Positions 1 through 64,000 of a stretch of 64,000 nt of DNA are shown here, one piece after another. The number at the start of each line of letters is the position of its first letter. The first letter of the stretch is position 1. The translations under genes were made by a program, and so were the position numbers. The stretch comes from Myxococcus landrumus. GTDB taxonomy: Bacteria > Myxococcota > Myxococcia > Myxococcales > Myxococcaceae. The notes beneath the pieces were generated by a model. That model worked only from the letters and a program-made list of their open reading frames with translations, made no database searches and was not told the DNA's origin. The DNA is taken from NCBI RefSeq assembly GCF_017301635.1, contig NZ_CP071091.1:3670001-3734000 (forward strand), given 5' to 3'.

Positions 1-1285
1 GGTCCTTCTCTTCACGCCCGGCCCCCAGCATGAGGAAGGGTACGGTGGCCCCCGCCGCGGGCCGGCCGAAGAACGTTCCATCCATGTTGATGCCCGCCTT
101 GAAGCGCGCGTCCACCCGGCACGCCTCGGCCGACGTCGAGCCGCCGAACGAGTGGCCGAACATCCCCACTCGCTCCAGGTCCAACCGTCCCGTGAGCCGC
201 CCCTGCGGGTCGTTCGCGTTCAACGCCGTCAACTGGTCCAGCACGAAGCGCGCGTCCGCCGTCCACGCATCCTGAATCTTGCGATTCAGGGCCTCGTCCT
301 CCAGCGTCACCTGCACCGTCTGGGGCAGCTTCCGCCCGTCCGGAAACGCCACCGGGGCGCTGTAGGTGTGAGCCATGGCCGCCACCACGTAGCCCCGGCT
401 GGCCAGCTCCTCCGCCACCGCCGAGTAGAGAATCCGGCTCATGCCGTAGCCCGGCGAGAAGAGCACGACGGGATGGCGCCCACTGCCCGAGACCATCGCC
501 GCGTCCTGGTAGGAGTGCGCGAAGACGAACCCGAAGGCCGGTGAGGGCAGCTCCAACGACTCGGCGATGAACTCCGCCTCGTGGAGCTGGAGGAAGTAGG
601 GAGCGGGCTGCGCCCCCGACGGCACACTCGCCGGATACCACACGCGCACCATCACCTCGCGCTTGTCTCCCGCCGCCGTCGTGAAGGTTTCGTCGCGGCC
701 CGTGTCCGTCCACGCCCGCTCGAACGTTCCCACCGGATGCGGCCCCTTGGCCTTGGGGAGCACCACCATCGGCGACTTGCTGTCCGACAGGCCGTCGCGC
801 CCCACGAAGTTCCCCTTCTGCTTCGTCCTCGCGCGCAGGCGCACCATGCTGGACTCCGCCGTCAGCACCTGCTTCTGGGTCAGCTCCGCCACGGAGAACA
901 CGAGGAGCGCATCCAGGCGGCCATCGCCATCGACGTCCTTCGCCGGGCGCGCCTCCTTCGCGCCGACCCAGACCTTCCCGGACGCATCGCCCAGTTGCGA
1001 GGCCCGCGCGTCGATCCACTTCGCATCGAAGGCTTCACTGCCCAGGACCGCGACCTCGAGAAGCTCCGTGACCGAGACATCCAGCCGGTTGGGATAGGTC
1101 CCCGGCAGGATGTCCATCGCCACCGAGGGGGAGTTCTCGTCCGGGGGCCAGATGATGGGACGTTCGTCATCGTCGCCGCACGCCTGCAAGAAGGACATGC
1201 CCGCGCACAGCACGAGCGCGACGCTCTTCCGCGAGGCGGACGAGAGGCGAGGCAAGGGAATGGCCTTGATATCAATTGAAGACAT
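1..1285 (-). CDS. Platelet-activating-factor-acetylhydrolase-like lipoprotein (C-terminus off the left edge)
   Basis: Reading the minus strand from the ATG at 1285 gives an uninterrupted frame of 428 codons that leaves the window at base 1. A charged N-terminus and hydrophobic stretch end at a Cys near residue 36 (FLQAC), so it is probably an exported lipoprotein. After a linker holding a DVDGDGRLD calcium-loop-like element (as in dockerin or FG-GAP repeats), the second half is an alpha/beta hydrolase of the PAF-acetylhydrolase isoform II type: HPVVLFSPGYG, then YSAVAEELASRGYVVAA, then the nucleophile elbow GHSFGG with Ser near 379. The catalytic Asp and His should lie beyond the edge. A ribosome site AAAGGAA lies 6 bases before the ATG. 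Family members hydrolyse short or oxidised acyl chains from phospholipids or other esters; the substrate here is unknown. Confidence 0.85.
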   Translation of the reverse strand, partial: MSSIDIKAIPLPRLSSASRKSVALVLCAGMSFLQACGDDDERPIIWPPDENSPSVAMDILPGTYPNRLDVSVTELLEVAVLGSEAFDAKWIDARASQLGDASGKVWVGAKEARPAKDVDGDGRLDALLVFSVAELTQKQVLTAESSMVRLRARTKQKGNFVGRDGLSDSKSPMVVLPKAKGPHPVGTFERAWTDTGRDETFTTAAGDKREVMVRVWYPASVPSGAQPAPYFLQLHEAEFIAESLELPSPAFGFVFAHSYQDAAMVSGSGRHPVVLFSPGYGMSRILYSAVAEELASRGYVVAAMAHTYSAPVAFPDGRKLPQTVQVTLEDEALNRKIQDAWTADARFVLDQLTALNANDPQGRLTGRLDLERVGMFGHSFGGSTSAEACRVDARFKAGINMDGTFFGRPAAGATVPFLMLGAGREEKD

Positions 1286-1314
1286 ACGTGTTCCTTTCCT
1301 TGGAACTGGAGGGG

Positions 1315-1646
1315 TCATTGCTCAAAAGGGGGCGCCAGCCAGAAGTCGCAGGGGTGCTCGGCCGCGAAGTCGACGCTCCGGATGCCTCCGGCGCCCGGCG
1401 CGAGCGATGTTCGCCCAATCGCGAATCATCGAATCGGAGAGGCCCCGCTGCTCCGAGGTGAAGAGGGCTTCGTCGCGTCGCGGTCCTCACTCCAGGCCGC
1501 GACGGGTTGCGGAGCCCTGAAGCGCAGGTCCCCACCGGAGGCGCGGCGAACGGAATGCCCTGGAAGACACGGGCCTCGTTCGTCACCGTCCCACGAACGG
1601 GACCACTTCGGGTGACGACCCGCAGGGAGGAGACCGCGACGTCGCA
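1315..1646 (-). pseudogene. Remnant of a type-B carboxylesterase, internally deleted and frameshifted
   Basis: Pieces of a carboxylesterase type B lie in order in three minus-strand frames. The first, from about 1646, reads CDVAVSSLRVVTRSGPVRG and then VFQGIPFAAPPVG, the standard N-terminal signature of the family. Near 1530 the frame shifts by about one base and continues as DLRFRAPQPVAAW and RDATK. It then passes straight into a piece typical of the C-terminal end, SDSMIRDWANIARAG, and after another shift into VDFAAEHPCDFW, ending with a stop at 1315-1317. The roughly 400 residues normally between these ends, including the catalytic GESAG region, are missing. The opening Cys suggests a lost lipoprotein signal; an in-frame stop lies just upstream. 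Seen in sequence; the family assignment rests on these motifs. Confidence 0.78.
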
Positions 1647-2132
1647 GAAAAGTCACAGGTGTCTGCTTTCGGGATGACGCGGCCTCCGGCCCGGCCATGC
1701 AACGCACGGCGAGCGGACGTCCTGTCCGCTCACCCCACGAAGCGCGGAGCCTCGAACACCGGCGCCGGATAAAACTGTCACCCGAAATCAGACGACGGGC
1801 GATGTGCCTTCATGAGTCCCGAAGGACCTCGAGGTGCGACGTGACGCCACGCCATCCCAAGCCTCGCCGGTGTCGGGGGCCAGGGTGCGGCTCCGCCGCG
1901 GACGCGGTCCGCTTCGACGCCAGATTGAACACCTGGGCATCGAACAGGCCCGGCGCGTCTGTCTTTGGGAAGCCCCCTGCGCCAGGCCGTGGACTGCCGC
2001 CGTGCGTTCACGCGTCGCGGATGCGCATCCTGGCCGGTGCGTGTCCCGGTAGGACGCTCGACACGCGCGTGCGGCCTCCACGCGCCTTCTTTTCCAGGCA
2101 GCGTCATTCGCCCGGAAGTAGAAAGCAGTCAC
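1647..2132. other. Intergenic stretch with no supportable gene
   Basis: About 490 bases between the carboxylesterase remnant and the DUF488 gene. Open frames exist on both strands but are rich in Arg, Pro and Cys, lack family motifs and look like GC-driven noise. It may hold the upstream part of the decayed esterase locus and the promoter of the DUF488 gene, but no convincing hexamers were found. Confidence 0.5.
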
Positions 2133-2519
2133 ATGACTGTCCGCATCGTCCGCCTGGGAACGCCTCGCCTCGCCAACGAAGGGCTGCGCATCGGCACCGT
2201 GCGCCGCCCTCCTCGCGGGGTCCCCGCGGCGCGCTTCGCCTCGGAGGATTGGTATGACGTCTGGTACCCCGAGCTCTCGCCCAGCCCCGAGGTGGTGAAG
2301 CTGGGACAGCAGGCCCAGACCGAGCGGGAGTGGGCGGTGTTCGCCAGGAAGTTCCGCACGGAGATGGCGGAGCCTCATGCCAGCCGGACGCTCGACCTGC
2401 TCGCGGCGCTCTCACGCACGGCGGACTTCGCCGTCGGCTGCTATTGCGAGGACGAAGCGCGCTGTCATCGCTCGCTCCTGCGCGAGCTGCTCGCGGAGCG
2501 CGGAGCCCGGATGGAGTGA
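2133..2519 (+). CDS. DUF488 family protein
   Basis: 128 residues, cytoplasmic, no signal peptide. It shows the DUF488 pattern: an N-terminal strand with RIVRLGTPR, a central WYDVWYPELSPS segment, and the C-terminal CYCEDEARCHRSLLRELL block, whose Cys and Cys-His residues are the family hallmark. The start is the ATG at 2133; the frame stays open upstream, but composition changes there. DUF488 proteins are small and poorly characterised, and many are annotated as uroporphyrin-III methyltransferase-like without proof. It is followed 63 bases later by the M28 peptidase gene on the same strand, so co-transcription is possible. The family is clear; the function is unknown. Confidence 0.8.
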   Translation: MTVRIVRLGTPRLANEGLRIGTVRRPPRGVPAARFASEDWYDVWYPELSPSPEVVKLGQQAQTEREWAVFARKFRTEMAEPHASRTLDLLAALSRTADFAVGCYCEDEARCHRSLLRELLAERGARME

Positions 2520-2582
2520 CGGCTCCGATGGGAATACGGCGCTGGGAGCAAGCCTTGGAGGGAGATACCTTCGAGGCCACGC

Positions 2583-4724
2583 ATGCGGCTCCCTCTCCTC
2601 GCCTCTCTCACGCTCCTCTGTGTCACGGCGCTCGATGCCGCGGCGCAGTCCCCCGCCTCTCCCGTGGGCCCCATCTCTCCCTCCACAGGGCTGGTCCTCC
2701 GGGATGACATCGTCCGCGCCCTCATCCACGAGAGCTCCGGCGACCGCATCCACGACCACGTGCAGCGGCTGTCCCTCCTCGCGCGGGACACCCATCTCGG
2801 CTACGGCGAGGCCGCGCGATGGACGGAAGCCGCCGCCAAGGCCGCGGGCCTCCAGGACGTGCGCCTGGAACCCATGGCGACAGGCCCCCAGTGGTCCGCC
2901 ACGCGGGGGGAGCTCTGGGTCTCCCTCCCCCACCGGTACAAGGTCACCTCCTATGCCGACCTCCCCATGTCCCTGCCCGTGGGCAGCGGCAGCTTCGAGG
3001 GGACGGGCCTGGAATTGGTGGACGTGGGCACCGGCGCGCTCGACACGGACTCCGCGGGCAAGGACCTGAAGGGCAAGGTCGTCCTCACCACCGGGCGCCC
3101 CAGCCTCGCGTTGCGCGAGGCGGTGGTGAAGCACGGCGCCGTGGGAGTCGTCTCGTCCTACTCGACGCCCCCCTGGAACCAGCCCCACCGGCTGGATGGC
3201 GACTTCCCAGACCAGGTGGGCTGGGCCCGCGTCCCGCCCGGACTCATGCCGAAGGGAACTCCGTCACCCTTCGCGTTCATGATCTCCGACCGGCAAGGCC
3301 GTGAGCTGCGCGCGCAGCTGCGCAGCGGCCCCGTGAAGGTGGACGTGAGCGTCGCGGTGAAGGAAGTCGAAGGGCACTACAGCATCGTCAGCGGCGTCAT
3401 CCCCGGCACGCTCGCCGGAGAGGAAGTCGTCCTCACCGCGCACCTGGACCACTACAAGCCCGGAGCGGACGACAACGCGTCGGGCTCGGCCACGGTGCTG
3501 GAGATGGTGCTCACGTACACCACGCTCATCCAGCGCGGCGTGCTGCCACCGCCGGCGCGCACCGTGCGCGTGTTGTGGCTGCCGGAGTTCGAGGGCACCC
3601 GCCACTGGTTCACCCACCACGCCGCGGACCCGGTGCGGCGCGTGGCCAACTTCAACTTCGACATGCTGGGCGCGCACCTGTCCCGCGTCCACTCGCGCTT
3701 CGCCATCTCCGCCACGCCGGACTGGAACGCCAGCTTCGTGAACGCCGTGAGCGAATCCACCGTCACGTTCATGAACCGCTTCAACGGGGTGAAGTACCCG
3801 CCCCGCCGCGACTTCTACATCGGCTCCGTCACCGGCTCGCGCGACGCGCTGAACGCACGACTGGAGCGCTACAGCCGGGGCTCGGACCACCAGCTCTTCA
3901 ACGACCACGGCATCCCGGGCGTGTCCTTCACCACCTGGCCCGATGACGCGTACCACACCAGCGGGGACCGGCCGGAGAACGTGGACCCCACCCAACTGCA
4001 CCGCGCGGCCTTCGCGGGACTGTCCGCCGTCACCGTCGCCGCGTGGGCCGACCCCTCGAACGCCCTGGAGCTGGCGCGACTGGTGTCCCTGCATGGCGTC
4101 CGGCGCGTGGCGGACGATGAGTTCAACGCCCGCCAGGGCCTGGCCTCCGCCTCCACGGCGGAGCTCCCCGGCCTCTACCGCCTGGCCCGCGCCTCGGTGC
4201 GAGCCGGCTACCAGCGAGAGCGCGAGGCCCTGCGCTCCTGCCTGCCCCTGGGGGCCCCCGCGAGCTCCGTGCAGAACATGACCCGACTGCTGGAGACCAG
4301 CGAGGCCCAGGCCCTGAGCCGGCTGGAGGCCGACGCCAAGGCCCGGGGTGCCTCTGTCCGGGAACCCACACCCTCCGAGGCCGAGCGCCGGGCCCGGAGT
4401 GTCATCCCCCGCCGCGTGAAGGGCCAGGAGCTGACGCCCTTCGATGAGGTGGCGAACAACACGCCCCCTCAAGACAAGGCCCGCGTGGAGACCGTGCAGG
4501 CGGCCATGAACGCGGCGACCGTCGCCCTCCGGGAGCGAGGCGAAGACGAGCTGCGCTTCTATGAACTGGCCGACGCCATCGCCAGCTACGCCAACGGCAA
4601 GCGCTCTGTCGCGGACATCCGGGACGCGGCCTACGCCGAGTACGGCCACGCCTTCCCCGTGGAGGCCCTCCTGGAGCTCTTTGGCCTGATGGAGCAGCGG
4701 GGTATCATGTCGACTGTCCGCTAA
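2583..4724 (+). CDS. Secreted M28-family zinc aminopeptidase
   Basis: 713 residues with a signal peptide (LLASLTLLCVTALDAAAQ). After an N-terminal region and a PA-like insert (about 110-270), the M28 catalytic core starts at LTAHLDHY with zinc ligand His287 and continues to Asp296 in PGADDNASGSA. The PEFEGTRHW segment supplies the expected Glu, FNFDMLG the next Asp, and the SDHQLFNDHGIP / AYHTSGD segment the late ligands. A C-terminal helical extension of some 200 residues is not part of the peptidase. Members remove N-terminal amino acids or act as carboxypeptidases on peptides outside the cytoplasm; here a role in degrading prey or extracellular protein is inferred. A short inverted repeat, AGACCT-CAC-AGGTCT, just after the stop (4730-4744) may help termination. 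Confidence 0.9.
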   Translation: MRLPLLASLTLLCVTALDAAAQSPASPVGPISPSTGLVLRDDIVRALIHESSGDRIHDHVQRLSLLARDTHLGYGEAARWTEAAAKAAGLQDVRLEPMATGPQWSATRGELWVSLPHRYKVTSYADLPMSLPVGSGSFEGTGLELVDVGTGALDTDSAGKDLKGKVVLTTGRPSLALREAVVKHGAVGVVSSYSTPPWNQPHRLDGDFPDQVGWARVPPGLMPKGTPSPFAFMISDRQGRELRAQLRSGPVKVDVSVAVKEVEGHYSIVSGVIPGTLAGEEVVLTAHLDHYKPGADDNASGSATVLEMVLTYTTLIQRGVLPPPARTVRVLWLPEFEGTRHWFTHHAADPVRRVANFNFDMLGAHLSRVHSRFAISATPDWNASFVNAVSESTVTFMNRFNGVKYPPRRDFYIGSVTGSRDALNARLERYSRGSDHQLFNDHGIPGVSFTTWPDDAYHTSGDRPENVDPTQLHRAAFAGLSAVTVAAWADPSNALELARLVSLHGVRRVADDEFNARQGLASASTAELPGLYRLARASVRAGYQREREALRSCLPLGAPASSVQNMTRLLETSEAQALSRLEADAKARGASVREPTPSEAERRARSVIPRRVKGQELTPFDEVANNTPPQDKARVETVQAAMNAATVALRERGEDELRFYELADAIASYANGKRSVADIRDAAYAEYGHAFPVEALLELFGLMEQRGIMSTVR

Positions 4725-4917
4725 CCCAGACCTCACAGGTCTTCCGCGCGGGATTGCCCCTCCCGGGTCCACCGCGCCGTGTCACGCTGACATGCCGCGG
4801 CAACCGGGGCCCATGACAGAACCATGACAAACGCATGGGGTTCTCGTGGACCTTCCACCTGGGCACGCGAAGTAGGTTGGACCCAATCGCTGATTGACCT
4901 TGCATTGGGTTTCCCGC

Positions 4918-5352
4918 ATGCGCGTCCTCACCCCTGATCTCCTCGTTGCAGCCGTGGCGGAGTTCTCGAAAGGCAACAAGCTCGTCCGCATCAAGGACGT
5001 CCTAGCCTGGTGTGAGTGCAACGCGGTCGACTACCACGGCAGCGGCCTGAAGAATCAGGCGCTGTGGGACGCGGACCTGGGGGAGGCCCGGGGCCAGCAC
5101 CGACTGCTCAAGTTCAAGAGCGGCGAGTGCAAGCAGTCCCGCGTGGGCTGGGCGCTCATCCCCCATGGCGAGAAGGCCCGCGAGGCCGCGACGCACCTGG
5201 GCTGGCGCGAGCTGGAGTGGACGGGCGAGGGCTGGGACTGGCCGGGGGGCGTGCCGCCTCCGGTGCCCCGGCGCCCCTCGGCCACCTGGGCCACGAGCGT
5301 CCGGGAGACCGCCGACAGCTCCCTCCTCGAGGGTGGCCTCTCGGCGGGTTGA
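4918..5352 (+). CDS. Hypothetical protein, possible winged-helix-like fold
   Basis: 144 residues, no signal peptide. I do not recognise the family. The first 100 residues look globular, with an opening helix (MRVLTPDLLVAAVAEFSKG), a Cys-containing segment (WCECNAVDYHGSG) and a basic stretch (HRLLKFKSGECKQSR); the last 40 are Pro-, Trp- and Ser-rich and probably flexible. The order helix, KGN, VRIKDVLAWC resembles small DNA-binding proteins, but that is weak. The ATG at 4918 is preferred over a TTG eight codons upstream; neither has a strong ribosome site. It stands alone, convergent with the DUF3703 gene that ends 22 bases further on. Confidence 0.6.
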   Translation: MRVLTPDLLVAAVAEFSKGNKLVRIKDVLAWCECNAVDYHGSGLKNQALWDADLGEARGQHRLLKFKSGECKQSRVGWALIPHGEKAREAATHLGWRELEWTGEGWDWPGGVPPPVPRRPSATWATSVRETADSSLLEGGLSAG

Positions 5353-5374
5353 GTCACCCCGCCGCGTAGCGGTG

Positions 5375-5728
5375 TCAGCCCTCCGCGTCGAGGATGGCGC
5401 GGAGGTCGTCGGGAATCGGCATGGGCGTGAAGATGCCCACGTCCGCCCCGCCGGTGTTGCCCACGGGCGCGCGTCCGAGCCACGAGGCCGGCCCTGCCCC
5501 GAGCACCCTCGCCACCTGCCCCCACACCTCCTTCACGTCCCGTCGGCGCCAGCCATACCCCAGCATCCGCCAGTGCACGCGGACGTGAGGGCCCGCGAAG
5601 CCCTGGCTGAGCACGTGGGCTCGCTCGAGGTGTCTCCAGGCGCGCGGCAGCTCCGCGCGCGATTCCGCTTCCAGCGCCTCGCGCAGCGCGTGCTCGAAGG
5701 CCGCGCGCAGCAGGGGTCTCATCGTCAT
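5375..5728 (-). CDS. DUF3703 family protein
   Basis: 117 residues, cytoplasmic. It carries the family features: an N-terminal helix rich in Glu and Arg, WRHLERAHVLSQ, a conserved His-containing helix (VRVHWRMLGYGWRRRD), and the C-terminal GNTGGADVGIFTPMPIPDDL, in which the GNTG and PMPIP blocks are typical. The start at 5728 (MTMRP) is chosen because GAGGGAG lies about 4 bases before it. DUF3703 proteins are widespread in environmental bacteria and have no established function. The AraC regulator gene ends next to its upstream side, transcribed in the same direction. Confidence 0.82.
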   Translation of the reverse strand: MTMRPLLRAAFEHALREALEAESRAELPRAWRHLERAHVLSQGFAGPHVRVHWRMLGYGWRRRDVKEVWGQVARVLGAGPASWLGRAPVGNTGGADVGIFTPMPIPDDLRAILDAEG

Positions 5729-5792
5729 GGCTCCCTCGTGAACAGGCCGCCACCTTCGCGCGGCCCGGGCCCGGGGGACTTGTAAGAACACG

Positions 5793-6605
5793 CTATCTCG
5801 ACGGCGGCCCCACCCACTGCACCACGCCGGCGATCTCCGAGGGGTTCAGCCCCAGCGTCCTCCGGAAGGAGTGATTCAGGTGCGCGCTGTCGGTGAAGCC
5901 CGCGGCGTGCGCGGCCTCGGTGAGGGAGGCGCCGCGCTGGAGATGCTCGGCGGCCCGGTGCAACCTCAACCAGAGGATGTAGGGCCGCAGCGCGAAGCCC
6001 ACCTCGGCCCGGAACAGATGCGACAGCCGCCCCACCGACAGACCCACCTGGGGTGCCAGCGCGGACAGCCGCACGTCACCGTCCAGCGACTGAGGAAGCA
6101 GCCGCAGCAGCTTCTTCACCGCCGGGTGCGTGGGCGGCGCGGCGCCCACGTCGGCCTGGAGCGCGGAGAGCAGGGCCTGCGTCCACGCCTCGGCCTCCGC
6201 CCAGCGCGCGGGCAGCCGGCCCGCGCCACACGCGCGCAGCGGCTCGCCTGCCCTCAGCCAGTCCTCCGCGCGCGCCCCCATCCCCAGCGTCCGCAGCCGC
6301 CGCCCCGCCAGGCCCTCCGCGGGAACATGCAGCAACACCACGTCGAGCGCTCCCTGCACCACGGTGTGCTCGACATCCGGCGGGACGATGGCCCATGGGC
6401 ACTCCACCTCCCGCAGGCCGGCATCCCGCATGCGCACGGGCTCGCCCAGCGCCACCATCACCTGGAACGTGGGATGCGCGTGGGGCTCCGTGGGCGCCAT
6501 GGGCCCCGCGTACATCAGCCGCTGAGGACCGAAGAAGAGCCGCCCCCGCCACAATCCGGAGCGAGCGGGCCTGGGCCGGGGACTGACGCGGCGGGAGGAA
6601 GTCAT
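5793..6605 (-). CDS. AraC-family transcriptional regulator
   Basis: About 270 residues. The N-terminal half is a cupin-like sensor domain (EPHAHPTFQVMVALGEPVRM, with the His residues usual in that fold). The C-terminal 100 residues form the double helix-turn-helix of the AraC family: LSALAPQVGLSVGRLSHLFRAEVG, then TEAAHAAGFTDSAHLNHSFRRTLGLNPSE. Members bind a small ligand and activate or repress neighbouring genes. The start is uncertain: ATG 6605 is chosen, but the frame is open to a GTG at 6644 and neither has a good ribosome site. It is divergent from the M57 protease gene across about 350 bases, so that gene is a possible target, as is the DUF3703 gene downstream. Confidence 0.88.
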   Translation of the reverse strand: MTSSRRVSPRPRPARSGLWRGRLFFGPQRLMYAGPMAPTEPHAHPTFQVMVALGEPVRMRDAGLREVECPWAIVPPDVEHTVVQGALDVVLLHVPAEGLAGRRLRTLGMGARAEDWLRAGEPLRACGAGRLPARWAEAEAWTQALLSALQADVGAAPPTHPAVKKLLRLLPQSLDGDVRLSALAPQVGLSVGRLSHLFRAEVGFALRPYILWLRLHRAAEHLQRGASLTEAAHAAGFTDSAHLNHSFRRTLGLNPSEIAGVVQWVGPPSR

Positions 6606-6799
6606 GACGCACGAGCACCATGCCTCAATGAAGCGCCACGTCACCCGGCTTGTTCACGGGTACCCGCGACCCCAGGCGGGTGACTGATTCAACGACACCG
6701 CTGTCCGGAACGACGGCGCCCGGAGCCCTGAAACAAAACCACTGTCAAAGCAGTGCCTTAGGCCCGCGGATGTCACATGACTTGACGCCCCATCGAGCT

Positions 6800-6835
6800 C
6801 TTCCTGGACTGTCGACACTCCATGCTATTCTACAA
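6800..6835 (+). promoter_or_regulatory. Possible promoter of the M57 protease gene
   Basis: A TATTCT hexamer at 6826-6831 lies about 16 bases after CTGGAC (6804-6809) in a locally AT-richer stretch of the 348-base gap between the AraC and M57 genes. Both hexamers are only partial matches to sigma-70 boxes. The leader to the ATG at 6954 would be about 115 bases. The rest of the gap shows nothing else clear. Confidence 0.3.
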
Positions 6836-6953
6836 AAACGTGTCTTTCTCTCTATCCCCTCAAGTGGCCCGGCAGTTGCTCAATGCCGGCCACGCTGTCC
6901 GCGGCTGACGGGTGGTCAGGCGGCGGCGAGTCCCCCAACTCGAGGAAACACAA

Positions 6954-7736
6954 ATGTTCAAGAGAGCGGCAGTTCTCGCGGTGAGCTGTGGCGCGCTGAT
7001 GGTGGGTTGCGGCACCGAGGGTGGCGAGGCGCAGGCCCCTTCCGAGAACGATGAAATCGTCGCCAACCTGGTCGAGGCGGGCTTCCCGTCCAACGACATC
7101 ATGGTGGTCGATGGGGCCGTCTATGTGGGGCGCGACGCGCACGTGACGCTCGAGGCGTCGCGCGAGATGCTCCAGCCCGTGCCCTTCAGCCCGGAGCAGT
7201 ACCGCACGACCAACCTGGTCGCGGCCTCCAAGACGAAGATCTGCATCAACCCCACGGCGAGCTTCAACTCCTACTCCCGCCTGAGCCAGGGCCTGGACCT
7301 GGCCATCGCGAACTACAACGGCCAGTCGCTCACGTTCAAGATGGCGCGTGGGCCGACCACGGGCTGCAGCGCGAACATCACCGCGACGACCATGTCCGGC
7401 GCGGGCGGCTCCGCGGGCTTCCCGTCGGGCGGCAACCCCTACGGAACCATCAACATCGGCACGGGCCTGCAGAGCTACAGCGTGGACGTGAACGAGCACG
7501 TCATCACGCACGAGCTGGGTCACGCCATCGGCTTCCGTCACTCTGACTACTACAACCGCTCCATCAGCTGCGGCAGCGGCGGCAACGAGGGCGCCGCGGG
7601 CGTGGGCGCCATCCACATCGCCAACACGCCGACGACGGCCACGGTGGGCGGCTCCATCATGAACTCCTGCTTCCGCTCGACGGAGACGGGTGAGTGGACG
7701 AGCAGCGACCTCACCGCGCTGAACGCCCTCTACTAA
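6954..7736 (+). CDS. M57-type dual-action metalloprotease lipoprotein
   Basis: 260 residues. Lipoprotein signal ending MVGCG (Cys about residue 19), so it is probably anchored to the outer membrane or carried on outer membrane vesicles. The zinc site is HELGHAIGFRH, with ligands His186, His190 and His196 and catalytic Glu187, the metzincin-type pattern of peptidase family M57 (myxobacterial dual-action HEIGH metallopeptidases). A later SIMNSC segment may provide the Met-turn. The ATG at 6954 follows GAGGA with good spacing. The next gene, a chymotrypsin-like lipoprotein, begins 3 bases after the stop, so the two are almost certainly co-transcribed and may act together in extracellular proteolysis or predation. 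That joint role is inference. Confidence 0.88.
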   Translation: MFKRAAVLAVSCGALMVGCGTEGGEAQAPSENDEIVANLVEAGFPSNDIMVVDGAVYVGRDAHVTLEASREMLQPVPFSPEQYRTTNLVAASKTKICINPTASFNSYSRLSQGLDLAIANYNGQSLTFKMARGPTTGCSANITATTMSGAGGSAGFPSGGNPYGTINIGTGLQSYSVDVNEHVITHELGHAIGFRHSDYYNRSISCGSGGNEGAAGVGAIHIANTPTTATVGGSIMNSCFRSTETGEWTSSDLTALNALY

Positions 7737-7739
7737 GAC

Positions 7740-8513
7740 ATGGTGCACAAGCCCCTCGGTTCCGTCATCACGCCGTGGGGCTTGGGCCTCATGGGCACCG
7801 CGCTCCTGGGCATCCTGGCCTGTGGTGGAGACCCGGTGCCCGAAGAGCCTCCTGTCTGCGGCGAGAGCCCCCAGCGGGTCAAGGTCACCGGCTACGTCCA
7901 ATGTGGACGCACGCTCGACTTCACCCCCGTCAACAGCTACCGGGGTGAGTTCGCCGACGTCGTGGCCCAGGAGGACGCCGTCGTCTTGATTGGAGGCAGC
8001 TGCACCGGCACGCTGATTCAAGCCAGCGCCGGCCCCGTGGTCCTCACCGCCGGCCACTGCGTCGCGCGCGGAGACCGTCCCCTGGTGGTCTTCAACCACG
8101 AGGAGTCTCCCGACGGAACGGACCTCATCACCGAAGGCACGGTCATCGAACAGGCGCTCGAGCCCGACTACGCGCTCATCCAGCTCGACGTGCTCCCCAA
8201 CGTCACGCCCATCCCGCTGACGCTCGAGACGAGCGAGCGGCTGGCCATCATCCAACACCCCCGAGGCCGCCCCAAGGTCATCGCCGAGGGCAGGTTCGCG
8301 GGCTCCTGCAACCGGCTCGTCTACTACTCGGACCTCGACACCCTGGTCGGCAGCTCGGGCGCGGGCGTGCTCAACCGGCGGGGCCACCTGCTCGGCGTGC
8401 ACACCGACGGCGATTGCCAGGAGAACGGGCGCGGGACGAACCGGGGCTGGACGGCCGAGACGATTGTCGAGGCCTCCGCCTACCTCCAGGACACCGACCT
8501 CGTCGGCCGGTAG
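7740..8513 (+). CDS. Chymotrypsin-like (S1) serine protease lipoprotein
   Basis: 257 residues, lipoprotein signal ending GILAC (Cys28). The S1-type triad can be read: His106 in LTAGHC, Asp143 in PDYALIQL and Ser206 in VGSSGAG, where the usual GG after Ser is GA. The fold resembles glutamyl-endopeptidase or V8-like proteases more than trypsin, since the usual N-terminal activation motif is absent. Cys pairs suggest disulphides. It starts 3 bases after the M57 gene with no ribosome site of its own, so translational coupling is likely. A strong hairpin starts at its stop codon and separates it from the convergent peroxidase gene. Confidence 0.87.
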   Translation: MVHKPLGSVITPWGLGLMGTALLGILACGGDPVPEEPPVCGESPQRVKVTGYVQCGRTLDFTPVNSYRGEFADVVAQEDAVVLIGGSCTGTLIQASAGPVVLTAGHCVARGDRPLVVFNHEESPDGTDLITEGTVIEQALEPDYALIQLDVLPNVTPIPLTLETSERLAIIQHPRGRPKVIAEGRFAGSCNRLVYYSDLDTLVGSSGAGVLNRRGHLLGVHTDGDCQENGRGTNRGWTAETIVEASAYLQDTDLVGR

Positions 8514-8537
8514 GGCCTGGCCCCCTTCGCCAGGCCC
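8513..8537. terminator. Bidirectional hairpin between convergent genes
   Basis: Perfect 9-bp inverted repeat GGGCCTGGC / GCCAGGCCC with a 7-base loop, starting in the stop codon of the S1 protease gene and lying before the end of the convergent peroxidase gene. No T-run on either side, so the terminator role is inferred from its position and stability. Confidence 0.6.
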
Positions 8538-8551
8538 CGGCCGAAGCCGCG

Positions 8552-10630
8552 TCAGTGCAGCAGCGGCGGCGTCATCGGACCGAAGACTCCCTCGAGGAAG
8601 CCCGGCAGCGGCGCGCCACCCGCCGCGCCCACGGCGGGAATCTCCAGCATCACGTCATCCGCGAAGCCATCCCCCGTCGCGTCCCCCAGCCACGTCGAGT
8701 CACCGACGTGCCCGTTGGGAACAAAGAGCTGGGGATGGTCGAACGGCGCGCGGCGATACAGCACGCGTGCATCCGTGAGCGTCTCCAGCCAGGCGACGAG
8801 CGCATCCACCTCGTCCACCGCCAGCACGGGCACCCCCAAGGGCTCGATGGGCGTGCCATCCCGCTGGGCGACAGGGGCCACGTTGCCACCGCGGCTGTAC
8901 AGCTCCACGGCCTCCCGGAGCGTGTGTGCATCCCCGTTGTGGAAGTACGGAGCGGTGAGCGCCACGTTGCGGAGCGAGGGCACCTTGAACGCCCCCTCGA
9001 TGCCGAAGCCCTTGGACACGGCGGCGCCGTCGAAGCTCGCGGGCGGCGCCCCGGGGAACAGGCGCTTGGCGTGGGAGAGCGGACCGAAGGCATCACTGCC
9101 GCCCGCGCCCAGGTCGTCCGAGGTCGGCCGGATGCCGATGTTGTTGAACCCCTTGTCGATGATGTTGCCGTCGCGGTTGCGCACCGGCCCGTTGACCGCG
9201 GCGGTGACACGGCGGACGGAGGCATCCGTCAGCTCGGCGGACTCGTGGCAGTTCGAGCACCGGATGTTCGTGGGGCCGCGCGTGCGGTCGTTGAAGAGGT
9301 GCGCGCCGAAGAGGGCCTGACGGCTGATGTGGTTGGGGCTCGTGTTGACCCAGGGATTCAGCGCCGGGTCGGTGGCGTCCGGGTGCTCGCGACGGAAGCG
9401 GTCCCAGGGCGTGTCATCCGCGATGAGGGTCGACTGGTACATCTGGAGCGCGATGCCGAAGAACAGGCTGAAGTTGTACTCGAGCAGCGTGTACTCCTCC
9501 GTCTCGGGGTTGTCGTCCGCGAACCAGACGAGCGTCTTGCTCCCATCCGGCGCCACCTGAATCTGGCGCCGCGACTTCCACCAGACCTCGTGGAACGCGT
9601 CCTTCACCATCCGGTTGTACGAGGCGACATAGAGCCCCTTGTCGGGCCACCGGCTCATTCCACCGAGCACGCTGTCCGTCGGGTCCACCAGCTGGTGCCC
9701 CAAGGGACGCACCGGGTCGAGGTGCCGCGCCATCCGCCGCGTCCGCCGCGACAGCGCCCGCGCCACATCCAGCGGAGTCCTTCCCGGCGCCGCCATCTCC
9801 AAATCACTCACGATGGGGGCCACCGCCTGGGACGCGAGGCTGGCGTTGGCCAGCTCGACGCGCACTTCGACGGGGTCCTCCCACGGGTCATCCGAGCGGT
9901 AGACCTTCGCGTTCGGGTCTCGGGTGCCCAGGGCATTCACCCCGTTGAAGACATTCTCCGCGCGCCCATCCCAGAACTGGCGGTGGTTGAAGACCGCGTT
10001 GATGACGGTCGGCGTGTTGCGAGGCTCGACACGGCGCGTCTTCACCAGCCCCAGGCTGAAGCCCTGGGGGTCCAACCCCGCCTTGAGCCAGGGCACGCCC
10101 TGGGAGGAGACCACGTCATTGCTGTCCGTCGCCGGGTCCAACGCACCGCGTACCCCGGGGATGAGCAGCCGCGTCAACGGGAAGTCCTCCGGCTCGAGCT
10201 GGTGGTTGGGACCCGCCGTGGTGAAGGAGAGGTCAGCGCTGGGGACGTGGTTGAGCCCGGGGCTGAGCTGATTCTTCGACCGGGGGTCCGCGCCCGCCCG
10301 GAAGTGGCAGGTGGCGCAGGCGGTCTTCCCGTCGCTGCCCACCTGCATGTCCCAGAACAGCGCCTTGCCCAACGCGATGGCCGCCTGTTCGTTCTTCACG
10401 AAGTCAGACAGGTTGGAAGGTCTGGGCACCGCTATCGCGCGCAAGTCTCCTGGCAGATTGGTCAGGTCACTCGCGGGAGGAGGATTCTGCACGCGGGAGA
10501 TGACCATCTCTTGCGTGTGTCGGGCCAGCTCCTCCGTGCCCTTGGGACGCGTCGTCTCTTCCGCGTCACTACATGACACCACCAGGGCCGCCGTACCGAG
10601 CACGGCCCACCGTTTCCTCATCATTCCCAT
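8552..10630 (-). CDS. Di-haem cytochrome c peroxidase-like lipoprotein
   Basis: 692 residues. The signal ends VVSCS, a lipobox-like site. Two c-type haem motifs are visible, ACATCH near residue 104 and CSNCH near residue 457, each with downstream segments typical of the CCP/MauG superfamily (FVKNEQAAIALGKALFWDMQ before the first; PSLRNVALTAPYFHNG after the second). It is about twice the usual 330-residue length of bacterial peroxidases, with long inserts between the haems. Family members reduce H2O2 with electrons from cytochromes, or oxidise protein or polymer substrates. Start: ATG 10630, with further in-frame ATGs at 10624 and 10621. It lies 90 bases downstream of the esterase gene on the same strand. 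Confidence 0.9.
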   Translation of the reverse strand: MGMMRKRWAVLGTAALVVSCSDAEETTRPKGTEELARHTQEMVISRVQNPPPASDLTNLPGDLRAIAVPRPSNLSDFVKNEQAAIALGKALFWDMQVGSDGKTACATCHFRAGADPRSKNQLSPGLNHVPSADLSFTTAGPNHQLEPEDFPLTRLLIPGVRGALDPATDSNDVVSSQGVPWLKAGLDPQGFSLGLVKTRRVEPRNTPTVINAVFNHRQFWDGRAENVFNGVNALGTRDPNAKVYRSDDPWEDPVEVRVELANASLASQAVAPIVSDLEMAAPGRTPLDVARALSRRTRRMARHLDPVRPLGHQLVDPTDSVLGGMSRWPDKGLYVASYNRMVKDAFHEVWWKSRRQIQVAPDGSKTLVWFADDNPETEEYTLLEYNFSLFFGIALQMYQSTLIADDTPWDRFRREHPDATDPALNPWVNTSPNHISRQALFGAHLFNDRTRGPTNIRCSNCHESAELTDASVRRVTAAVNGPVRNRDGNIIDKGFNNIGIRPTSDDLGAGGSDAFGPLSHAKRLFPGAPPASFDGAAVSKGFGIEGAFKVPSLRNVALTAPYFHNGDAHTLREAVELYSRGGNVAPVAQRDGTPIEPLGVPVLAVDEVDALVAWLETLTDARVLYRRAPFDHPQLFVPNGHVGDSTWLGDATGDGFADDVMLEIPAVGAAGGAPLPGFLEGVFGPMTPPLLH

Positions 10631-10720
10631 GCGCTGCCCCCAGGCGGATGACACCCGCTCGTTGGCAGAGATTATGATTGAACGCCTGACATTGTCGCGG
10701 TGCGTGCCGCGAAAACACGC

Positions 10721-12403
10721 TCAGGGGCGCTGCTGCGCGAGCATCCAGCTCAGAATCCGGGGGTCTTCCTTGTAGACGCGGTCCCAGATGAAGTGTCCCC
10801 CCGAGGTGAAGAGCGTGAGAATCATGGGCCGCTCGGGTGGATTGCCATTCGCGTCATGGTCGGAGAAGCCATCCACCCACTGCCACCGGTTCGTCGCCGT
10901 GCGATAGAACGCGGTCTGGTCGCGGTCCGTCAGGGAGGGCGCATCCATGACGCCCTGCGGGTTGCCCAAGGCATTTCCGATATGCGTGAACCAGCGCGCC
11001 GTCATATTATAGGACCCCGTGTCATTCCTGGCATGGACAGCCCAGATGGGGAGGTTCGCGTTCACGATGTTCTGCCCGAGCGTCGGAGATGAGCCGTCGC
11101 CGCCATTGCAGACAGGCGCGGCGGCCGCGAGCTTCGAGGAGAAGTAGCCCGCGTAGGCGAACGTCCCCGCACCTCCCATGCTGAGACCTGTCATGTACAC
11201 CCGCTTCCGGTTGACCTTGTAGGTCGTCAGCATCCGCTCGAGGAACGGGTTCAGGTCGTACTGGATTTCATAGTCGTTCCACAGGGAGTTGGTCTGCGGC
11301 GCCACCATGACGAACGGATAATCCCTGCCATCGCGACCGTAGTAGGCGGGGAGCCCCTGTTCGAGGACCTTCGCCAGTTCCGTCCCCGTGCCATTGCCCC
11401 GCTGCCCGTGGCCGTGCAGGAAGAAGACGATGGGCCAGTTGTCGCTCGTGTCGTAGCCCGCCGGCAGATACAGGTAGTAGCCATAGCTGCCCGGCGTGTT
11501 GCCCACCTTGTTGATGGCCACCAGGGTGCCGCGCCCGGTGATGGCGCGCTCCACGCGAACCTGGGTGCGTGACGTCGCGCTCGCGCCCTGGTTGTCCGTC
11601 ACACGCAGTTCGAACTCATAGAGCCCCTCCACCAGCCCCGTCGCCGTGGCGGTCAGCGTGCTCGCGGCCGAGAGCGTGGCGGGGTTCGGCCCGGAGACCT
11701 GCGACCACTGCTGGGAGGTCACCTGCCCATCGCTGTCGCTGGCCGTCCCCGTCAGTTGCGCGGACGACGTGGGCAGCACCACCGTCTGGGCCAAGCCCGC
11801 CGACACGGTGGGAGGCGCGTTGGGCGCGGTACCCGCCGGGGTGCCGAAGACGACGATTTCATTGGAGGCGCCGTCCATGTTGCGCGAGAAGTGGAGGTAG
11901 CGCGTGCGAACGCCCACGGTGATGAGCCGCCACTGCTCCCACTGGTCGGTGAGCAGCGGGGGCAGCGCCGACCAAGCCCCCGGAGTCCCCGTGCTGAAGT
12001 AGACGTACCCGTCCCTGCCGACGTTGTCGTAGGTGTCGAACACCCCGACCTGGGTCACGTCGTAGAGCTGCCCCAGGTCGATGACGAAACCCATGGGGTA
12101 CTGGTTCTCCTGGTACGCGACGTTCCCCCAGGTCGTCGCGGGCTTGAAGGTCCACGAGCCTCGCGGGTCGCCGAGGAGCGTCTGCTCGTCATAGAGCTTC
12201 TGATACGCGCCCAGCGTGGGCCGGATGCCATCCGGCTGGACCATGGCCGGCGTGATGATGATTTGCGGAGCCACGAGCGGAGACGGCGTGGAGCCCCAGT
12301 TCTGCGTCTCATCGACTCCACCGGGCTCCCCACAAGCGCCCAATGCCAGGGACAACGCGACGAAGCCAGACTTCCAGCGTCCAGGAACCTGCCAGCGAAT
12401 CAC
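10721..12403 (-). CDS. Lipoprotein esterase with discoidin-like and PKD/Ig-like domains
   Basis: 560 residues; the signal ends LGACG (Cys24). The order is a discoidin-like (F5/8 type C) region about 50-190 with FVIDLGQLYDVTQVGVFDTYD, a PKD or Ig-like domain about 195-285 (PPTVSAGLAQTVVLPTSSAQLTGTASD split over two strands), and a C-terminal alpha/beta hydrolase with IVFFLHGHGQRGNG as oxyanion segment and nucleophile elbow GLSMGG near residue 407. The last domain resembles polyhydroxybutyrate depolymerase or feruloyl-esterase families (esterase D superfamily). The two front domains suggest binding to polysaccharide or a surface. The GTG start at 12403 is fixed by AGGAGG five bases upstream. 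Substrate unknown. Confidence 0.85.
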   Translation of the reverse strand: MIRWQVPGRWKSGFVALSLALGACGEPGGVDETQNWGSTPSPLVAPQIIITPAMVQPDGIRPTLGAYQKLYDEQTLLGDPRGSWTFKPATTWGNVAYQENQYPMGFVIDLGQLYDVTQVGVFDTYDNVGRDGYVYFSTGTPGAWSALPPLLTDQWEQWRLITVGVRTRYLHFSRNMDGASNEIVVFGTPAGTAPNAPPTVSAGLAQTVVLPTSSAQLTGTASDSDGQVTSQQWSQVSGPNPATLSAASTLTATATGLVEGLYEFELRVTDNQGASATSRTQVRVERAITGRGTLVAINKVGNTPGSYGYYLYLPAGYDTSDNWPIVFFLHGHGQRGNGTGTELAKVLEQGLPAYYGRDGRDYPFVMVAPQTNSLWNDYEIQYDLNPFLERMLTTYKVNRKRVYMTGLSMGGAGTFAYAGYFSSKLAAAAPVCNGGDGSSPTLGQNIVNANLPIWAVHARNDTGSYNMTARWFTHIGNALGNPQGVMDAPSLTDRDQTAFYRTATNRWQWVDGFSDHDANGNPPERPMILTLFTSGGHFIWDRVYKEDPRILSWMLAQQRP

Positions 12404-12576
12404 AGAGCCTCCTCATGCGGAGATGAGAGACTCTCAATACATCGAATTACTACTGTAAATCCAGGATAACAGTAATTTCCCATGTTCGCCCTGTCCGAGA
12501 GGGATGGAGCGTCCCACCGGCTCCCCGGCGCCCCAGGGGGTGCAGGCGGGACAAGGACTGCACATGCCTTGAATCA

Positions 12577-14646
12577 ATGAAGAGGAATCACCCCACCGCC
12601 CCCCGCCGCGCCTGGAAGGTCGTGCTGGGGCTTGTCGTCCTCGCATGTGTGCTCATCGCGGGCGCGGTGCTACTCAAGCCCGCCTGGGTGGGTGAACGCT
12701 TGCGTGGCCAGGTGGAGACCGCGGCGAGCCGCGCGCTGGGCCATCGCGTCACCGTGGAGAAGCTCTCGCCTCGCTGGTTTCCAACGCCTGGCGTCACCCT
12801 GACGAACCTCCGCGCCCAGGGCCTGGAGAACGAGCCGCCGCTCCTCGAGGTCTCCCGCGCCACGGCCACCGTGCAGCTCTGGCCGCTGGTGCGCAGCCTC
12901 GGCAAGGAGGTGCGCGTGGGCTCGGTGACGCTCGACGGGCCCCAGGTCAACCTGGTGCGCCGCGCCGACGGAACCTGGAACTACCAGTCGGTGGGACAGC
13001 CACCCGCCGATGTCCCGCCATCCCAGCCTCCCGCCCAGCAGTCGTCCCGGCAGGCGTCCGTCGAGCGCATCCGCCTCCGGAACGGCGTCGTGAACGTGGT
13101 GGACGCGCAGGCGGCACAGGGCAACGCGTCGGTGGCGCTGCGCGACATCGACCTGAAGCTCGAGAAGGTGGGCGCGGGCCTACCGCTCGAAGGAACCCTG
13201 AAGGCCGCATGGGCCAGCTCGCAGCAGAACGTGGAGGCCGACTTCAAGGTGGACCCGCTGCCCACGCACAAGCCCCAGCCCGGACAGCCCTGGCCCGAGG
13301 TCACGCTGCACTTCAGCGGCAAGGACTTGTCGGTCAACGCGCTCCGCGACTTCCTCCCCGCGACCCAGGCCCAGTACTTCACCGGAGGCGTGGTCCACGT
13401 CGACGCGGACGTGAAGACACAAGGGGGACGATATGTCCTGGGCGGCAACGGCTCCGCGAAGGGACTGAAGCTCCGAGGCGACCCGGCCAGCGGCTCCTTC
13501 ACGTTCAGCGCCCGCATCGACCCGGAGCAGGTGAAGACCACGCAAGTGAGCTTCTCGCGGCTCGCGCTCTCGGGGGCGGGCGTGGAGCTGGGAGGCACCG
13601 CGTCCGTCCAGCTCCGTCCCATGCGCGTGCGCTTCGACCTCCAGGGCTCCGACCTGGACCTTCAACATCTGCTGGGCGAACAAGCACCGACGTCTCGAAA
13701 CACGGAGCCCGCCCCCACCGCGCTGCCCCTGTCCTTGCGCAGGTCCCTGGGGAAGGTGGATGTGGATGGCACCTTGAAGTTCGGCAAGGTCCGCCATGGG
13801 CCTCTCACGCTCACGCAGGTGGATGCACACGCCAGGCTGGATGACGGACGGCTCCACATCCAGCAGGGCCACGCCCAGGTCTACGGCGGCCAGGCCGACA
13901 TCGCGGGCACCCAGGTGGACCTCACCCAGGCCCAGCCGACCTGGAACCTGAAGGCGAAGCTGGAGGGATTGGACACCGCCCAGGCCTTCACCGCGCTGTC
14001 GGGGAGCACGCCCCTGCAAGGCAAGGCCAGCGGGCAGGTGGAGCTCTCCGGGAAGGGGCTCGACTGGACGCGTATCCGTCAGGAGATGACGGGAACGGGC
14101 AGCATGCAGTTGCGCGACGGCATCTTCACGAAGACAGACCTGGGCGCCACGCTCACGCCCGCGCTCACCCAGGGACTTCTGTCGTTGGGCCAGAAGGGCG
14201 CTTCGGAGTCCGTCCAGAAGGCGGGGCGCGGCACACACTTCAAGGACCTGGATGCGCGGTTCAAGGTCCAGGGGGGCTGGGTCTCCTTCACCCAGCCCAT
14301 GGCGTTCCAGTCCGACCTCGGGGACGGGACGGTGGAGGGCCGCGTGGGGCTCGACCAGCGCCTGGATTTGAAGGGGACGGTGAAGGCGTCGAAGGACTTC
14401 GTCTCGGACCTCACCCGGGGCGCGGTGCCCGTGAGCGCGCCGGTGTCCGTTCCCATCACCATCTCCGGGACGCTGAAGGACCCGAAGGTCAGCGCGGGCG
14501 CTCCCGAGGACATCGCGAAGGGGCTGCTCCCCGCGCTGCCCGTGCCCAAGTCCGTGGAGAATCCTTTGAATCAAGCGCGCAGGAGCCTGGAAGGCCTTCT
14601 GCGTCGCCCGACTCCGCCCAAGCCCCCGCCCACGCCTCGCAAGTAG
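12577..14646 (+). CDS. AsmA-family envelope protein
   Basis: 689 residues: a short basic N-terminus, one membrane segment (VVLGLVVLACVLIAGAVLL), then a long beta-rich periplasmic part. The opening after the membrane segment (ALGHRVTVEKLSPRWFPTPGVTLTNL) and the closing LDLKGTVKASKDFVSDLTRG ... ITISGTLKDPKVS are typical of AsmA N- and C-terminal regions. AsmA-like proteins form long hydrophobic grooves thought to carry phospholipids between inner and outer membranes; that role is known for related proteins and inferred here. The gene is divergent from the esterase, with an AT-richer gap (12404-12576), and seems to be a single transcription unit. Confidence 0.88.
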   Translation: MKRNHPTAPRRAWKVVLGLVVLACVLIAGAVLLKPAWVGERLRGQVETAASRALGHRVTVEKLSPRWFPTPGVTLTNLRAQGLENEPPLLEVSRATATVQLWPLVRSLGKEVRVGSVTLDGPQVNLVRRADGTWNYQSVGQPPADVPPSQPPAQQSSRQASVERIRLRNGVVNVVDAQAAQGNASVALRDIDLKLEKVGAGLPLEGTLKAAWASSQQNVEADFKVDPLPTHKPQPGQPWPEVTLHFSGKDLSVNALRDFLPATQAQYFTGGVVHVDADVKTQGGRYVLGGNGSAKGLKLRGDPASGSFTFSARIDPEQVKTTQVSFSRLALSGAGVELGGTASVQLRPMRVRFDLQGSDLDLQHLLGEQAPTSRNTEPAPTALPLSLRRSLGKVDVDGTLKFGKVRHGPLTLTQVDAHARLDDGRLHIQQGHAQVYGGQADIAGTQVDLTQAQPTWNLKAKLEGLDTAQAFTALSGSTPLQGKASGQVELSGKGLDWTRIRQEMTGTGSMQLRDGIFTKTDLGATLTPALTQGLLSLGQKGASESVQKAGRGTHFKDLDARFKVQGGWVSFTQPMAFQSDLGDGTVEGRVGLDQRLDLKGTVKASKDFVSDLTRGAVPVSAPVSVPITISGTLKDPKVSAGAPEDIAKGLLPALPVPKSVENPLNQARRSLEGLLRRPTPPKPPPTPRK

Positions 14647-14757
14647 TGCTCGCGCCCCACGGGCCTCGCGCTACGAGGTTCCGCGTATTGAGTCCCCCAC
14701 CAGCCTGCCAGGACGATGCCTGCCCTCACCCGCAGTCATCACTGGAAAGGCCGGCCG

Positions 14758-15726
14758 ATGCCCTTCGTGTCGCGAAGTCGAGTTGCCCTTGCAACCATGG
14801 TGTTCGGAGTCCTCGGCGGTGTCACCACCGCGAGCGCGGACCCTGGCGCCGACCCCGCGGACAACGCGAGCTCCTCCACGCTCACAGTCGCACAGGAAGA
14901 GGCCCGCGTCCTCGCGTACTGGACGCCGGAGCGCATGGCCTCGGCGCTGCCCGCGGAGGTCCCCATGACTTCGGGCAAGGCTCCCCTCAGCCTCAAGTCC
15001 GTGGCGCCCGAGAATGTCCGCCGTCACGAGGAGGGCGTCGAGCCACGAGGCGGTGTCTCCACGCTGGCCGACGTGCACTCGATGACCGGGCGCGTCTTCT
15101 ATACCGATGACCAGGGACGCAACCGGAGCTGTTCCGGCAGCACGGTGAACAGCAACAGCAAACGCGTGGTCTTCACCGCGGGACACTGCGTGCACGGCGG
15201 AGGCTCTGGCCGGGGCTGGTTCACCAACTGGGTCTTCGTGCCCGCCTATCACCAGGGCTCGCCGCACGGCACGTGGACCGCCTCCGGGCTCTGGTCCAAG
15301 AACGGGTGGATCAACAGCGGGGACCGGGCCTTCGACGTGGGCGCGGCGGTGATGAACGTCCGCAATGGCACGCGCATCGTCGACGCCGTGGGCGGCCAGG
15401 GCATCAAGTGGGGCGAAGCCTACGGCGCGTACATCGTCCAGTTCGGCTACCCGGCGGACCCGCCGTACAACGGGAGCGCGCTGCACAACTGCCCGGGCAC
15501 CACCTGGAACGAGAGCGGCTTTCCCACCAACTCCTGCACGATGACGGGCGGCGCCAGCGGCGGGCCGTGGCTGGAGAGTTATGGCCAGAACTTCTGGGCC
15601 TATCTCTACTCGGTCAACAGCTGGATGTTCTGGAACTCCGACCCCACGCGCATCTACAAGTGGCAGGGTCCGTACTTCAGCTACGACACGGCCGGCAGCC
15701 TGTATGACGCCGTGAAGGACCTGTAG
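14758..15726 (+). CDS. Secreted S1-family serine protease (glutamyl-endopeptidase-like)
   Basis: 322 residues with a Sec signal ending TTASA. After a pro-region of about 90 residues the protease domain shows FTAGHC with His143, an Asp in FDVGAAVMN, and Ser267 in MTGGASGGPW, the GxSGGP form. Paired Cys residues (SCSG, HNCPG and NSCTM) suggest two disulphides. It resembles the trypsin-like and V8-like peptidases common in predatory bacteria. The ATG at 14758 is preferred over 14716 because it starts directly before a typical signal peptide and follows GGAAAGG. A strong hairpin follows the stop. Confidence 0.88.
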   Translation: MPFVSRSRVALATMVFGVLGGVTTASADPGADPADNASSSTLTVAQEEARVLAYWTPERMASALPAEVPMTSGKAPLSLKSVAPENVRRHEEGVEPRGGVSTLADVHSMTGRVFYTDDQGRNRSCSGSTVNSNSKRVVFTAGHCVHGGGSGRGWFTNWVFVPAYHQGSPHGTWTASGLWSKNGWINSGDRAFDVGAAVMNVRNGTRIVDAVGGQGIKWGEAYGAYIVQFGYPADPPYNGSALHNCPGTTWNESGFPTNSCTMTGGASGGPWLESYGQNFWAYLYSVNSWMFWNSDPTRIYKWQGPYFSYDTAGSLYDAVKDL

Positions 15727-15739
15727 CCGTCACGTGGCG

Positions 15740-15774
15740 GCCCCCTCGTCCCAAGCCCTCCACGGCGAGGGGGC
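15740..15774 (+). terminator. Hairpin after the S1 protease gene
   Basis: Perfect 9-bp inverted repeat GCCCCCTCG / CGAGGGGGC with a 17-base loop, 14 bases after the stop. No T-run, which is common in high-GC genomes. Confidence 0.5.
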
Positions 15775-15816
15775 GACCCTGCTTGCAGCCCCCCCGGCGG
15801 CGCCTACGTTTGATTC

Positions 15817-16452
15817 ATGTCGATACGTGCACCGGCCTTGTGGGCCGCCCTGGTGGCGGTGTTCTCGAGCCTTTCAGCCCAGGCGGCCGAGCCACGGGCG
15901 TATCACCTGGCTGCTCGAGAAAGCACCGTCCGGCTCCACGTGGGCAAGAGCGGCATGCTCAAGACATTCGGCCATGAGCATGAAGTCGCCGCGCCGGCGT
16001 TCTCGGGGCAAGTCATGCTGCCAGACGGAGACCTGTCCACGTGTCAGGTCTCCGCCCGCTTCGAGAGCCGGGCACTCCAGGTGCTGCCAGGCCACGAATC
16101 CGCCAAGGACGTGCCCAAGATTCAAGCGACGATGCTCGGGCCCGAGGTGCTCGACGCCGAGCGCTATCCAGACATCCGCTTCACGTCGAAGCACTGCACC
16201 GTCAAGCAGACGGCGCCGGGAGTCTACGAGGCCCAGGTCGACGGCGAGCTCGCGCTCCACGGCGTCGCGAAGCCCGTGAGCCTCCCCATGAAGGTCGAAC
16301 TGTCAGGCGACCGGCTGGTGGCCCGGGGCAGCACCACGATTCGTCAGACGGACTTTGGCATCCGCCCCGTGAGCGCCGGGGGCGGGAGCGTCAAGGTGAA
16401 GAACGAGGTCCCCATCCAGCTCACGCTCGTGGGCCACGCCGGCGCCCGGTGA
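15817..16452 (+). CDS. YceI-family periplasmic lipid-binding protein
   Basis: 211 residues with a signal peptide ending AQAAE. The YceI lipocalin-like domain covers the rest: an N-terminal AYHLAARESTVRLHVGKSG, then TFGHEHEV, a central YPDIRFTSKHC, then GELALHGVAKPVSLPMKVE, and the closing RQTDFGIRPVSAGGGSVKVKNEV. YceI proteins bind isoprenoid chains in a beta-barrel and have been linked to polyisoprenoid transport or stress. Its ligand is not evident. It converges with the mono-haem lipoprotein gene, whose stop lies only 8 bases away. Confidence 0.9.
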   Translation: MSIRAPALWAALVAVFSSLSAQAAEPRAYHLAARESTVRLHVGKSGMLKTFGHEHEVAAPAFSGQVMLPDGDLSTCQVSARFESRALQVLPGHESAKDVPKIQATMLGPEVLDAERYPDIRFTSKHCTVKQTAPGVYEAQVDGELALHGVAKPVSLPMKVELSGDRLVARGSTTIRQTDFGIRPVSAGGGSVKVKNEVPIQLTLVGHAGAR

Positions 16453-16460
16453 GCGCGGTG

Positions 16461-16925
16461 TCAGTTGTTGAGCGCCCCCGCTGAAATCCACGAGGCAATC
16501 ATGTCGACCTCGGCCTGGGTGAGTGGAATCCCGCCCAGCGGCATCTTGGCGCCACAGGGTGCCGGGTCCACCAGGTTCACCTTCTGGTACAGGATGCTCA
16601 TCGCGGGCTGGCCCGGCACCACCCGAATCCCCACGCCCGCACAGCCCGACCCCGCGGTGGGGACGTTGACCAGGTTGACGTAGGCGGCGGCCTGCGTCGT
16701 CATGTCCAGCATGCCCTGCACGACGCCGATTCCCCCTGGAGTCGTGTGACACGGCATGCAGCGCGCCGCGATGAGGGTCGTGTAGATCTGCGTGAAGGTC
16801 GCCGGCGGTGGCGGATCCTGCGGCCCCCCGGAAGTCGTGCCGGAGTCCTTGTCGCTGCACCCCACGGCGCCACCGCCCATCGCGAGCACGACTCCCGCGA
16901 CGAGCATCCACTTTCTCCCTCTCAT
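16461..16925 (-). CDS. Mono-haem c-type cytochrome lipoprotein
   Basis: 154 residues; lipoprotein signal ending AVGCS. One haem-binding CMPCH motif near residue 54, followed by MLDMTTQAAAYVNLVNVP, by RVVPGQPAMSILYQKVNL, and by MPLGGIPLTQAEVDMIASWISAGA. That last block is the usual C-terminal helix of the planctomycete-type cytochrome domain and carries the likely axial Met. It is probably an electron carrier at the outer membrane or periplasm. The ATG at 16925 follows GGGGAGAG; the longer frame to 17213 lacks a signal peptide at its front and is rejected. Confidence 0.88.
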   Translation of the reverse strand: MRGRKWMLVAGVVLAMGGGAVGCSDKDSGTTSGGPQDPPPPATFTQIYTTLIAARCMPCHTTPGGIGVVQGMLDMTTQAAAYVNLVNVPTAGSGCAGVGIRVVPGQPAMSILYQKVNLVDPAPCGAKMPLGGIPLTQAEVDMIASWISAGALNN

Positions 16926-17215
16926 GGTCTCTCCCCTGCCCCCTGTTGGATTCCCCTCACAGCCCAGGAGGCCGTGAGGATGGAACCTCTCCCGGGCCCG
17001 CGCACCCCCCCGAAGAGGCCGTGAGCCTCCCGCCCAATCAACGCTTCCGGCGCTCACGCGGTCGCGCACACGCGACTCTCCACGAGGGGATGCGCTGGAG
17101 CCAACAGTCCGGAGTGCTCGCGCCGCTCCGCGCGTGCCCGCCATCCCCAGTATCCCCGCGCAGGTCCACCGGGGACGCACCGTCTTCATCCATGACCTGT
17201 CCGTGGGAGGCACTC

Positions 17216-18142
17216 GTGCGGAAAACCCTGTCCTCTGGAATTGGAATGCGTCGGGCGTGGCTGCTGGCCGCCCTCCTCCTGCCCGTGAGCGCGGCCGCGC
17301 AGTCCGTCCTCGACGGCGTGGAACGCATCGACTTCAACCGGCCGGAGTCGTGGGCCATGAAGTACTTCACGTCCGTGTCGCTCCTGACCACCCCGGGCAC
17401 ACCCAGTCCCTCTGGCCTGGGCAGCTTGAAGGCGGGGCTCGAGGCCGAGTGGATTCCCTCGCTGAGCACCCCCCAGCGCACGGTGGGCTTCGACGGCGCC
17501 AAGACGGAGGACCTCAACAAGCTGCCCGTGATTGGCCGCGTGCGGGCCTCCACGGGGCTTCCGCTGGGACTCTCGCTGACGCTGGCCTATGTGCCGCCCA
17601 TTCGCCTCAACGGCGTCACGGCCAACATCTTCTCCGCCGCGTTGGGCTATCCGTATTCACCCATCGACCCACTGACGTTGGGGCTCTCCGTCCATGGGCA
17701 GTTGGGCTCGGTGAAGGGGGACTTTGTCTGTCCATTGTCGGAGGTCCGCGCGGGCAACGACCCACAGCGCAACCCGTTCAACTGCCTCTCCAAGTCCCAC
17801 GACAAGGTGAGGATGAACTACCTGGGCGCGCAGCTGAGCGGCGCCTACGACATCCCCCAGGCCCGCGGCCTCAAGCCCTACGCCACGCTCGCGTTCAACG
17901 CCATGGACCTCGAGTTCCACGTGAACGCGCGCTACGGCGATGTCATCGACTTCACCCGCCTGAAGACCGATGGAGTGACCTTCTCCGGCACGCTGGGGCT
18001 GCTGTTCCCGCTCACGCCCCGGCTCGAGGTCAACGCGGAGGTCTTCTACTCACCGCTCCGGGTGAAGCGCCCGCCGTCCACCTCCACCACGAACGACGGG
18101 CTCTTCAACGTCCGCGCGATGGCGGCCTACCGCTTCTTCTGA
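17216..18142 (+). CDS. Outer-membrane beta-barrel-like protein
   Basis: 308 residues with a signal peptide (RRAWLLAALLLPVSAAAQ). The mature part has alternating polar and hydrophobic strands with Gly and aromatic residues, and it ends in AMAAYRFF, a terminal aromatic as recognised by the outer-membrane assembly machinery. I do not recognise a named family; its transport or structural role is unknown. The GTG at 17216 is chosen because GGGAGG lies five bases before it; an ATG at 17246 would give a shorter signal peptide. Divergent from the mono-haem lipoprotein gene across 290 bases. Confidence 0.72.
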   Translation: MRKTLSSGIGMRRAWLLAALLLPVSAAAQSVLDGVERIDFNRPESWAMKYFTSVSLLTTPGTPSPSGLGSLKAGLEAEWIPSLSTPQRTVGFDGAKTEDLNKLPVIGRVRASTGLPLGLSLTLAYVPPIRLNGVTANIFSAALGYPYSPIDPLTLGLSVHGQLGSVKGDFVCPLSEVRAGNDPQRNPFNCLSKSHDKVRMNYLGAQLSGAYDIPQARGLKPYATLAFNAMDLEFHVNARYGDVIDFTRLKTDGVTFSGTLGLLFPLTPRLEVNAEVFYSPLRVKRPPSTSTTNDGLFNVRAMAAYRFF

Positions 18143-18580
18143 GCCCGTCGGAGCAGGGCACGCCCGGCCCCTGGACCCCACCGAACGGCCCGCTCGGTCC
18201 CTTGCCCCGTGAGACAGGGCGCAGAAACAATAAATCCAGAGTATAGAATATCTAATTGCAGCACCGGATGAATCGGGTGGGGCGAGCCGCGCCACCAGCG
18301 TGAGACATGGGCCTGACGAGGTGCGCCATCCGAGGGCGCACCCGGGGGCCCAGCGTCCCGAGGGGTCGCCAGCGCACCGGCGCGCCCCAGAGCCGGCCGG
18401 CCCGCTTCCGCTCTGCCTGCACAAGCCCCCTGGCCATCCCGGCCGCCCCACCCTCGCCATCACTGAGAGGAGACTCCCAGCTCGCTCGGAAATCCCGTAT
18501 AGGCCCTTCGCGCCAAATGTGCGGCATACGAGCGACCCAGAAGGGGGGTGTCAGGCCCCGGGACTGCTCTGGAGGAATGG
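18143..18580. other. Gap upstream of hppA with an AT-rich island
   Basis: 438 bases without a supportable gene. A striking AT-rich patch at about 18221-18260 (contains AACAATAAATCCAG and GTATAGAATATC) stands out from the surrounding very high GC and probably marks a promoter or a binding site. A GGAGG ribosome site lies right before the hppA ATG. No hairpin with a T-run was seen. Confidence 0.4.
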
Positions 18581-20659
<2,079 letters not shown>

Positions 20660-20669
20660 TTCGTTCGCG

Positions 20670-20700
20670 GCGCGGCGCCTCGGCAACGAAGGCGCCGCGC
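20670..20700 (+). terminator. Strong hairpin after hppA
   Basis: Perfect 11-bp inverted repeat GCGCGGCGCCT / AGGCGCCGCGC with a 9-base loop, 10 bases after the hppA stop. No T-run. The rest of the 321-base gap (to 20980) holds a 7-bp hairpin, CTCGCAC / GTGCGAG with loop GCTTCG, at 20918-20937 in the leader of the next small gene, and otherwise nothing clear. Confidence 0.6.
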
Positions 20701-20980
20701 TCGCATCCGCCGGTGGAAGCGCGCGTCTTGAAGACGTGTGCTCCCGGCGACGCGGCACGTTCCGCCGCTGTAAGCCAATGAACATCTCGCCAGGTTCCAC
20801 GGGGCCGGGTCATCCGGGCCGCCGGCACGTGCGTGTTACCGTCCTGCGTGTTCCGCGACGACCTGCGCGCCAGGCAGCGGGAACAGCGGCTTCAGTCCCG
20901 TGGGCCTGACGCGCGCGCTCGCACGCTTCGGTGCGAGGGGGGAAGTGCCTTCGCTGTTTCGCTGACGGAAGAGGTGTCTC

Positions 20981-21178
20981 ATGGTCCTGGAGCTCTCCCA
21001 GCAGCAGATCCATCTCCTCAACTCGTGCCTGGCCGAGAGCATCGAGGAGCTGCACGACGAGGTCCTCCACACCGACGGCCGCGAGATGCGCGGGGAGCTG
21101 AAGGACCGGCTCCACCAGCTCCAGGCCCTCCAGCGCGTGGTGGCGACGCTGATGCAACGCGAACAAGCCGTCGTCTGA
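20981..21178 (+). CDS. Small helical protein, unknown function
   Basis: 65 residues, acidic, and helical almost throughout (QQIHLLNSCLAESIEELHDEV, then KDRLHQLQALQRVVATLMQRE), likely a two-helix hairpin. No signal peptide or membrane segment. GAGGTG lies six bases before the ATG. The even heptad-like spacing of Leu suggests self-association. I do not recognise a family. It sits between hppA and an unknown two-gene unit with its own leader. Confidence 0.62.
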   Translation: MVLELSQQQIHLLNSCLAESIEELHDEVLHTDGREMRGELKDRLHQLQALQRVVATLMQREQAVV

Positions 21179-21236
21179 CGCTCGCGGGGCACTTCGGCAT
21201 AAGCTCGCGCGGCCTCGCTTCCGGGGCCCGCGTCTC

Positions 21237-21917
21237 ATGCTCTTCCTCGCCCTGAGTTGTCTCCAAGGACGCCCCATGCAGGACGCCGCCGATGCGCTGC
21301 TCGCGCTCGGCGCGGAGGGGCTCCAGCTCACGCCCGGCAACGCCCCCTGTGAGGGCTTCCTGGACGACCTGCGCGCCCGGGGCGTGCCCGTGCGCACCCA
21401 CCACGGCTTCGATGCGCGCGCGCTCCGGCGGCCCGTCTGGTCTCCCAGCGCGGAGTGCCTGGTCGACGCGGATTCGGTGCATCCGCCGCGCGACGTGGAC
21501 CCGGCCAGCGCCCACTGGGTGCGCCGCGCCAAGTCGGGTGACTTCCACGCGCTCACGCTGGAGACGATGTATCCAGGCTACGCGCTGGGCACCGGGGACG
21601 CGCTCACGTGGGCGATGGACCTGGGGTTGAAGCTGGCGGTGGATGTCGCGCACCTGCACATCCAGCGGGAGTCCGGGGTGCTGCCAGGCCACGTGTGGCG
21701 GCGGCTCCAGGACTATCCCTCCATCCACGAGGTGCACGTGTCCGCCAACCCCGGGGACCGCGACGCCCATCACCCGCTGCGCCCCGACACGTTCGGCCTC
21801 GAGTGGGCCCGAGCCCGCCGCGCGGACGGCACGCCCCTCATCCTCGAGTGCTACATGCACCGATTGTCTGACGAGACCCGCAGGACGCAGGTGGCCCTCT
21901 GCCGAGGCACGACATGA
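21237..21917 (+). CDS. Possible TIM-barrel protein of the xylose-isomerase-like superfamily
   Basis: 226 residues, cytoplasmic. The pattern fits a shortened TIM barrel of the sugar-isomerase / endonuclease IV type: DALLALGAEGLQLTP, then FLDDLRARGVPVRTHHGF, then LTLETMYPGYALGTGD, LKLAVDVAHLHIQ and IHEVHVSANPGDRDAHHPL, where Glu, Asp-His and His residues sit at barrel-strand ends as metal ligands would. The assignment is by eye and tentative. It overlaps the next gene by 4 bases (ATGA), so the two are translated together. Confidence 0.65.
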   Translation: MLFLALSCLQGRPMQDAADALLALGAEGLQLTPGNAPCEGFLDDLRARGVPVRTHHGFDARALRRPVWSPSAECLVDADSVHPPRDVDPASAHWVRRAKSGDFHALTLETMYPGYALGTGDALTWAMDLGLKLAVDVAHLHIQRESGVLPGHVWRRLQDYPSIHEVHVSANPGDRDAHHPLRPDTFGLEWARARRADGTPLILECYMHRLSDETRRTQVALCRGTT

Positions 21918-22432
21918 CCTCTCCGAAATACACCCCCGCCGAAACCGCGGCCCTTCGCGAGCAGTTCCTCAAGAAGATGATCGAGCCCGTGGTGCGACGC
22001 TGCTTCCAGCGACACCCCAGCCTCCGCTCGGCGCTGTTCCTTGTCGCGCAATACTGGAACGACGAGGCGGATGACGCCGTCCACCACGAACTCGTCTTCT
22101 CCCAGTTGGAGACCCCTGACGTGGAGGCCGCCTCGAGCGCCGCGCGCGAGGGCGAGGACGACACCGTCAACCTCGCCGCGCCCCTGGCAGCGCCCTTCTG
22201 GGACCCTCTCGCGACGCCCTACGTCGACGCGTGGCCCGACAACCACGAGGCCATCCCCGTCTTCGCGGCCTTCACCCGAGAGGACTGCCACCAGGAGATG
22301 AGCATCCTCGAGGCCTTTGCGCCCTACGCCCTCTTCCGGAGGGCTGGGGAGGACTTCTCCGTGGAGGTGGTGGGCCAGATGCTCCGGCCCTGGCTCGACG
22401 GCGTGAGGGCGAGCTGGGACGCCCCGGAGTGA
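21914..22432 (+). CDS. Hypothetical protein, coupled to the preceding gene
   Basis: 172 residues, acidic and cytoplasmic, with no recognised family. It begins with a helical segment (EQFLKKMIEPVVRRCFQRHP), contains ALFLVAQYWNDEADDAVHHE, and later a Pro- and Asp-rich loop with DPLATPYVDAWPDNHEAI. The 4-base overlap with the TIM-barrel-like gene indicates one transcript and possibly one complex. It is convergent with the RNA ligase gene, 18 bases away. Confidence 0.62.
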   Translation: MTSPKYTPAETAALREQFLKKMIEPVVRRCFQRHPSLRSALFLVAQYWNDEADDAVHHELVFSQLETPDVEAASSAAREGEDDTVNLAAPLAAPFWDPLATPYVDAWPDNHEAIPVFAAFTREDCHQEMSILEAFAPYALFRRAGEDFSVEVVGQMLRPWLDGVRASWDAPE

Positions 22433-22450
22433 CGAGGCGTCCCTTCCCGC

Positions 22451-23413
22451 TCACTTGAGCGCGGATTGGAGCAGCGGCAGCGCGCGCTCCCGGATGCGGG
22501 CGGAGAGGTGCTCCTCCTCCGCCAGCCCCAGCGCGCCGCAGGCCGAGGGGAAGGCCAGCTCCAGGTCGACGCGCACGTCCAGGATGACCTCCTCCAACAG
22601 CGGCTCCAGCGCGCCCTTGCCCAGCTTGGACAGGGCGCTGGCGACGCGCGCGGGATTGACCAGGCGCAAGGCCCAGGCCCCCAGCGCCTCGGCCGAGAGG
22701 GATTGATTCGGGTTCCAGGCCTCGCTCTCGTCGAAGCGGCCCTCGTTGAACTCTTCAATCTTCCGCTTGCTCGCGACCCGGGAGCTGGGGGGCGCGGGCT
22801 GCTCGCTCTTGAGGACCAGCCCCTCCGCGATGTTGGCGTCGAGCACGGGAAGGCCCAGCATCGCCGGCACGAGCGAAGGCCGACGCGTGGGCACGGTGTT
22901 GACATCGGTGCGAGTGCCCCGACGGAGCACAGGCGGCGTCATCAAGCCCACCTCGCGCGCGGCGCGCTCCAGGTCTCGATGGGCCAGCAGGAGCCCCTCC
23001 TCCTCCGAGGTGCGGGCGACGAGCACATCGAACGGACACCAGTGCAGCGCGGGGGAATACCAGACACCCGTCTGCACCGCCGTGAGACCGGGGACCGCCG
23101 CGACCTCCGGGTGCGGGTAGTGGCCGCCCAGCAGCTCGCCGTAGAAGTAGACAGAGTCCTCCTCGGCACCGAGGGAGCGAACCATCTTCCGGACGGCGGT
23201 GCTCAACTGCGCGCGCAGCAACTGCCAGCCGAAGAAGGGCTCATCGTCGGCGAGCCACGCCTTGCGCTTGCCGAAGCGGACTGCACCACCGCACACACCG
23301 ATGACGAGCTGGGCGCCATGGAGCTTCTCCAAGGCAATCCAGGCGCCACCAGGACTGGGCTGGGCTCGCGGCTCTCCAGCCGCGGAAATCTTGGCGTAGG
23401 GACGAAATTGCAT
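22451..23413 (-). CDS. Rnl2-type RNA ligase family protein
   Basis: 320 residues, cytoplasmic. Near the N-terminus it has WIALEKLHGAQL, the nucleotidyl-transferase motif I of the Rnl2 family, in which Lys30 would accept AMP. Later blocks fit motifs III (SVYFYGELLGG) and IV (NIAEGLVLKSE). The last third, with LGAWALRLVNPARVASALSKLG, is helical like the C-terminal domain of T4 Rnl2-type ligases. Such enzymes seal RNA nicks using ATP, in RNA repair or editing. No partner kinase-phosphatase or Hen1-like gene is nearby. The ATG at 23413 is chosen because coding character begins there and GGAGC precedes it. Confidence 0.8.
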   Translation of the reverse strand: MQFRPYAKISAAGEPRAQPSPGGAWIALEKLHGAQLVIGVCGGAVRFGKRKAWLADDEPFFGWQLLRAQLSTAVRKMVRSLGAEEDSVYFYGELLGGHYPHPEVAAVPGLTAVQTGVWYSPALHWCPFDVLVARTSEEEGLLLAHRDLERAAREVGLMTPPVLRRGTRTDVNTVPTRRPSLVPAMLGLPVLDANIAEGLVLKSEQPAPPSSRVASKRKIEEFNEGRFDESEAWNPNQSLSAEALGAWALRLVNPARVASALSKLGKGALEPLLEEVILDVRVDLELAFPSACGALGLAEEEHLSARIRERALPLLQSALK

Positions 23414-23560
23414 ACGGAGCTCCAGGACCGCGGGCGTGAATCGCGAGCCAGGGACCACCCACCCGAGGCTTCCTGACAGGGTGGTGACAGGTGCCACTGG
23501 AGGGCAGAACCACCACAGTCGCCAGCAACCTGGGGCGCCATGGACTTCACATCCCCGGGA

Positions 23561-23573
23561 CGGTAATAACCGA
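23561..23573 (+). promoter_or_regulatory. TAATAA-type promoter box shared with 48971-48983
   Basis: CGGTAATAACCGA lies 7 bases before the ATG of the large secreted lyase-like gene. The same 11 bases GTAATAACCGA occur at 48972-48982, just before another exported protein. TAATAA may be a -10 box with TGGACT 17 bases upstream, giving a very short leader. The outer CGGT / ACCG also form a small palindrome. Confidence 0.4.
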
Positions 23574-23579
23574 CAAACA

Positions 23580-26500
23580 ATGAACTCAAGACAAAGCCGC
23601 TCGACGCGGTTGTATTCAGGAGTGCTGGCAGTCCTCTTGTTCGCGGGCTGCGCGAAGGAAGCCGAACCCACGCAAGCCACGCGGACAACCCGACAGGCCG
23701 TGACGGTGCCAGTGACGACACTGGAGTCCGTGGCCATCACCAGCCAGGGGATGACACAGAATGGCTCGGCGTATCGCAACGAGTCGCTCATCGGCGTCTT
23801 CCAGACACCGGACTACGAAATCGAGGCGCTGCTGCGCTTCCCCCAGCTCGGCGTCCCAGCGGGGGCCGTGATTCAGAGCGCGACGCTGCGCCTCGCGGTG
23901 GAGACCTGGCACAGCGGGTTCTCGATTCGAGGCTCCTACGTCCAGACGCCCTGGAACCTCCAGGCCAGTACGCTGGGCTGGCAGTTCCGCGAGAGTGGCT
24001 TGGAGTGGGACCGGCTGGGCGCGCAGGGCCCGGGGACGGACCTGGTCGCCGGGACGTCGTTCGAGCTCACCGCGTTCCCCACCACCGTGAGCTTCCACGA
24101 TGTGCCGCTCGACGTCGCGGTGGTGCAGTCGTGGGTGGATGACCCGTCCACCAACCAGGGCATCCTGCTGGCGAACACCCAGCTCAGCAAGGTGGCCAAG
24201 GTGTTCACCCAGTTGGCCACCGAGCCGGCGCGCCGGCCGGTCCTCACCCTCGAGTACACCGCGCCAGGGCCGCGCAGCGACACCACGCCACCGACGGTCG
24301 CCATCACCGCCCCGGCCACCGGCACGACGGTGCAGGGCACGGTCGCCATCACCGCGAGCGCGAGCGACAACGTCGGCGTCACGAGCACGCAGCTCCGCGT
24401 CGATGGTCGGAACCTGTCCTCGGCACAGCTCGACACCACGCAGCTGCGCAATGGCGACCACGTGCTGACCGCTCACGCGCGCGATGCCGCTGGCAATCTC
24501 ACGACCTCCGCCGGCGTGCGCATCACCGTCAACAATCCCATCATCGACGCCGCGCCTCCGCAGGCATCCATCATCGACCCCGCCGCGAACGCGACGGTGA
24601 GCGGCCTCTTCTCCGTGCGAGTGAACGCGACCGACGACGTGGGCGTCACCCGGGTCCACGTCGAGCTCGACGGCGTCCCGGTCGGCGCGGCGGATGAGGC
24701 CGCGCCCTGGACGGTGCTGCTCGACACCGAGAACCTCCAGCCCTACGGCATCCGGCAGCTGACCGCCGTGGCGCGCGACGCCGTCGGCAACGTCACCACG
24801 TCGGCTCCGGTGGCCATCAACGTGAGCGCGCCGCCTCCGGACACCGTCCCGCCCGAGGTCCAGATTGTCTCCCCCGCGAGCGGCCTGACGATGGGCGGCA
24901 GCGTCACGTTCAAGATGAGCGCCTCCGACAACATGGCCCTCGCGGGCGTGCAGCTCCAGGTGAACGGACAGAACGTGGGCGCCGAGGACCTGTCCTATCC
25001 GTACTGGGTCACCGTCTCCACCCCCATCCTGAGCGACGGCACCTTCCCCGTGACGGCGGTGGCTCGGGACCGCGCGGGCAACCGCACCACCTCCGCGCCC
25101 ATCACCGTCACCATCGCCAACGGGGCCCCGGTGGTCCTCAACATCCCCACCACCCACCCGCGCATCTGGTTCACCGGAAACCGTCTGGCCCGCGCGCAGG
25201 CGCACTTCGCGCAGAACCCCTACACGCCGGCGACGAACGTGCAGGGACCCGACCAGGCCATCGACGCGGCCATGCACTCCCTCATCACGGGCTCGGCGGC
25301 CTCGTGCCGTGCCGCCATCACCTGGGCGGTGAACACCCAGGTCACCGTCGCGGAGACCTCCGCGGCGAGCGACCCGGCCCGCTGGTACGGCGAGGCCGTC
25401 ATCCTCACCTACGACTGGTGCTTCGCCCACCTGCTGCCGGCGGAGCTCACCACCCTTCAGGACCGCTGGAACAACGCCATCAGCAAGCTCAACGACAAGG
25501 CGTGGGGCGGCATCGGCATGGAGGGCAACAACTACTACACGGGTTACTTCCGCAACTCGATTCTGTGGGCCATCGCCACGTGGCATGAGAACCAGCCCTA
25601 CGCCAACACCCTCCTCCAGTACGCGATGAAGTCGCGTTGGCAGTTCTCGCTGCGGCCCTATCTCCAGACCGAGGGCCGAGGCGGAGCGCCCCACGAGGGC
25701 TCCACGTACGGGCGCCGGACGTTCGGCTACCTGACGACCCCGTTCACCACGCTCGGTCTGTATGGCCATGACATGTGGAACCAGACGAGCCACTTCATGG
25801 AGACCGTCTTCTGGTCCATCTACTCGACGACGCCGGGCCCCACCCGCGTGGGGACCTTCCAGATGTACGAGACGTTCCCCTACAACGACGACGAGCGCTG
25901 GCTGACCCGCTATCCCCCGGGCAACACCGCGCAGACGCTGCTGGGCAGCTACTTCGCGCCGCTCATCGAGGAGTGGTCGACGCAGCCCATCGCCGGTTAC
26001 GCCAAGCGCTTCCTGGAGCTCACTGGCCACCCCATCGACGAGCGTCACATCCGGTATGTCTACAGCGACACGCTGGCGTCGGTGCCGGCGCGCAACCTCA
26101 GTGAGCTGCCGCTCGACTACCACGCCGCGGGTCTGGGCATGGTCTACGCGAAGACAGCCTGGGCCGCCGACGCCACGGTGCTCAACCTCCAGTTCGGCGT
26201 GACGGCCAACGCGGGCCACACGCACCGCGACTCCGGCAACTTCCAGGTGTGGCGCGCGGGCGAGTTCCTGGTGCGGGAGACCGTCGGCTACGCGAACACG
26301 ATTGTCGGCCCCGCGGGCGAAGGGGCGGTCGACACCGAGGCGCCCGTGGCGCACAACACCTTGATGTTCGAGGGCCGGGGCACGGTGGGCTACTACCACC
26401 ACGCGCCCCAAATGCTGCGGCTCGAGTCGACCCCCGTCATCAACTACGCCGCGGTGGACCTGACGGGCGTGTATGACTTGAACGACGAGTGGGCACACCG

Positions 26501-27101
26501 CGAGGCGGAGGTGGGCAACCCGCACGCGGGCCGCGTGATTCGCGAGACGCTGTTCGTGCGTCCGCTCGAAACGCTGGTGGTGTTCGACCGCGTGGAGAGC
26601 GCGAATGCCGACGCCGCGGTCGACAAGACCTTCATCATCCACTTCCCGAGCAACCCCGTGCTCACCGGCAACACCTGGTCGGCGACCAGCGGCACCCAGG
26701 AGGTGCGCGTCAGCACGCTGGTGCCGGCGGCCCCCACCCGGCGCGTCATCGACGAGCGCGGCCCGCTGCGCCCCAATGGCGCATACACGTACCCCGTCGG
26801 CCAGTTCCGTGGCGAAGTCGAAACCAACGGCCAGGTGGTGAGCCACTTCCTGAACGTGGTGCAAGCCAAGGACGCGAGCGGCGCGAACCTCCAGCTCACG
26901 CTGAACGAGACGTCGACCACGTACACCGTGACGATGACGCACCCGACGCGAGGCACCGCGGTGGTCAGCTTCGAGAAGGGCATCCAGAGCACCGGCGGCA
27001 GCTTCGGCTACGCCGCCACCGGCATGGCCACTCCGTCGCCGCTGCGCACGAGCGTGCAGGCGATGACGGTGTCGGGGAACGGGCCCGTCTGGGCGCCGTA
27101 A
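23580..27101 (+). CDS. Large lipoprotein with DNRLRE, Ig-like repeats and a polysaccharide-lyase-like domain
   Basis: 1173 residues. Lipoprotein signal ending LFAGCA. The order is a DNRLRE-type beta domain (about 40-230: AVIQSATLRLAVE, LDVAVVQSWVDDPSTNQGILL); three tandem bacterial Ig-like repeats (about 235-520), each opening TPP or APP-x-VAITAP and containing SDNVGV or TDDVGV, then VARDxAGNxTTSAP; and a large alpha-toroid plus beta-sandwich part (about 525-1170). That last part, with GMEGNNYYTGYFRNS and NAGHTHRDSGNFQVWRAGE, resembles heparinase II/III and alginate-lyase-like polysaccharide lyases. His and Asn residues in these blocks are plausible catalytic residues. Target glycan unknown. 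The ATG at 23580 is chosen because the signal peptide starts there. Confidence 0.82.
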   Translation: MNSRQSRSTRLYSGVLAVLLFAGCAKEAEPTQATRTTRQAVTVPVTTLESVAITSQGMTQNGSAYRNESLIGVFQTPDYEIEALLRFPQLGVPAGAVIQSATLRLAVETWHSGFSIRGSYVQTPWNLQASTLGWQFRESGLEWDRLGAQGPGTDLVAGTSFELTAFPTTVSFHDVPLDVAVVQSWVDDPSTNQGILLANTQLSKVAKVFTQLATEPARRPVLTLEYTAPGPRSDTTPPTVAITAPATGTTVQGTVAITASASDNVGVTSTQLRVDGRNLSSAQLDTTQLRNGDHVLTAHARDAAGNLTTSAGVRITVNNPIIDAAPPQASIIDPAANATVSGLFSVRVNATDDVGVTRVHVELDGVPVGAADEAAPWTVLLDTENLQPYGIRQLTAVARDAVGNVTTSAPVAINVSAPPPDTVPPEVQIVSPASGLTMGGSVTFKMSASDNMALAGVQLQVNGQNVGAEDLSYPYWVTVSTPILSDGTFPVTAVARDRAGNRTTSAPITVTIANGAPVVLNIPTTHPRIWFTGNRLARAQAHFAQNPYTPATNVQGPDQAIDAAMHSLITGSAASCRAAITWAVNTQVTVAETSAASDPARWYGEAVILTYDWCFAHLLPAELTTLQDRWNNAISKLNDKAWGGIGMEGNNYYTGYFRNSILWAIATWHENQPYANTLLQYAMKSRWQFSLRPYLQTEGRGGAPHEGSTYGRRTFGYLTTPFTTLGLYGHDMWNQTSHFMETVFWSIYSTTPGPTRVGTFQMYETFPYNDDERWLTRYPPGNTAQTLLGSYFAPLIEEWSTQPIAGYAKRFLELTGHPIDERHIRYVYSDTLASVPARNLSELPLDYHAAGLGMVYAKTAWAADATVLNLQFGVTANAGHTHRDSGNFQVWRAGEFLVRETVGYANTIVGPAGEGAVDTEAPVAHNTLMFEGRGTVGYYHHAPQMLRLESTPVINYAAVDLTGVYDLNDEWAHREAEVGNPHAGRVIRETLFVRPLETLVVFDRVESANADAAVDKTFIIHFPSNPVLTGNTWSATSGTQEVRVSTLVPAAPTRRVIDERGPLRPNGAYTYPVGQFRGEVETNGQVVSHFLNVVQAKDASGANLQLTLNETSTTYTVTMTHPTRGTAVVSFEKGIQSTGGSFGYAATGMATPSPLRTSVQAMTVSGNGPVWAP

Positions 27102-27118
27102 CCCCTCCCGGGCATGAA

Positions 27119-27147
27119 GGCGGGCACGCGGAGCAGGCGTGCCCGCC
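27119..27147. terminator. Hairpin between convergent genes
   Basis: Perfect 11-bp inverted repeat GGCGGGCACGC / GCGTGCCCGCC with a 7-base loop, 18 bases after the lyase-like gene and 15 bases from the end of the convergent erythromycin-esterase-like gene. It can serve both directions. Confidence 0.65.
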
Positions 27148-27161
27148 GGGAGTTCAGGCCG

Positions 27162-28403
27162 TCACTCCCCCAGTGCCGTCGTCCGCGACTCTTCCCGGAT
27201 GACCAACAGTCCATCGACGACCGTGGCCCAGGGCCCCGTCATCCACGCATAGCTGATGGGACGGGCCGCCCTGGAGCCGAGGTCGCGAAGCTGGCTCGCA
27301 TCCAGATACCGCGTGTCCGAGGTGTGGCCCGAGAACGCCCAGTGCTCCAGGGAATCCGCCACGGCGGGCTCCAGGACCTGCGTTCGGGGCGTGTTGACGT
27401 TTGAGTAGCTTCCAGCGTGCGCGGAGAAGCCCAGCACGAAGGCCTCCGCCCCGAACCTGGATTGAACGTGGGACCCGAAGGGGATGGCCTCTCGGATGTC
27501 GCCATCCAGCGCCCGGAAGTCCTTCGCGGCATGGATGGTGGCGAGCCAGACAATCACCTTCCGGGGCCGGGCGGACTGGGCCAGGAGCCACTCCAGGTTC
27601 GTGAACATGGAGCGGTCCCGCCCGTTGTAGTCGCTCCAGTCCCGCCCCCCGCTCCCCTTCGCCGGGGCGCGGGACAGGGCCGCGGCTTGACGCCCGAAGA
27701 ACCGCTCCAGGCTGCGGACCATCTGCAAGTACCCCTGCGTCCTCGCACGCCCCGAGGATTCGGGCCGTGAGAGCACGGACTCCATCTCCTTCAAGCAGCC
27801 TCGGAGGACCGCCACCGTCTCGGGCGAATAGGGGTGGGCCTCGTCGTACCCCCAGGCCATGTACCGCTCGAGCTCCGCGCCACACACCTCCCGCCGCGCG
27901 CCCTCCAGCAGCGGGAGGAGCTCGGAGGACATCTGGCGATGGGCATACGTGTCCCGGTTGAGCTGATCATCCAGTCCCCCCGCGACCAACGTCCCCGCGT
28001 TGAGCCGCTGGGTGAGGAAGGGAACCAGGGGCGCCATCTCCCGGTTCGCCCACAGCCCTCCGATGGCGGTCGCCACCATGTCCTCCCCCACGGGCTCTCC
28101 CGCCTTCAAGCGCTCCGCGATGTTCACGAAGTCGTAGGTGCCCGCCTCGAGATAGAAGGCATCGAACTGGCACTCCTCCACGAGCCTGCGCACCAGCTCG
28201 ACCTTGAAGGCGACGGTCCTTGCGCTCCCGTGGTGGGCCTCCTCGCCCAATAGCGCCATTCGCTTGTCACAGAGGTCTCGGACAATCCGGTCCGCGTCGG
28301 TGACCGGCGCGGCGGCCCGGGGCGCCTCCCCTTTGGGGACGGAGGCACAGCCAGACAGCAGGGATAGCAGGAGCAGAAGATATCTCATTCGACGTCGTCC
28401 CAT
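27162..28403 (-). CDS. Erythromycin-esterase-family lipoprotein
   Basis: 413 residues; lipoprotein signal LLLLLSLLSGCAS. The body matches the erythromycin esterase (EreA) superfamily: an early MALLGEEAHHGSARTVAFKVELVRRLVEE block, with the Glu and His pair used by the family, then FDAFYLEAGTYD, VVGGLDDQLN-like text, and the late VIVWLATIHAAKDF with the second essential His. True EreA opens the macrolide lactone; most family members have unknown substrates, and a lipid anchor is unusual for resistance enzymes. It is divergent from the biosynthetic operon, so a resistance or processing role for that product is possible but unproven. The start is ATG 28403 or 28388. Confidence 0.8.
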   Translation of the reverse strand: MGRRRMRYLLLLLSLLSGCASVPKGEAPRAAAPVTDADRIVRDLCDKRMALLGEEAHHGSARTVAFKVELVRRLVEECQFDAFYLEAGTYDFVNIAERLKAGEPVGEDMVATAIGGLWANREMAPLVPFLTQRLNAGTLVAGGLDDQLNRDTYAHRQMSSELLPLLEGARREVCGAELERYMAWGYDEAHPYSPETVAVLRGCLKEMESVLSRPESSGRARTQGYLQMVRSLERFFGRQAAALSRAPAKGSGGRDWSDYNGRDRSMFTNLEWLLAQSARPRKVIVWLATIHAAKDFRALDGDIREAIPFGSHVQSRFGAEAFVLGFSAHAGSYSNVNTPRTQVLEPAVADSLEHWAFSGHTSDTRYLDASQLRDLGSRAARPISYAWMTGPWATVVDGLLVIREESRTTALGE

Positions 28404-28851
28404 CGGTTGAAGTGCCACATCGTCACCGTCCCTGGCGCGCCGCGTCCGAGACACGGTCTCCCAAACCCGCTCCGAGTTGACCCCGTTGGAGCAATCCCGC
28501 ACTGACGGAAATTGCTGCGGGCAGGCCCACTCGGCGGCGTTCAACTCACACACGCGGCGTCATATTCCGACTCCTGGCACTTTCAGCTCACACCCGCGAC
28601 GACGCGACGCGCCAGCCCATTCCGAGTCACAAACACATATCAAAACGTAGAGCCACGCATCGCCCCATTGAAAGACATATCACTCCATAGCACCCAGACT
28701 CCGGAGCAATTGCTTGTAGCCATTCTTGACATCTCCGAGCCGCGAGAGTACCCAGACAATCACTGTTTCACCGCACCTCGAGCGAGTCACCGAGCCGTCC
28801 GGCTCGGAGGCCACGGGTGCGCGCCTGGCAGGCTTTCCCTCGGAGGCGACC
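28404..28851 (+). promoter_or_regulatory. Regulatory gap in front of the biosynthetic operon
   Basis: 448 bases, clearly AT-richer than the neighbours. TTGACA (28726-28731), an exact -35 consensus, is followed 17 bases later by TACCCA (28749-28754), a poor -10 box; GACAAT lies at 28755. This is the best promoter candidate for the operon starting at 28852. The gap also must hold the promoter of the divergent esterase-like gene. No clear operator palindrome was found. Confidence 0.4.
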
Positions 28852-29697
28852 ATGATGTTCACACGGTATTGCCGCTGCATCTTGTTCACTCCAGCCCTCG
28901 CCGTGGACCGCTTCGCCCGGGGACAGCAATCCGGTGCGGACATCGCGCTGGTCGACCTCGAGGACTCCGTGGCCGCCAATCACAAGGACACGGCGCGGCA
29001 GCAGGCGGAGGCCTTCTTCACCGCCCCGAAAGGCCCCAGCCGTCGCGCCATTCGTATCAACAGCGTCACCCGGCCCGAGGGCTTCCGGGACCTGCTCGCC
29101 CTTCGCGAGTACGCGGTCAAACCCGACGCGGTGCTGATTCCCAAGGTGGAGTCCCCCCGAGACCTGGAGATCGTCGAGCAGGTGCTCGGGCCCAGCTGCT
29201 CCCAGGTCGACCTGCTCGCCCTGGTGGAGACGCCTCGCGGGGTGGAGAACGTACACGCCATCGCCAGCGCGACGCCCCGGCTCAAGGCGCTCGTGTTCGG
29301 CTCGGCGGACTATTCCTTCAGCATCGGCGCATCCCTGTCATGGGAGCCATTGCAGTACGCCCGCGCCCGGCTCGTCACCGCCGCGCGCGCCGCCCACGTG
29401 CAAGTCGTTGACTCGCCGCTGTTCAACATGTCGGACGAGGAAGCCTTGCGCCTCGAGTGCCGGCTGGCCCGGAGCATGGGTTTCAGCGGCAAGGCCGCCG
29501 TGCATCCCCGCCAGGTGGACATCATCAATCAAGCCTTCTCCCCGGACGAACACACGCTGAGCAAGGCGCGGAAGATCGTCAAGGAAAGCCAGGCGCGCGA
29601 CTTCAACATCTGCGTGGTGGAGGGGACCATGATGGGTGCCCCGTTCGTCGAGGCGGCGAAGCGCACGCTCGAGGAGTTCGGCTCCCAAGGGGGCTGA
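28852..29697 (+). CDS. CitE-like acyl-CoA lyase (HpcH/HpaI family)
   Basis: 281 residues, first gene of the operon. It has the motifs of the citrate-lyase beta / malyl-CoA lyase family in order: LVDLEDSVAANHKDTAR, RINSVT, DAVLIPKVES, LLALVETPRGV, ALVFGSADYS, and AAVHPRQVDIINQAFSP. The metal-binding Glu and Asp and the Arg that holds the carboxylate are present; ADYS replaces the commoner EDLA or EDFA. Members cleave or form bonds between acetyl- or propionyl-CoA and a 2-oxo acid. Here it may supply an unusual short acyl unit or act on an ACP-bound chain. ATG 28852 is fixed by GGAGG six bases upstream; the open frame from 28726 begins inside the presumed promoter. Confidence 0.85.
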   Translation: MMFTRYCRCILFTPALAVDRFARGQQSGADIALVDLEDSVAANHKDTARQQAEAFFTAPKGPSRRAIRINSVTRPEGFRDLLALREYAVKPDAVLIPKVESPRDLEIVEQVLGPSCSQVDLLALVETPRGVENVHAIASATPRLKALVFGSADYSFSIGASLSWEPLQYARARLVTAARAAHVQVVDSPLFNMSDEEALRLECRLARSMGFSGKAAVHPRQVDIINQAFSPDEHTLSKARKIVKESQARDFNICVVEGTMMGAPFVEAAKRTLEEFGSQGG

Positions 29698-29745
29698 ACA
29701 CCCGGCGTGGTTCCCGTCCCCCCAATACCCCCAGGAGGAGTCCAC

Positions 29746-30978
29746 ATGGAAACGACCAACGAGCAGAGCGTCTTGGGTCCCAGGCGCTACCGCAACAACG
29801 AGAAGCTCATCGCCGTGGGAGACCGAGGCTGGCAGACGGCCAAGGACCACGGACTCATCGGCCTGCGGGTGAACTTCGAGTCGAACAACCGGCTCGTCGA
29901 CACGAAGACGGGCCACGCGTTCATGACGCTCTGCTCGTGTTCCTACCTGGGCCTCAACCACCACCCGCGCATCCTGCAGGGCTCCATCGACGCGCTCCGC
30001 GAGGCCGGCACCAACAGCCTGGCCATGTCCACGCTGCGCATCCGCCTGGACCAGATGGCGCGCATGGAGGAGGGCTTCCGGGAGCTGTACGGCTGCCCCA
30101 CCCTGCCCGGCGCCACGTGCAGCGCGCTGACCGCGGGCATCCTCCCGCTGCTCGCCTCCGGCCACGTCACCGAGGACGGCAAGCCCCGGGTGATGGTGTT
30201 CGACCGCTACTGTCACTTCTCGATGGCCTACATCAAGCCCATCTGTGGCGACGAGAGCCTGGTCCTCACCAGTCCCCACAACGACCTCAACTACCTGGAG
30301 GACGTCTGCAAGAAGTACCCCCGCGTGGCCTACGTCGCGGACGGCGCCTACTCCATGGGCGGCCTGCTGGCGCTCGAGGGCCTCTTGCAGCTCCAGGAGC
30401 GCTACGGGCTCTTCCTCTACATCGACGACTCCCACTCGCTCTCGATTGCCGGTGAGCGCGGCGAGGGCTACGTCCGCTCGCGGCTGAAGATGAACCCGCT
30501 GACGATGATTGTCGCGTCGCTGGCCAAGGCCTTCGGCAGCTCGGGCGGCATCGCCATGCTGGGCAGCGAGAAGATCTTCGACTTCCTCTACCGGAACGCG
30601 GGGCCGCTGGCCTGGTCCCAGAACCTCCAGACGCCGTCGCTGGGCGCCTCGCTCGCCAGCATCGCGCTGCACAAAACGCCGGAGCTGCGCCAGCTCCAGG
30701 ACCAGCTCCAGCGCAACATCCAAATCTTCGACAGCCGCTTCCCCTCCCCGCACGCGGGCAACGGGATGCCCATCCGCCTCATCCAGGTCGGCGAGGAGGA
30801 CCGCGCCATCCGCCTGTCCGCGGAGCTGTACCAGCGCGGCTACTACTGCTCGGCGGTGTTCTTCCCCGTCGTCGCCCGAGGCGAAGCGGGCGTGCGCGTG
30901 ATGATGCGCGCGGACATGACGGAGGAGCAGGTCCGCACGTTCTGCGACGACGTCCAGGCCATCCTCTCCCGCTTCTGA
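29746..30978 (+). CDS. Alpha-oxoamine synthase (SPT / KBL / BioF family)
   Basis: 410 residues. A PLP enzyme that joins an amino acid to an acyl thioester with loss of CO2, giving an alpha-aminoketone. The cofactor sites are visible: YIDDSHSLS with Asp227 and His230 (usually DDAHxxG), and SLAKAFGSSGG with the PLP lysine Lys261. The substrate-side segments FMTLCSCSYLGLNHHP and NSLAMSTLRIRLD match the family's start (NYLGL; GSR in most members). The TLR or SLAMST reading in place of the usual GSGGTR hints at an altered acyl or amino-acid pocket. It has AGGAGG seven bases before ATG 29746. Beside an ACP and a ketosynthase, an acyl-ACP is the likely acyl donor. It could make the amine part of the product. 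Confidence 0.9.
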   Translation: METTNEQSVLGPRRYRNNEKLIAVGDRGWQTAKDHGLIGLRVNFESNNRLVDTKTGHAFMTLCSCSYLGLNHHPRILQGSIDALREAGTNSLAMSTLRIRLDQMARMEEGFRELYGCPTLPGATCSALTAGILPLLASGHVTEDGKPRVMVFDRYCHFSMAYIKPICGDESLVLTSPHNDLNYLEDVCKKYPRVAYVADGAYSMGGLLALEGLLQLQERYGLFLYIDDSHSLSIAGERGEGYVRSRLKMNPLTMIVASLAKAFGSSGGIAMLGSEKIFDFLYRNAGPLAWSQNLQTPSLGASLASIALHKTPELRQLQDQLQRNIQIFDSRFPSPHAGNGMPIRLIQVGEEDRAIRLSAELYQRGYYCSAVFFPVVARGEAGVRVMMRADMTEEQVRTFCDDVQAILSRF

Positions 30979-31013
30979 GCGGCGCCCACCTTCAGGCCAC
31001 GAGGAGACACACC

Positions 31014-31544
31014 ATGGAGGGCACCGGAATCACCGGCTACAAACAACTGGGCTCGCAGCGCTACCGCGAGGTCCTGGGCTTCCACTTCGAGGACTTCACG
31101 GTGGGGGACGTCTTCGAGCACCGCCCCGGCCGGACGGTGACGGAGGCGGACAACGTCCTGATGAACACGCTGGCGATGAACCCGTCTCCGCTGCATCTGG
31201 ATGCCGCGTACTGCGAGCAGACGGTGTGGGGCCGGCCGCTCATCTCCAGCCTGGTGACCTTCAGCATCGTCTGCGGGATGAGCGTGCGCAGCACCAGCGG
31301 CCGGGCCACCGCCAACCTCGGCTGGGACAAGATTCGCCTCACCCACCCCATCTTCGCGGGGGACACGCTCTACGCGGAGAGCCGCATCCTCGCCAAGCGG
31401 CTGTCCTCCCACAGGCAGGGCGAGGGAATCATCACCTGCGAGACGGTGGGCCTCACCTCGAAGGGCGAGGTCTTCCTCTCCTTCGAGCGCAGCTTCCTCG
31501 TGCCCACCCGTGAGCGGGCCGTCGAGGAAAGGGCCAGGTACTGA
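31014..31544 (+). CDS. MaoC-family hydratase / dehydratase
   Basis: 176 residues, one hotdog domain. It has the MaoC signature: FEDFTVGDVFEHRPGRTVTEADNVLMNTLAMNPSPLHLDAAY split over adjoining segments, with the catalytic Asp-His pattern represented by the N-x-SPLHLD block (commonly D...NPxH), then GRPLISSLVTFSI and DKIRLTHPIFAGDTLYAESRI. It resembles mesaconyl-CoA hydratase-type and (R)-specific enoyl-CoA hydratase-type members. Pairing with a CitE-like lyase recalls the ethylmalonyl-CoA pathway, where such a hydratase and lyase act in sequence. Its substrate may be CoA- or ACP-bound. Ends 2 bases before the next gene. Confidence 0.86.
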   Translation: MEGTGITGYKQLGSQRYREVLGFHFEDFTVGDVFEHRPGRTVTEADNVLMNTLAMNPSPLHLDAAYCEQTVWGRPLISSLVTFSIVCGMSVRSTSGRATANLGWDKIRLTHPIFAGDTLYAESRILAKRLSSHRQGEGIITCETVGLTSKGEVFLSFERSFLVPTRERAVEERARY

Positions 31545-31546
31545 CC

Positions 31547-32545
31547 ATGCGCGCCGTGCTCTTCGAAGGCTCCGGGGGACCGGAGGTGGTGAAGCTGCGC
31601 GAAGTCCCCAGGCCCGTGCCCACGCGCGAGGCGCTGCTGGTGAAGGTGCATGCCACGGCGCTCAACCGCGCGGACCTGCTCCAGCGGCAGGGCGAGTACC
31701 ACGTGCCCGAAGGTCAGTCGTCCATCCCCGGCGTCGAGATTGCCGGCACCGTCGAGGCCTGGGGTGAGGACGTGAAGGGCTTCACCCGGGGGCAGCCCGT
31801 CTTCGGCGTGGTCGAAGGGGGCGGGCTCGCCGAGTACTGCCTGCTGGACCAAGGCATGGCCCTGCCCATTCCGTCGTGTTTCGACTTCGCGGAAGCGGCG
31901 GCCACCTCGGAGTCCTGCCTCACCGCGAATGAGACGCTCTTCGCGTTGGGCCATCTCCAGCGTGGGCAGGCGGTGCTCATCCACGCCGCGGCCAGCAGCA
32001 TCGGGACCACCATGGTCCAGATGGCGCGGCACATCGGCGCCTCCACGTACTGCACGGTGGGCACGGCCGCGAAGGTGGCGGCCCTGCGCGCGCTGGGCGC
32101 GGATGAGGTCTTCAACCACCGGGAGCAGGACTTCGTTCGCGAGGTCCTCCGCCTGACGCGCGGCGAGGGCGTGCCGCTGGTGATGGACTTCATCGGCGGC
32201 GCGTACCTGGAGCGCAACCTGGCCGTGCTGGGACACGAGGGGATTCTCGTCCTCGTCGGGCTGCTGGACGGCATGTCGACGCAGGTGGACCTGCTGCGGG
32301 TCGTCCAGCGCCGCCTCCAGCTCAAGGGGTCATCCCTGCGGCTGAGGCCCTTGAAGGAGAAGCGCGAGGTGAACGCGCGCTTTCGCCAGCGGTGGATGGA
32401 GGTGCTCGCCCGAGGCGAGCTGCGCCCCGTCATCCACGCCCGCTACCCGCTGGAGGACGTGCAGTCGGCGCTCGCAGTGATGGAAGCCAACCGCAACATC
32501 GGAAAGCTCGTGCTCACTTTGGAAGGGAACACTCGCCATGCATGA
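31547..32545 (+). CDS. Zinc-free quinone-oxidoreductase-like reductase (PIG3 type)
   Basis: 332 residues, medium-chain dehydrogenase/reductase superfamily without zinc ligands. It shows the PIG3/quinone-oxidoreductase start (MRAVLFEGSGGPEVVKLREVP), LNRADLLQRQGEYHVP, and the NADPH-binding turn HAAASSIGTTMVQMARHIGA. It uses NADPH to reduce an activated double bond, so it could act as the enoyl reductase of the pathway. Its stop overlaps the ACP start by 8 bases, which links it closely to ACP-bound intermediates. Confidence in the family is high; the substrate is inferred from context. Confidence 0.9.
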   Translation: MRAVLFEGSGGPEVVKLREVPRPVPTREALLVKVHATALNRADLLQRQGEYHVPEGQSSIPGVEIAGTVEAWGEDVKGFTRGQPVFGVVEGGGLAEYCLLDQGMALPIPSCFDFAEAAATSESCLTANETLFALGHLQRGQAVLIHAAASSIGTTMVQMARHIGASTYCTVGTAAKVAALRALGADEVFNHREQDFVREVLRLTRGEGVPLVMDFIGGAYLERNLAVLGHEGILVLVGLLDGMSTQVDLLRVVQRRLQLKGSSLRLRPLKEKREVNARFRQRWMEVLARGELRPVIHARYPLEDVQSALAVMEANRNIGKLVLTLEGNTRHA

Positions 32546-32810
32546 AGAGCTGACGGAGAGCATCAAGAAGATTCTCATCAACAACCTGTTCGTCGAACTG
32601 CCCCCCGAGCAGATTGGCGTGGATGACGGCCTGCAGTCCGTCATCGGCCTGGACTCGGTGGGGTTCCTCGAGCTGCGCGTCCTGTGCGAGGACCAGTTCA
32701 AGGTCCGCATCTCCGACGAGGACTTCAACACGGAGAACTTCCGGACGGTGAACCAGATCGTGTCCCTCATCACGGGGCTGAAGACCTCGTCGCAGGGAGG
32801 CGCGTGGTGA
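32538..32810 (+). CDS. Stand-alone acyl carrier protein
   Basis: 90 residues, acidic and helical. The phosphopantetheine site is GLDSVGFLEL with Ser40; the DSV-x-FLEL form is typical of specialised ACPs in secondary metabolism rather than of the housekeeping AcpP (DSLDTVELVM). It probably carries the growing acyl chain for the ketosynthase and reducing enzymes encoded around it. It overlaps the reductase gene by 8 bases and ends in a GTGA overlap with the aminotransferase gene. A phosphopantetheinyl transferase must be encoded elsewhere. Confidence 0.92.
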   Translation: MHEELTESIKKILINNLFVELPPEQIGVDDGLQSVIGLDSVGFLELRVLCEDQFKVRISDEDFNTENFRTVNQIVSLITGLKTSSQGGAW

Positions 32811-34201
32811 GGCCGCCCGCGCCGGGAGGGAGGCTGGAGCCGGGGGACCTCGACCGGCTGCGCGCGGGGCAGGCCCTTCAGATGGACCACTACGGCGGCG
32901 GGCGTCTGCCTTTCGCCTGTGTGCAGGCGAAGGGGCTCGTCCAGCACATGGTTCCGCTGGACGGTGACGACGCGGGCCAGGTGCTGGAGGTGATGGACGC
33001 CAGCGGCGGCTACGCCAGCGCGTGCCTGGGCGCCGCCCATCCCTGCCTCCAGCCCGCGTTCCGCGATGGACTGGAGCGGGGCTACGTCACCGATGAGCTG
33101 GGCTCGCTGGAGCGGACGCTGCTGCTGGAGGAGTTGTTCGGCCCCGGTGGTCGCTGGGCGGACCGCTTCCCGGGCACCGCCTACCACGCCAGTGGTCGCA
33201 ACTCCGGCTCCGAGGGATTGGAGCTCGCCCTGCGGCTGGCGCTGGAGTCTGGCTTCGACCGGCGACGGCTGTCGGTGAAGTCGGGCCGCGAGGCGCGTCG
33301 CACCGTCCTCGCGTTCGAGGGCGCGTGGCATGGCTGGACGGGTGGGCTGGTGCCGCTGCTCAACCGCCGGCACTACCGCCTGGGCCTGCCTCCGCTGTCC
33401 ACCGAGCCGCCGTATCACCTGGACGTGGCGTTCCTCCCCTTCGGCGAGCCGGAGCTGCTGGAGCGCTTCTTCGCCGAGCAGGGCTCGAAGCTGTCCGCGG
33501 TCATCGTCGAGCCCATCCAGGGCGACGCGGGCATCCTCGTCCCACCGCCGGGCTACCTGCGGCGCCTGGCCGCGCTGTGCCGCGAGCACGACGTGCTCCT
33601 CATCGCGGACGAGGTGCTCACCTTCGCGAAGACGGGGCGGTTCTTCGCCATGACGGATGAGGAGGGGCCCATCCCCACCGACGTCACCGTCATCGGCAAG
33701 AGCCTGGGCATGGGCGCGGTCTCCACGTCCATGGTCATCGCGCGGCGCGAGCTGTCCGTGCGCTCCAGCGGCGCGGTGTCCACGTCGGACCTGCGTCCCC
33801 TCACCTGCTCGCTGATGCGCTCTGGCCTCCGATATCTCTCGGAGGAGCGCCTCATCGAGCGCGCCGGCCCCCTGGGCGCGGAGCTTCGCGAGCGGCTGCG
33901 CAAGGACGTGGTGGAGGCCTTCCCGGAGCTGTTCCTGGAGGTCCGCGGCCTGGGCTACATGAACGGCATCGAGCTGACCGAGCGCGCGTCCGTGGGGCTC
34001 ACCGCGCTTCGCCGCCGGCTGCTCGAGGCGGGCGTCTTCGTGGAGTTCATGGCCGGCGCGGGCAGGCGCACCCATGGCCTGCGCTACATGTTCCCCGCCA
34101 TGCGCATCGCCCCGCCGCTCATCGCGGGCGAAGACGACCTGCGACGCATCGTCGAGCGCATCCGCGAGGGGACCCGGAGGTTCGTGGAGGCGGGGCGATG
34201 A
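32807..34201 (+). CDS. Class III PLP aminotransferase / aminomutase-like enzyme
   Basis: 464 residues, fold type I, related to glutamate-1-semialdehyde aminomutase and the beta-aminotransferases of assembly lines. Motifs: HASGRNSGSEGLELALRLA, FEGAWHGWTGG, VIVEPIQGDAGI, LIADEVLTF-AKTGRFFA, and IGKSLGMGA with the PLP lysine near residue 298. The usual GG after the Lys segment is GM, and RF in TGRFFA is standard. It likely installs an amino group on a keto- or aldehyde-bearing chain. The GTG at 32807 (or 32804) has GGAGG six bases ahead and a GTGA overlap with the ACP stop; the longer open frame antiparallel in phase with the ACP gene is not coding. Confidence 0.88.
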   Translation: MRPPAPGGRLEPGDLDRLRAGQALQMDHYGGGRLPFACVQAKGLVQHMVPLDGDDAGQVLEVMDASGGYASACLGAAHPCLQPAFRDGLERGYVTDELGSLERTLLLEELFGPGGRWADRFPGTAYHASGRNSGSEGLELALRLALESGFDRRRLSVKSGREARRTVLAFEGAWHGWTGGLVPLLNRRHYRLGLPPLSTEPPYHLDVAFLPFGEPELLERFFAEQGSKLSAVIVEPIQGDAGILVPPPGYLRRLAALCREHDVLLIADEVLTFAKTGRFFAMTDEEGPIPTDVTVIGKSLGMGAVSTSMVIARRELSVRSSGAVSTSDLRPLTCSLMRSGLRYLSEERLIERAGPLGAELRERLRKDVVEAFPELFLEVRGLGYMNGIELTERASVGLTALRRRLLEAGVFVEFMAGAGRRTHGLRYMFPAMRIAPPLIAGEDDLRRIVERIREGTRRFVEAGR

Positions 34202-34632
34202 TGGCCACGCTCGTCGTACCGCCTCGGCGTCACCGCGTGGAGCACGTCGACACCGATGCGTCGGGCGTCGTCCACTTCTCGCGCTACGCCTCGCTGCTGG
34301 AGACCGCGGCGCTGGAGGAGCTCGACCGGCGGGGCTCCGGACTCGGGCTGCTCGAAGGACAGGGGCTGGACCTGCGGGTGCGGGAGCTGCGCATCCGCTA
34401 CCGCGATGCCGCGCGCTTCCAGGACTGGCTCCGGATGGAAGCACGCCTGGAGCACGTGGGCCCCGCGAGTCTCAAGTTGGGCGTCGCAATCTATCGCGAG
34501 GGCACCGCGCAGGAGCCGGTGCTGCTCGCCTCTGGAAGTCTGGACATGGCTGTCGTCAACCGAGAGAGCGGAGAACCCACATGCATTCCACCGACACTCA
34601 GCACCGCCCTCGCGCGGCCCCCCTCCCCCTGA
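34198..34632 (+). CDS. Hotdog-fold acyl thioesterase (4HBT family)
   Basis: 144 residues. The 4-hydroxybenzoyl-CoA thioesterase pattern is clear near the start: EHVDTDASGVVHFSRY, with catalytic Asp about residue 20, followed by LLETAALEELDRRG and a later LRIRYRDAARFQDWLRME. Members hydrolyse acyl-CoA or acyl-ACP. Here it may free an acyl chain from the ACP for activation by the adenylating enzyme, or remove stalled chains. ATGATGA overlap with the aminotransferase stop. The last 30 residues overlap the start of the FabZ-like gene by 52 bases and look less ordered, so the true C-terminal end may add little to the fold. Confidence 0.85.
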   Translation: MMATLVVPPRRHRVEHVDTDASGVVHFSRYASLLETAALEELDRRGSGLGLLEGQGLDLRVRELRIRYRDAARFQDWLRMEARLEHVGPASLKLGVAIYREGTAQEPVLLASGSLDMAVVNRESGEPTCIPPTLSTALARPPSP

Positions 34633-35111
34633 ACAAGCCGGAGCGCGAGCCCAAGCCCCTGGGCTTCACGGCGCTGCGCCAGTGGCTCCGCCACCGGCAC
34701 CCGATGATTCTCCTGGACCGCATCGTCGACCACGAGCCCGGGAAGTTCCTGGAGGCCCTCATCTCCATCTCGGGGAACCTGGACTGCATCGCGGGACACT
34801 TCCCCGAGCGCGCCATCTACCCCGGCAGCCATCTCATCCAAGCCTTCGCCCAGGCGGGAATCATCCTCTACCAGATGAGCACCTCGATGCTGGCCGAGGA
34901 TGAGCTGACCTTGGTGGGCTCGGTGGAGAGCCGCTTCCTCCAGGTCGTCGTGCCGGGTGACCAGGTGTTGCTGCGGCTCCAGGTGAGCCGACTGGCCGGA
35001 GGGCTGTTCATCTACACGGGCAAGGCGATGGTGGGGAACCGGCGCGTGGCGGCGTTCCGCGCCAGCCTCATCCGCGCCAAGGTTTCGGAGCTGGGCTCGC
35101 CGCTATGGTAG
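34581..35111 (+). CDS. FabZ-like hotdog protein with altered active site
   Basis: 176 residues. It aligns by eye with 3-hydroxyacyl-ACP dehydratase FabZ: RHRHPMILLDRI (His38 is the catalytic His), FLEALISISGN, and GHFPERAIYPGSHLIQAFAQAG. In FabZ the last block reads PG-x-x-x-x-EAMAQ with a catalytic Glu; here that position is Gln87. A normal His with Gln for Glu suggests a lost or changed dehydratase activity, for example substrate binding or thioesterase-like chemistry. A MaoC hydratase in the same operon could do any true dehydration. The ATG at 34581 lies inside the thioesterase gene; it ends with a 7-base overlap with the ketosynthase gene. Confidence 0.85.
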   Translation: MHSTDTQHRPRAAPLPLNKPEREPKPLGFTALRQWLRHRHPMILLDRIVDHEPGKFLEALISISGNLDCIAGHFPERAIYPGSHLIQAFAQAGIILYQMSTSMLAEDELTLVGSVESRFLQVVVPGDQVLLRLQVSRLAGGLFIYTGKAMVGNRRVAAFRASLIRAKVSELGSPLW

Positions 35112-36226
35112 CGCCCGTCGCGGTGACCGGGGCCGCGTGGAGCACGGCCCTGGGTCACGGACTCGATGAGGTGTGGCGGCGGCTGCTCGCCGGTGAGCAC
35201 GGCTTCGTCGAGGTGGAGTCTCCGCATCGGCTTCGCAACCTGCTGGCCGCGGCCATCCCCGCGCGGGAGGACAGCCCCGCGCGGAGGCTGCGGCGGCTGG
35301 CGGTGGAGACACTTCACCGCGCATTGGAGGAAGCCGGGCTGACCGCGCACGGAGACACCACGCGCTTCGTGCTGGGCACGAGCCTGGGCGCGTGGCTCGA
35401 CGACGAACAGGAGCGGGGAGCGCCGCTCCACACCTGGGCGGACGAGGTGGCTCGCGAGGTGGGCGCGCGCGAGGCACCCGTCAGTCTCTCCACCGCATGC
35501 TCCTCCGGCTCCGACGCCATCCTGGTCGGCGCGGAGCTCATCCGCTCCGGCGCGGCGGAGGTGTGCGTCTGCGCCGGCGTGGATGTGCTCACACCGAGCA
35601 AGCGGCTGGCGCACTCGGCGCTGTCCACCATGTCCCCCACCCGGTCACGTGCCTTCGATGTTCGACATGACGGCATGCTGCTGGGTGAGGGCGCGGGGGT
35701 CCTCGTGTTGGAGTCCATGGCGCATGCGAAGGCACGGTCCGCGCCGCTGCTCGCGCTCTTCCGGGGAGCGGGTTCCGCCAACGACGCGGCGAGCATGACG
35801 TCTCCGGACCCAGCCGCGCTGGGTGCGCGGCTGGCGATGGAGCGTGCGCTCTCCGACGCGGGGCTCGTGCCCGGAGACATCGGGGTCATCAATGCGCATG
35901 GCTCGGCCACTCCCGCCAATGACCGCGCGGAGGCGGAGGCCTTTCGGGCCACGTTCGGGCCTGGCGTGCGCCCGTGGGTCTTCGCGACGAAGGGCGCGTT
36001 CGGGCACACGCTGGGGGCCACGGGAGCGATGGAGGCGATTGCCCTCATCCTCGCGCTTCGCGAAGGCGTGGTGCCGCCCGTCGTGGGCCTGGAGCAACCC
36101 GCTCAGGACTTCCCCTGCTCCCTCCCCGTGGGTCGGCCCGTGCGGCATGACGAGCGGCTGGGCCTGAGCCTCACGCTCGGGTTCGGAGGGTTCGATACCG
36201 CACTCGTCTTCGAGGTCCCGCGATGA
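35105..36226 (+). CDS. Beta-ketoacyl-ACP synthase (KAS I/II type)
   Basis: 373 residues, somewhat shorter than FabF (about 410). All catalytic residues are visible: Cys132 in LSTACSSGSDA, His265 in VINAHGSATPAND, Lys296 and His301 in TKGAFGHTLGATGAMEA, and the C-terminal GFGGFDTALVF. It should elongate acyl chains on the operon's ACP with malonyl units. It is most like ketosynthases of aryl-polyene-type and other dedicated type II systems. The next gene encodes a truncated relative, and the 4-base overlap (ATGA) suggests the two proteins form a pair, as ketosynthase and chain-length factor do in type II systems. Confidence 0.92.
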   Translation: MVAPVAVTGAAWSTALGHGLDEVWRRLLAGEHGFVEVESPHRLRNLLAAAIPAREDSPARRLRRLAVETLHRALEEAGLTAHGDTTRFVLGTSLGAWLDDEQERGAPLHTWADEVAREVGAREAPVSLSTACSSGSDAILVGAELIRSGAAEVCVCAGVDVLTPSKRLAHSALSTMSPTRSRAFDVRHDGMLLGEGAGVLVLESMAHAKARSAPLLALFRGAGSANDAASMTSPDPAALGARLAMERALSDAGLVPGDIGVINAHGSATPANDRAEAEAFRATFGPGVRPWVFATKGAFGHTLGATGAMEAIALILALREGVVPPVVGLEQPAQDFPCSLPVGRPVRHDERLGLSLTLGFGGFDTALVFEVPR

Positions 36227-36795
36227 AGGCGCCTCCTCTCATCCTCCGTGGCAGTGCGCGCTCGCACAGCGGCGCGCCCAATCCGTATGCGGCACGGGTG
36301 AAGACCACCGTGCGCTACGCGGACCCGATGGCATGGGCGCTCACGCTCGCGATTGGCGAGGCCACCGAGCCCTTGGGCGAAGACTTCCGCGCGGCCGTGG
36401 CCCGGTGCTCACTCATCCAGGTGGGCTCCGAGGCCCCACCCGAGGCCATGTCCCGGGCCGCGACGGAAGCCCTGCGCGGCTTCGCCTCCGCCATCCGGTT
36501 TCCCGCCGCCACGCCGAGCGCGCCCGCGGGCCTCGCCTGCATCGTCCATGGCCTGCGCGGCCCCACGCTCGCGCTGACCATGCCCGTGACGGAAGGCGCC
36601 CGCATCGCCCTGGCGCTCAGTACCGCGTGGCTCGCGCGCGGTGTCGTCGACTACGCGCTCATCGGGACAGCAGCCTCGGTTCCCGGTGGCGAACCTCGCG
36701 CCGCATGCGCGGTCCTCTCGCGGGGCGAAGGCCCGACGGTGGACGAGGCGCTGCTGGTGAAGACCCTTCTCCCCGAGCGGAGCTCCCATGCCTGA
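36223..36795 (+). CDS. Truncated ketosynthase-like protein without catalytic residues
   Basis: 190 residues. The middle and end match the N-terminal half of a thiolase-fold ketosynthase: FPAATPSAPAGLACIVHGLRGPTLALTMPVTEGARIALALSTAWLARGVVDYALIGTAA, read in two pieces, matches the block that in active enzymes runs LP-N-x-x-AG-x-x-A-x-x-x-GL-x-GP-x-x-T-x-x-x-ACSSG. The nucleophilic Cys is absent (TMPVTEG instead), and the half that holds the His and Lys is missing. A pseudo-ketosynthase acting as structural partner or chain-length factor of the preceding ketosynthase is the natural inference. Overlaps both neighbours by 4 and 8 bases. Confidence 0.75.
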   Translation: MKAPPLILRGSARSHSGAPNPYAARVKTTVRYADPMAWALTLAIGEATEPLGEDFRAAVARCSLIQVGSEAPPEAMSRAATEALRGFASAIRFPAATPSAPAGLACIVHGLRGPTLALTMPVTEGARIALALSTAWLARGVVDYALIGTAASVPGGEPRAACAVLSRGEGPTVDEALLVKTLLPERSSHA

Positions 36796-38203
36796 AGCCA
36801 CCCCGGACCTCGCGGGCCTCTCCCTGCCCTCCATCCAATCCTTCCTGGACCGCGTCCGGGACCTCACCACGGAATCCGGCGGCGCCCCCGAGAAGCACTC
36901 GGTCGAGCAGCTCGCGTCGTCGTGGAAGGACCACGGCCTGCGACCAGGCGACGTCGTCCTGCTGGCCCTGCCGAACGGAGCGGAGCTGCTGGCCCAGGTC
37001 TTCGCCATCCTCGCCGCGCGCGGAGTCCCCGCGCTGGTCTCTCCCTCCGCGCCCACCTTGCGGCAACAAGCACTGGTCGAGGCCCTGCCGGCGCGTGCGC
37101 TCGTCGCCATGCGACGCCCCGTCCCCCAGGCCAAGGAAGTGGAGCGCTTCACACTGGGCCGGGCCGAAGTGGCCCTGTTCCCGGAGACACAACCTCCAGG
37201 CGCACAGCCAGGAGAGATGGTGCTGCTCACCTCGGGCACTTCCGGCTTCGCCAGTGGTTGCGTGTTCGACCTCGAGGCGCTCTTCCGGAACGCGAACCGC
37301 CATGCGGACGCCGTGGGTCTTCGCGCGGGAGACCGCGTGTTGGTCAACCTGCCGCTCTACTACTCGTACTCCATGGTGGCCCAAGCCTTCGCCTCCCTGC
37401 TGCGAGGCGCGGACCTGGTCATCAGCGGCCCCCCCTTCCAACCCGCCGCCTACCTGCGCCTCCTGGCCGAGCAAGGCGTCACCGTGTCCGCGCTGACGCC
37501 CCTGCTGGTGCGCGCCCTCCTCCAGCAGGGCGGAGTCTTCCCGGAAGCAACGCGCTCCCTCGGCGTCGGCGGAGACGTCCTCTCACCCGAGCACGTGGAG
37601 CAACTGCTGCGCCTGCGCCCTCGCGGGGAGCTGTTCCTCACGTATGGCCTGTCCGAAGCCGGCCCCCGCGTCGCGACGCTCGCGGCCCATGCCGAGCCCG
37701 CCCACCGCCACGCCTCCGTGGGCCTTCCGCTCCCGGGGACACAAGTCTCCCTCGTGCCGCGCGCGCCCGGTGGACAGAAGGAGCTGCTGGTGTCCTCGGA
37801 CACGCTGATGAAGCGGCGCATCGGCATGGTCGAGGGAGAGAAGCTCCACGCCTGGCGCGGCCCGCGCTTGCTGGCCACGGGCGACATCTTCGACATCGAC
37901 GCGGAGGGCTACCTGTACTTCCAGGGACGGCTCTCCGACTTCCTCGTCCGAGGCAGCGAGAAGATCTGCATGGCCTCCGTGCGGCGGCTGGCCACCACGC
38001 TCCCCGGTGTCCTCACCGCACGCACCCAAGTCGTCCGAGGAGCGGAGGGCGACGACTACGAGATGATTCTCACCGTGGCCGATGAGGGGCGCCCGCCCGA
38101 ACACGTCTCCGAGGCGCTCTCACGACTCCTGCGGCTCGCCGAACGTCCACGGCGCATCCAGGTCGTCTCCGCCGACGTCAACACCGCCGCGCTGCACAAG
38201 TGA
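36788..38203 (+). CDS. Stand-alone acyl- or aryl-adenylating enzyme (AMP-ligase)
   Basis: 471 residues, ANL superfamily. The ATP loop reads LLTSGTSGFASG (residues about 146-157), lacking the final Lys of the usual TSGTTGxPKG. Later motifs are LTYGLSEAGPRVA (A5), LLATGDIFDIDAEGYLYFQGR (A7 and A8), LVRGSEKI (A8 loop), and the terminal ADVNTAALHK. The last residue, Lys471, sits where the catalytic A10 lysine is expected, so the C-terminal domain is complete but ends exactly there. It probably activates a fatty or aryl acid and loads it on the ACP or on the first carrier domain of the NRPS. GTGA overlap with the NRPS gene. Confidence 0.88.
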   Translation: MPEATPDLAGLSLPSIQSFLDRVRDLTTESGGAPEKHSVEQLASSWKDHGLRPGDVVLLALPNGAELLAQVFAILAARGVPALVSPSAPTLRQQALVEALPARALVAMRRPVPQAKEVERFTLGRAEVALFPETQPPGAQPGEMVLLTSGTSGFASGCVFDLEALFRNANRHADAVGLRAGDRVLVNLPLYYSYSMVAQAFASLLRGADLVISGPPFQPAAYLRLLAEQGVTVSALTPLLVRALLQQGGVFPEATRSLGVGGDVLSPEHVEQLLRLRPRGELFLTYGLSEAGPRVATLAAHAEPAHRHASVGLPLPGTQVSLVPRAPGGQKELLVSSDTLMKRRIGMVEGEKLHAWRGPRLLATGDIFDIDAEGYLYFQGRLSDFLVRGSEKICMASVRRLATTLPGVLTARTQVVRGAEGDDYEMILTVADEGRPPEHVSEALSRLLRLAERPRRIQVVSADVNTAALHK

Positions 38204-41200
38204 GCACCCTCTTCCCAACCTTGAAGGACCTCCCGATGACGCTCTCATCCCCGACATCCAGCTTCCAGCCCCCGCGCAACCGGACGGAAGAGCTCCTGTG
38301 TGAGCTCTGGAGCGTGCTGCTGGAGGTCGAGCGCGTGGGCATCCACGACGACTTCTTCCAGCTCGGTGGCCACTCCCTCATCGCCACGCAGCTCGTCTCC
38401 CGGCTCAACGAGCTGTTCCACCTGCGCTTTCCCCTGCCCACCATCTTCGACGCGCCCACCATCGCGGAGCTGGCGGCGGCCATCGAGTCCGCGCGCGGCG
38501 CGGAGACAGCGAGCCAGGACCTCCCGCTGCGCCCCGGCACGCTCGGCAACGACGTCCCGCTCTCCTTCGCCCAAGAGCGCCTCTGGTTCATGGAGCAGCT
38601 CTACCCAGGGACGGCCACCTACAACATCCCCGTCTTCTACCGCATCACCTCGCCGCTCGATGTCGGTGTGCTCCAGCGCGCGCTCGACGAGGTGCTCCTG
38701 CGTCACGAATCGCTCCGGACCACGTTCGTCTCCACGGACTCGGGCCCCGTCGCGCGCATCGCGCCACCGCGCGCCTTCCCCCTGACGTTCGTCGACCTGA
38801 GCCACCTCCCCGCGGACGCTCGCGACGAGGAGGCCTCGCGCCTGGCCACGGAGCACGCGAGCCAGCCCATCGACGCGCGCACGGGCCCCATCATCCAAGG
38901 CACCTTGCTGAAGGTCGGCGCGAGGGACCACCGGCTCCTCCTCGTGGTCCATCACATCGTGTCCGATGGCTGGTCCCTCGGCGTCCTCATGCGCGAGCTC
39001 CGGACGCTCTACTCGGACTTCGCCGCGGGCCAGCCTTCGTCACTGCCCCCACTCCCGCTGAGATACGCGGACTTCGCCGCATGGCAGCGCCAGTGGCTGC
39101 CCGTGCAGACCCAGGAGCGGCTCCTCCCCTACTGGCGCAAGCGGCTCGCCGGAGCCCCCACGCTCCTCGCGCTCCCCGCGGACCGTCCACGACAACAGGT
39201 CCAGACCTTCAAGGGCACACGCCGGACGTTCCACATCCCCGAGGAGACCGCGCTGGCCATCGACGCGCTCTGCCGCAAGGAGCGCACGACGCTCTTCATG
39301 ACGCTCCTCGCGGGCTTCTGCGCCGTCCTCCATCGCTACTCCGGGCAGGACGACATCGTGGTCGGCTCGCCCATCTCGGGACGCATCCGCCCGGAGGTGG
39401 AGGGGCTCATCGGCTTCTTCGTCAACACGCTCGTCCTGCGCAATGACTTGTCGGGAGACCCTCGCTTCGTCGACCTCCTCACCCGCGTGCGCGAAGTCAC
39501 CCTGGGCGCGTTCGCGCACCAGGAGCTGCCCTTCGAGAAGCTGGTCGAAGCGCTCCAGCCGGAGCGCACGCTGAGCCATGCGCAGTTCATCCAGGTGATG
39601 TTCGTTCTGCAGCGCTCTCCCACACTGGAGGTGGCGCCATCCTCGGCGCTCCAGCTCGCCGCCGCGCCGGAGTCCTGGGAGGTGAACACCGGGACGGCGA
39701 AGGGCGACCTCCTCCTCTACATGGCGAGGACTCCCGAGGGCCTCCGCGCCACCTTCGAGTACGACCACCACCTCTTCGAGGACGCCCGCATCGAGCGCAT
39801 GGCCGGACACCTCCAGGTGCTGCTCGAGGCCGTGGCCGCGGACCCGTTCCAGCGGCTCTCCGCGCTCCCGCTGCTCACGTCCACCGAGCGCAACGTGCTG
39901 CTGCGCGAGTGGAACAGCGCCACCACCGACTACCCCCGGGACGTCTGCGTCCACGAGCTGTTCTCCCGCCAGGCCGCTCGGACCCCGGAGGCCATCGCCG
40001 TTTCCTATGGCGCCAACAGCATCACCTACGGGGAGCTCGACGCCCGCTCCAATCGGCTCGCCCGTCACCTGAAGTCGCTGGGTGTCGGCCCCGAGGTCCT
40101 CGTGGGCCTGTGCGTCGAGCGCTCCGTGGACCTCATCATCAGCATGCTCGGCATCCTCAAGGCAGGGGGCGCCTATCTCCCGCTGGAGGCCGCCTACCCC
40201 GCAGAGCGCCTCGCCTTCATGCTCCAGGATGCGCGTGTCAGCCTCCTGCTCGTCCACGCCGCGAAGCTCCAGCAGTTGCCGCCGTTCCCGGGCCCCGTCG
40301 TCCGGGTCGACACGGACCAGGACGCCATCGCGCGGAACTCCGATCTTCCTCTCGCGTCCACCGCCTGCCCCGACAACCTCGCCTACGTCATCTACACGTC
40401 CGGCTCCACGGGCAGACCCAAGGGCAGCGCGATTGTCCACCGCGGAATCGCCGCCCTGCTCTTCCACACGAACTTCGTCCGCTTCTCCCCCACGGACCGC
40501 GTCGCCCAGGCGTCCAACGCCTCCTTCGACCCGAGCACGTTTGAAATCTGGGGAGCGCTGCTGAACGGCGCGCGCCTCGTCGGAATCACGGCCGACCCGG
40601 CGCGCGAGCCCCAGGAGCTGGCCGCGCAAATCCAGAACGAGGCCGTCAGCATCATGTTCGTCACCACCGCCGTGCTTCACCTGCTGGCGCGCCAGGTGCC
40701 GGATGCCTTCCGGAATGTGCACACCCTCGTCTTCGGAGGCGAGGCCGCGGACCCGCTGGCGTTGCGTGAAGTGCTCCGGCGCGGGCCGCCGCGACGGCTG
40801 CTCAACGGCTATGGCCCCACGGAGTGCACCGTCTTCTCCACCTCGCACGCCATCGACGCGCCTCCATCACTTGGTCAGCCCGTGCCCATCGGCCGTCCCA
40901 TCACCAACGGCCCGGTCTACCTGCTGGACAAGCACTTGCGGCCCGTGCCCATCGGGGTCCCCGGTGAGCTCTACGTCGCGGGTGAGCGGCTGGGGCGCGG
41001 CTACTTCAACCGCCCGGAGCTCACCGCGCGGACGTACGTCCCGGACCCGTTCAGCACGAAGCCCGGAGCCCGCCTCTACAAGACGGGAGACCTGGGCCGC
41101 TACCTGGCCAACGGCCGCATCGAGTACCTGGGCCGCGTGGACCTCCAGGTGAAGATTCGCGGCTTCCGGGTGGAGCTGGGAGAGATTGAAGAGTCGCTGC

Positions 41201-43062
41201 GCCTGCATCCAGGGGTGGAGGACTGCTCCGTGGTGGCGGTGGAGGTGGGCGGAGACCGGAAGCTCGCGGCCTACTTCGTCGCGCGAGGCAAGGCACCCGC
41301 CCAGTCGGTGCTGCGCAACTGGCTGCGAGAGCGCCTGCCAGAGCACATGGTGCCCTCATCCTTCACGCCCCTCCCCGCGCTGCCACTGACCCCCAACGGC
41401 AAGGTGGACCGCCGCGCCCTGCCGTCTCCCGAGCAGCCCCAGGGAGACACGTCCACCTATCAGGCTCCGCGGACGTTCACGGAAGAGACCCTGTGCCGCA
41501 TGTGGGGTGCACTGCTGCAGATGGAGCGCGTGGGCATCCACGACAACTTCTTCCACCTCGGCGGGCATTCGCTCCTGGCCACACAGGTCGTGTCACGCAT
41601 CCGCGCGGAGCTCGGCGTCGAAGTCTCCCTGCGCACGTTGTTCGCGGGCCCGACGGTGGCCGACCTGGCGCGGCACATCTCTCGCGCGGAGCCATCCGTG
41701 GTGCTCGCGCGTCCGGTGCCTCCGCTGCGCCGGGTGCCACGCGATGGAGCGATGCGAGTGTCCTTCGCCCAGGAGCGCCTGTGGCGCTTCTTCCAGCGGG
41801 CACCCGAGTCCAGCGCGTACAACATTCCCCGCGCGTTCCGGTTGAAGGGCCGGGTGGACCCGAAGCACCTCGAGTCCGCGTTCCAGGCGCTCATCGCCCG
41901 GCACGAGACGCTGCGAGTCACCTACGGCGAAGAAGACGGCGTGCCCGTGCAGCGCGTCCAGGCGACGGCCGACTTCCAGCTCCGCGAGGTGGACCTGAGA
42001 GGAAGGGCGGACCGCGAGGAGGAGGCGACGCGCGAGATGTTGAGGTCCGCGCTGCTCCCGTTCGACCTGTCTCGGGGGCCGCTGATGCATGGGGCGCTGC
42101 TCCGCCTGGAGGACGAGGAGTACGTGCTGTTCTTCTGCATGCACCACATCACGGCGGATGGCTGGTCCATGGGGCTCACCTCACGAGAGCTGGGTCGGCT
42201 CTACACGGCCATCGCCTCGGGGGCGGACGCGGGACTGGCGCCGCTGGCCATCCAGTATCCCGACTACGCGGCGTGGCAGCGCGAGTGGCTGTCCGGTGAG
42301 GAGCTCAAGGAGCGGCTCAGCTTCTGGAAGAAGTCGCTCGCCGGAGCCCCCACGCAGTTGAACATCCCCACGGACCGGCCTCGGCCCGCGGTGCGCACGT
42401 TCAACGGCATCCAACGACATGTCGCGCTGGGTCAGGAGCGCACTCGGGCGTTGCACGCGCTCTGCCGTCAGGAGCAGGTGACGCCCTTCATGGCGTTGCT
42501 GTCGGTGTTCGGCATCGCGCTGGCGCGGCGTGCGGGACAGGAGGAGGTGGTCATCGGCTCGCCCATCGCGAACCGGCTCCGCCCGGAGCTGGAGCCGCTC
42601 ATCGGCATGTTCGTCAACGGGTTGTGCCTGCGCGTCAACCTCCGCGGGGCCCCCGCCTTCCGTGAGCTGCTCCAGCGGGTCCGAGAAGAGACGCTGGCGG
42701 GGTTTGCCCACCAGGAGGTCCCCATCGACCAGGTGGTGACGTCGCTCGGGGTGGAGCTGCCCGTGAATCGCTCGCCCGTGTTCCAGGCGATGTTCGTCCT
42801 GCAGAACGCGCCCACCGCGCCGCTGGAGATTCCAGGGGTCTCCGTCACTCCCGTGGCGGTCGACCGAGGCTCCGTCACCTACGAGCTCACCCTGGCGCTG
42901 ACGGAGACACCGGAGGGCTTCGCTGGCGTGCTGGAGGTCAATACGGACCTGTTCAAGCCGGAGATGGCGGAGCGGCTGCACTCGGAGCTGGAGGCGTTGC
43001 TGGACGCCGTGCTGGCGAATCCAGACCTGCCCGTGGGTTTGGAGACACGGCCCGCTCGATGA
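38200..43062 (+). CDS. Non-ribosomal peptide synthetase, T-C-A-T-C
   Basis: 1620 residues. Carrier domain 1 at about 25-100 (LGGHSL, Ser59); condensation domain 1 at about 118-560 (HHIVSDG from His251); adenylation domain at about 568-1060 (YTSGSTGRPKG near 731, FDPSTFE near 776, NGYGPTECT, YKTGDLGRY, NGKVDRRAL); carrier 2 (LGGHSL, Ser1124); condensation domain 2 at about 1180-1610 (HHITADG from His1315). There is no epimerase and no thioesterase. By-eye pocket residues read D P F F V G G V F K, close to codes for branched aliphatic residues (Val/Ile) apart from Pro at the second place. An N-terminal carrier implies loading in trans; a final C domain implies release onto an amine. The start is GTG 38200 (GTGA overlap) or ATG 38236. 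Confidence 0.95.
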   Translation: MSTLFPTLKDLPMTLSSPTSSFQPPRNRTEELLCELWSVLLEVERVGIHDDFFQLGGHSLIATQLVSRLNELFHLRFPLPTIFDAPTIAELAAAIESARGAETASQDLPLRPGTLGNDVPLSFAQERLWFMEQLYPGTATYNIPVFYRITSPLDVGVLQRALDEVLLRHESLRTTFVSTDSGPVARIAPPRAFPLTFVDLSHLPADARDEEASRLATEHASQPIDARTGPIIQGTLLKVGARDHRLLLVVHHIVSDGWSLGVLMRELRTLYSDFAAGQPSSLPPLPLRYADFAAWQRQWLPVQTQERLLPYWRKRLAGAPTLLALPADRPRQQVQTFKGTRRTFHIPEETALAIDALCRKERTTLFMTLLAGFCAVLHRYSGQDDIVVGSPISGRIRPEVEGLIGFFVNTLVLRNDLSGDPRFVDLLTRVREVTLGAFAHQELPFEKLVEALQPERTLSHAQFIQVMFVLQRSPTLEVAPSSALQLAAAPESWEVNTGTAKGDLLLYMARTPEGLRATFEYDHHLFEDARIERMAGHLQVLLEAVAADPFQRLSALPLLTSTERNVLLREWNSATTDYPRDVCVHELFSRQAARTPEAIAVSYGANSITYGELDARSNRLARHLKSLGVGPEVLVGLCVERSVDLIISMLGILKAGGAYLPLEAAYPAERLAFMLQDARVSLLLVHAAKLQQLPPFPGPVVRVDTDQDAIARNSDLPLASTACPDNLAYVIYTSGSTGRPKGSAIVHRGIAALLFHTNFVRFSPTDRVAQASNASFDPSTFEIWGALLNGARLVGITADPAREPQELAAQIQNEAVSIMFVTTAVLHLLARQVPDAFRNVHTLVFGGEAADPLALREVLRRGPPRRLLNGYGPTECTVFSTSHAIDAPPSLGQPVPIGRPITNGPVYLLDKHLRPVPIGVPGELYVAGERLGRGYFNRPELTARTYVPDPFSTKPGARLYKTGDLGRYLANGRIEYLGRVDLQVKIRGFRVELGEIEESLRLHPGVEDCSVVAVEVGGDRKLAAYFVARGKAPAQSVLRNWLRERLPEHMVPSSFTPLPALPLTPNGKVDRRALPSPEQPQGDTSTYQAPRTFTEETLCRMWGALLQMERVGIHDNFFHLGGHSLLATQVVSRIRAELGVEVSLRTLFAGPTVADLARHISRAEPSVVLARPVPPLRRVPRDGAMRVSFAQERLWRFFQRAPESSAYNIPRAFRLKGRVDPKHLESAFQALIARHETLRVTYGEEDGVPVQRVQATADFQLREVDLRGRADREEEATREMLRSALLPFDLSRGPLMHGALLRLEDEEYVLFFCMHHITADGWSMGLTSRELGRLYTAIASGADAGLAPLAIQYPDYAAWQREWLSGEELKERLSFWKKSLAGAPTQLNIPTDRPRPAVRTFNGIQRHVALGQERTRALHALCRQEQVTPFMALLSVFGIALARRAGQEEVVIGSPIANRLRPELEPLIGMFVNGLCLRVNLRGAPAFRELLQRVREETLAGFAHQEVPIDQVVTSLGVELPVNRSPVFQAMFVLQNAPTAPLEIPGVSVTPVAVDRGSVTYELTLALTETPEGFAGVLEVNTDLFKPEMAERLHSELEALLDAVLANPDLPVGLETRPAR

Positions 43063-43112
43063 GAGGCTTCACCCAGGGCGTGTCTTGATGCACGTCCTCT
43101 GGGGAGGCTCTC

Positions 43113-44288
43113 ATGGTCATCTACACGTGTACCTTCTGCCTCAAGCTTCAACTGGGCATGCCGAACCTGGTGCCGACCTGTCACGGAGACATGTTGGTGC
43201 TCGTGAACTTCACCCAGGCTCGCGACCCACGCGTCCTCCGGCTGAGAGACATCCTCCTGACCCTGCCATCTCCCGAAGACGATGGAGGGCCTCCGGACGA
43301 TGGAGGGCCTCCGCCAGACCCGAGAGCCGTCATCCCCATCCCCAGGCCGATGCCCCACGCCCGGTTCCGGCCTGACCCCAACTTCCTCTGGACGGACATC
43401 GGGCAGCGCGCGATTCCCGGGCTCTTCTACACCCTCAACGTGGCCGATGACGGGGGACCGGGCAATCCCTTCGAGGCCCGGGAGCTGGCGCTGCCCATCT
43501 ACCAGAAGCACCCGGCCGCGCTCGAGCTCTTCCACGCCTTGAGCCAAGGGGCGGTGAGCTTCAACATCCCTCCGGAGGGAGAGGTCATGTATGTCATTAC
43601 CGATGACTTCAGGCTCATCATCGCCTCCCGGGAAGAGAGTGAGCATCACCTCCCCCATCCGACGCTGGTGGGCGGCGATGAGCCCGAGGTCGTCAGCGCG
43701 GGCATCCTCCACTTCTTCGAGGGCCGTATCTCTCGCGTGTGCATCAACTACTCCGGGCACTTCAAACCCAACGCTCCGTCCTCCGTCGAGATCAGCCTGG
43801 CGCTGTTCGGACGCCTCCCCTTGGAGGCCTTTCACGCCCACTTCGATGGCTTCACCATCTTCGGGCTGCCCGAGGCGATTCCCATGGGAGGCACCGGCGG
43901 AGGACACGCGCCCTTCCATGTGACACATCGCCGGCACGACCCCATGGACTTGAATCGCACGACCGCCATGGACATCAACGGCGCCCGCTTGAGCATCATC
44001 GCCCACACGGACGGGGGTGCGAGGACCCCCTTCAAGGACCGCATGAAGGAAGCGGTCACCAAGCTCCAGCACCACCTGGTGAAGGGGATGCCTCCTCCGT
44101 TCCCGTATGTCCTCATCTTCAACCGCCAGATGTATCGGATGTACTCGCGCATCCTCGCGGACATTCAACTCGTCGCGGCCAAAGGCAGGTTCAAAGCCGT
44201 CATCGACCACTCCAAGTTCATGTTGCTCAAGGCCCTCCTGGAGAGCGCGCTGACCGCCCTCTGGCGCCCGCGAGATGCCCTGGGCTAG
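43113..44288 (+). CDS. Unknown protein with zinc-ribbon-like start and SGHFKPN motif
   Basis: 391 residues. It begins YTCTFC ... PTCHGDM, a C-x2-C ... C-H arrangement as in short zinc ribbons. A Pro/Asp-rich linker (about 52-75) includes an exact DDGGPP duplication. The central block (about 165-220) reads VVSAGILHFFEGRISRVCINYSGHFKPN; a G-x-x-x-x-x-x-G-x-I/L-x-x-I-x-x-x-SGHxxP pattern of this kind also occurs in plant and fungal calmodulin-binding IQ proteins and in scattered bacterial proteins of unknown role. The C-terminal third is basic and helical. It follows the NRPS by 50 bases with GGGGAGG before the ATG. No signal peptide. Possible effector, tailoring or self-protection role is speculation. 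Confidence 0.7.
   Translation: MVIYTCTFCLKLQLGMPNLVPTCHGDMLVLVNFTQARDPRVLRLRDILLTLPSPEDDGGPPDDGGPPPDPRAVIPIPRPMPHARFRPDPNFLWTDIGQRAIPGLFYTLNVADDGGPGNPFEARELALPIYQKHPAALELFHALSQGAVSFNIPPEGEVMYVITDDFRLIIASREESEHHLPHPTLVGGDEPEVVSAGILHFFEGRISRVCINYSGHFKPNAPSSVEISLALFGRLPLEAFHAHFDGFTIFGLPEAIPMGGTGGGHAPFHVTHRRHDPMDLNRTTAMDINGARLSIIAHTDGGARTPFKDRMKEAVTKLQHHLVKGMPPPFPYVLIFNRQMYRMYSRILADIQLVAAKGRFKAVIDHSKFMLLKALLESALTALWRPRDALG
43278..43313 (+). repeat. Perfect 18-bp tandem duplication inside the 391-residue protein gene
   Basis: Two identical in-frame copies of GACGATGGAGGGCCTCCG, encoding DDGGPP twice in the linker. Likely replication slippage; the frame is kept. Confidence 0.95.
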
Positions 44289-44470
44289 GGCGGCCGTGCG
44301 CGATGGTCTCCTGAAGGAGGCAGTCGCGACCCCACATGACGAAGTGCTCCGTGAATCTCTCCGTGGCGCCCTCCGGGCACGAAGTCCCACCGCTGCTCGC
44401 GAAGTTCGGAGCAGGGGTCGCCGAGCAGGACGCTCGTGCGCCTTGCCCAGTGGCTCGGCAAGTAGCGGAA

Positions 44471-45187
44471 TCACCGCTCCAGGGGCCACGGCACGGTGGG
44501 AAGTGCCGTGGGTGTTCGCGAAGGCATGTGGTTGGAACCGAAGTAGGGGCCTGCACGCTGCTCTTCCGTGAGCGGATTGCACAGGCCGCTGGCTTCCAGC
44601 TCGACCGTGGTGTCCGGCAGCCAGCCCGTGAAGTTCCACGCCAAGGTGCCGGTGTGGACCCAGCCATGTGCATGAGTCCATAGGCCCACGACGAACGTCG
44701 AACTCCCACGCCGAAGCTCGGGGCCCGAGGCGAGCAGCGCCTCGACGACCGACGCGGCTCCCGTGGCATCGGAGCGCCCCTCTTCCAGCTTCCACTCGAG
44801 GCGCGGGCGCTCGAACCGGATGGGCGTGCGCAGGCACAACAGGTCCTGCTCCTGCGAGAGCTGGAGCACGCGGGCTCCCTCGAGCAAGGACGCGGCCTCC
44901 TGGAAGCGGCGCCGCGCCGAGGGCTCCGACGCCAGGACGTAGTTCCATCCCGCGAAGAAGCCACCCAGCGTGGGATTCTGGAGGAAGTCGTAGCCCGCCT
45001 GGACCGCGATGGATTCAGGGCCACCGCGCGGGGCGTAATAGCCATACTTCTGGAGCGTCTCGAGCTGCCAGAGTGACGGGCCAACACGCCCCAGACGCGC
45101 CGCCCAATGTTCATCCGGGAAGTCGCGCTCAGCCGGCATCCTAGGCCGCGTCAGTGACCAGTGTGTTGTTGTTGCCCAATCACCCAT
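44471..45187 (-). CDS. Hypothetical protein, last gene of the TetR operon
   Basis: 238 residues, no signal peptide. I do not recognise the family. Features are Trp- and Tyr-rich segments (EHWAARLGRVGPSLWQLETLQKYGYYAPRGG, read in two parts), a helical middle with ASEPSARRRFQEAASLLEGARVL, and a beta-rich end with THAHGWVHTGTLAWNFTGWLPD. The start at ATG 45187 is preferred because GCGAGGA lies 7 bases before it; the open frame extends to 45397 over the end of the monooxygenase gene. It lies 47 bases after the monooxygenase gene on the same strand, so it may share that transcript. It is convergent with the SGHFKPN protein gene. Confidence 0.65.
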   Translation of the reverse strand: MGDWATTTHWSLTRPRMPAERDFPDEHWAARLGRVGPSLWQLETLQKYGYYAPRGGPESIAVQAGYDFLQNPTLGGFFAGWNYVLASEPSARRRFQEAASLLEGARVLQLSQEQDLLCLRTPIRFERPRLEWKLEEGRSDATGAASVVEALLASGPELRRGSSTFVVGLWTHAHGWVHTGTLAWNFTGWLPDTTVELEASGLCNPLTEEQRAGPYFGSNHMPSRTPTALPTVPWPLER

Positions 45188-45234
45188 CCGGACATCCTCG
45201 CATGGCGATGTTTCAGACACCCAGCAAAGCGTCG

Positions 45235-46368
45235 TCAGCCGATGGGGACACCGGGCATGTCGAGGACCATCTTCTCGAGCGCCGAGCGGGTCGCCGCTCG
45301 GGGAGTCCACCGCATCATCGCGTTGCGAACGCCTCGTGCGAATCCCCCCTCCCACTGCGCGACCTTGCCAAGGGTCCACGAGCGGTCGCGAATCCACTCG
45401 GCGCGAGGACGCCGGAGGCTCTCGTAGCGAGCCAGCGCCGCGTCCGTGGGTCCCATCGTCACGAGGAGGTGGGCCAGCGTCGCGGCATCCTCGATGGCGA
45501 GCCCCGCGCCCTGCCCCAGGTTCGGCGTCACCGCATGCGCGGCGTCACCGAGCAGCACGACCCCTTGCTTCCACCAGGTCGGCGCGGAGCAGTCCTCGAT
45601 GTCGTTGTGCAACATCCCGTCGACGTGAGTGAGCGCGGCGAGCGCCCCCCGCGCCGGGCCCGCGAAGTCCGAGTAGAGGGCCCGCAGCTGCGCGAGGTCC
45701 TTCCACGCGGGAGGCGCGCGGCGTGCGGCATTGAGGGTGAGGAAGACGTACGACTGGCTCGCGCCAATCGGCACGATGCCCACGCGCCGGCCCCGGCCCC
45801 ACATCTCGACCACGGCGTCCGCGAAGTGGCCGTCGACGATGACCCGCCAGCAGGTATGGCCGGAGTAGCGCGAGGACACCTCGGCGCCGCAGACGAACTC
45901 CCTCACCGTGGAGCGAATGCCATCGGCACCGACCACGACGTCGTAGCGCCCCTTGGCGCCATCGGAGAACTCGACCTCCACGCCCTCCGCGCCCTTCCGC
46001 AGGCTCGAGACCGTCACCCCGAGACGCGGAGTCGGTGACGCGGTCCGGAGAATCCGAAGCAGGTGGCTGCGATGAAGCGCCGTCGCGGGGAGCGGCAGCT
46101 CGGGCACGGCGTAGGCGGACTCCTGGAGGACTTCGCCCGAGGCATCCGTGATTCGGGCCTGCCCCACCTGCTGGCCCACGGCGAGGATGTCCTCGTGCAA
46201 CGCGAGCCCTTTCATCACGGCCATCACGTTGGGCCCGAGCACGATGCCAGCCCCTTCGTCGCCGTAGGTGGACCGCCGCTCGACGATGTCGGCCACCACG
46301 CCACGGCGCGCCAAGGCGGCGCCCAGCGCGAAGCCACCGATACCTCCCCCGACAATCAGCACCCTCAC
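45235..46368 (-). CDS. FAD-dependent monooxygenase (PHBH fold)
   Basis: 377 residues. The FAD-binding start is VRVLIVGGGIGGFALGAALARRG (GxGxxG), with YDVVVGADGIRSTVR in the middle (DG motif) and VVLLGDAAHAVTPNLGQGAGLAIEDA near the end (GD motif), the three fingerprints of class A flavoprotein hydroxylases. Such enzymes hydroxylate aromatic or polycyclic substrates with NAD(P)H and O2; TetX-type relatives inactivate antibiotics. The GTG at 46368 is set by GAGGAGG and by a GTGA overlap with the tetR-like gene; frames reaching further upstream are not coding. Being under a TetR repressor beside a biosynthetic operon, it may tailor or detoxify that product. Confidence 0.93.
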   Translation of the reverse strand: MRVLIVGGGIGGFALGAALARRGVVADIVERRSTYGDEGAGIVLGPNVMAVMKGLALHEDILAVGQQVGQARITDASGEVLQESAYAVPELPLPATALHRSHLLRILRTASPTPRLGVTVSSLRKGAEGVEVEFSDGAKGRYDVVVGADGIRSTVREFVCGAEVSSRYSGHTCWRVIVDGHFADAVVEMWGRGRRVGIVPIGASQSYVFLTLNAARRAPPAWKDLAQLRALYSDFAGPARGALAALTHVDGMLHNDIEDCSAPTWWKQGVVLLGDAAHAVTPNLGQGAGLAIEDAATLAHLLVTMGPTDAALARYESLRRPRAEWIRDRSWTLGKVAQWEGGFARGVRNAMMRWTPRAATRSALEKMVLDMPGVPIG

Positions 46369-46976
46369 GACGACCTCCTCGACCCCAATCCCATCAACAG
46401 GGCCCCAAGACCGCGGCGCAATCCCTCTCGTGCTTCGGCCAGCGACACTCGCGTCAGCGGCGACAGCATGCGCAGCAGCGCCGAGTGGTACACGGAGAAG
46501 GCCAGCCCCGCCGCCAGCTCGCTCTCCAGCTCCGCCCGGAGCTCCTTCTTCGCCTTGGCCTCGTCGACAATCCGGGCCAGGGTCCCCAGGAACTGCGCCA
46601 GCGCGGGCCGCTGCGCCTCCTCGGCCGCGCCCGTGAGCCAGGGCAATTCCTTCACGACGACGCGCGCCAGGTCGGGCTGTGACGCGTAGTGGGCGAGGAG
46701 CGGTGAGAACAGGTGCATGCACCGGTCCACGAAGGCCCCGGCCGGCAGCGACGCCACCGCCTTCTCCAGGATGGGCATCGCCTCCTCACGCCATATCTCG
46801 TGCAGGAGGGTGTCCTTCGTCTCGCCGTACACCAGCACCGTGCCGGTCGCGACGCCCGCCTCCTCGGCGATGGCTCGCACCGTCGTGCTCTCGTAGCCGC
46901 GCTCCGAGAACAGCCGCTTCGCCGCGGCCCGGATGCGCTCCCACTTGTCAGCCTTCGCTCGTTCTCGCAGGGACAT
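46365..46976 (-). CDS. TetR-family repressor
   Basis: 203 residues. The N-terminal helix-turn-helix is KWERIRAAAKRLFSERGYESTTVRAIAEEAGVATGTV read in two parts, followed by a helical ligand-binding domain. The start ATG 46976 is chosen over 47003 because the latter overlaps a near-perfect -10 box and the operator palindromes would then lie within the coding region. TetR proteins leave their operator when a small molecule binds. It is the first gene of an operon with the monooxygenase, overlapping it by GTGA, so it very likely controls both itself and that enzyme. The ligand could be a product or intermediate of the adjacent pathway. Confidence 0.92.
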   Translation of the reverse strand: MSLRERAKADKWERIRAAAKRLFSERGYESTTVRAIAEEAGVATGTVLVYGETKDTLLHEIWREEAMPILEKAVASLPAGAFVDRCMHLFSPLLAHYASQPDLARVVVKELPWLTGAAEEAQRPALAQFLGTLARIVDEAKAKKELRAELESELAAGLAFSVYHSALLRMLSPLTRVSLAEAREGLRRGLGALLMGLGSRRSS

Positions 46977-46979
46977 ATT

Positions 46980-47031
46980 GAACGCGTTCAATTTCGAACG
47001 CATTCATAACTATCACGAAAGCCCGCGTCAA
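46980..47031 (-). promoter_or_regulatory. Promoter and twin operators of the tetR / monooxygenase operon
   Basis: On the minus strand, TTGACG (47026-47031) and TATGAA (47003-47008) are spaced by exactly 17 bases, a strong sigma-70-type promoter. Two 10-bp palindromes overlap or directly follow the -10 box: GAACGCATTC-type at 46996-47005 (one mismatch) and perfect GAACGCGTTC at 46980-46989. Their centres are 16 bases apart, about 1.5 helical turns. The layout fits autorepression by the TetR protein. Confidence 0.8.
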
Positions 47032-47078
47032 CTCGTTCAGCCCTTCGCCTGCCCCAACGCGTGGTGTCGAGCGAGCTG

Positions 47079-48938
47079 TCACTCCGCGCGCAGCGAGAAC
47101 TGCCAGGGCGTTGGCCGAGTCCCTGGGGACGACGAGGACGAGGCCTCCACCATGTAGCGCCCCGCCACGTCGGCCTTGAAGCGCGTGGCCTGCGTCGGCG
47201 GAATCGGGTACCTGGAGACCGTCGCCCCGTTCGGCCCCAGCACGCGAACGAATGCGTTGCCGAAATCGAGGACGTAGGACCGGCCTGCCTCCAACTCGAC
47301 CGAGAACACGTCCATATCCCCACCCAGCTCGAACACCCCAGCCAGGGACACGGGAACGGTGACAGGGGTGGCCTGAGTGGCGACATCGCCATGGTCATCT
47401 GTTCCAACCTGGTCCACCTGGAACGTGAAGTTGGCGGGCGTGGGATACGAGCCGACGCGGAAGGTCGCGAGCCCCGAGCTCCGGGCGAGGACGTGCCAGA
47501 TTCCATACCCTTCCCCTTTCAGATAGACGGAGTCACTCGGGCTCAAGGTGAAGAGCGAACAGACAGGGGTACAGGTGAGCCGATAGACGCCGTCGGGTTC
47601 GAGCGGAACGGCGATGGCATCCCAGTCAGAGCTGTTGTCGAGGCGCCCGGTCACTCGCTCCCCCAACGCGGCACGCGTGGCCGTTTCCAACAGGCCGCCG
47701 TGGTCATCGGGCCCCTTGTCATCCACCCGCACCTGGAACTCACTCCCCCACTCCGCATCCTGGAGAACCTGGACGTAGTACGTCCCAGTCAAAGGCAACT
47801 CGCGGGAGACCTGCGCCCCGGAAAACTCCTCCAGCGTCCTGCCATCCGGGGCCGTGAGCCGAACATTCCGGATCCGAGAGGGAAGCAGCCAGATTTCCTG
47901 GTGGTGTCCCGCGGTCCCCGAGAACGAGAAGACATCCACGTCGTTGGTGCCGTGAAGCCGCGCGGACACGGGGACTCCCGCAACCAGTGGAGTCGCCCCG
48001 GCAGGAGCATTCGAGTGCTCATCACGGCCCAACCCCTTCCACTCGCACGACGTCATCCGAAGTGCCTCGGTCCGAGCGTAGACCTTGACGAACCACGTGC
48101 TCGTGCCCTGGCCCACGTGGCCCACACGGGGGCTCTTCCCTCGCTCCCCCTCGCTGCTCGCCAGCACGGCACCCGCCTCGGTCAACAGGGCCAGGGACGC
48201 CTCTTCCGACGCACATGAGAACTGGAAGCCATGCCCCGGCTCGGTGCGGAAGCTGAAGACATCCGCGTCACCGGGATACTCGATGGCGACAGGGAATGGC
48301 CCGCTCGACTCCTGTATCGCCGTCGCTGTCGCGGGCGTCGAGCCATGGGCATCCTTGCCCAGGTCCTCCAACCGGTAGGAATACGTTCCCACCGCCTCCT
48401 TTCCCTGAGGCGCCGTCACCATGATGAACCGGGGAGCCGCCTCCGTGGAGGCGAACTCCACGCCCTGCCCCTCCTGGGTCCTGACCAGCGCGCCAGCGAC
48501 GTCCTTTCCCGCGGCATCCATGAGACGAAAGTCCACGGCGGCCAGTGTTCCGGGCCGGACGACGAAGCGGAAGCCCTGCCCTGCCTGAGCAGGCATGGCG
48601 AAGACATCCCGGTCGGCCTTGCCTCGAAAGGGAGGCTGGAGGGTGCCTTCACGGAACTCCGTGGAGGGCACCAACGGCGTGGCGAGCGCTGGCGTATCCC
48701 CATGGTCGTCCTGCGGACGGACCGCGGCGATGGTGCAGCTCAAGCCCGCCGCCTCGTCCCAGGCGCTACAACGACACACGGGCGTTCCCGACTCCGAGAC
48801 ACAGCGCCCCGCGGTGCACTCCACATCGGCACAGACACGCGCATCCTCGTCGGCGGAAGGAACACCACAGCCCATGAGGAAGCAGACAGCCAGCAGCGCG
48901 AGCACGCGCGGGATGAACAAGGAACGAATGAGAGGCAC
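47079..48938 (-). CDS. Lipoprotein with five pre-peptidase-C-like repeats
   Basis: 619 residues. Lipoprotein signal ending FLMGCG. An EGF-like cysteine cluster (CADVECTAGRC ... VCRC) comes next. Then five beta-domain repeats of about 105 residues follow, each led by a D-D/A/E-H-G/S linker with ATP or ATA (e.g. DDHGDTPALATPL, DAHGSTPATATAI, DEHSNAPAGATPL) and holding DVFSF, DVFAM or DAIAV plus G-x-x-x-x-F/Y/L. They resemble bacterial pre-peptidase C-terminal (PPC) domains, which are normally appended to secreted peptidases; here no peptidase is present. Likely a surface-exposed binding or structural protein. Start: GTG 48938, with CAAGG upstream, gives a normal signal peptide; longer frames do not. 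Divergent from the beta-barrel gene. Confidence 0.8.
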   Translation of the reverse strand: MPLIRSLFIPRVLALLAVCFLMGCGVPSADEDARVCADVECTAGRCVSESGTPVCRCSAWDEAAGLSCTIAAVRPQDDHGDTPALATPLVPSTEFREGTLQPPFRGKADRDVFAMPAQAGQGFRFVVRPGTLAAVDFRLMDAAGKDVAGALVRTQEGQGVEFASTEAAPRFIMVTAPQGKEAVGTYSYRLEDLGKDAHGSTPATATAIQESSGPFPVAIEYPGDADVFSFRTEPGHGFQFSCASEEASLALLTEAGAVLASSEGERGKSPRVGHVGQGTSTWFVKVYARTEALRMTSCEWKGLGRDEHSNAPAGATPLVAGVPVSARLHGTNDVDVFSFSGTAGHHQEIWLLPSRIRNVRLTAPDGRTLEEFSGAQVSRELPLTGTYYVQVLQDAEWGSEFQVRVDDKGPDDHGGLLETATRAALGERVTGRLDNSSDWDAIAVPLEPDGVYRLTCTPVCSLFTLSPSDSVYLKGEGYGIWHVLARSSGLATFRVGSYPTPANFTFQVDQVGTDDHGDVATQATPVTVPVSLAGVFELGGDMDVFSVELEAGRSYVLDFGNAFVRVLGPNGATVSRYPIPPTQATRFKADVAGRYMVEASSSSSPGTRPTPWQFSLRAE

Positions 48939-48970
48939 CGGGAACCTTGGGTTGACGACCGTCGAGCGAC

Positions 48971-48983
48971 CGTAATAACCGAA
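48971..48983 (+). promoter_or_regulatory. Second copy of the TAATAA-type box
   Basis: CCGTAATAACCGA, 9 bases before the ATG at 48993, shares 11 bases with the box at 23561-23573. TTGACG lies at 48952-48957, 15 bases before TAATAA, a short but possible -35 spacing. Confidence 0.4.
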
Positions 48984-48992
48984 GCCTCGCGC

Positions 48993-49685
48993 ATGCAAAC
49001 GCTCTCTCGTCCCACCGCGCAGGTGTTGGTCCTGCTTTCACTCTTCGTGTCTTCGCCTGTCTTCGCGGAGGAACTCCCGGAGCAGGAAGGCGGCTTTCCA
49101 ACCTGGCTCGCACTCTCCGCACGAGGCGGCTACTTCATGCCCGGTGGACGCATGGAGAACACCCCTCCCGAGCCTGTCTACCTGTACGAGGTCTACAAGG
49201 GGCTCTTCTCCGTCATCCTGGAGCCCACCGTCCGGATTGGCTCACACGTCGAAGTAGGCCCCTGGGCCCAGTTCTCCTACGCGCAGATGCGGATGCAGTG
49301 CTCGGAGAATCACGCATGCAAGGGAGGCAACTTCCGCTTCGGCCTCCAAGGCAACTACCACTGGATTCCGTCGGGCCCTGTCGATGTCTGGTCGGGCCTG
49401 GCGCTCGGCTATGACAAGGCCTCCATCACCGCGCTCTCCGCCGACGTCACCTACTCCGGGCCTGACATCACGCTCCAGGCCGGCGGCGACAAGAACTTCG
49501 GTGGGAACTTCTGGGCCGGACTCTTCATCAGCGGCACGGGCGGGTGGTACGACACGCTCGACGTGAAGCTGCCGACCGGCGCTGGAAGCGAGAGCATCCG
49601 CGAGCGCTCCTTCCACCTGTGGATTGGCTTTGGCGTGCGCATCAGGCTCGCCGCGCCGCGCGGAAGTCCCCAGCCCTCTATTTGA
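48993..49685 (+). CDS. Outer-membrane beta-barrel-like protein
   Basis: 230 residues with a signal peptide ending PVFAEE. The mature part has regular beta-strands with aromatic and Gly residues (WLALSARGGYFMPGGR, HVEVGPWAQFSYAQMRM, NFRFGLQGNYHW, VWSGLALGYDKASI, FWAGLFISGTGGWYDTLDV, SFHLWIGFGVRIRL), typical of small outer-membrane barrels of the OmpW or lipid-A-related type, although the final residue is Ile rather than Phe. One Cys pair (MQCSENHACKGG) may be an external loop disulphide. No named family is recognised. It is 54 bases divergent from the five-repeat lipoprotein gene, so shared control is likely. Confidence 0.7.
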   Translation: MQTLSRPTAQVLVLLSLFVSSPVFAEELPEQEGGFPTWLALSARGGYFMPGGRMENTPPEPVYLYEVYKGLFSVILEPTVRIGSHVEVGPWAQFSYAQMRMQCSENHACKGGNFRFGLQGNYHWIPSGPVDVWSGLALGYDKASITALSADVTYSGPDITLQAGGDKNFGGNFWAGLFISGTGGWYDTLDVKLPTGAGSESIRERSFHLWIGFGVRIRLAAPRGSPQPSI

Positions 49686-49744
49686 AACTGAGTGGCAAGA
49701 ATGGCGTAGAGTCCCTCCCCGCCTGACACGCCAGGGAGGGAACC

Positions 49745-51205
49745 ATGTCGTCGGACTGCTTCTATGTTCGGGTGGGAAAGCTCGCGGGGAAGACCGTCAC
49801 GCTGCACTGCCTGACAGGCTTCGCTGGCGGCTTGAAGGACTACGCGACGACCCGCTCCTTCGCCTTGCTGCTGCTCATCGACGCCCAGGAGCGCGCCGGG
49901 GACACTCCGGAGCTGACGCAGGGAGCTCCGAAGGAGGTGGCGAAGCTGCGCAAGGCGCTGGCGAAGAAGGTCGCCAAGGCCCGCTCACCGCTCCTCGATG
50001 AAGTGCTGGGTCCCCACTACGACGAGCACTGGCACGCCGAGAACACGCCCCGCTACGTCACGCGGGTGAAGCTCCTCCAGCGGCACAATGCCATCCAGGA
50101 GCGAAAGCTCGAGAAGGTCCGTGAAGAGCTCTCTCCCCTCGAGGACAAGGGGACCGGAGCCTTCCTCGAGGCGGCCTGGGGTCGCATGCATGGCTTCGAC
50201 CTCCAGGTCGAGGTGACGGATGCGAAGTACCTGGCGCACCTCGCGGAGGGGCACCTCTTCCCGACCACCGCGTTCGACGTCTGGAACGAGTCGAAGCCCC
50301 TTCCGCCCAAGGAGAAGGAGGAGCCCGCCGCGAAGCTGAAGCCCACGGCCGCCCCCAAGGGCCACTATGCCGGCGAGGTCCTGGACAGCTCTTTCTGGCC
50401 GTCGACCTTCGTGTCGCAGACGAGCGTGAGCGGCTCGAACTTCCAGCGGGCCAACCTCACGAACATCGTCCACACCCGCCACATCCAGGCCGAGAAGTGT
50501 GACTTCACGAAGGCCCTGGTGACGCAGAAGACGAGCTGGGACCTCGCCACGCACATCCATGGGTGGAAGCTGAAGGGGTCCGTCTTCCGAGGGGCCTCAC
50601 TCAAGGATGCCCTGTTCTCCGACTGCGACCTGCGTCACTGTGATTTCACCGATGCCGACCTGAGCGACGCGAGGTTCGTCTCGAGCAACCTCAAGGGCGC
50701 CATCTTCAAGGGCGCCAACCTGAAGAACGCGCTGATTCCGCCCGAGCTCGCCCGGCAGGTGGACCTCCAGGAAGCGAAGAACTACTCGCCTGCTCCCGGT
50801 GGCAAACCTGGAGCGAAGTGCCGGGCGTTGGATCGGCTGCTGTTCCAGGCGCAGGCCATCGAGTTCACGGTCGATTACGCGACCCCGGCCGCCTACGGAA
50901 ACAGCATCAGGATTTCCCTCGGCCGGTTTCCCTACATCCGGAGCCAGCCGGACGTCTATCGCCTCTCGCTTCTCACCCGGGCGGCCCGCCCCAAGGCGAC
51001 GTTCGGGGCCTGCTACTCGGCCGATGTCGAGGAGGGGAAGTTCGGCGCCCGGCTTCGACGGTTGTCGGACGACTTCCAGACCCCTCGAAGCCGGAAGCTC
51101 GACCTGTCGACGCTGACCGTGACGAGCAAGGGAGCGCCCCTCGACGCGCGCGAGGTGAAGGATGTCATCCAGGCCGCGCTGGAGGAGATCTTCAACGAGT
51201 CCTGA
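49745..51205 (+). CDS. Pentapeptide-repeat protein with unknown flanking domains
   Basis: 486 residues, no signal peptide. The N-terminal 160 residues are helical, with a basic coiled-coil-like part (PKEVAKLRKALAKKVAKA; QERKLEKVREELSPLEDKG). The middle (about 220-335) is a pentapeptide-repeat region following A(D/N)Lxx or similar: SNFQRANLTNIVH, CDFTKALV, SVFRGASLKDALFSDCDLRHCDFTDADLSDARFVSSNLKGAIFKGANLKNALI in sequence. These build a right-handed quadrilateral beta-helix, in some proteins a DNA mimic that shields gyrase, in others a scaffold. The C-terminal 150 residues form an unknown domain. Precedes hflX by 24 bases on the same strand. Confidence 0.82.
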   Translation: MSSDCFYVRVGKLAGKTVTLHCLTGFAGGLKDYATTRSFALLLLIDAQERAGDTPELTQGAPKEVAKLRKALAKKVAKARSPLLDEVLGPHYDEHWHAENTPRYVTRVKLLQRHNAIQERKLEKVREELSPLEDKGTGAFLEAAWGRMHGFDLQVEVTDAKYLAHLAEGHLFPTTAFDVWNESKPLPPKEKEEPAAKLKPTAAPKGHYAGEVLDSSFWPSTFVSQTSVSGSNFQRANLTNIVHTRHIQAEKCDFTKALVTQKTSWDLATHIHGWKLKGSVFRGASLKDALFSDCDLRHCDFTDADLSDARFVSSNLKGAIFKGANLKNALIPPELARQVDLQEAKNYSPAPGGKPGAKCRALDRLLFQAQAIEFTVDYATPAAYGNSIRISLGRFPYIRSQPDVYRLSLLTRAARPKATFGACYSADVEEGKFGARLRRLSDDFQTPRSRKLDLSTLTVTSKGAPLDAREVKDVIQAALEEIFNES

Positions 51206-51229
51206 CGCTGACCGTGTTACGAGCGTCTC

Positions 51230-52654
51230 ATGTCGAAGCCTTCCCCCACCGCCCGTCCCCGCGCCGTCCTCGTGGGCGTCCAGTTCCCCTCCGTCACGGA
51301 CACGGAGCACTCCTCGGACCTCGAGGAGCTCCGCCGGTTGGTGCACACGCTCGGCTACGACGCGGTGGCGACGGTGTCCCAGCGCCGCAGAGGGCTCGCG
51401 ACAGGAACGGTGCTCGGCAAGGGCAAGCTCAAGGAGCTGGCCGAGCTGACCGGCGGGCCGGGCGTCATCACCTCGGGAGCACGCAACCGGACCTCCAAGG
51501 CCCGTGAGAAGTGGGAGGCCGAGGAGGAAGGCGCCGAGGAAGTCCCCGAGGGGGCGGAAGACGCCGCGCCCGACGAGGAGGAGGACGAAGAGGGCGAGGA
51601 CACCGCGGTGACGTCCGAGGCAGTCCTGGACGGTCCTCGCCCCACGGTGGTGGTCGTCGACCACGAGCTCTCGCCAAGCCAGCTTCGCAACCTCGAGAAG
51701 GCCACGGGCGCGCTGGTGCTGGACCGCGCCGGCGTGATTGTCGACATCTTCCATCGGCACGCGCGCAGCCACGAGGCGCGGATGCAAGTCGAGATTGCCC
51801 GGCTCAGCTATCTCGCACCCCGGTTGCGAGAGTCCTCGGGTGGCAGCGAGCGTCAACAGGGACGAGGCGCTGGCGACTCCGCCGTGGAGCTCGACCGGCG
51901 GAAGATTCGCGACCGGCTCGCGGAGCTGCGCGCGGGGCTCGCCGCCATCGAGAAGGAGCAGGACCAGCGCAGGTATGCCCGAAGGGACCAGCTCCGGGTC
52001 GCGCTGGTGGGCTACACCAACGCGGGCAAGTCCTCGCTGATGCGTGCGCTGACGGGCAGCGAGGTCCTGGTCGCGGACCAGCTCTTCGCCACCCTGGACA
52101 CCACGGTGCGTGCGCTGCATCCGGAGACCCGTCCTCGGATGCTCGTCTCCGACACCGTGGGCTTCATCCAGAAGCTGCCTCATGACCTGGTCGCGTCGTT
52201 CCGCTCCACGCTCGACGAAGCGCTGGAGGCGTCGCTGCTGCTCTATGTGGTGGATGCGTCCGACCCGACCTGGGAAGCGCAGTTGGAGGTCACCCGGTCC
52301 GTGCTCCGGGAGATTGGCGCGGACGCGGTGCCCAGCAAGCTGCTCCTGAACAAGGTCGACCGGCTGGACCAGGCGGCCCAGGACGCGCTGCGCGCGGAGC
52401 ACCCGGAGGCCGTGCTGCTCTCCGCGCATCGGCCGGAGGACGTGGCGAGGCTGCGTCAGGTCATCATCCAGTACTTCGAGGCCTCGATGGTCGAGGCGGA
52501 GCTGGTCATTCCCTACGCCAGCCAGGGCCGCATCGGCGAGGTGTACGAGAACACCACGGTGCTCGCCGAGGAGTATGACGAGACCGGCCGAAAGCTGCGG
52601 GTGCGCGGACTTCCGGCCGCGGTGGCCCGACTCACGCGGGCCTTCCAGCCCTAG
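51230..52654 (+). CDS. hflX: Ribosome-associated GTPase HflX
   Basis: 474 residues, a little longer than the usual 420-430. The HflX N-terminal domain includes LVHTLGYDAVATVSQRR and GTVLGKGKLKEL; then VVVVDHELSPSQLRNLEKATG with the glycine-rich R-x-x-H-A-x-SxEA-like text (RHARSHEARMQVEIARLSYLAPRL). The G domain carries GYTNAGKSSL (about 260), DTVGF (about 307) and NKVD (about 374). It splits stalled 70S ribosomes under stress in other bacteria. An acidic insert of some 30 residues at about 95-125, mostly Glu and Asp, is unusual. Transcribed with the pentapeptide-repeat gene upstream. Confidence 0.95.
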   Translation: MSKPSPTARPRAVLVGVQFPSVTDTEHSSDLEELRRLVHTLGYDAVATVSQRRRGLATGTVLGKGKLKELAELTGGPGVITSGARNRTSKAREKWEAEEEGAEEVPEGAEDAAPDEEEDEEGEDTAVTSEAVLDGPRPTVVVVDHELSPSQLRNLEKATGALVLDRAGVIVDIFHRHARSHEARMQVEIARLSYLAPRLRESSGGSERQQGRGAGDSAVELDRRKIRDRLAELRAGLAAIEKEQDQRRYARRDQLRVALVGYTNAGKSSLMRALTGSEVLVADQLFATLDTTVRALHPETRPRMLVSDTVGFIQKLPHDLVASFRSTLDEALEASLLLYVVDASDPTWEAQLEVTRSVLREIGADAVPSKLLLNKVDRLDQAAQDALRAEHPEAVLLSAHRPEDVARLRQVIIQYFEASMVEAELVIPYASQGRIGEVYENTTVLAEEYDETGRKLRVRGLPAAVARLTRAFQP

Positions 52655-52889
52655 CGCCGTCACCTTCCGCCGAGCCCTCGTGCCGTGAGTTGTTCCACCC
52701 CTGGGACACACTCATCGTCCGAGCAACGCCAGCGAGCGAATCTCGCGACACCGTCCACGTGGAGCCTTCGCCTCTCGGGCTCGCCAGAGGCGCTCCGCTG
52801 CCAGCCTGCGCCTGCATGCTCGCCCGCAACGGGTCCTCGACTTCGCCCAGGCTCCCCGAGATGATGGCCGCGCGCCGTCATCGAGCACC

Positions 52890-55800
52890 ATGGACTCTCC
52901 CCCAGCAGAAAGGCCTCGTCGGCGATGGGCTCGCCCCCTCGCTGGTGTGCTCCTGGTACTCGTCGGCCTCTTCGCGCTCGTGCTGGCCGCGACGGTGGTT
53001 GCCCTGCACCACCTCGACCATCCCTGGCTGAAGCAGCAAATCCTCCCCCGGGTGGAAGCCGCCGCGGGCGTGCAACTCGACTATCAGACCGCACGTGTCG
53101 CGCTGCTCTCGGGGCTGCGCATCGAAGGGCTCGTGGTGCGGACTCCCGCGCCGTTTCAAGGCGTAGCACCCGAGTTCGTGCGCGTCGGCACCATCGAAGC
53201 GTGGTGGTCACCGAGCTCTCTCGTGGGAGGCCCTACGTGGGTGGAGCGGGTGGCCGTGCACGATGTGGCGCTCACCCTCGTGGCCGACGACGCGGGCCCC
53301 ACGTCCCTCTCCGCGCTGAGCGGACCCACGACAGCCCCCGAGCCTGCGCCCGCGGAGCCCACGCTCGGGACTTCCCGGCAGCTCGCCGCGCTCCTGGCCT
53401 CTGCACCTCCCGTCGGGAAGATTGAAGTATCGGGTGTCTCGCTGAAGTACCTCCGCGTCCGCAATGGCGACGTCGTGGAGCGTTGGTCCTTGGCCGGGCT
53501 CGCGGCCCGCCTCGAAGCAAAGCAACACGAGGGTGCGTGGAAGCTCTTCGCGAACATGGGCCAGCCCGGGGCGCCGCTGCCCCTGACGTTGAGCCGCGAA
53601 GGTTCCGCCGAGCCCACGGGTGAAGCCGCGCTGGAGCTGGCCCTGTCGCTCGAAGCCGGAGCCACGGAAGCTCACGTGCGCGTGGACCTGGACGTCACCC
53701 GCCAGACCTTTGACTCACGCTTCACGGTCCGCCCCCTGCTGCACGGCTCCGCCTCCGCGCGGTTCGACGGGGAGAAACAACAGACGGTCATCGAGCTGGA
53801 GCGCACCCAGCTCACCGACAGCACCCATGTTGAAGTCCTCGCGGTGCTCCCCGATGCGGCGGAGGTGCCGGTGCTCGTGACGCGCGCACTCGCCGATGTC
53901 GACCTCGCGCGACTGCTGCAAGCCATTCCTCGCGAGCTGCGCCCCGTTGCCCTCGAACGCGGCAAGGCCCATCTGGATGCGCAGGACCTCACGCTGAGCG
54001 CCATTCCCACGCTCGGAGCCAAGGGCAAGCTCGGACTGGACGTCGAGGTCTCCTCGCTCCGGATGACCCAGGACGCGCTTCAGGTGGCACTCGGCGGTGG
54101 GCGCATCTCCGTCGTGGCGACACCCGACGCACCTCGGGGCCTGGCCGCGCAAGTGGCCTTCACACTCCAGGGGCTCGCGGTCGACGGCCCCACCACGCTG
54201 CGAATCCCGAAGGCCCAGGGAGAACTCCAGGGACACCAGCTCCGGCCAGAGCCGTCCTCCGCGCTCGGCTTCGCGGGAGACGCGACGCTGACAGCCAACG
54301 TGGCCTCCCTGGACGCCCTCGCCGGGGGAATCCGCGCGAAGGCCCAGCGGCTGCATCTCCAACTCAAGGCGCCGCTGGTCGGAGAGCCCCCGTTCACCTT
54401 GAGCGCGGACCTTCCCGTGGGCGAGCTTCACGTCGTCACGGAGGATGGGCGTGAGGTGCTCAAGGGCCCCATGCATGTGAAGCTCGACGCCTCGGAGGTG
54501 TTTCCGCATCGGGAGGACCCTCGGCTCAGCCGAGCCCGTGCGCACCTGACGCTCGACGTGGGCGACATGCACGCGACCCTCGATGCCACCAAGGGCCCCT
54601 CCGACGTGACGTACACGTTGGACGTCCAGACGCCCAACCTCGTCGTCGCGCGCCCCTTCCTCCCCGATGACATCGCCGCGCGCCTGGGCTGGAAGGACCT
54701 GGCCGTGGGCCTCACCTCCAAGGGAACCGCGTCGGCCCTCTTCTCTCCTGCCCCCCGCGTGGACCACCAGACGGAGCTGCGCCTGCAACGGCCCACCTGG
54801 GACGATGTGGCGGCCAGCAGCGTCGCACTCGTGCTGCGCTCGCGCGGAGACGCCTGGCGGCACCAAGGCGAGCTGGACATCCGGGCCGATGGGCTGCGCG
54901 CCGGGACGCTCGAGATAGGGACCCAACACCAGACCCTGACCCTCGACGTCGACCGCCGCAAGCCGTCCGTCCGACTGGGCGTCACCAGCAAGGCAGGGGT
55001 GATGGCGACCGTCGACGCCGCGCTGACCTTCGACCGGAAGGCCCGGGCACTGCGCGCCGATGTCACCGCAGACCTTCCGCCCCTCGGCAACCTGTCCCCC
55101 CTGCTGGCCCGCTTCAAGGTGCCCGCCGCGATGGAGTCCTCGCGGTTCGCGCTGAAGCTCGACGTGCATGGCACCCTGCTCGGCGTCATCTCCGACATCT
55201 CCGCCGAGGGCGACCTCACGCTGGCGAAGGACCTCCAGAAGACCGCCGCCTACGAAGGGCATGTCGAGCTGGATGCACGCGGCATCCGCTGGAGGGATGA
55301 CGTCCTCTTCATCAACATCCCCGCGATTCATTGGCGGGTCGACTCCCATGGGGAGGGGCCGAAGCGAAACGTCCGCAGCGACCTCAAGGCGGAGAAGCTC
55401 ACCGTCGGCATGCATGACCGCCGACTGTCGTTCGCCGACCTCGCCAGTGCCACCACCGCCGATTTCGCCATGCCGTGGGACTCGGACGAAATCGCGGTGA
55501 CGCAGAACCTGAAGGCGCGCTCGCTCGAGCAGAAGCCCGCGCTGCCCTATCCGGTCCAGGACCTGGCGCTGTCGTTCACCGCGCGCCGGAAGACGTCGGG
55601 TGTCGTCCACGTCCCCGACTTCCAACTGTCCAACGCGGGCACGAACACCGAGCTGAAGGTGCAAGGCCGGCTCGACCTCAGCGATGAGCGGCGCCGGCTG
55701 GCGCTCCGAGGCGACCTGGTGCAGGACCTGTCCAAGCTCGCGCGGCCCGACCAGTTGGAGAGCAGCGGCAAGGTCTCGGTCGAGTTCCGGGTGGCGTCCC

Positions 55801-56579
55801 CCGACCTCGTGGTCTTCCGGACGTTCTCCAGCCTGCTCCTCCAGAACGTGAATGTCCGGCTGCCCGCGAAGGGCATCGCCGTCGAGGGGCTCGATGGCAA
55901 CGTCCCGCTCACGGAGAACATCGAGTTCGTCGATGGACAGCTGCGACTGACGAGCGACGTCAACATGAACCCGTACCCGATGCTGCGCTTCGCCGACCAG
56001 CACCCGTTGCTCTCGCGCAGCGGCTTCGTGTCCGCGGCCCGCATCACCACGCCGCAGCTCTCCATCGCGCCGATGGCGGGCAACCTGGCCATCAACCAGA
56101 ACCTCGTCTCCATGACGCAACTGGAGATGGGCGTCCGCGGCGGGCGCATCACCGGACAGTGCCTGCTGGACTGGCAGGGCAGACACTCGACGCTGGAAGC
56201 GCGCGTGCGAGCCACGGGTGTGCAGTCATCCCGAGGCGAGCCCTTCGATGGCAATGCCGCCGTGGTCATCTCCGCCAAGGACCGCAGCATCAACGGGCGC
56301 GCGGAGATTCTTCGCATCGGCAACCGGCACCTGCTCGACCTGCTCGACCTGGAAGACCCCCGGCAGGTGGACCCCGCCACCAACCGCGTCCGCTATGCCT
56401 TGCGCCTGGGATATCCGGAGCACGTGCGGGTGAACTTCAATCACGGCTTCGGCAGCCTGAGCATCACCATGGGCGGGCTGGCCCGGCTGGTCAGCATCGA
56501 CGAAATCCGAGGCATTCCCATGGGGCCCATCGTCGATCAGCTCCTCAAATCCATGCCCCCCTTGGAGGCCACGCCATGA
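52890..56579 (+). CDS. YdbH/AsmA-type giant envelope protein
   Basis: 1229 residues. One N-terminal membrane segment (LAGVLLVLVGLFALVLAATVVAL) and a long beta-rich periplasmic part. The opening PWLKQQILPRVEAAAGVQLDYQTARVALLSGLRIEGLVVR, in two parts, and repeated strand patterns match the AsmA/TamB superfamily; the C-terminal 200 residues (GNVPLTENIEFVDGQLRL; GGRITGQCLLDWQGRHSTLEARVRATG) resemble YdbH-type ends. YdbH, with YnbE and YdbL, bridges the envelope to carry phospholipids in enteric bacteria. Here the next gene, with an ATGA overlap, encodes a YdbL-domain lipoprotein, which supports this identity. The 235 bases before it hold nothing clear. Confidence 0.85.
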   Translation: MDSPPAERPRRRWARPLAGVLLVLVGLFALVLAATVVALHHLDHPWLKQQILPRVEAAAGVQLDYQTARVALLSGLRIEGLVVRTPAPFQGVAPEFVRVGTIEAWWSPSSLVGGPTWVERVAVHDVALTLVADDAGPTSLSALSGPTTAPEPAPAEPTLGTSRQLAALLASAPPVGKIEVSGVSLKYLRVRNGDVVERWSLAGLAARLEAKQHEGAWKLFANMGQPGAPLPLTLSREGSAEPTGEAALELALSLEAGATEAHVRVDLDVTRQTFDSRFTVRPLLHGSASARFDGEKQQTVIELERTQLTDSTHVEVLAVLPDAAEVPVLVTRALADVDLARLLQAIPRELRPVALERGKAHLDAQDLTLSAIPTLGAKGKLGLDVEVSSLRMTQDALQVALGGGRISVVATPDAPRGLAAQVAFTLQGLAVDGPTTLRIPKAQGELQGHQLRPEPSSALGFAGDATLTANVASLDALAGGIRAKAQRLHLQLKAPLVGEPPFTLSADLPVGELHVVTEDGREVLKGPMHVKLDASEVFPHREDPRLSRARAHLTLDVGDMHATLDATKGPSDVTYTLDVQTPNLVVARPFLPDDIAARLGWKDLAVGLTSKGTASALFSPAPRVDHQTELRLQRPTWDDVAASSVALVLRSRGDAWRHQGELDIRADGLRAGTLEIGTQHQTLTLDVDRRKPSVRLGVTSKAGVMATVDAALTFDRKARALRADVTADLPPLGNLSPLLARFKVPAAMESSRFALKLDVHGTLLGVISDISAEGDLTLAKDLQKTAAYEGHVELDARGIRWRDDVLFINIPAIHWRVDSHGEGPKRNVRSDLKAEKLTVGMHDRRLSFADLASATTADFAMPWDSDEIAVTQNLKARSLEQKPALPYPVQDLALSFTARRKTSGVVHVPDFQLSNAGTNTELKVQGRLDLSDERRRLALRGDLVQDLSKLARPDQLESSGKVSVEFRVASPDLVVFRTFSSLLLQNVNVRLPAKGIAVEGLDGNVPLTENIEFVDGQLRLTSDVNMNPYPMLRFADQHPLLSRSGFVSAARITTPQLSIAPMAGNLAINQNLVSMTQLEMGVRGGRITGQCLLDWQGRHSTLEARVRATGVQSSRGEPFDGNAAVVISAKDRSINGRAEILRIGNRHLLDLLDLEDPRQVDPATNRVRYALRLGYPEHVRVNFNHGFGSLSITMGGLARLVSIDEIRGIPMGPIVDQLLKSMPPLEATP

Positions 56580-57115
56580 AAACCCGCGGGTTGCCGCTGC
56601 TCGCCGCGCTCGCCGCGTCCGGATGCATCAGCGCGCCGGAGATTGTCATGGTGGACCGCGCGACGGCGCTCGAGGAACAGGCCTCTGGCTCGTACAGGGA
56701 CGTGGAACAGCGGCTGGCACGCGCGGCGATGAACCCGACGCCCGTGCCGCTCACGCCCAACCAACTGGAGGAGCTGGGCATGCAGCCTCCTCCCCTCGTC
56801 GAGAACCTCGGCAGGACGCCGGCCGACCGCATCGACGAGCTGCTGCGGCGCCACTGCGTGGGTGAGGGGAAGGACGGGCTTCTGGCGGACACCCGCCGCC
56901 GTTGTCAGACAGGGCGGCTGATGCCGGACGACGTCGCCCTGGTGGAGCGGGTGAACCGGGCCCGGCTCCAGCTCTGGAAGTGGATGGGGACCGTCCGCCC
57001 GGGCGTGCCCGAGGAGACGCTGCGCCAGGACTGGCAGAAGGTGCACGCGGAGGGCGTGGTCTGCGGAGGTTGGGTGGAGGCCGCGGACGGGACCTGGGGA
57101 GAGAAGAAGTGCTGA
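56576..57115 (+). CDS. Lipoprotein with YdbL (DUF1318) domain
   Basis: 179 residues. Lipoprotein signal ending AASGC (Cys17), then CISAPEIVMVDRATALEEQASG. The C-terminal part (about 100-179) matches YdbL by eye: DTRRRCQTGRLMPDDVALVERVNRARLQLW corresponds to the YdbL block DAR-x-x-G-x-VGE...LALVDRINAARTESY, and it ends WVEAADGTWGEKK like GQWLKR. YdbL is a periplasmic chaperone-like partner of YdbH; YnbE is a small lipoprotein that caps YdbH at the outer membrane. A lipoprotein front joined to a YdbL domain could combine the two roles. It overlaps the upstream giant gene by 4 bases and the downstream gene by 7. Confidence 0.85.
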   Translation: MKTRGLPLLAALAASGCISAPEIVMVDRATALEEQASGSYRDVEQRLARAAMNPTPVPLTPNQLEELGMQPPPLVENLGRTPADRIDELLRRHCVGEGKDGLLADTRRRCQTGRLMPDDVALVERVNRARLQLWKWMGTVRPGVPEETLRQDWQKVHAEGVVCGGWVEAADGTWGEKKC

Positions 57116-60100
57116 CGCGTCACGGGCCGTGGTCGCTGGTCCTGGCCCTGCTCGTCGCGGGTGGCGCGCGGGCGCAGGATGACGAGAACGACGGCGGATT
57201 GCGCACGCCCACGCGGCTCACCGTGGGCGTGGGGGACCAGTTCCTGGGGCAGCTGAGCCCCGATGGGAACACGCTGTTCTTCGCGTCCAACCGCAACATC
57301 GCGACCGAAATCTACTCGCAGGACCTGGAGCAGGGCCGCGAGCGCCGCCTCTTCGATGAAGGCGCCGAGGTGACCTGGCCGCGCATCAGCCCCGATGGAA
57401 AGCACCTGCTCTACATCTCGTTCCGGGACCAGGCCGGTGGCCAGTTGTGCGTGAGGAACCTGCCCGCCGCCGACGAGCGCCGGTGCCTGGGTGACGACGC
57501 CAGCGCCTTGCAGGCGGAGTGGATTGACGCCTCGCAGATCGCGTTGGTGAGTCGCACCACCATCCAGGGGGACCTGAGACTGTCGCGGGTGACGTTGGGG
57601 CGCGAGTGGAGCGTGAAACCACTGCTCGAGCGCAACCTGACCAGCCCGACGCTCACCCCCGACGGACGCTGGCTCGTGTACGTGCCCGTCGAGCGCTCCG
57701 TGCAGGCCGTGGGACCGGGCTTCGCCGCGCGGGCCTCGACCCATCTGGAGGCGCTGCGGCTGGACCGTCCCGGCGCGACGCCCCTCCCGCTGGAGCTGGA
57801 CCTTCCGGGGCAGACCGGTCAGCCGGTGTTCTCTCGCGATGGACGCTTCCTGTACGTCGTGCAGTTCTTCACCGACTCCAACGCGGATGGCGTGATTGAT
57901 GCCAGCGACACGGGGGTGTTGTTCCGCGTGCCCTTCGCACCGGAGCGCGACGACGCGCCCGAGCAGGCCGTCGCCGCCAACCCCGTGCAGCTCACCAGCG
58001 AGTCCTGGAACTGTCAGTACCCGTCGCCCGCCTCCGCGTCGCTCATCGCGACCTGTTCTCGTTCGCAGTCGTTGGACGTGTATCAACTGCCGCTGGACGG
58101 ACAGGTCCCCAGCACCTGGGAGGCGCGGCGCATCAGTGATGAGCTGAAGATGGCGGGCCGACGCGCGGACCTGCTGCTGCTCTACCGCCATCGCATGCTG
58201 CTGGAGACGCGCCCCCGGCTGCGCCGGCTGTTGATGATGCGCCTGAGCCGGCTGCACCTGGCCTTCGAGGACTTCAGCGCGGCGAAGTTCTACGCCGACC
58301 AGATGGGCCGGGTGAGCGACCCCGCCACCGAGGGACTGGAAGTGCCCTTGGGCATCCTCATCGACCACCGGCGCGCGATGAAGGAGCGCGAGCGCGGCCG
58401 CATGGTGGATGAGCTGAGCGAGGCCGAGCGCGAACGCATGGTCGCGCTGTCCCCTTCCGTCGCGGCCAGTCCGCCCACGGCGGTGCTCCAGCACGTGGTC
58501 CGCAGTGAGCTGGCGGAGGCCGCTGGCGACTTCACGCGGGCAAGGCAGGAGCTGGAGTCGGCGCAGCTCGCCGACAACACGCCGAGGGGCGTGCTGGAGG
58601 CGTATTACGACCAGGCGGACTCGCTCTACCGCAAGCTCGATGACCGCGCGGCCCTGGTCGACCTGGGTCGCCGGCTCTCCCAGCACAAGACCTTCCCGGC
58701 GGATGACCAGCTCGACTTCGCGCGCGCCGCGGTCGCCGCGCTCTACCGGGGACGCCCCTACGCGGAGGCGGATGCCGCGATGGCGCAGGCACGGGGCACC
58801 GCGCCCGAGGGCTCCGCCTACGCGTTCGCCCTGGAGCTGGGGCGGCATGTCAATGCGATACACGAGGAGCGTCCTCCCCGTCCGGTCCGGGAGGCGCTGG
58901 TGGCGTTCTATCGCCAGCAACAGGACCCGCTGCGCCGGCGCGCGGTGGTGCAGGACGCTGTCGAGCGGGCCTCGGGGCTCGGCGCGGACGGCGTGCTGGA
59001 GGCGCTGGCCACCCTCTACGTCGACGATTCACCCGCCGCCACCGAGGAGCGGCGCCGGGCCGAGCGGCTGTTCCGCCGCGCGATGATGGGGCGCGCCTAT
59101 CGCCGGTTGGCGAGGCAGAAGAAGGACGAAGCCCGCGCGGACTTCGACCTCGTGACGCAGCGGACGGGCTCGCTGGAGAGCGCCGTCGAGTCGGTGAACC
59201 TGCGCCTGCGCGCGGGCGTCAGCCCCGAGGTGGTGGAGAAGGAGGTCACCACCACGTCAGCGACCATGGCCAGACCGCTCACGCACTTCGTGAAGGCCTA
59301 CATCATGGCGCGCCAGCTCCCCAAGCTGGAGGACGACAAGGCCCATGCCCTGGCGGTGAAGGCCGCGGTGAAGGAGCTGCGCTCGGCGTGGCCGGAGCTC
59401 AAGAACCAGCGCGCGGTGCAGGCGCTCCTGGGCGCCATCCATCACGAGGACTTCCTCCGGAGTCGGACGCCCGCCTCCGCGGAGCGCGCCAACCGGCACT
59501 ACATGGTCGCGCTGGACCTGATGCGGAACAACGTCCGCTACAAGGCGATGATTCTCGGCGCGTTGGGGATGCTGCACACCCAGGTGGGCAACTACCACAT
59601 CGCCCTCGGCTATCTCGAGCAGCGGGACAAGCTGCCCTACGTGGACAACTGGGCGGGGCTGGCCGTCTCGATGGCCCGGGCGCGGGCGCTCCTGCACGTC
59701 GGACGCGAGGAGGAGGCGGCGAAGGCCGCGGACCAGGCCCTGGCGATGGTGGACGCCGCGCCGAAGCTGGCCCGGTTCGCCACGCTGGTGGCGGACCGCG
59801 CGGCCCTCTACAACCTCGCCGCCGGCAAGTTCGAGCGCGCGCTGGCGCTGTATGACCGGGAGATGCCCATCGTCGAGGCGAGCCCCCGCGATGAGGAAGG
59901 GCTGCGCAACCGGCTGGTGGTGCGGCTGGCTCGCTGTGCGGCGGCGTTGGGGATGGGGCAGCCGCAGCGAACGCTGGAGGACCTGGACCAGGTGGAGCGC
60001 GACCTGACGACGCCCGAGGTGCGAGCCGCCCTGAAGTGGTCGCGCTCCACGCCCGAGCACGTGCAGCGCACCTATCGCATCATCGCCTCGGGTCTGCGGG

Positions 60101-60540
60101 CGAACGCGGAGACGCGGCTTGGGCGGCTGGATGCCGCCGCACGGGCGCTCGAACAGCGGCGCGAGCTGTTCCTGGACCAGTTCGACCAGTTGGACCGGGA
60201 TGAGGACATCCGCGCGGTGACGCTGGCGGAGATGCGTCTGGCCGAGAACGCGGTGGACCGGCGGGACCCGGCACAGGCGGCGCGGTGGCTGGGCAAGGCG
60301 CTGGAGCATGCGGACTCGCTGATGGCGCGCACGCATGCCCCGGTCGATGCCGGTCAATTGGATGTGTTGTGGTTCGCGGCGCAGTTGCACTCGAACGGCG
60401 GCACGCCGATGCCCTTTGATGCGCCCGGCCGCATGAGCCAGGCACGACGCTCCCTGCTCGACCAGCGCGACCCGGCATGGCGCACGTATCTGGCGTGGTT
60501 CGAAATCTACATGGCGCTCGATGCCCGCCCAGGGCCTTGA
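57109..60540 (+). CDS. Secreted TolB-propeller and TPR protein
   Basis: 1143 residues with a Sec signal (VLALLVAGGARAQ). The first 340 residues form a TolB-like beta-propeller: GVGDQFLGQLSPDGNTLFFASN, WPRISPDGKHLLYISF, SPTLTPDGRWLVYVPV, GQPVFSRDGRFLYVVQF, each with the PDG or RDG turn. The remaining 800 residues are helical repeats of TPR type (e.g. LGMLHTQVGNYHIALGYLEQRDKLPY; AALYNLAAGKFERALALYDRE). Such proteins are usually scaffolds at the periplasm. The GTG start at 57109 has GGGGAGAG ahead and lies within the preceding gene's last codons, so it is translated with the YdbL-domain gene and may scaffold the same envelope complex. Confidence 0.82.
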   Translation: MLTRHGPWSLVLALLVAGGARAQDDENDGGLRTPTRLTVGVGDQFLGQLSPDGNTLFFASNRNIATEIYSQDLEQGRERRLFDEGAEVTWPRISPDGKHLLYISFRDQAGGQLCVRNLPAADERRCLGDDASALQAEWIDASQIALVSRTTIQGDLRLSRVTLGREWSVKPLLERNLTSPTLTPDGRWLVYVPVERSVQAVGPGFAARASTHLEALRLDRPGATPLPLELDLPGQTGQPVFSRDGRFLYVVQFFTDSNADGVIDASDTGVLFRVPFAPERDDAPEQAVAANPVQLTSESWNCQYPSPASASLIATCSRSQSLDVYQLPLDGQVPSTWEARRISDELKMAGRRADLLLLYRHRMLLETRPRLRRLLMMRLSRLHLAFEDFSAAKFYADQMGRVSDPATEGLEVPLGILIDHRRAMKERERGRMVDELSEAERERMVALSPSVAASPPTAVLQHVVRSELAEAAGDFTRARQELESAQLADNTPRGVLEAYYDQADSLYRKLDDRAALVDLGRRLSQHKTFPADDQLDFARAAVAALYRGRPYAEADAAMAQARGTAPEGSAYAFALELGRHVNAIHEERPPRPVREALVAFYRQQQDPLRRRAVVQDAVERASGLGADGVLEALATLYVDDSPAATEERRRAERLFRRAMMGRAYRRLARQKKDEARADFDLVTQRTGSLESAVESVNLRLRAGVSPEVVEKEVTTTSATMARPLTHFVKAYIMARQLPKLEDDKAHALAVKAAVKELRSAWPELKNQRAVQALLGAIHHEDFLRSRTPASAERANRHYMVALDLMRNNVRYKAMILGALGMLHTQVGNYHIALGYLEQRDKLPYVDNWAGLAVSMARARALLHVGREEEAAKAADQALAMVDAAPKLARFATLVADRAALYNLAAGKFERALALYDREMPIVEASPRDEEGLRNRLVVRLARCAAALGMGQPQRTLEDLDQVERDLTTPEVRAALKWSRSTPEHVQRTYRIIASGLRANAETRLGRLDAAARALEQRRELFLDQFDQLDRDEDIRAVTLAEMRLAENAVDRRDPAQAARWLGKALEHADSLMARTHAPVDAGQLDVLWFAAQLHSNGGTPMPFDAPGRMSQARRSLLDQRDPAWRTYLAWFEIYMALDARPGP

Positions 60541-60677
60541 AGACAAGCCTGGGGCAGACTCCCCACCCCCAGTCGCCCCGAAATGACATACATCTTTCCA
60601 CCGGGAGCCGAGCCCAAGTGCCAACTCCGGCGGCTGGCGACGTATAGAGTGGAACCCCTTTTCTCCCCTGGGTCTCC

Positions 60678-60992
60678 ATGCGACTACGACTGCTGAGCCT
60701 GCTCTGCCTCCTGTTCACCCCTGGCTGCGGAGACGACGTCCCCCGGTCCTCCCTTGCCGCCTGCTCCTTCACCGACGCGTGCGCCAGCGCCGACGAGGAG
60801 TGCTACGTCAGCCAGGTCTGTGGCCCGCCTACCCAGGATGGGAACCTCTATTGCCAGGAGGAGAAGGGCGACCGGCAGTGCCACCGCCGCTGTGAGAACG
60901 ATGACGCCTGTGGCTCCGGTGAGTCCTGCAAGCCGGTCGAGCTGGTCAAGCGGACCGATGTGCTGACGACGACCACCCTGTGCTTCAAGTAG
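60678..60992 (+). CDS. Small cysteine-rich lipoprotein
   Basis: 104 residues. Lipoprotein signal ending TPGCG. The mature protein has about ten Cys in pairs (ACSFTDACASADEECYVSQVCG; CQEEKGDRQCHRRCENDDACGSGESC), as in the disulphide-rich repeats of myxobacterial surface proteins. No enzymatic motif. It is a stand-alone gene followed by a hairpin. The start ATG 60678 lies shortly after an AT-rich run near 60640. Confidence 0.75.
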   Translation: MRLRLLSLLCLLFTPGCGDDVPRSSLAACSFTDACASADEECYVSQVCGPPTQDGNLYCQEEKGDRQCHRRCENDDACGSGESCKPVELVKRTDVLTTTTLCFK

Positions 60993-61003
60993 CTCGAGCC
61001 CGA

Positions 61004-61033
61004 GCCGGGTAGGTCCCCAAGGCCCTACCCGGC
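61004..61033 (+). terminator. Hairpin after the small cysteine-rich lipoprotein gene
   Basis: Perfect 10-bp inverted repeat GCCGGGTAGG / CCTACCCGGC with a 10-base loop, 11 bases after the stop. Confidence 0.6.
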
Positions 61034-61190
61034 CCCTCGCCCCGGAGGCTGCGTCAAGGGGACCCGCGGCACCGATGACGCCGGCTTGAAAGTCCAAGAG
61101 GTGTAGAGGGGAGTCCACCCCGCATTCTCGCGGAATGACAGACATCACTCCTCGTGCGTTGTCGTTTCAATTGCTGCTATTGTCGCATGT

Positions 61191-63038
61191 ATGCACTGGC
61201 ACCCGCACTTGAAGAGCGCGGCCCTCGTGGCTGCGCTGTTCGCGCTGTCCGGGCCTGTCGTTCCCGACGCGCATGCGCAGCAATGTGAGCCTCGGCCCGA
61301 GCCCTCCACTCCGGGAGATCCCCCCAAGGACGTGATGAGCGACACGCGCGTGTTGCGCCGCATCGTGCTCGGGCTCACGGGGTCGACACCGACAGTCGAA
61401 CAGTACGAGGCCATGGCCGCCGCCGCCTCCCCCGAGGCCCGGGCCGCGCTCCTCCGCTCGACGCTCGACGAGGTGCTCGCCTCGCCGAAGTTCTACGAGC
61501 GGATGCTGCGCTTCGGGCACGACTGGATTGCCGTGGGCGCCTACACCACGGGCGCCAACGGCGACGCGTACCAGGGCGACATGTCCGGCCACCTGCACCG
61601 GTGCCCCGACAACACCCCGCACCCGGGCGCGTACTACTCCGTGAGCGAGTTCGGTCCGAACCAGGACCCGGGCAAGCAATGTTCCGACAAGGACGTGGCC
61701 GGCAATCCCGCCGTGCCAGAAGTGCACGATGTCGAGCCCTGGTGGGCTCCGGGCACCACGGTCCAGGTGCTCGGCAAGGCGGGCTCCGACGTCAAGGAGA
61801 TCGTCGATGCCACCACCGGGAAGACGTTGGACTGTGGCGTCGTCTCCGGCGGCTACTACGACCCGAGCATCCTGAAGGGCTGCGGCTGTGGTCCCAACCT
61901 CATGTGGTGCTCCCCGCTCGCGGGACTGAGCTCCTCGGGCACCGGGAGCCTCAACGGCCAGCGCCGTCACCCCTACGAGGAGCCCGCGCGCCTGTTCGCG
62001 CACCTCGCGTGGCATGACCGGCCCCTCTCGGACCTGGTCGTCGGCAACTACTCGGTCGGAACCAACTGGCTCAGGGCGCTGTACATCCGCTTCGGTCGGC
62101 AGATGGGCAGCAACGCGGTGGACCAGAACACCACCTGGTGGCGCCCGGACGCGGGCAATGCCCCGCGCGACCCCATGCACCCGACGCCGAACGACCCACA
62201 GGCCTGGCGGGAGTTCGTGGTGGAGGAGCTGGAGCCGTTCCACCTCGCGCTCACCTCCGACAAGTCCCGCTCCGGAAGCATGGAGCGCACCTACCGCTTC
62301 GACCCGCGCACGACGAAGGACGCCCCCCTGGGACTGCCCGCCGCGGGCGTGCTCACCATGATGGGGTCGATGTCCTCCTTCCCCCGCGAGCGCGTCCGGG
62401 CCGCGCGCTTCCTGGAGATTTTCGCCTGCCAGAACTTCTCGCCGCCGCCCGCCGACGTGCACTTCCCTCCGCTGGAGATAGACCCCGCGACGGGCGGCAC
62501 GTGCCTGCACTGCCACAAGACGCTGGACCCCGCGGCCATCGCCTTCAAGCGCTGGGACTTCACGCCGTTCCCCAGCTACTACGTCCCCTGGCCCTTCATC
62601 GGCGGCATGGGCAACCAGCGTGTCACCGCGGAGTGGATCTCCGGCCGGTATCCACACACCGGCAATGCGCCGGGCCTGCGGTGGAAGAACGCGTTCCAGC
62701 CCAACACCGTGCTGACGCCCGTCACCCCGGAGCAGCTCAAGGAGAACCCGGAGGCGGTGCTGCTCGACACGATGCCGGAGTCCTACACGCTGCTGGGCGA
62801 ACACGGCGACGGCACCATGGGCCCGCTGGGCTTCGGCAAGCTGCTGGTCCGCTCCGGTGAGTTCGACCGCTGTGTCGCGCGGAAGGTCTACGCGATGTTC
62901 ATCGGCCGGGAGCTGAACCCGGCCACGGAGAAGGGCTTCATCGACAAGCTCGCGAAGGAGTTCGTCGCGGGAGAGCGCAAGCTCCGGCCCTTCCTCCGCC
63001 ATCTCTTCGAACAGTCCGAGCTGCGGAGGGGCCTGTGA
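61191..63038 (+). CDS. Exported haem protein of planctomycete DUF1549/DUF1588-like type
   Basis: 615 residues with a signal peptide ending DAHAQ. The start RVLRRIVLGLTGSTPTVEQYEAMAAA resembles the DUF1549-like opening of planctomycete-type cytochrome proteins; later, FLEIFACQNFSPPPADVH and TCLHCHKTLDPAAIAFKRWDF match DUF1588-like segments with a c-type haem motif CLHCH (near residue 440), and the end GEFDRCVARKVYAMFIGRELNP resembles DUF1585. Paired Cys residues suggest disulphides. These proteins are thought to act in periplasmic or surface oxidations of polymers or in electron transfer, but no function is established. It overlaps the next gene by ATGA, so the two act together. Confidence 0.8.
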   Translation: MHWHPHLKSAALVAALFALSGPVVPDAHAQQCEPRPEPSTPGDPPKDVMSDTRVLRRIVLGLTGSTPTVEQYEAMAAAASPEARAALLRSTLDEVLASPKFYERMLRFGHDWIAVGAYTTGANGDAYQGDMSGHLHRCPDNTPHPGAYYSVSEFGPNQDPGKQCSDKDVAGNPAVPEVHDVEPWWAPGTTVQVLGKAGSDVKEIVDATTGKTLDCGVVSGGYYDPSILKGCGCGPNLMWCSPLAGLSSSGTGSLNGQRRHPYEEPARLFAHLAWHDRPLSDLVVGNYSVGTNWLRALYIRFGRQMGSNAVDQNTTWWRPDAGNAPRDPMHPTPNDPQAWREFVVEELEPFHLALTSDKSRSGSMERTYRFDPRTTKDAPLGLPAAGVLTMMGSMSSFPRERVRAARFLEIFACQNFSPPPADVHFPPLEIDPATGGTCLHCHKTLDPAAIAFKRWDFTPFPSYYVPWPFIGGMGNQRVTAEWISGRYPHTGNAPGLRWKNAFQPNTVLTPVTPEQLKENPEAVLLDTMPESYTLLGEHGDGTMGPLGFGKLLVRSGEFDRCVARKVYAMFIGRELNPATEKGFIDKLAKEFVAGERKLRPFLRHLFEQSELRRGL

Positions 63039-64000
63039 TGCGCGCACCCCAGTGGTGGATGAAGGCCCTGGCGCTGGCCGTACTCGCGCTCAGCCAGGGC
63101 GCTTGCTTCGGTGACAGCTCCTACCAGAACAGGACCGACGGGCCACCGGACGCGGGAGGCGGCGGCACGTGTGCTCCGGAAAACGACAACGACGCGGTCC
63201 GCCTCGCGCTCGCGCCCGCCTGCGAGGGCTGCCACGTCAACGGCAACAAGCCGTTCTTCGCCTCGCTCGCCGCGTTCGAGAGCGGGCTCGTCTACAACGA
63301 GCGGTTCGTGAAGCGAGGGGACCCCGAGGGCAGCCTGCTCGTGCAGATGCTCAAGGGCACCGCGCCCGGCAGCTACGCCCAGATGCCTCCGGGACAGCCC
63401 TATGAGCAGCTCGTCTCCAGTGGCCGGGTGACGATGACCATCGCGCAAGTGGAGGCGTGGATTCGCGACCTGAAGGCGCCTCCCGCGCCCATGGATACGC
63501 CCTCCCCCGCCGAGTTCCGGGTCCGCCGGCTGACCGCCGAGGAGATGGTGGTGAGCCTGATGAACCAGCTCGGCCTCACGCTCGAGGACTTCGTCAGCAC
63601 CAGCAACCCCGACTGGCGCAACCGGGCCTACGTGGTGAACTGGAACAAGTTCTTCGTGTGGCCTGGAGACTGGGCCCCGGGCATCTCCGGCGAGTACGTC
63701 TCCGACCCGCGCACCGTCGAGCGCTTCGAGGCGCTCGGCGGCGGCAACTCCCTGGAGTACCGCAAGAAGGACCCGTCCTTCGGCCCCTCCGCCGCCCAGG
63801 CGCTGGTCCAGATGTCCCAGGCCTGGTGCGGGCGCGCGGTGGACAAGCAGAACAACAAGGCGGTGCTGCGCTTCGTCACCCTCGCGGACACCTCCACCAA
63901 GAACCCGGACGCGGTGCAGAAGAACCTGCGTGGCCTCTACCTGCGCATGCTGGGACAGCCCCCTTCGGACGCGGAGCTGAAGGCGCTGTACGAGCAGGTC
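63038..64000 (+). CDS. Exported haem-containing partner protein (cut by the right edge)
   Basis: At least 321 residues, running out of the window in frame, which is why a stop is not seen. Signal ending SQGACF (lipobox-like, with Gln at the -3 site). A c-type haem motif CEGCH occurs near residue 66, followed by FFASLAAFESGLVYNERFVKRGDPEGSLLVQML and MTIAQVEAWIRDL, the planctomycete-type cytochrome domain. The next block FRVRRLTAEEMVVSLMNQLGL is like DUF1587. The ATGA overlap with the previous gene indicates co-translation and probably a complex with that haem protein. Confidence 0.82.
   Translation, partial: MRAPQWWMKALALAVLALSQGACFGDSSYQNRTDGPPDAGGGGTCAPENDNDAVRLALAPACEGCHVNGNKPFFASLAAFESGLVYNERFVKRGDPEGSLLVQMLKGTAPGSYAQMPPGQPYEQLVSSGRVTMTIAQVEAWIRDLKAPPAPMDTPSPAEFRVRRLTAEEMVVSLMNQLGLTLEDFVSTSNPDWRNRAYVVNWNKFFVWPGDWAPGISGEYVSDPRTVERFEALGGGNSLEYRKKDPSFGPSAAQALVQMSQAWCGRAVDKQNNKAVLRFVTLADTSTKNPDAVQKNLRGLYLRMLGQPPSDAELKALYEQV

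Follow-up and report, generated by a model that had tools for sequence, protein, structure and literature searches.

A Myxococcus landrumus operon combining cispentacin genes, ketomemicin-like genes and an NRPS, with a predicted peptide-like product

Introduction

Cispentacin is an antifungal amino acid, and a ketomethylene group is a protease-resistant mimic of a peptide bond. The ketomemicin cluster was reportedly the subject of work by Kawata in 2017. The cispentacin pathway amcB-H, found in the amipurimycin cluster, has been reconstituted (Hibi 2023, PMC10698177). According to the parts of that paper used here, 2-oxoglutarate is loaded, elongated by one C2 unit and cyclized, then decarboxylated, aminated and released as cispentacin, and the ring-saturating reductase was FabI. 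The same parts name Stigmatella and Corallococcus as carriers of the cassette and relate amcB, E, F, G and H to the coronafacic acid genes cfa1-5. Ketomemicins, encoded by ktmA-F, and arphamenines are the only natural ketomethylene pseudopeptides named in the sections of PMC11943689 on which we draw, and these sections describe ketomemicins as NRPS-independent.

Both pathways are already known. Our search of the open-access literature yielded no paper linking cispentacin to ketomethylene or linking one of them to a myxobacterial NRPS product, none on "myxopentacin", and none on an AOS/citrate-lyase cluster.

Organization of the operon

Myxococcus landrumus is a predatory soil bacterium. We analyzed a window of 64,000 nucleotides from its genome. 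ORF calls gave 12 tightly packed ORFs at 28852-43062, all on the plus strand, and these are the ORFs listed in the original prediction (Table 1). Genes 1-4 are separated by 48, 35 and 2 bases. From the reductase through the NRPS there are eight consecutive overlaps of 8, 4, 4, 52, 7, 4, 8 and 4 bases. These gaps and overlaps fit a single transcript in this genome, which supports the earlier proposal of one dedicated biosynthetic operon. The layout is not universal, since in 9 of 20 related loci with ktm-like genes and amcB-H the NRPS is encoded on the other strand and faces the operon. The downstream genes at 43113-44288 and 45154-46038 matched no family and were present in few of the fetched related stretches, so they were left out of the operon.

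Family profile matches confirmed the previously named enzyme classes at the superfamily level and corrected some identities. The "FabZ-like" gene, the "pseudo-ketosynthase" and the "AMP-ligase" fall in the superfamilies given, and their identities were corrected to the decarboxylase AmcE, the cyclization factor AmcG and the 2-oxoglutaryl-ACP ligase AmcH. The class III aminotransferase was right in class and is more specifically AmcC. The operon had been said to follow no known pathway. This no longer holds, since seven of the 12 genes match amcB-H, an already described cassette, with their order kept, and three more are close to ktmA-B-C.

Table 1. Assigned genes of the operon and their positions in the window.
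Gene	Length (aa)	Coordinates	Strand	Match or motif
ktmA-like aldolase (CitE / HpcH-HpaI family)	281	28852..29697	+	PF03328, 127.5 bits
ktmB-like alpha-oxoamine synthase (AOS; PLP, C-acyltransferase)	410	29746..30978	+	NF005697, 504 bits (cut-off 342)
ktmC-like MaoC dehydratase	176	31014..31544	+	PF01575, PF19315
MDR reductase (PIG3 family), ktmF place	332	31547..32545	+	TIGR02824, 352.9 bits (cut-off 296.8)
amcB acyl carrier protein		32538..32810	+	NF058660, 108.8 bits (cut-off 80); LDS motif
amcC class III omega-aminotransferase		32807..34201	+	NF058664, 728.9 bits (cut-off 600)
amcD-position 4HBT thioesterase		34198..34632	+	PF03061, 47.6 bits; place and order as amcD
amcE hot-dog-fold decarboxylase		34581..35111	+	NF058663, 245.9 bits (cut-off 140)
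amcF ketosynthase		35105..36226	+	NF058662, 522.8 bits (cut-off 325); TACSSG and two His motifs
amcG cyclization factor (KS partner)	190	36223..36795	+	NF058659, 93.5 bits (cut-off 80)
amcH 2-oxoglutaryl-ACP ligase		36788..38203	+	NF058661, 561.2 bits (cut-off 370)
NRPS T-C-A-T-C, without thioesterase	1620	38200..43062	+	Pfam domains; A code DPFFVGGVFK

Cispentacin genes

Judged by family matches, genes 5-11 are the amcB-H cassette, which is predicted to convert 2-oxoglutarate into cispentacin, a cyclic beta-amino acid. Six of the seven (B, C, E, F, G and H) pass their NCBIfam equivalog cut-offs, and the order B-C-D-E-F-G-H is the published one. amcD was assigned by its 4HBT domain and position only, and no NCBIfam amcD model matched. 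The catalytic motifs found were the ACP LDS, the KS Cys, the AmcE His and the AmcC Lys, the last of which we take to be the aminotransferase catalytic motif. The ACP, KS and AmcE residues are those given in the consulted part of PMC10698177 and were matched by motif, not aligned to Amc proteins.

A single-sequence model of AmcG (mean pLDDT 42.7) was set aside, and an alignment-based model (mean pLDDT 82) was used instead. The 50 Foldseek matches listed for this model all have the ketosynthase/thiolase fold, with an rmsd of about 10-14 Å. Chains of the ishigamide KS/CLF are ranks 2 and 3 among the matches listed.

Compared with the amipurimycin cassette, the seven genes and their order are the same. 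Here they share their operon with the ktm-like genes and the NRPS, whereas there, as the cited part of PMC10698177 describes, they stand with nucleoside genes. Many relatives of the M. landrumus locus also add a tRNA-editing gene. Compared with cfa1-5, amcC and amcD are present here and the operon has no type I PKS.

Ketomemicin-like genes

Genes 1-4 (CitE-like aldolase, AOS, MaoC and MDR reductase) appear to correspond to ktmA-B-C-F. Identities to the ktm-type cluster L176, probably from Salinispora tropica, are 55.2% for the aldolase, 62.0% for the AOS and 61.5% for MaoC. L176 further contains an ATP-grasp ligase of the PGM1 type (PF18604, PF18105) together with an MDR enzyme, which agrees with the ktm genes listed in the cited sections of PMC11943689. 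The aldolase tree has a 12-row clade with the ktm-type and Lentzea aldolases (support 96/96), and the AOS start, ATG 29746, agrees with the starts of seven relatives. Since the trio is 55-62% identical to the ktm-type trio, genes 1-4, which resemble ktm in gene content, should make a ketomethylene pseudodipeptide. An aminoketone from PLP chemistry had been suggested before, and the operon does hold a PLP enzyme of that kind.

Compared with ketomemicin genes, as given in the same sections of PMC11943689, the aldolase, C-acyltransferase and dehydratase are close in sequence and share their order. The MDR enzyme here may be the counterpart of the dehydrogenase ktmF, but it is of another subfamily, only 27.9% identical to the L176 dehydrogenase and 49% to that of L069. 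When the window was searched by tblastn at E 1e-5, no ktmD ATP-grasp peptide ligase was found with the L176 ligase and no ktmE amidinotransferase with the L176 candidate. Here the NRPS stands in for the ligase.

The AOS family is broad, and CitE and MaoC are absent from 15 of 35 inspected AOS loci. The AOSs of L195 and L196 are 55-56% identical, yet these loci lack CitE and MaoC. Plasmid AOS genes matched 167 records; of four regions inspected, only L159 had CitE and MaoC. NF005697 (PRK07505) was rejected as a ktmB label: L107, L108 and L123-L127 have AOSs that exceed its cut-off, yet the surroundings of these genes are different (chorismate/PABA-like by eye) and lack CitE and MaoC. Among solved relatives, Alb29 from the albogrisin pathway is closest to the AOS (285.7 bits); it is named in the part of PMC11906848 used here. 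L-glutamate use by Alb29 could not be carried over as a guide to the AOS substrate.

NRPS and predicted product

The first T of the NRPS lacks a dedicated A domain, and no thioesterase was found among the Pfam domains. The terminal C domain keeps the HHxxxDG motif, as HHITADG, and can release the chain onto the amine of the pseudodipeptide. Such a domain is able to couple building blocks, in line with the earlier reading of the NRPS as the joining enzyme.

From gene identity, gene order, catalytic motifs and conserved co-occurrence, we consider it likely that the cispentacin genes, the ketomethylene genes and the NRPS make one short peptide-like product with two non-standard parts. The predicted product is a ketomethylene pseudopeptide capped by cispentacin. 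Among the points against this reading, the MDR gene is of the PIG3 family with the low identity (28%) to the ktm-type dehydrogenase, AmcD, the cispentacin-freeing enzyme, is retained, and the AOS family is broad, as described above.

The cispentacin steps follow those published for homologues. AmcH would load 2-oxoglutarate onto the carrier AmcB, AmcF-AmcG would extend it by one C2 unit with closure of the five-membered ring, and AmcE would decarboxylate. The ring would then be saturated by a reductase, possibly the adjacent MDR enzyme, before AmcC aminates and AmcD frees cispentacin. In the ketomethylene branch, the gene roles are also published for homologues, and the detailed chemistry is presumably that of ketomemicin. 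The CitE-like aldolase would couple an alpha-keto acid with an acyl-CoA, and MaoC dehydration and MDR reduction would give an alkylsuccinyl-CoA-type thioester. The AOS would join this thioester to an amino acid with loss of CO2, giving a pseudodipeptide in which -CO-CH2- replaces -CO-NH-, as in ketomemicins. For the NRPS, we infer that one or two residues are loaded: the A-T unit most likely takes cispentacin, and the orphan first T may take it as well. The pseudodipeptide's free amine would then receive the chain from the terminal C domain.

Adenylation domain

For the reading of A-domain codes, 30 of 105 matches were taken, and 6 of the 30 failed to align and were dropped. A search of 96 Myxococcaceae genomes found the operon's A-domain type in 24, every one of them amcG-positive, and in none of 70 amcG-negative genomes (with up to 32 A-domain and 18 AmcG candidates per genome scored). 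A within-genus permutation test gave 0/200000 for this association. Three of the 24 genomes, G073 and G100 among them, have no close ktm synthase. Two amcG-positive genomes (G065 and G097) lack the type, and G084 has one copy away from amc. As the type was found only in amcG-positive genomes, three of them without a close ktm synthase, it may activate cispentacin. Given the joint pathway, we lean towards cispentacin as the substrate.

The code itself counts against this use, as it resembles aliphatic codes, and the single aliphatic amino acid of the original prediction may still apply. The nearest paralogs, 52-54% identical, have the aliphatic-type codes DAFFLGVTFK and DALWLGGTFK, and DALWIGGTFK is listed among Leu/Ile/Val codes in the part of PMC12283262 consulted. 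In a variant of the same pathway, the A domain would take a branched aliphatic (Val/Ile-like) residue, and the first T would receive cispentacin from AmcB or by in trans loading, to give a cispentacinyl-aliphatic-pseudodipeptide. The missing A domain of the first T agrees with this variant. However, NRPSs of Archangium and Corallococcus have nearly the same code in both modules, and the type tracks amc in G073 and G100; we therefore regard the variant as somewhat unlikely.

Occurrence in relatives

The amc and ktm-like combination recurs in Myxococcus, Pyxidicoccus, Corallococcus and Archangium, and in Lentzea with ATP-grasp ligases nearby. Of the 25 related amc loci, 19 have the full set; in three of the 19, the stretch or contig stops within the NRPS. 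Another related locus, the 20th, is split over two contigs, and CitE was not seen there. In Lentzea xinjiangensis (L068, L102 and L103), amcB-H and the ktm-like trio lie within about 10 kb, as here. In L103 and L068, this trio is accompanied by an MDR gene and lies next to amcB, C, E, F, G and H, which score above cut-off. Compared with our locus, the Lentzea region differs in its PGM1-type ATP-grasp ligases, two in L103/L068, and in its NRPS, read by eye as C-A-T-C-A-T with a thioesterase-like end. Genes near that NRPS are presumably of the Hpg type.

Five of the 25 fetched loci (L031, L035, L036, L049 and L051) have amcB-H without ktm genes. The M. landrumus genome has a second locus in which an NRPS ending in C is directly followed by AOS-CitE-MaoC-MDR, without amc. 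The two parts thus do not have to contribute to one product. One locus could yield two products, free cispentacin and a pseudopeptide built from ordinary amino acids, co-inherited through joint action or co-regulation, and the retained AmcD-type hydrolase would suit this. We consider such a pair of products unlikely, since the A-domain type was confined to amcG-positive genomes among the candidates scored, even where a close ktm synthase is missing, and since Lentzea too holds both gene sets side by side.

Discussion

Two further readings of the enzymes were weighed and rejected. CitE, MaoC and AOS could form an itaconate-type (rip) or 5-aminolevulinate-type (C5N) module that makes a small aminoketone and no ketomethylene dipeptide isostere. 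The best NCBIfam models are indeed RipC and RipB, and the AOS also matches an ALA synthase model, but all scores lie far under the cut-offs (241/375, 209.1/340 and, for TIGR01821, 91.3/338.55 bits) and the trio matches the ktm-type cluster in order and identity, which makes this module improbable. A type II line making an acyl chain, joined with an amine to a lipoamide-like product as in the original prediction, is very improbable: the operon does contain ACP, ketosynthase, FabZ-like and thioesterase genes, but all except the thioesterase pass cispentacin-specific cut-offs, the published activities of the cassette give cispentacin, and no ketoreductase family, as in a highly reducing type II PKS set, was matched among the 12 genes, so that the amc matches contradict this reading unless the enzymes have changed function.

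An operon without a recognised product now has a testable predicted structure. As it combines two known small pathways with a small peptide-assembling NRPS, its product is probably a peptide-like antibiotic or enzyme inhibitor of a new type. For metabolomics, the target is the residue mass of cispentacin, 111.068 and isobaric with pipecolate, next to a ketone isostere, and strains with the operon can be matched to strains without it.

We also put forward, tentatively and with some doubt, a wider proposal. The products would be the first NRPS-built ketomethylene pseudopeptides, in which a DPFF(V/I)GGVFK A domain activates cispentacin and one or two units cap the dipeptide isostere. The modules would have been combined at least twice, separately in Myxococcota with an NRPS and in Lentzea with ATP-grasp ligases. 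In producers outside Myxococcus, a trans-editing enzyme would clear cispentacin mischarged on tRNA. If true, ketomethylene pseudopeptides would extend to NRPS assembly, and the A domain would offer a candidate code for a cyclic beta-amino acid, usable for building rigid peptides. It would also suggest tRNA editing as self-resistance against an antifungal proline mimic.

A tRNA-editing gene lies directly before amcB in 12 of 25 related loci, and self-resistance is a possible role for it. Three tRNA-editing loci of the M. landrumus genome itself were included in the comparison.

Operon organization

We found twelve ORFs on one strand at window positions 28852–43062; the window itself spans G000:C1:3670001-3734000 of a genome of 10.37 Mb on a single contig. 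They bore out the coordinates of the original prediction, and its enzyme classes hold. Genes 1–4 are spaced by 48, 35 and 2 bases, and the remaining genes overlap by 4–52 bases. The operon unites two already known modules under a small NRPS, a pairing that is new. Judged by sequence, genes 1–4 are a ketomemicin (ktm)-type module and genes 5–11 are the cispentacin cassette amcB–H. An erythromycin-esterase-family gene adjoins the operon (27162–28553, minus strand); among the fetched stretches, only L039, L048 and L050 have it beside the operon.

Cispentacin cassette

The order B-C-D-E-F-G-H is common to genes 5–11 and the amipurimycin cluster. The seven genes amcB–H of that cluster gave cispentacin in Streptomyces albus, and PMC10698177 also describes the pathway rebuilt in vitro. 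The lipoamide product first proposed for the operon fails, since six of the seven cassette genes passed the amc equivalog cut-offs (Table). The ACP carries LDS, the ketosynthase carries TACSSG and the His motifs, and AmcE carries a GHFPE histidine, taken for the AmcE histidine.

Table. Cassette genes of the operon and aminoacyl-tRNA editing genes of related amc loci.
Feature	Position	Strand	Assignment
AmcB	gene 5		NCBIfam equivalog, 108.8 bits (cut-off 80)
AmcC	gene 6		NCBIfam equivalog, 728.9 bits (cut-off 600)
amcD position	gene 7		4HBT thioesterase, placed where amcD lies
AmcE	gene 8		NCBIfam equivalog, 245.9 bits (cut-off 140)
AmcF	gene 9		NCBIfam equivalog, 522.8 bits (cut-off 325)
AmcG	gene 10		NCBIfam equivalog, 93.5 bits (cut-off 80)
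AmcH	gene 11		NCBIfam equivalog, 561.2 bits (cut-off 370)
Editing gene	L040 14336–14791	−	PF04073
Editing gene	L031 5462–5938	+	PF04073
Editing gene	L036 4842–5387	+	PF04073
Editing gene	L035 13994–14449	−	PF04073

AmcG was modelled from 12 sequences (mean pLDDT 82). The 50 matches listed were ketosynthase/thiolase-fold chains, with ishigamide KS/CLF chains ranked second and third; the best E was 7e-6, with a TM of about 0.5 and an rmsd of about 10–14 Å, a likeness at fold level only. The predicted fold fits the published description of AmcG as a "cyclization factor" (PMC10698177). The cispentacin part was already known, because the same paper names Stigmatella and Corallococcus as carriers. 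At Corallococcus locus L054 (8163–8411), amcE matched across only 47% of its length, a possible frameshift or assembly error.

Ketomemicin-type module

According to PMC11943689, the ktm cluster comprises an aldolase, PLP C-acyltransferase, dehydratase, ATP-grasp ligase, amidinotransferase and dehydrogenase. By these published gene roles, genes 1–4 should make a ketomethylene pseudodipeptide.

A scan with the PLP alpha-oxoamine synthase (AOS) found close relatives in Myxococcus vastator, two Pyxidicoccus, several Corallococcus and Archangium violaceum. Outside myxobacteria the hits were in Lentzea (58%) and in an Aminicenantes MAG (53%), both with the CitE-like aldolase and MaoC adjoining AOS. 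Searching 397 genomes of Lentzea's order yielded the ktm-type locus L176 in genome G1131. Its CitE, AOS and MaoC are 55.2%, 62.0% and 61.5% identical to those of the window, and it also holds a PGM1-type ATP-grasp ligase and an MDR dehydrogenase. A candidate amidinotransferase lies on the opposite strand of L176; it matched nothing in Pfam or NCBIfam, and three more ktm-like loci have relatives of it (35% in L177, 52–55% in L181 and L184). The operon's MDR reductase shares only 28% identity with the L176 enzyme, which makes the reductase step the weakest ktm match.

Myxobacterial, Lentzea and ktm-type genes formed one 12-row clade of the 24-row aldolase tree (support 96/96). The 41-row AOS tree places them next to one another at an open fork. 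CitE and MaoC were both present in 20 of the 35 AOS loci inspected outside myxobacterial amc loci. The other 15 include all ten at AOS identity of 32% or less, plus L195 and L196 at 55–56%.

More distant loci with AOS, CitE and MaoC (L175, L178–L180, L182, L106 and L159; AOS 39–52%) lie in actinobacteria and on a Rhizobium plasmid; at L106 an ornithine-cyclodeaminase-family gene adjoins AOS. The AOS genes of actinobacterial loci L107, L108 and L123–L127 exceed the NF005697 cut-off; their neighbourhoods are different, look chorismate/PABA-like by eye and contain neither CitE nor MaoC. The AOS of L057 (BNCN01000003.1, titled Comamonas sp. KCTC 72670) is 92% identical to the window's, and the Comamonas label of this public record looks wrong.

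Distribution of the combined locus

Of 25 amc loci fetched besides the window, 19 have the complete set on a single stretch; in three of these a stretch or contig end truncates the NRPS. A twentieth (L037 with L198) is split across two contigs, its CitE not seen. The remaining five (L031, L035, L036, L049, L051) have amcB–H without CitE, AOS and MaoC in the stretch. Among the 20 loci, 11 have the NRPS in the same direction as the other genes and 9 have it opposed.

In Lentzea, six amc genes (amcB, C, E, F, G and H) exceed their cut-offs; CitE, AOS and MaoC are also there, along with two PGM1-type ligases and an MDR gene that shares 55% identity with the L176 one. The L176 candidate amidinotransferase had no match in the Lentzea locus. 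Thus the same module pair occurs in two phyla, with different ligation enzymes nearby. One region of Lentzea xinjiangensis (L068, L102, L103) holds amcB–H, the ktm-like trio, the two PGM1-type ATP-grasp ligases, MbtH and an NRPS that ends in a thioesterase-like region, and presumably Hpg-type genes.

NRPS and its A domain

The operon NRPS reads T-C-A-T-C and contains two HHxxxDG motifs; its Pfam domains include no thioesterase. This form occurs in twelve members of the genus, the window included. Archangium relatives L040 and L042 are C-A-T-C-A-T-C, with HHIISDV or HHIIADV in place of HHxxxDG in the first C. Corallococcus L052 (2356 aa, one gene read whole) keeps its first C domain only in part, and open frames of 2361–2364 aa in three other Corallococcus loci fit this form. 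Given these longer forms, the operon's orphan first T looks like a remnant after loss of a C-A pair.

The A-domain code DPFFVGGVFK occurs in both modules of Corallococcus loci L032, L034, L052 and L054, where a single A domain shows Ile instead of Val. A2 of L040 and L042 carries the code too. The A1 code of L040 is DPFFFGGVFK by eye. The window's genome has 105 A-domain matches; 30 were read and 24 yielded a code, DPFFVGGVFK being only the operon's own among these. The nearest by identity carry DAFFLGVTFK and DALWLGGTFK. About 90 kb from the operon, an NRPS with four A domains (G000:C1:3801678-3811989; DAFFLG(V/A)TFK) holds the closest paralogs among those read (52–54% identity).

Of 195 Myxococcota genomes, 26 had AmcG above cut-off, and these belong to a single family. 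We scored up to 32 A-domain and 18 AmcG candidates per genome, with at least 66% identity defining the A-domain type. Among these candidates, the type was present in 24 of 96 family genomes, all amcG-positive, in none of the 70 amcG-negative ones, and not in amcG-positive G065 and G097 (Fisher p 1.2e-20, ignoring phylogeny; within-genus permutation 0/200000). The simplest reading is that the operon's A domain uses cispentacin, because its type tracks amcG; another possible substrate is a residue that commonly goes along with cispentacin. Close ktm AOS (at least 75% identity) occurs in 21 family genomes, all amcG-positive. In G073, G074 and G100 the A-domain type shares a contig with amc, and close ktm AOS is absent; G073 and G074 have 51% identical AOS genes on other contigs. 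The codes read, in G073 and G100, are DPFFVGGVFK or DPFFIGGVFK. Corallococcus genome G084 has a second T-C-A-T-C NRPS with DPFFVGGVFK (L194 8149–13059, G084:C3), on a contig other than that of its amc locus.

An editing gene beside amcB

In 12 of 25 amc loci, an aminoacyl-tRNA editing gene of 150–180 aa immediately precedes amcB (PF04073, 105–110 bits in the four tested; Table). It goes with cispentacin, since three of these loci lack ktm genes. The protein resembles trans-editing enzymes of the YbaK/ProX kind, and PMC5877770 draws cispentacin beside proline and ties it to proline transport. We consider self-resistance a lead. The gene was found in none of 11 loci of the window's genus, in neither locus of G073 and G074, and without a convincing match in the window. 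Thus it is not this strain's own defence, unless one of the genome's three PF04073 loci serves; the best of these reaches no more than 37% identity to the cluster-borne proteins.

A second ktm-like locus

At G000:C1:1396096-1403315 (L188 13097–19901, L189 1–1316), a T-A-T-C NRPS is directly followed by AOS, CitE, MaoC and MDR genes (49%, 43%, 59% and 50% identity, in that order). No amc genes were found at this locus, showing that the ktm module can do without cispentacin. It supports an NRPS ending in C plus a ktm module as a recurring design. Its A code is DVQFVAQVVK, which we take to be Pro-like. AOS of this kind (46–57% identity) is common in the family (96 genomes). Among four such loci inspected, CitE, MaoC and MDR are absent in L195 and L196 and adjoin AOS in L188 and L197.
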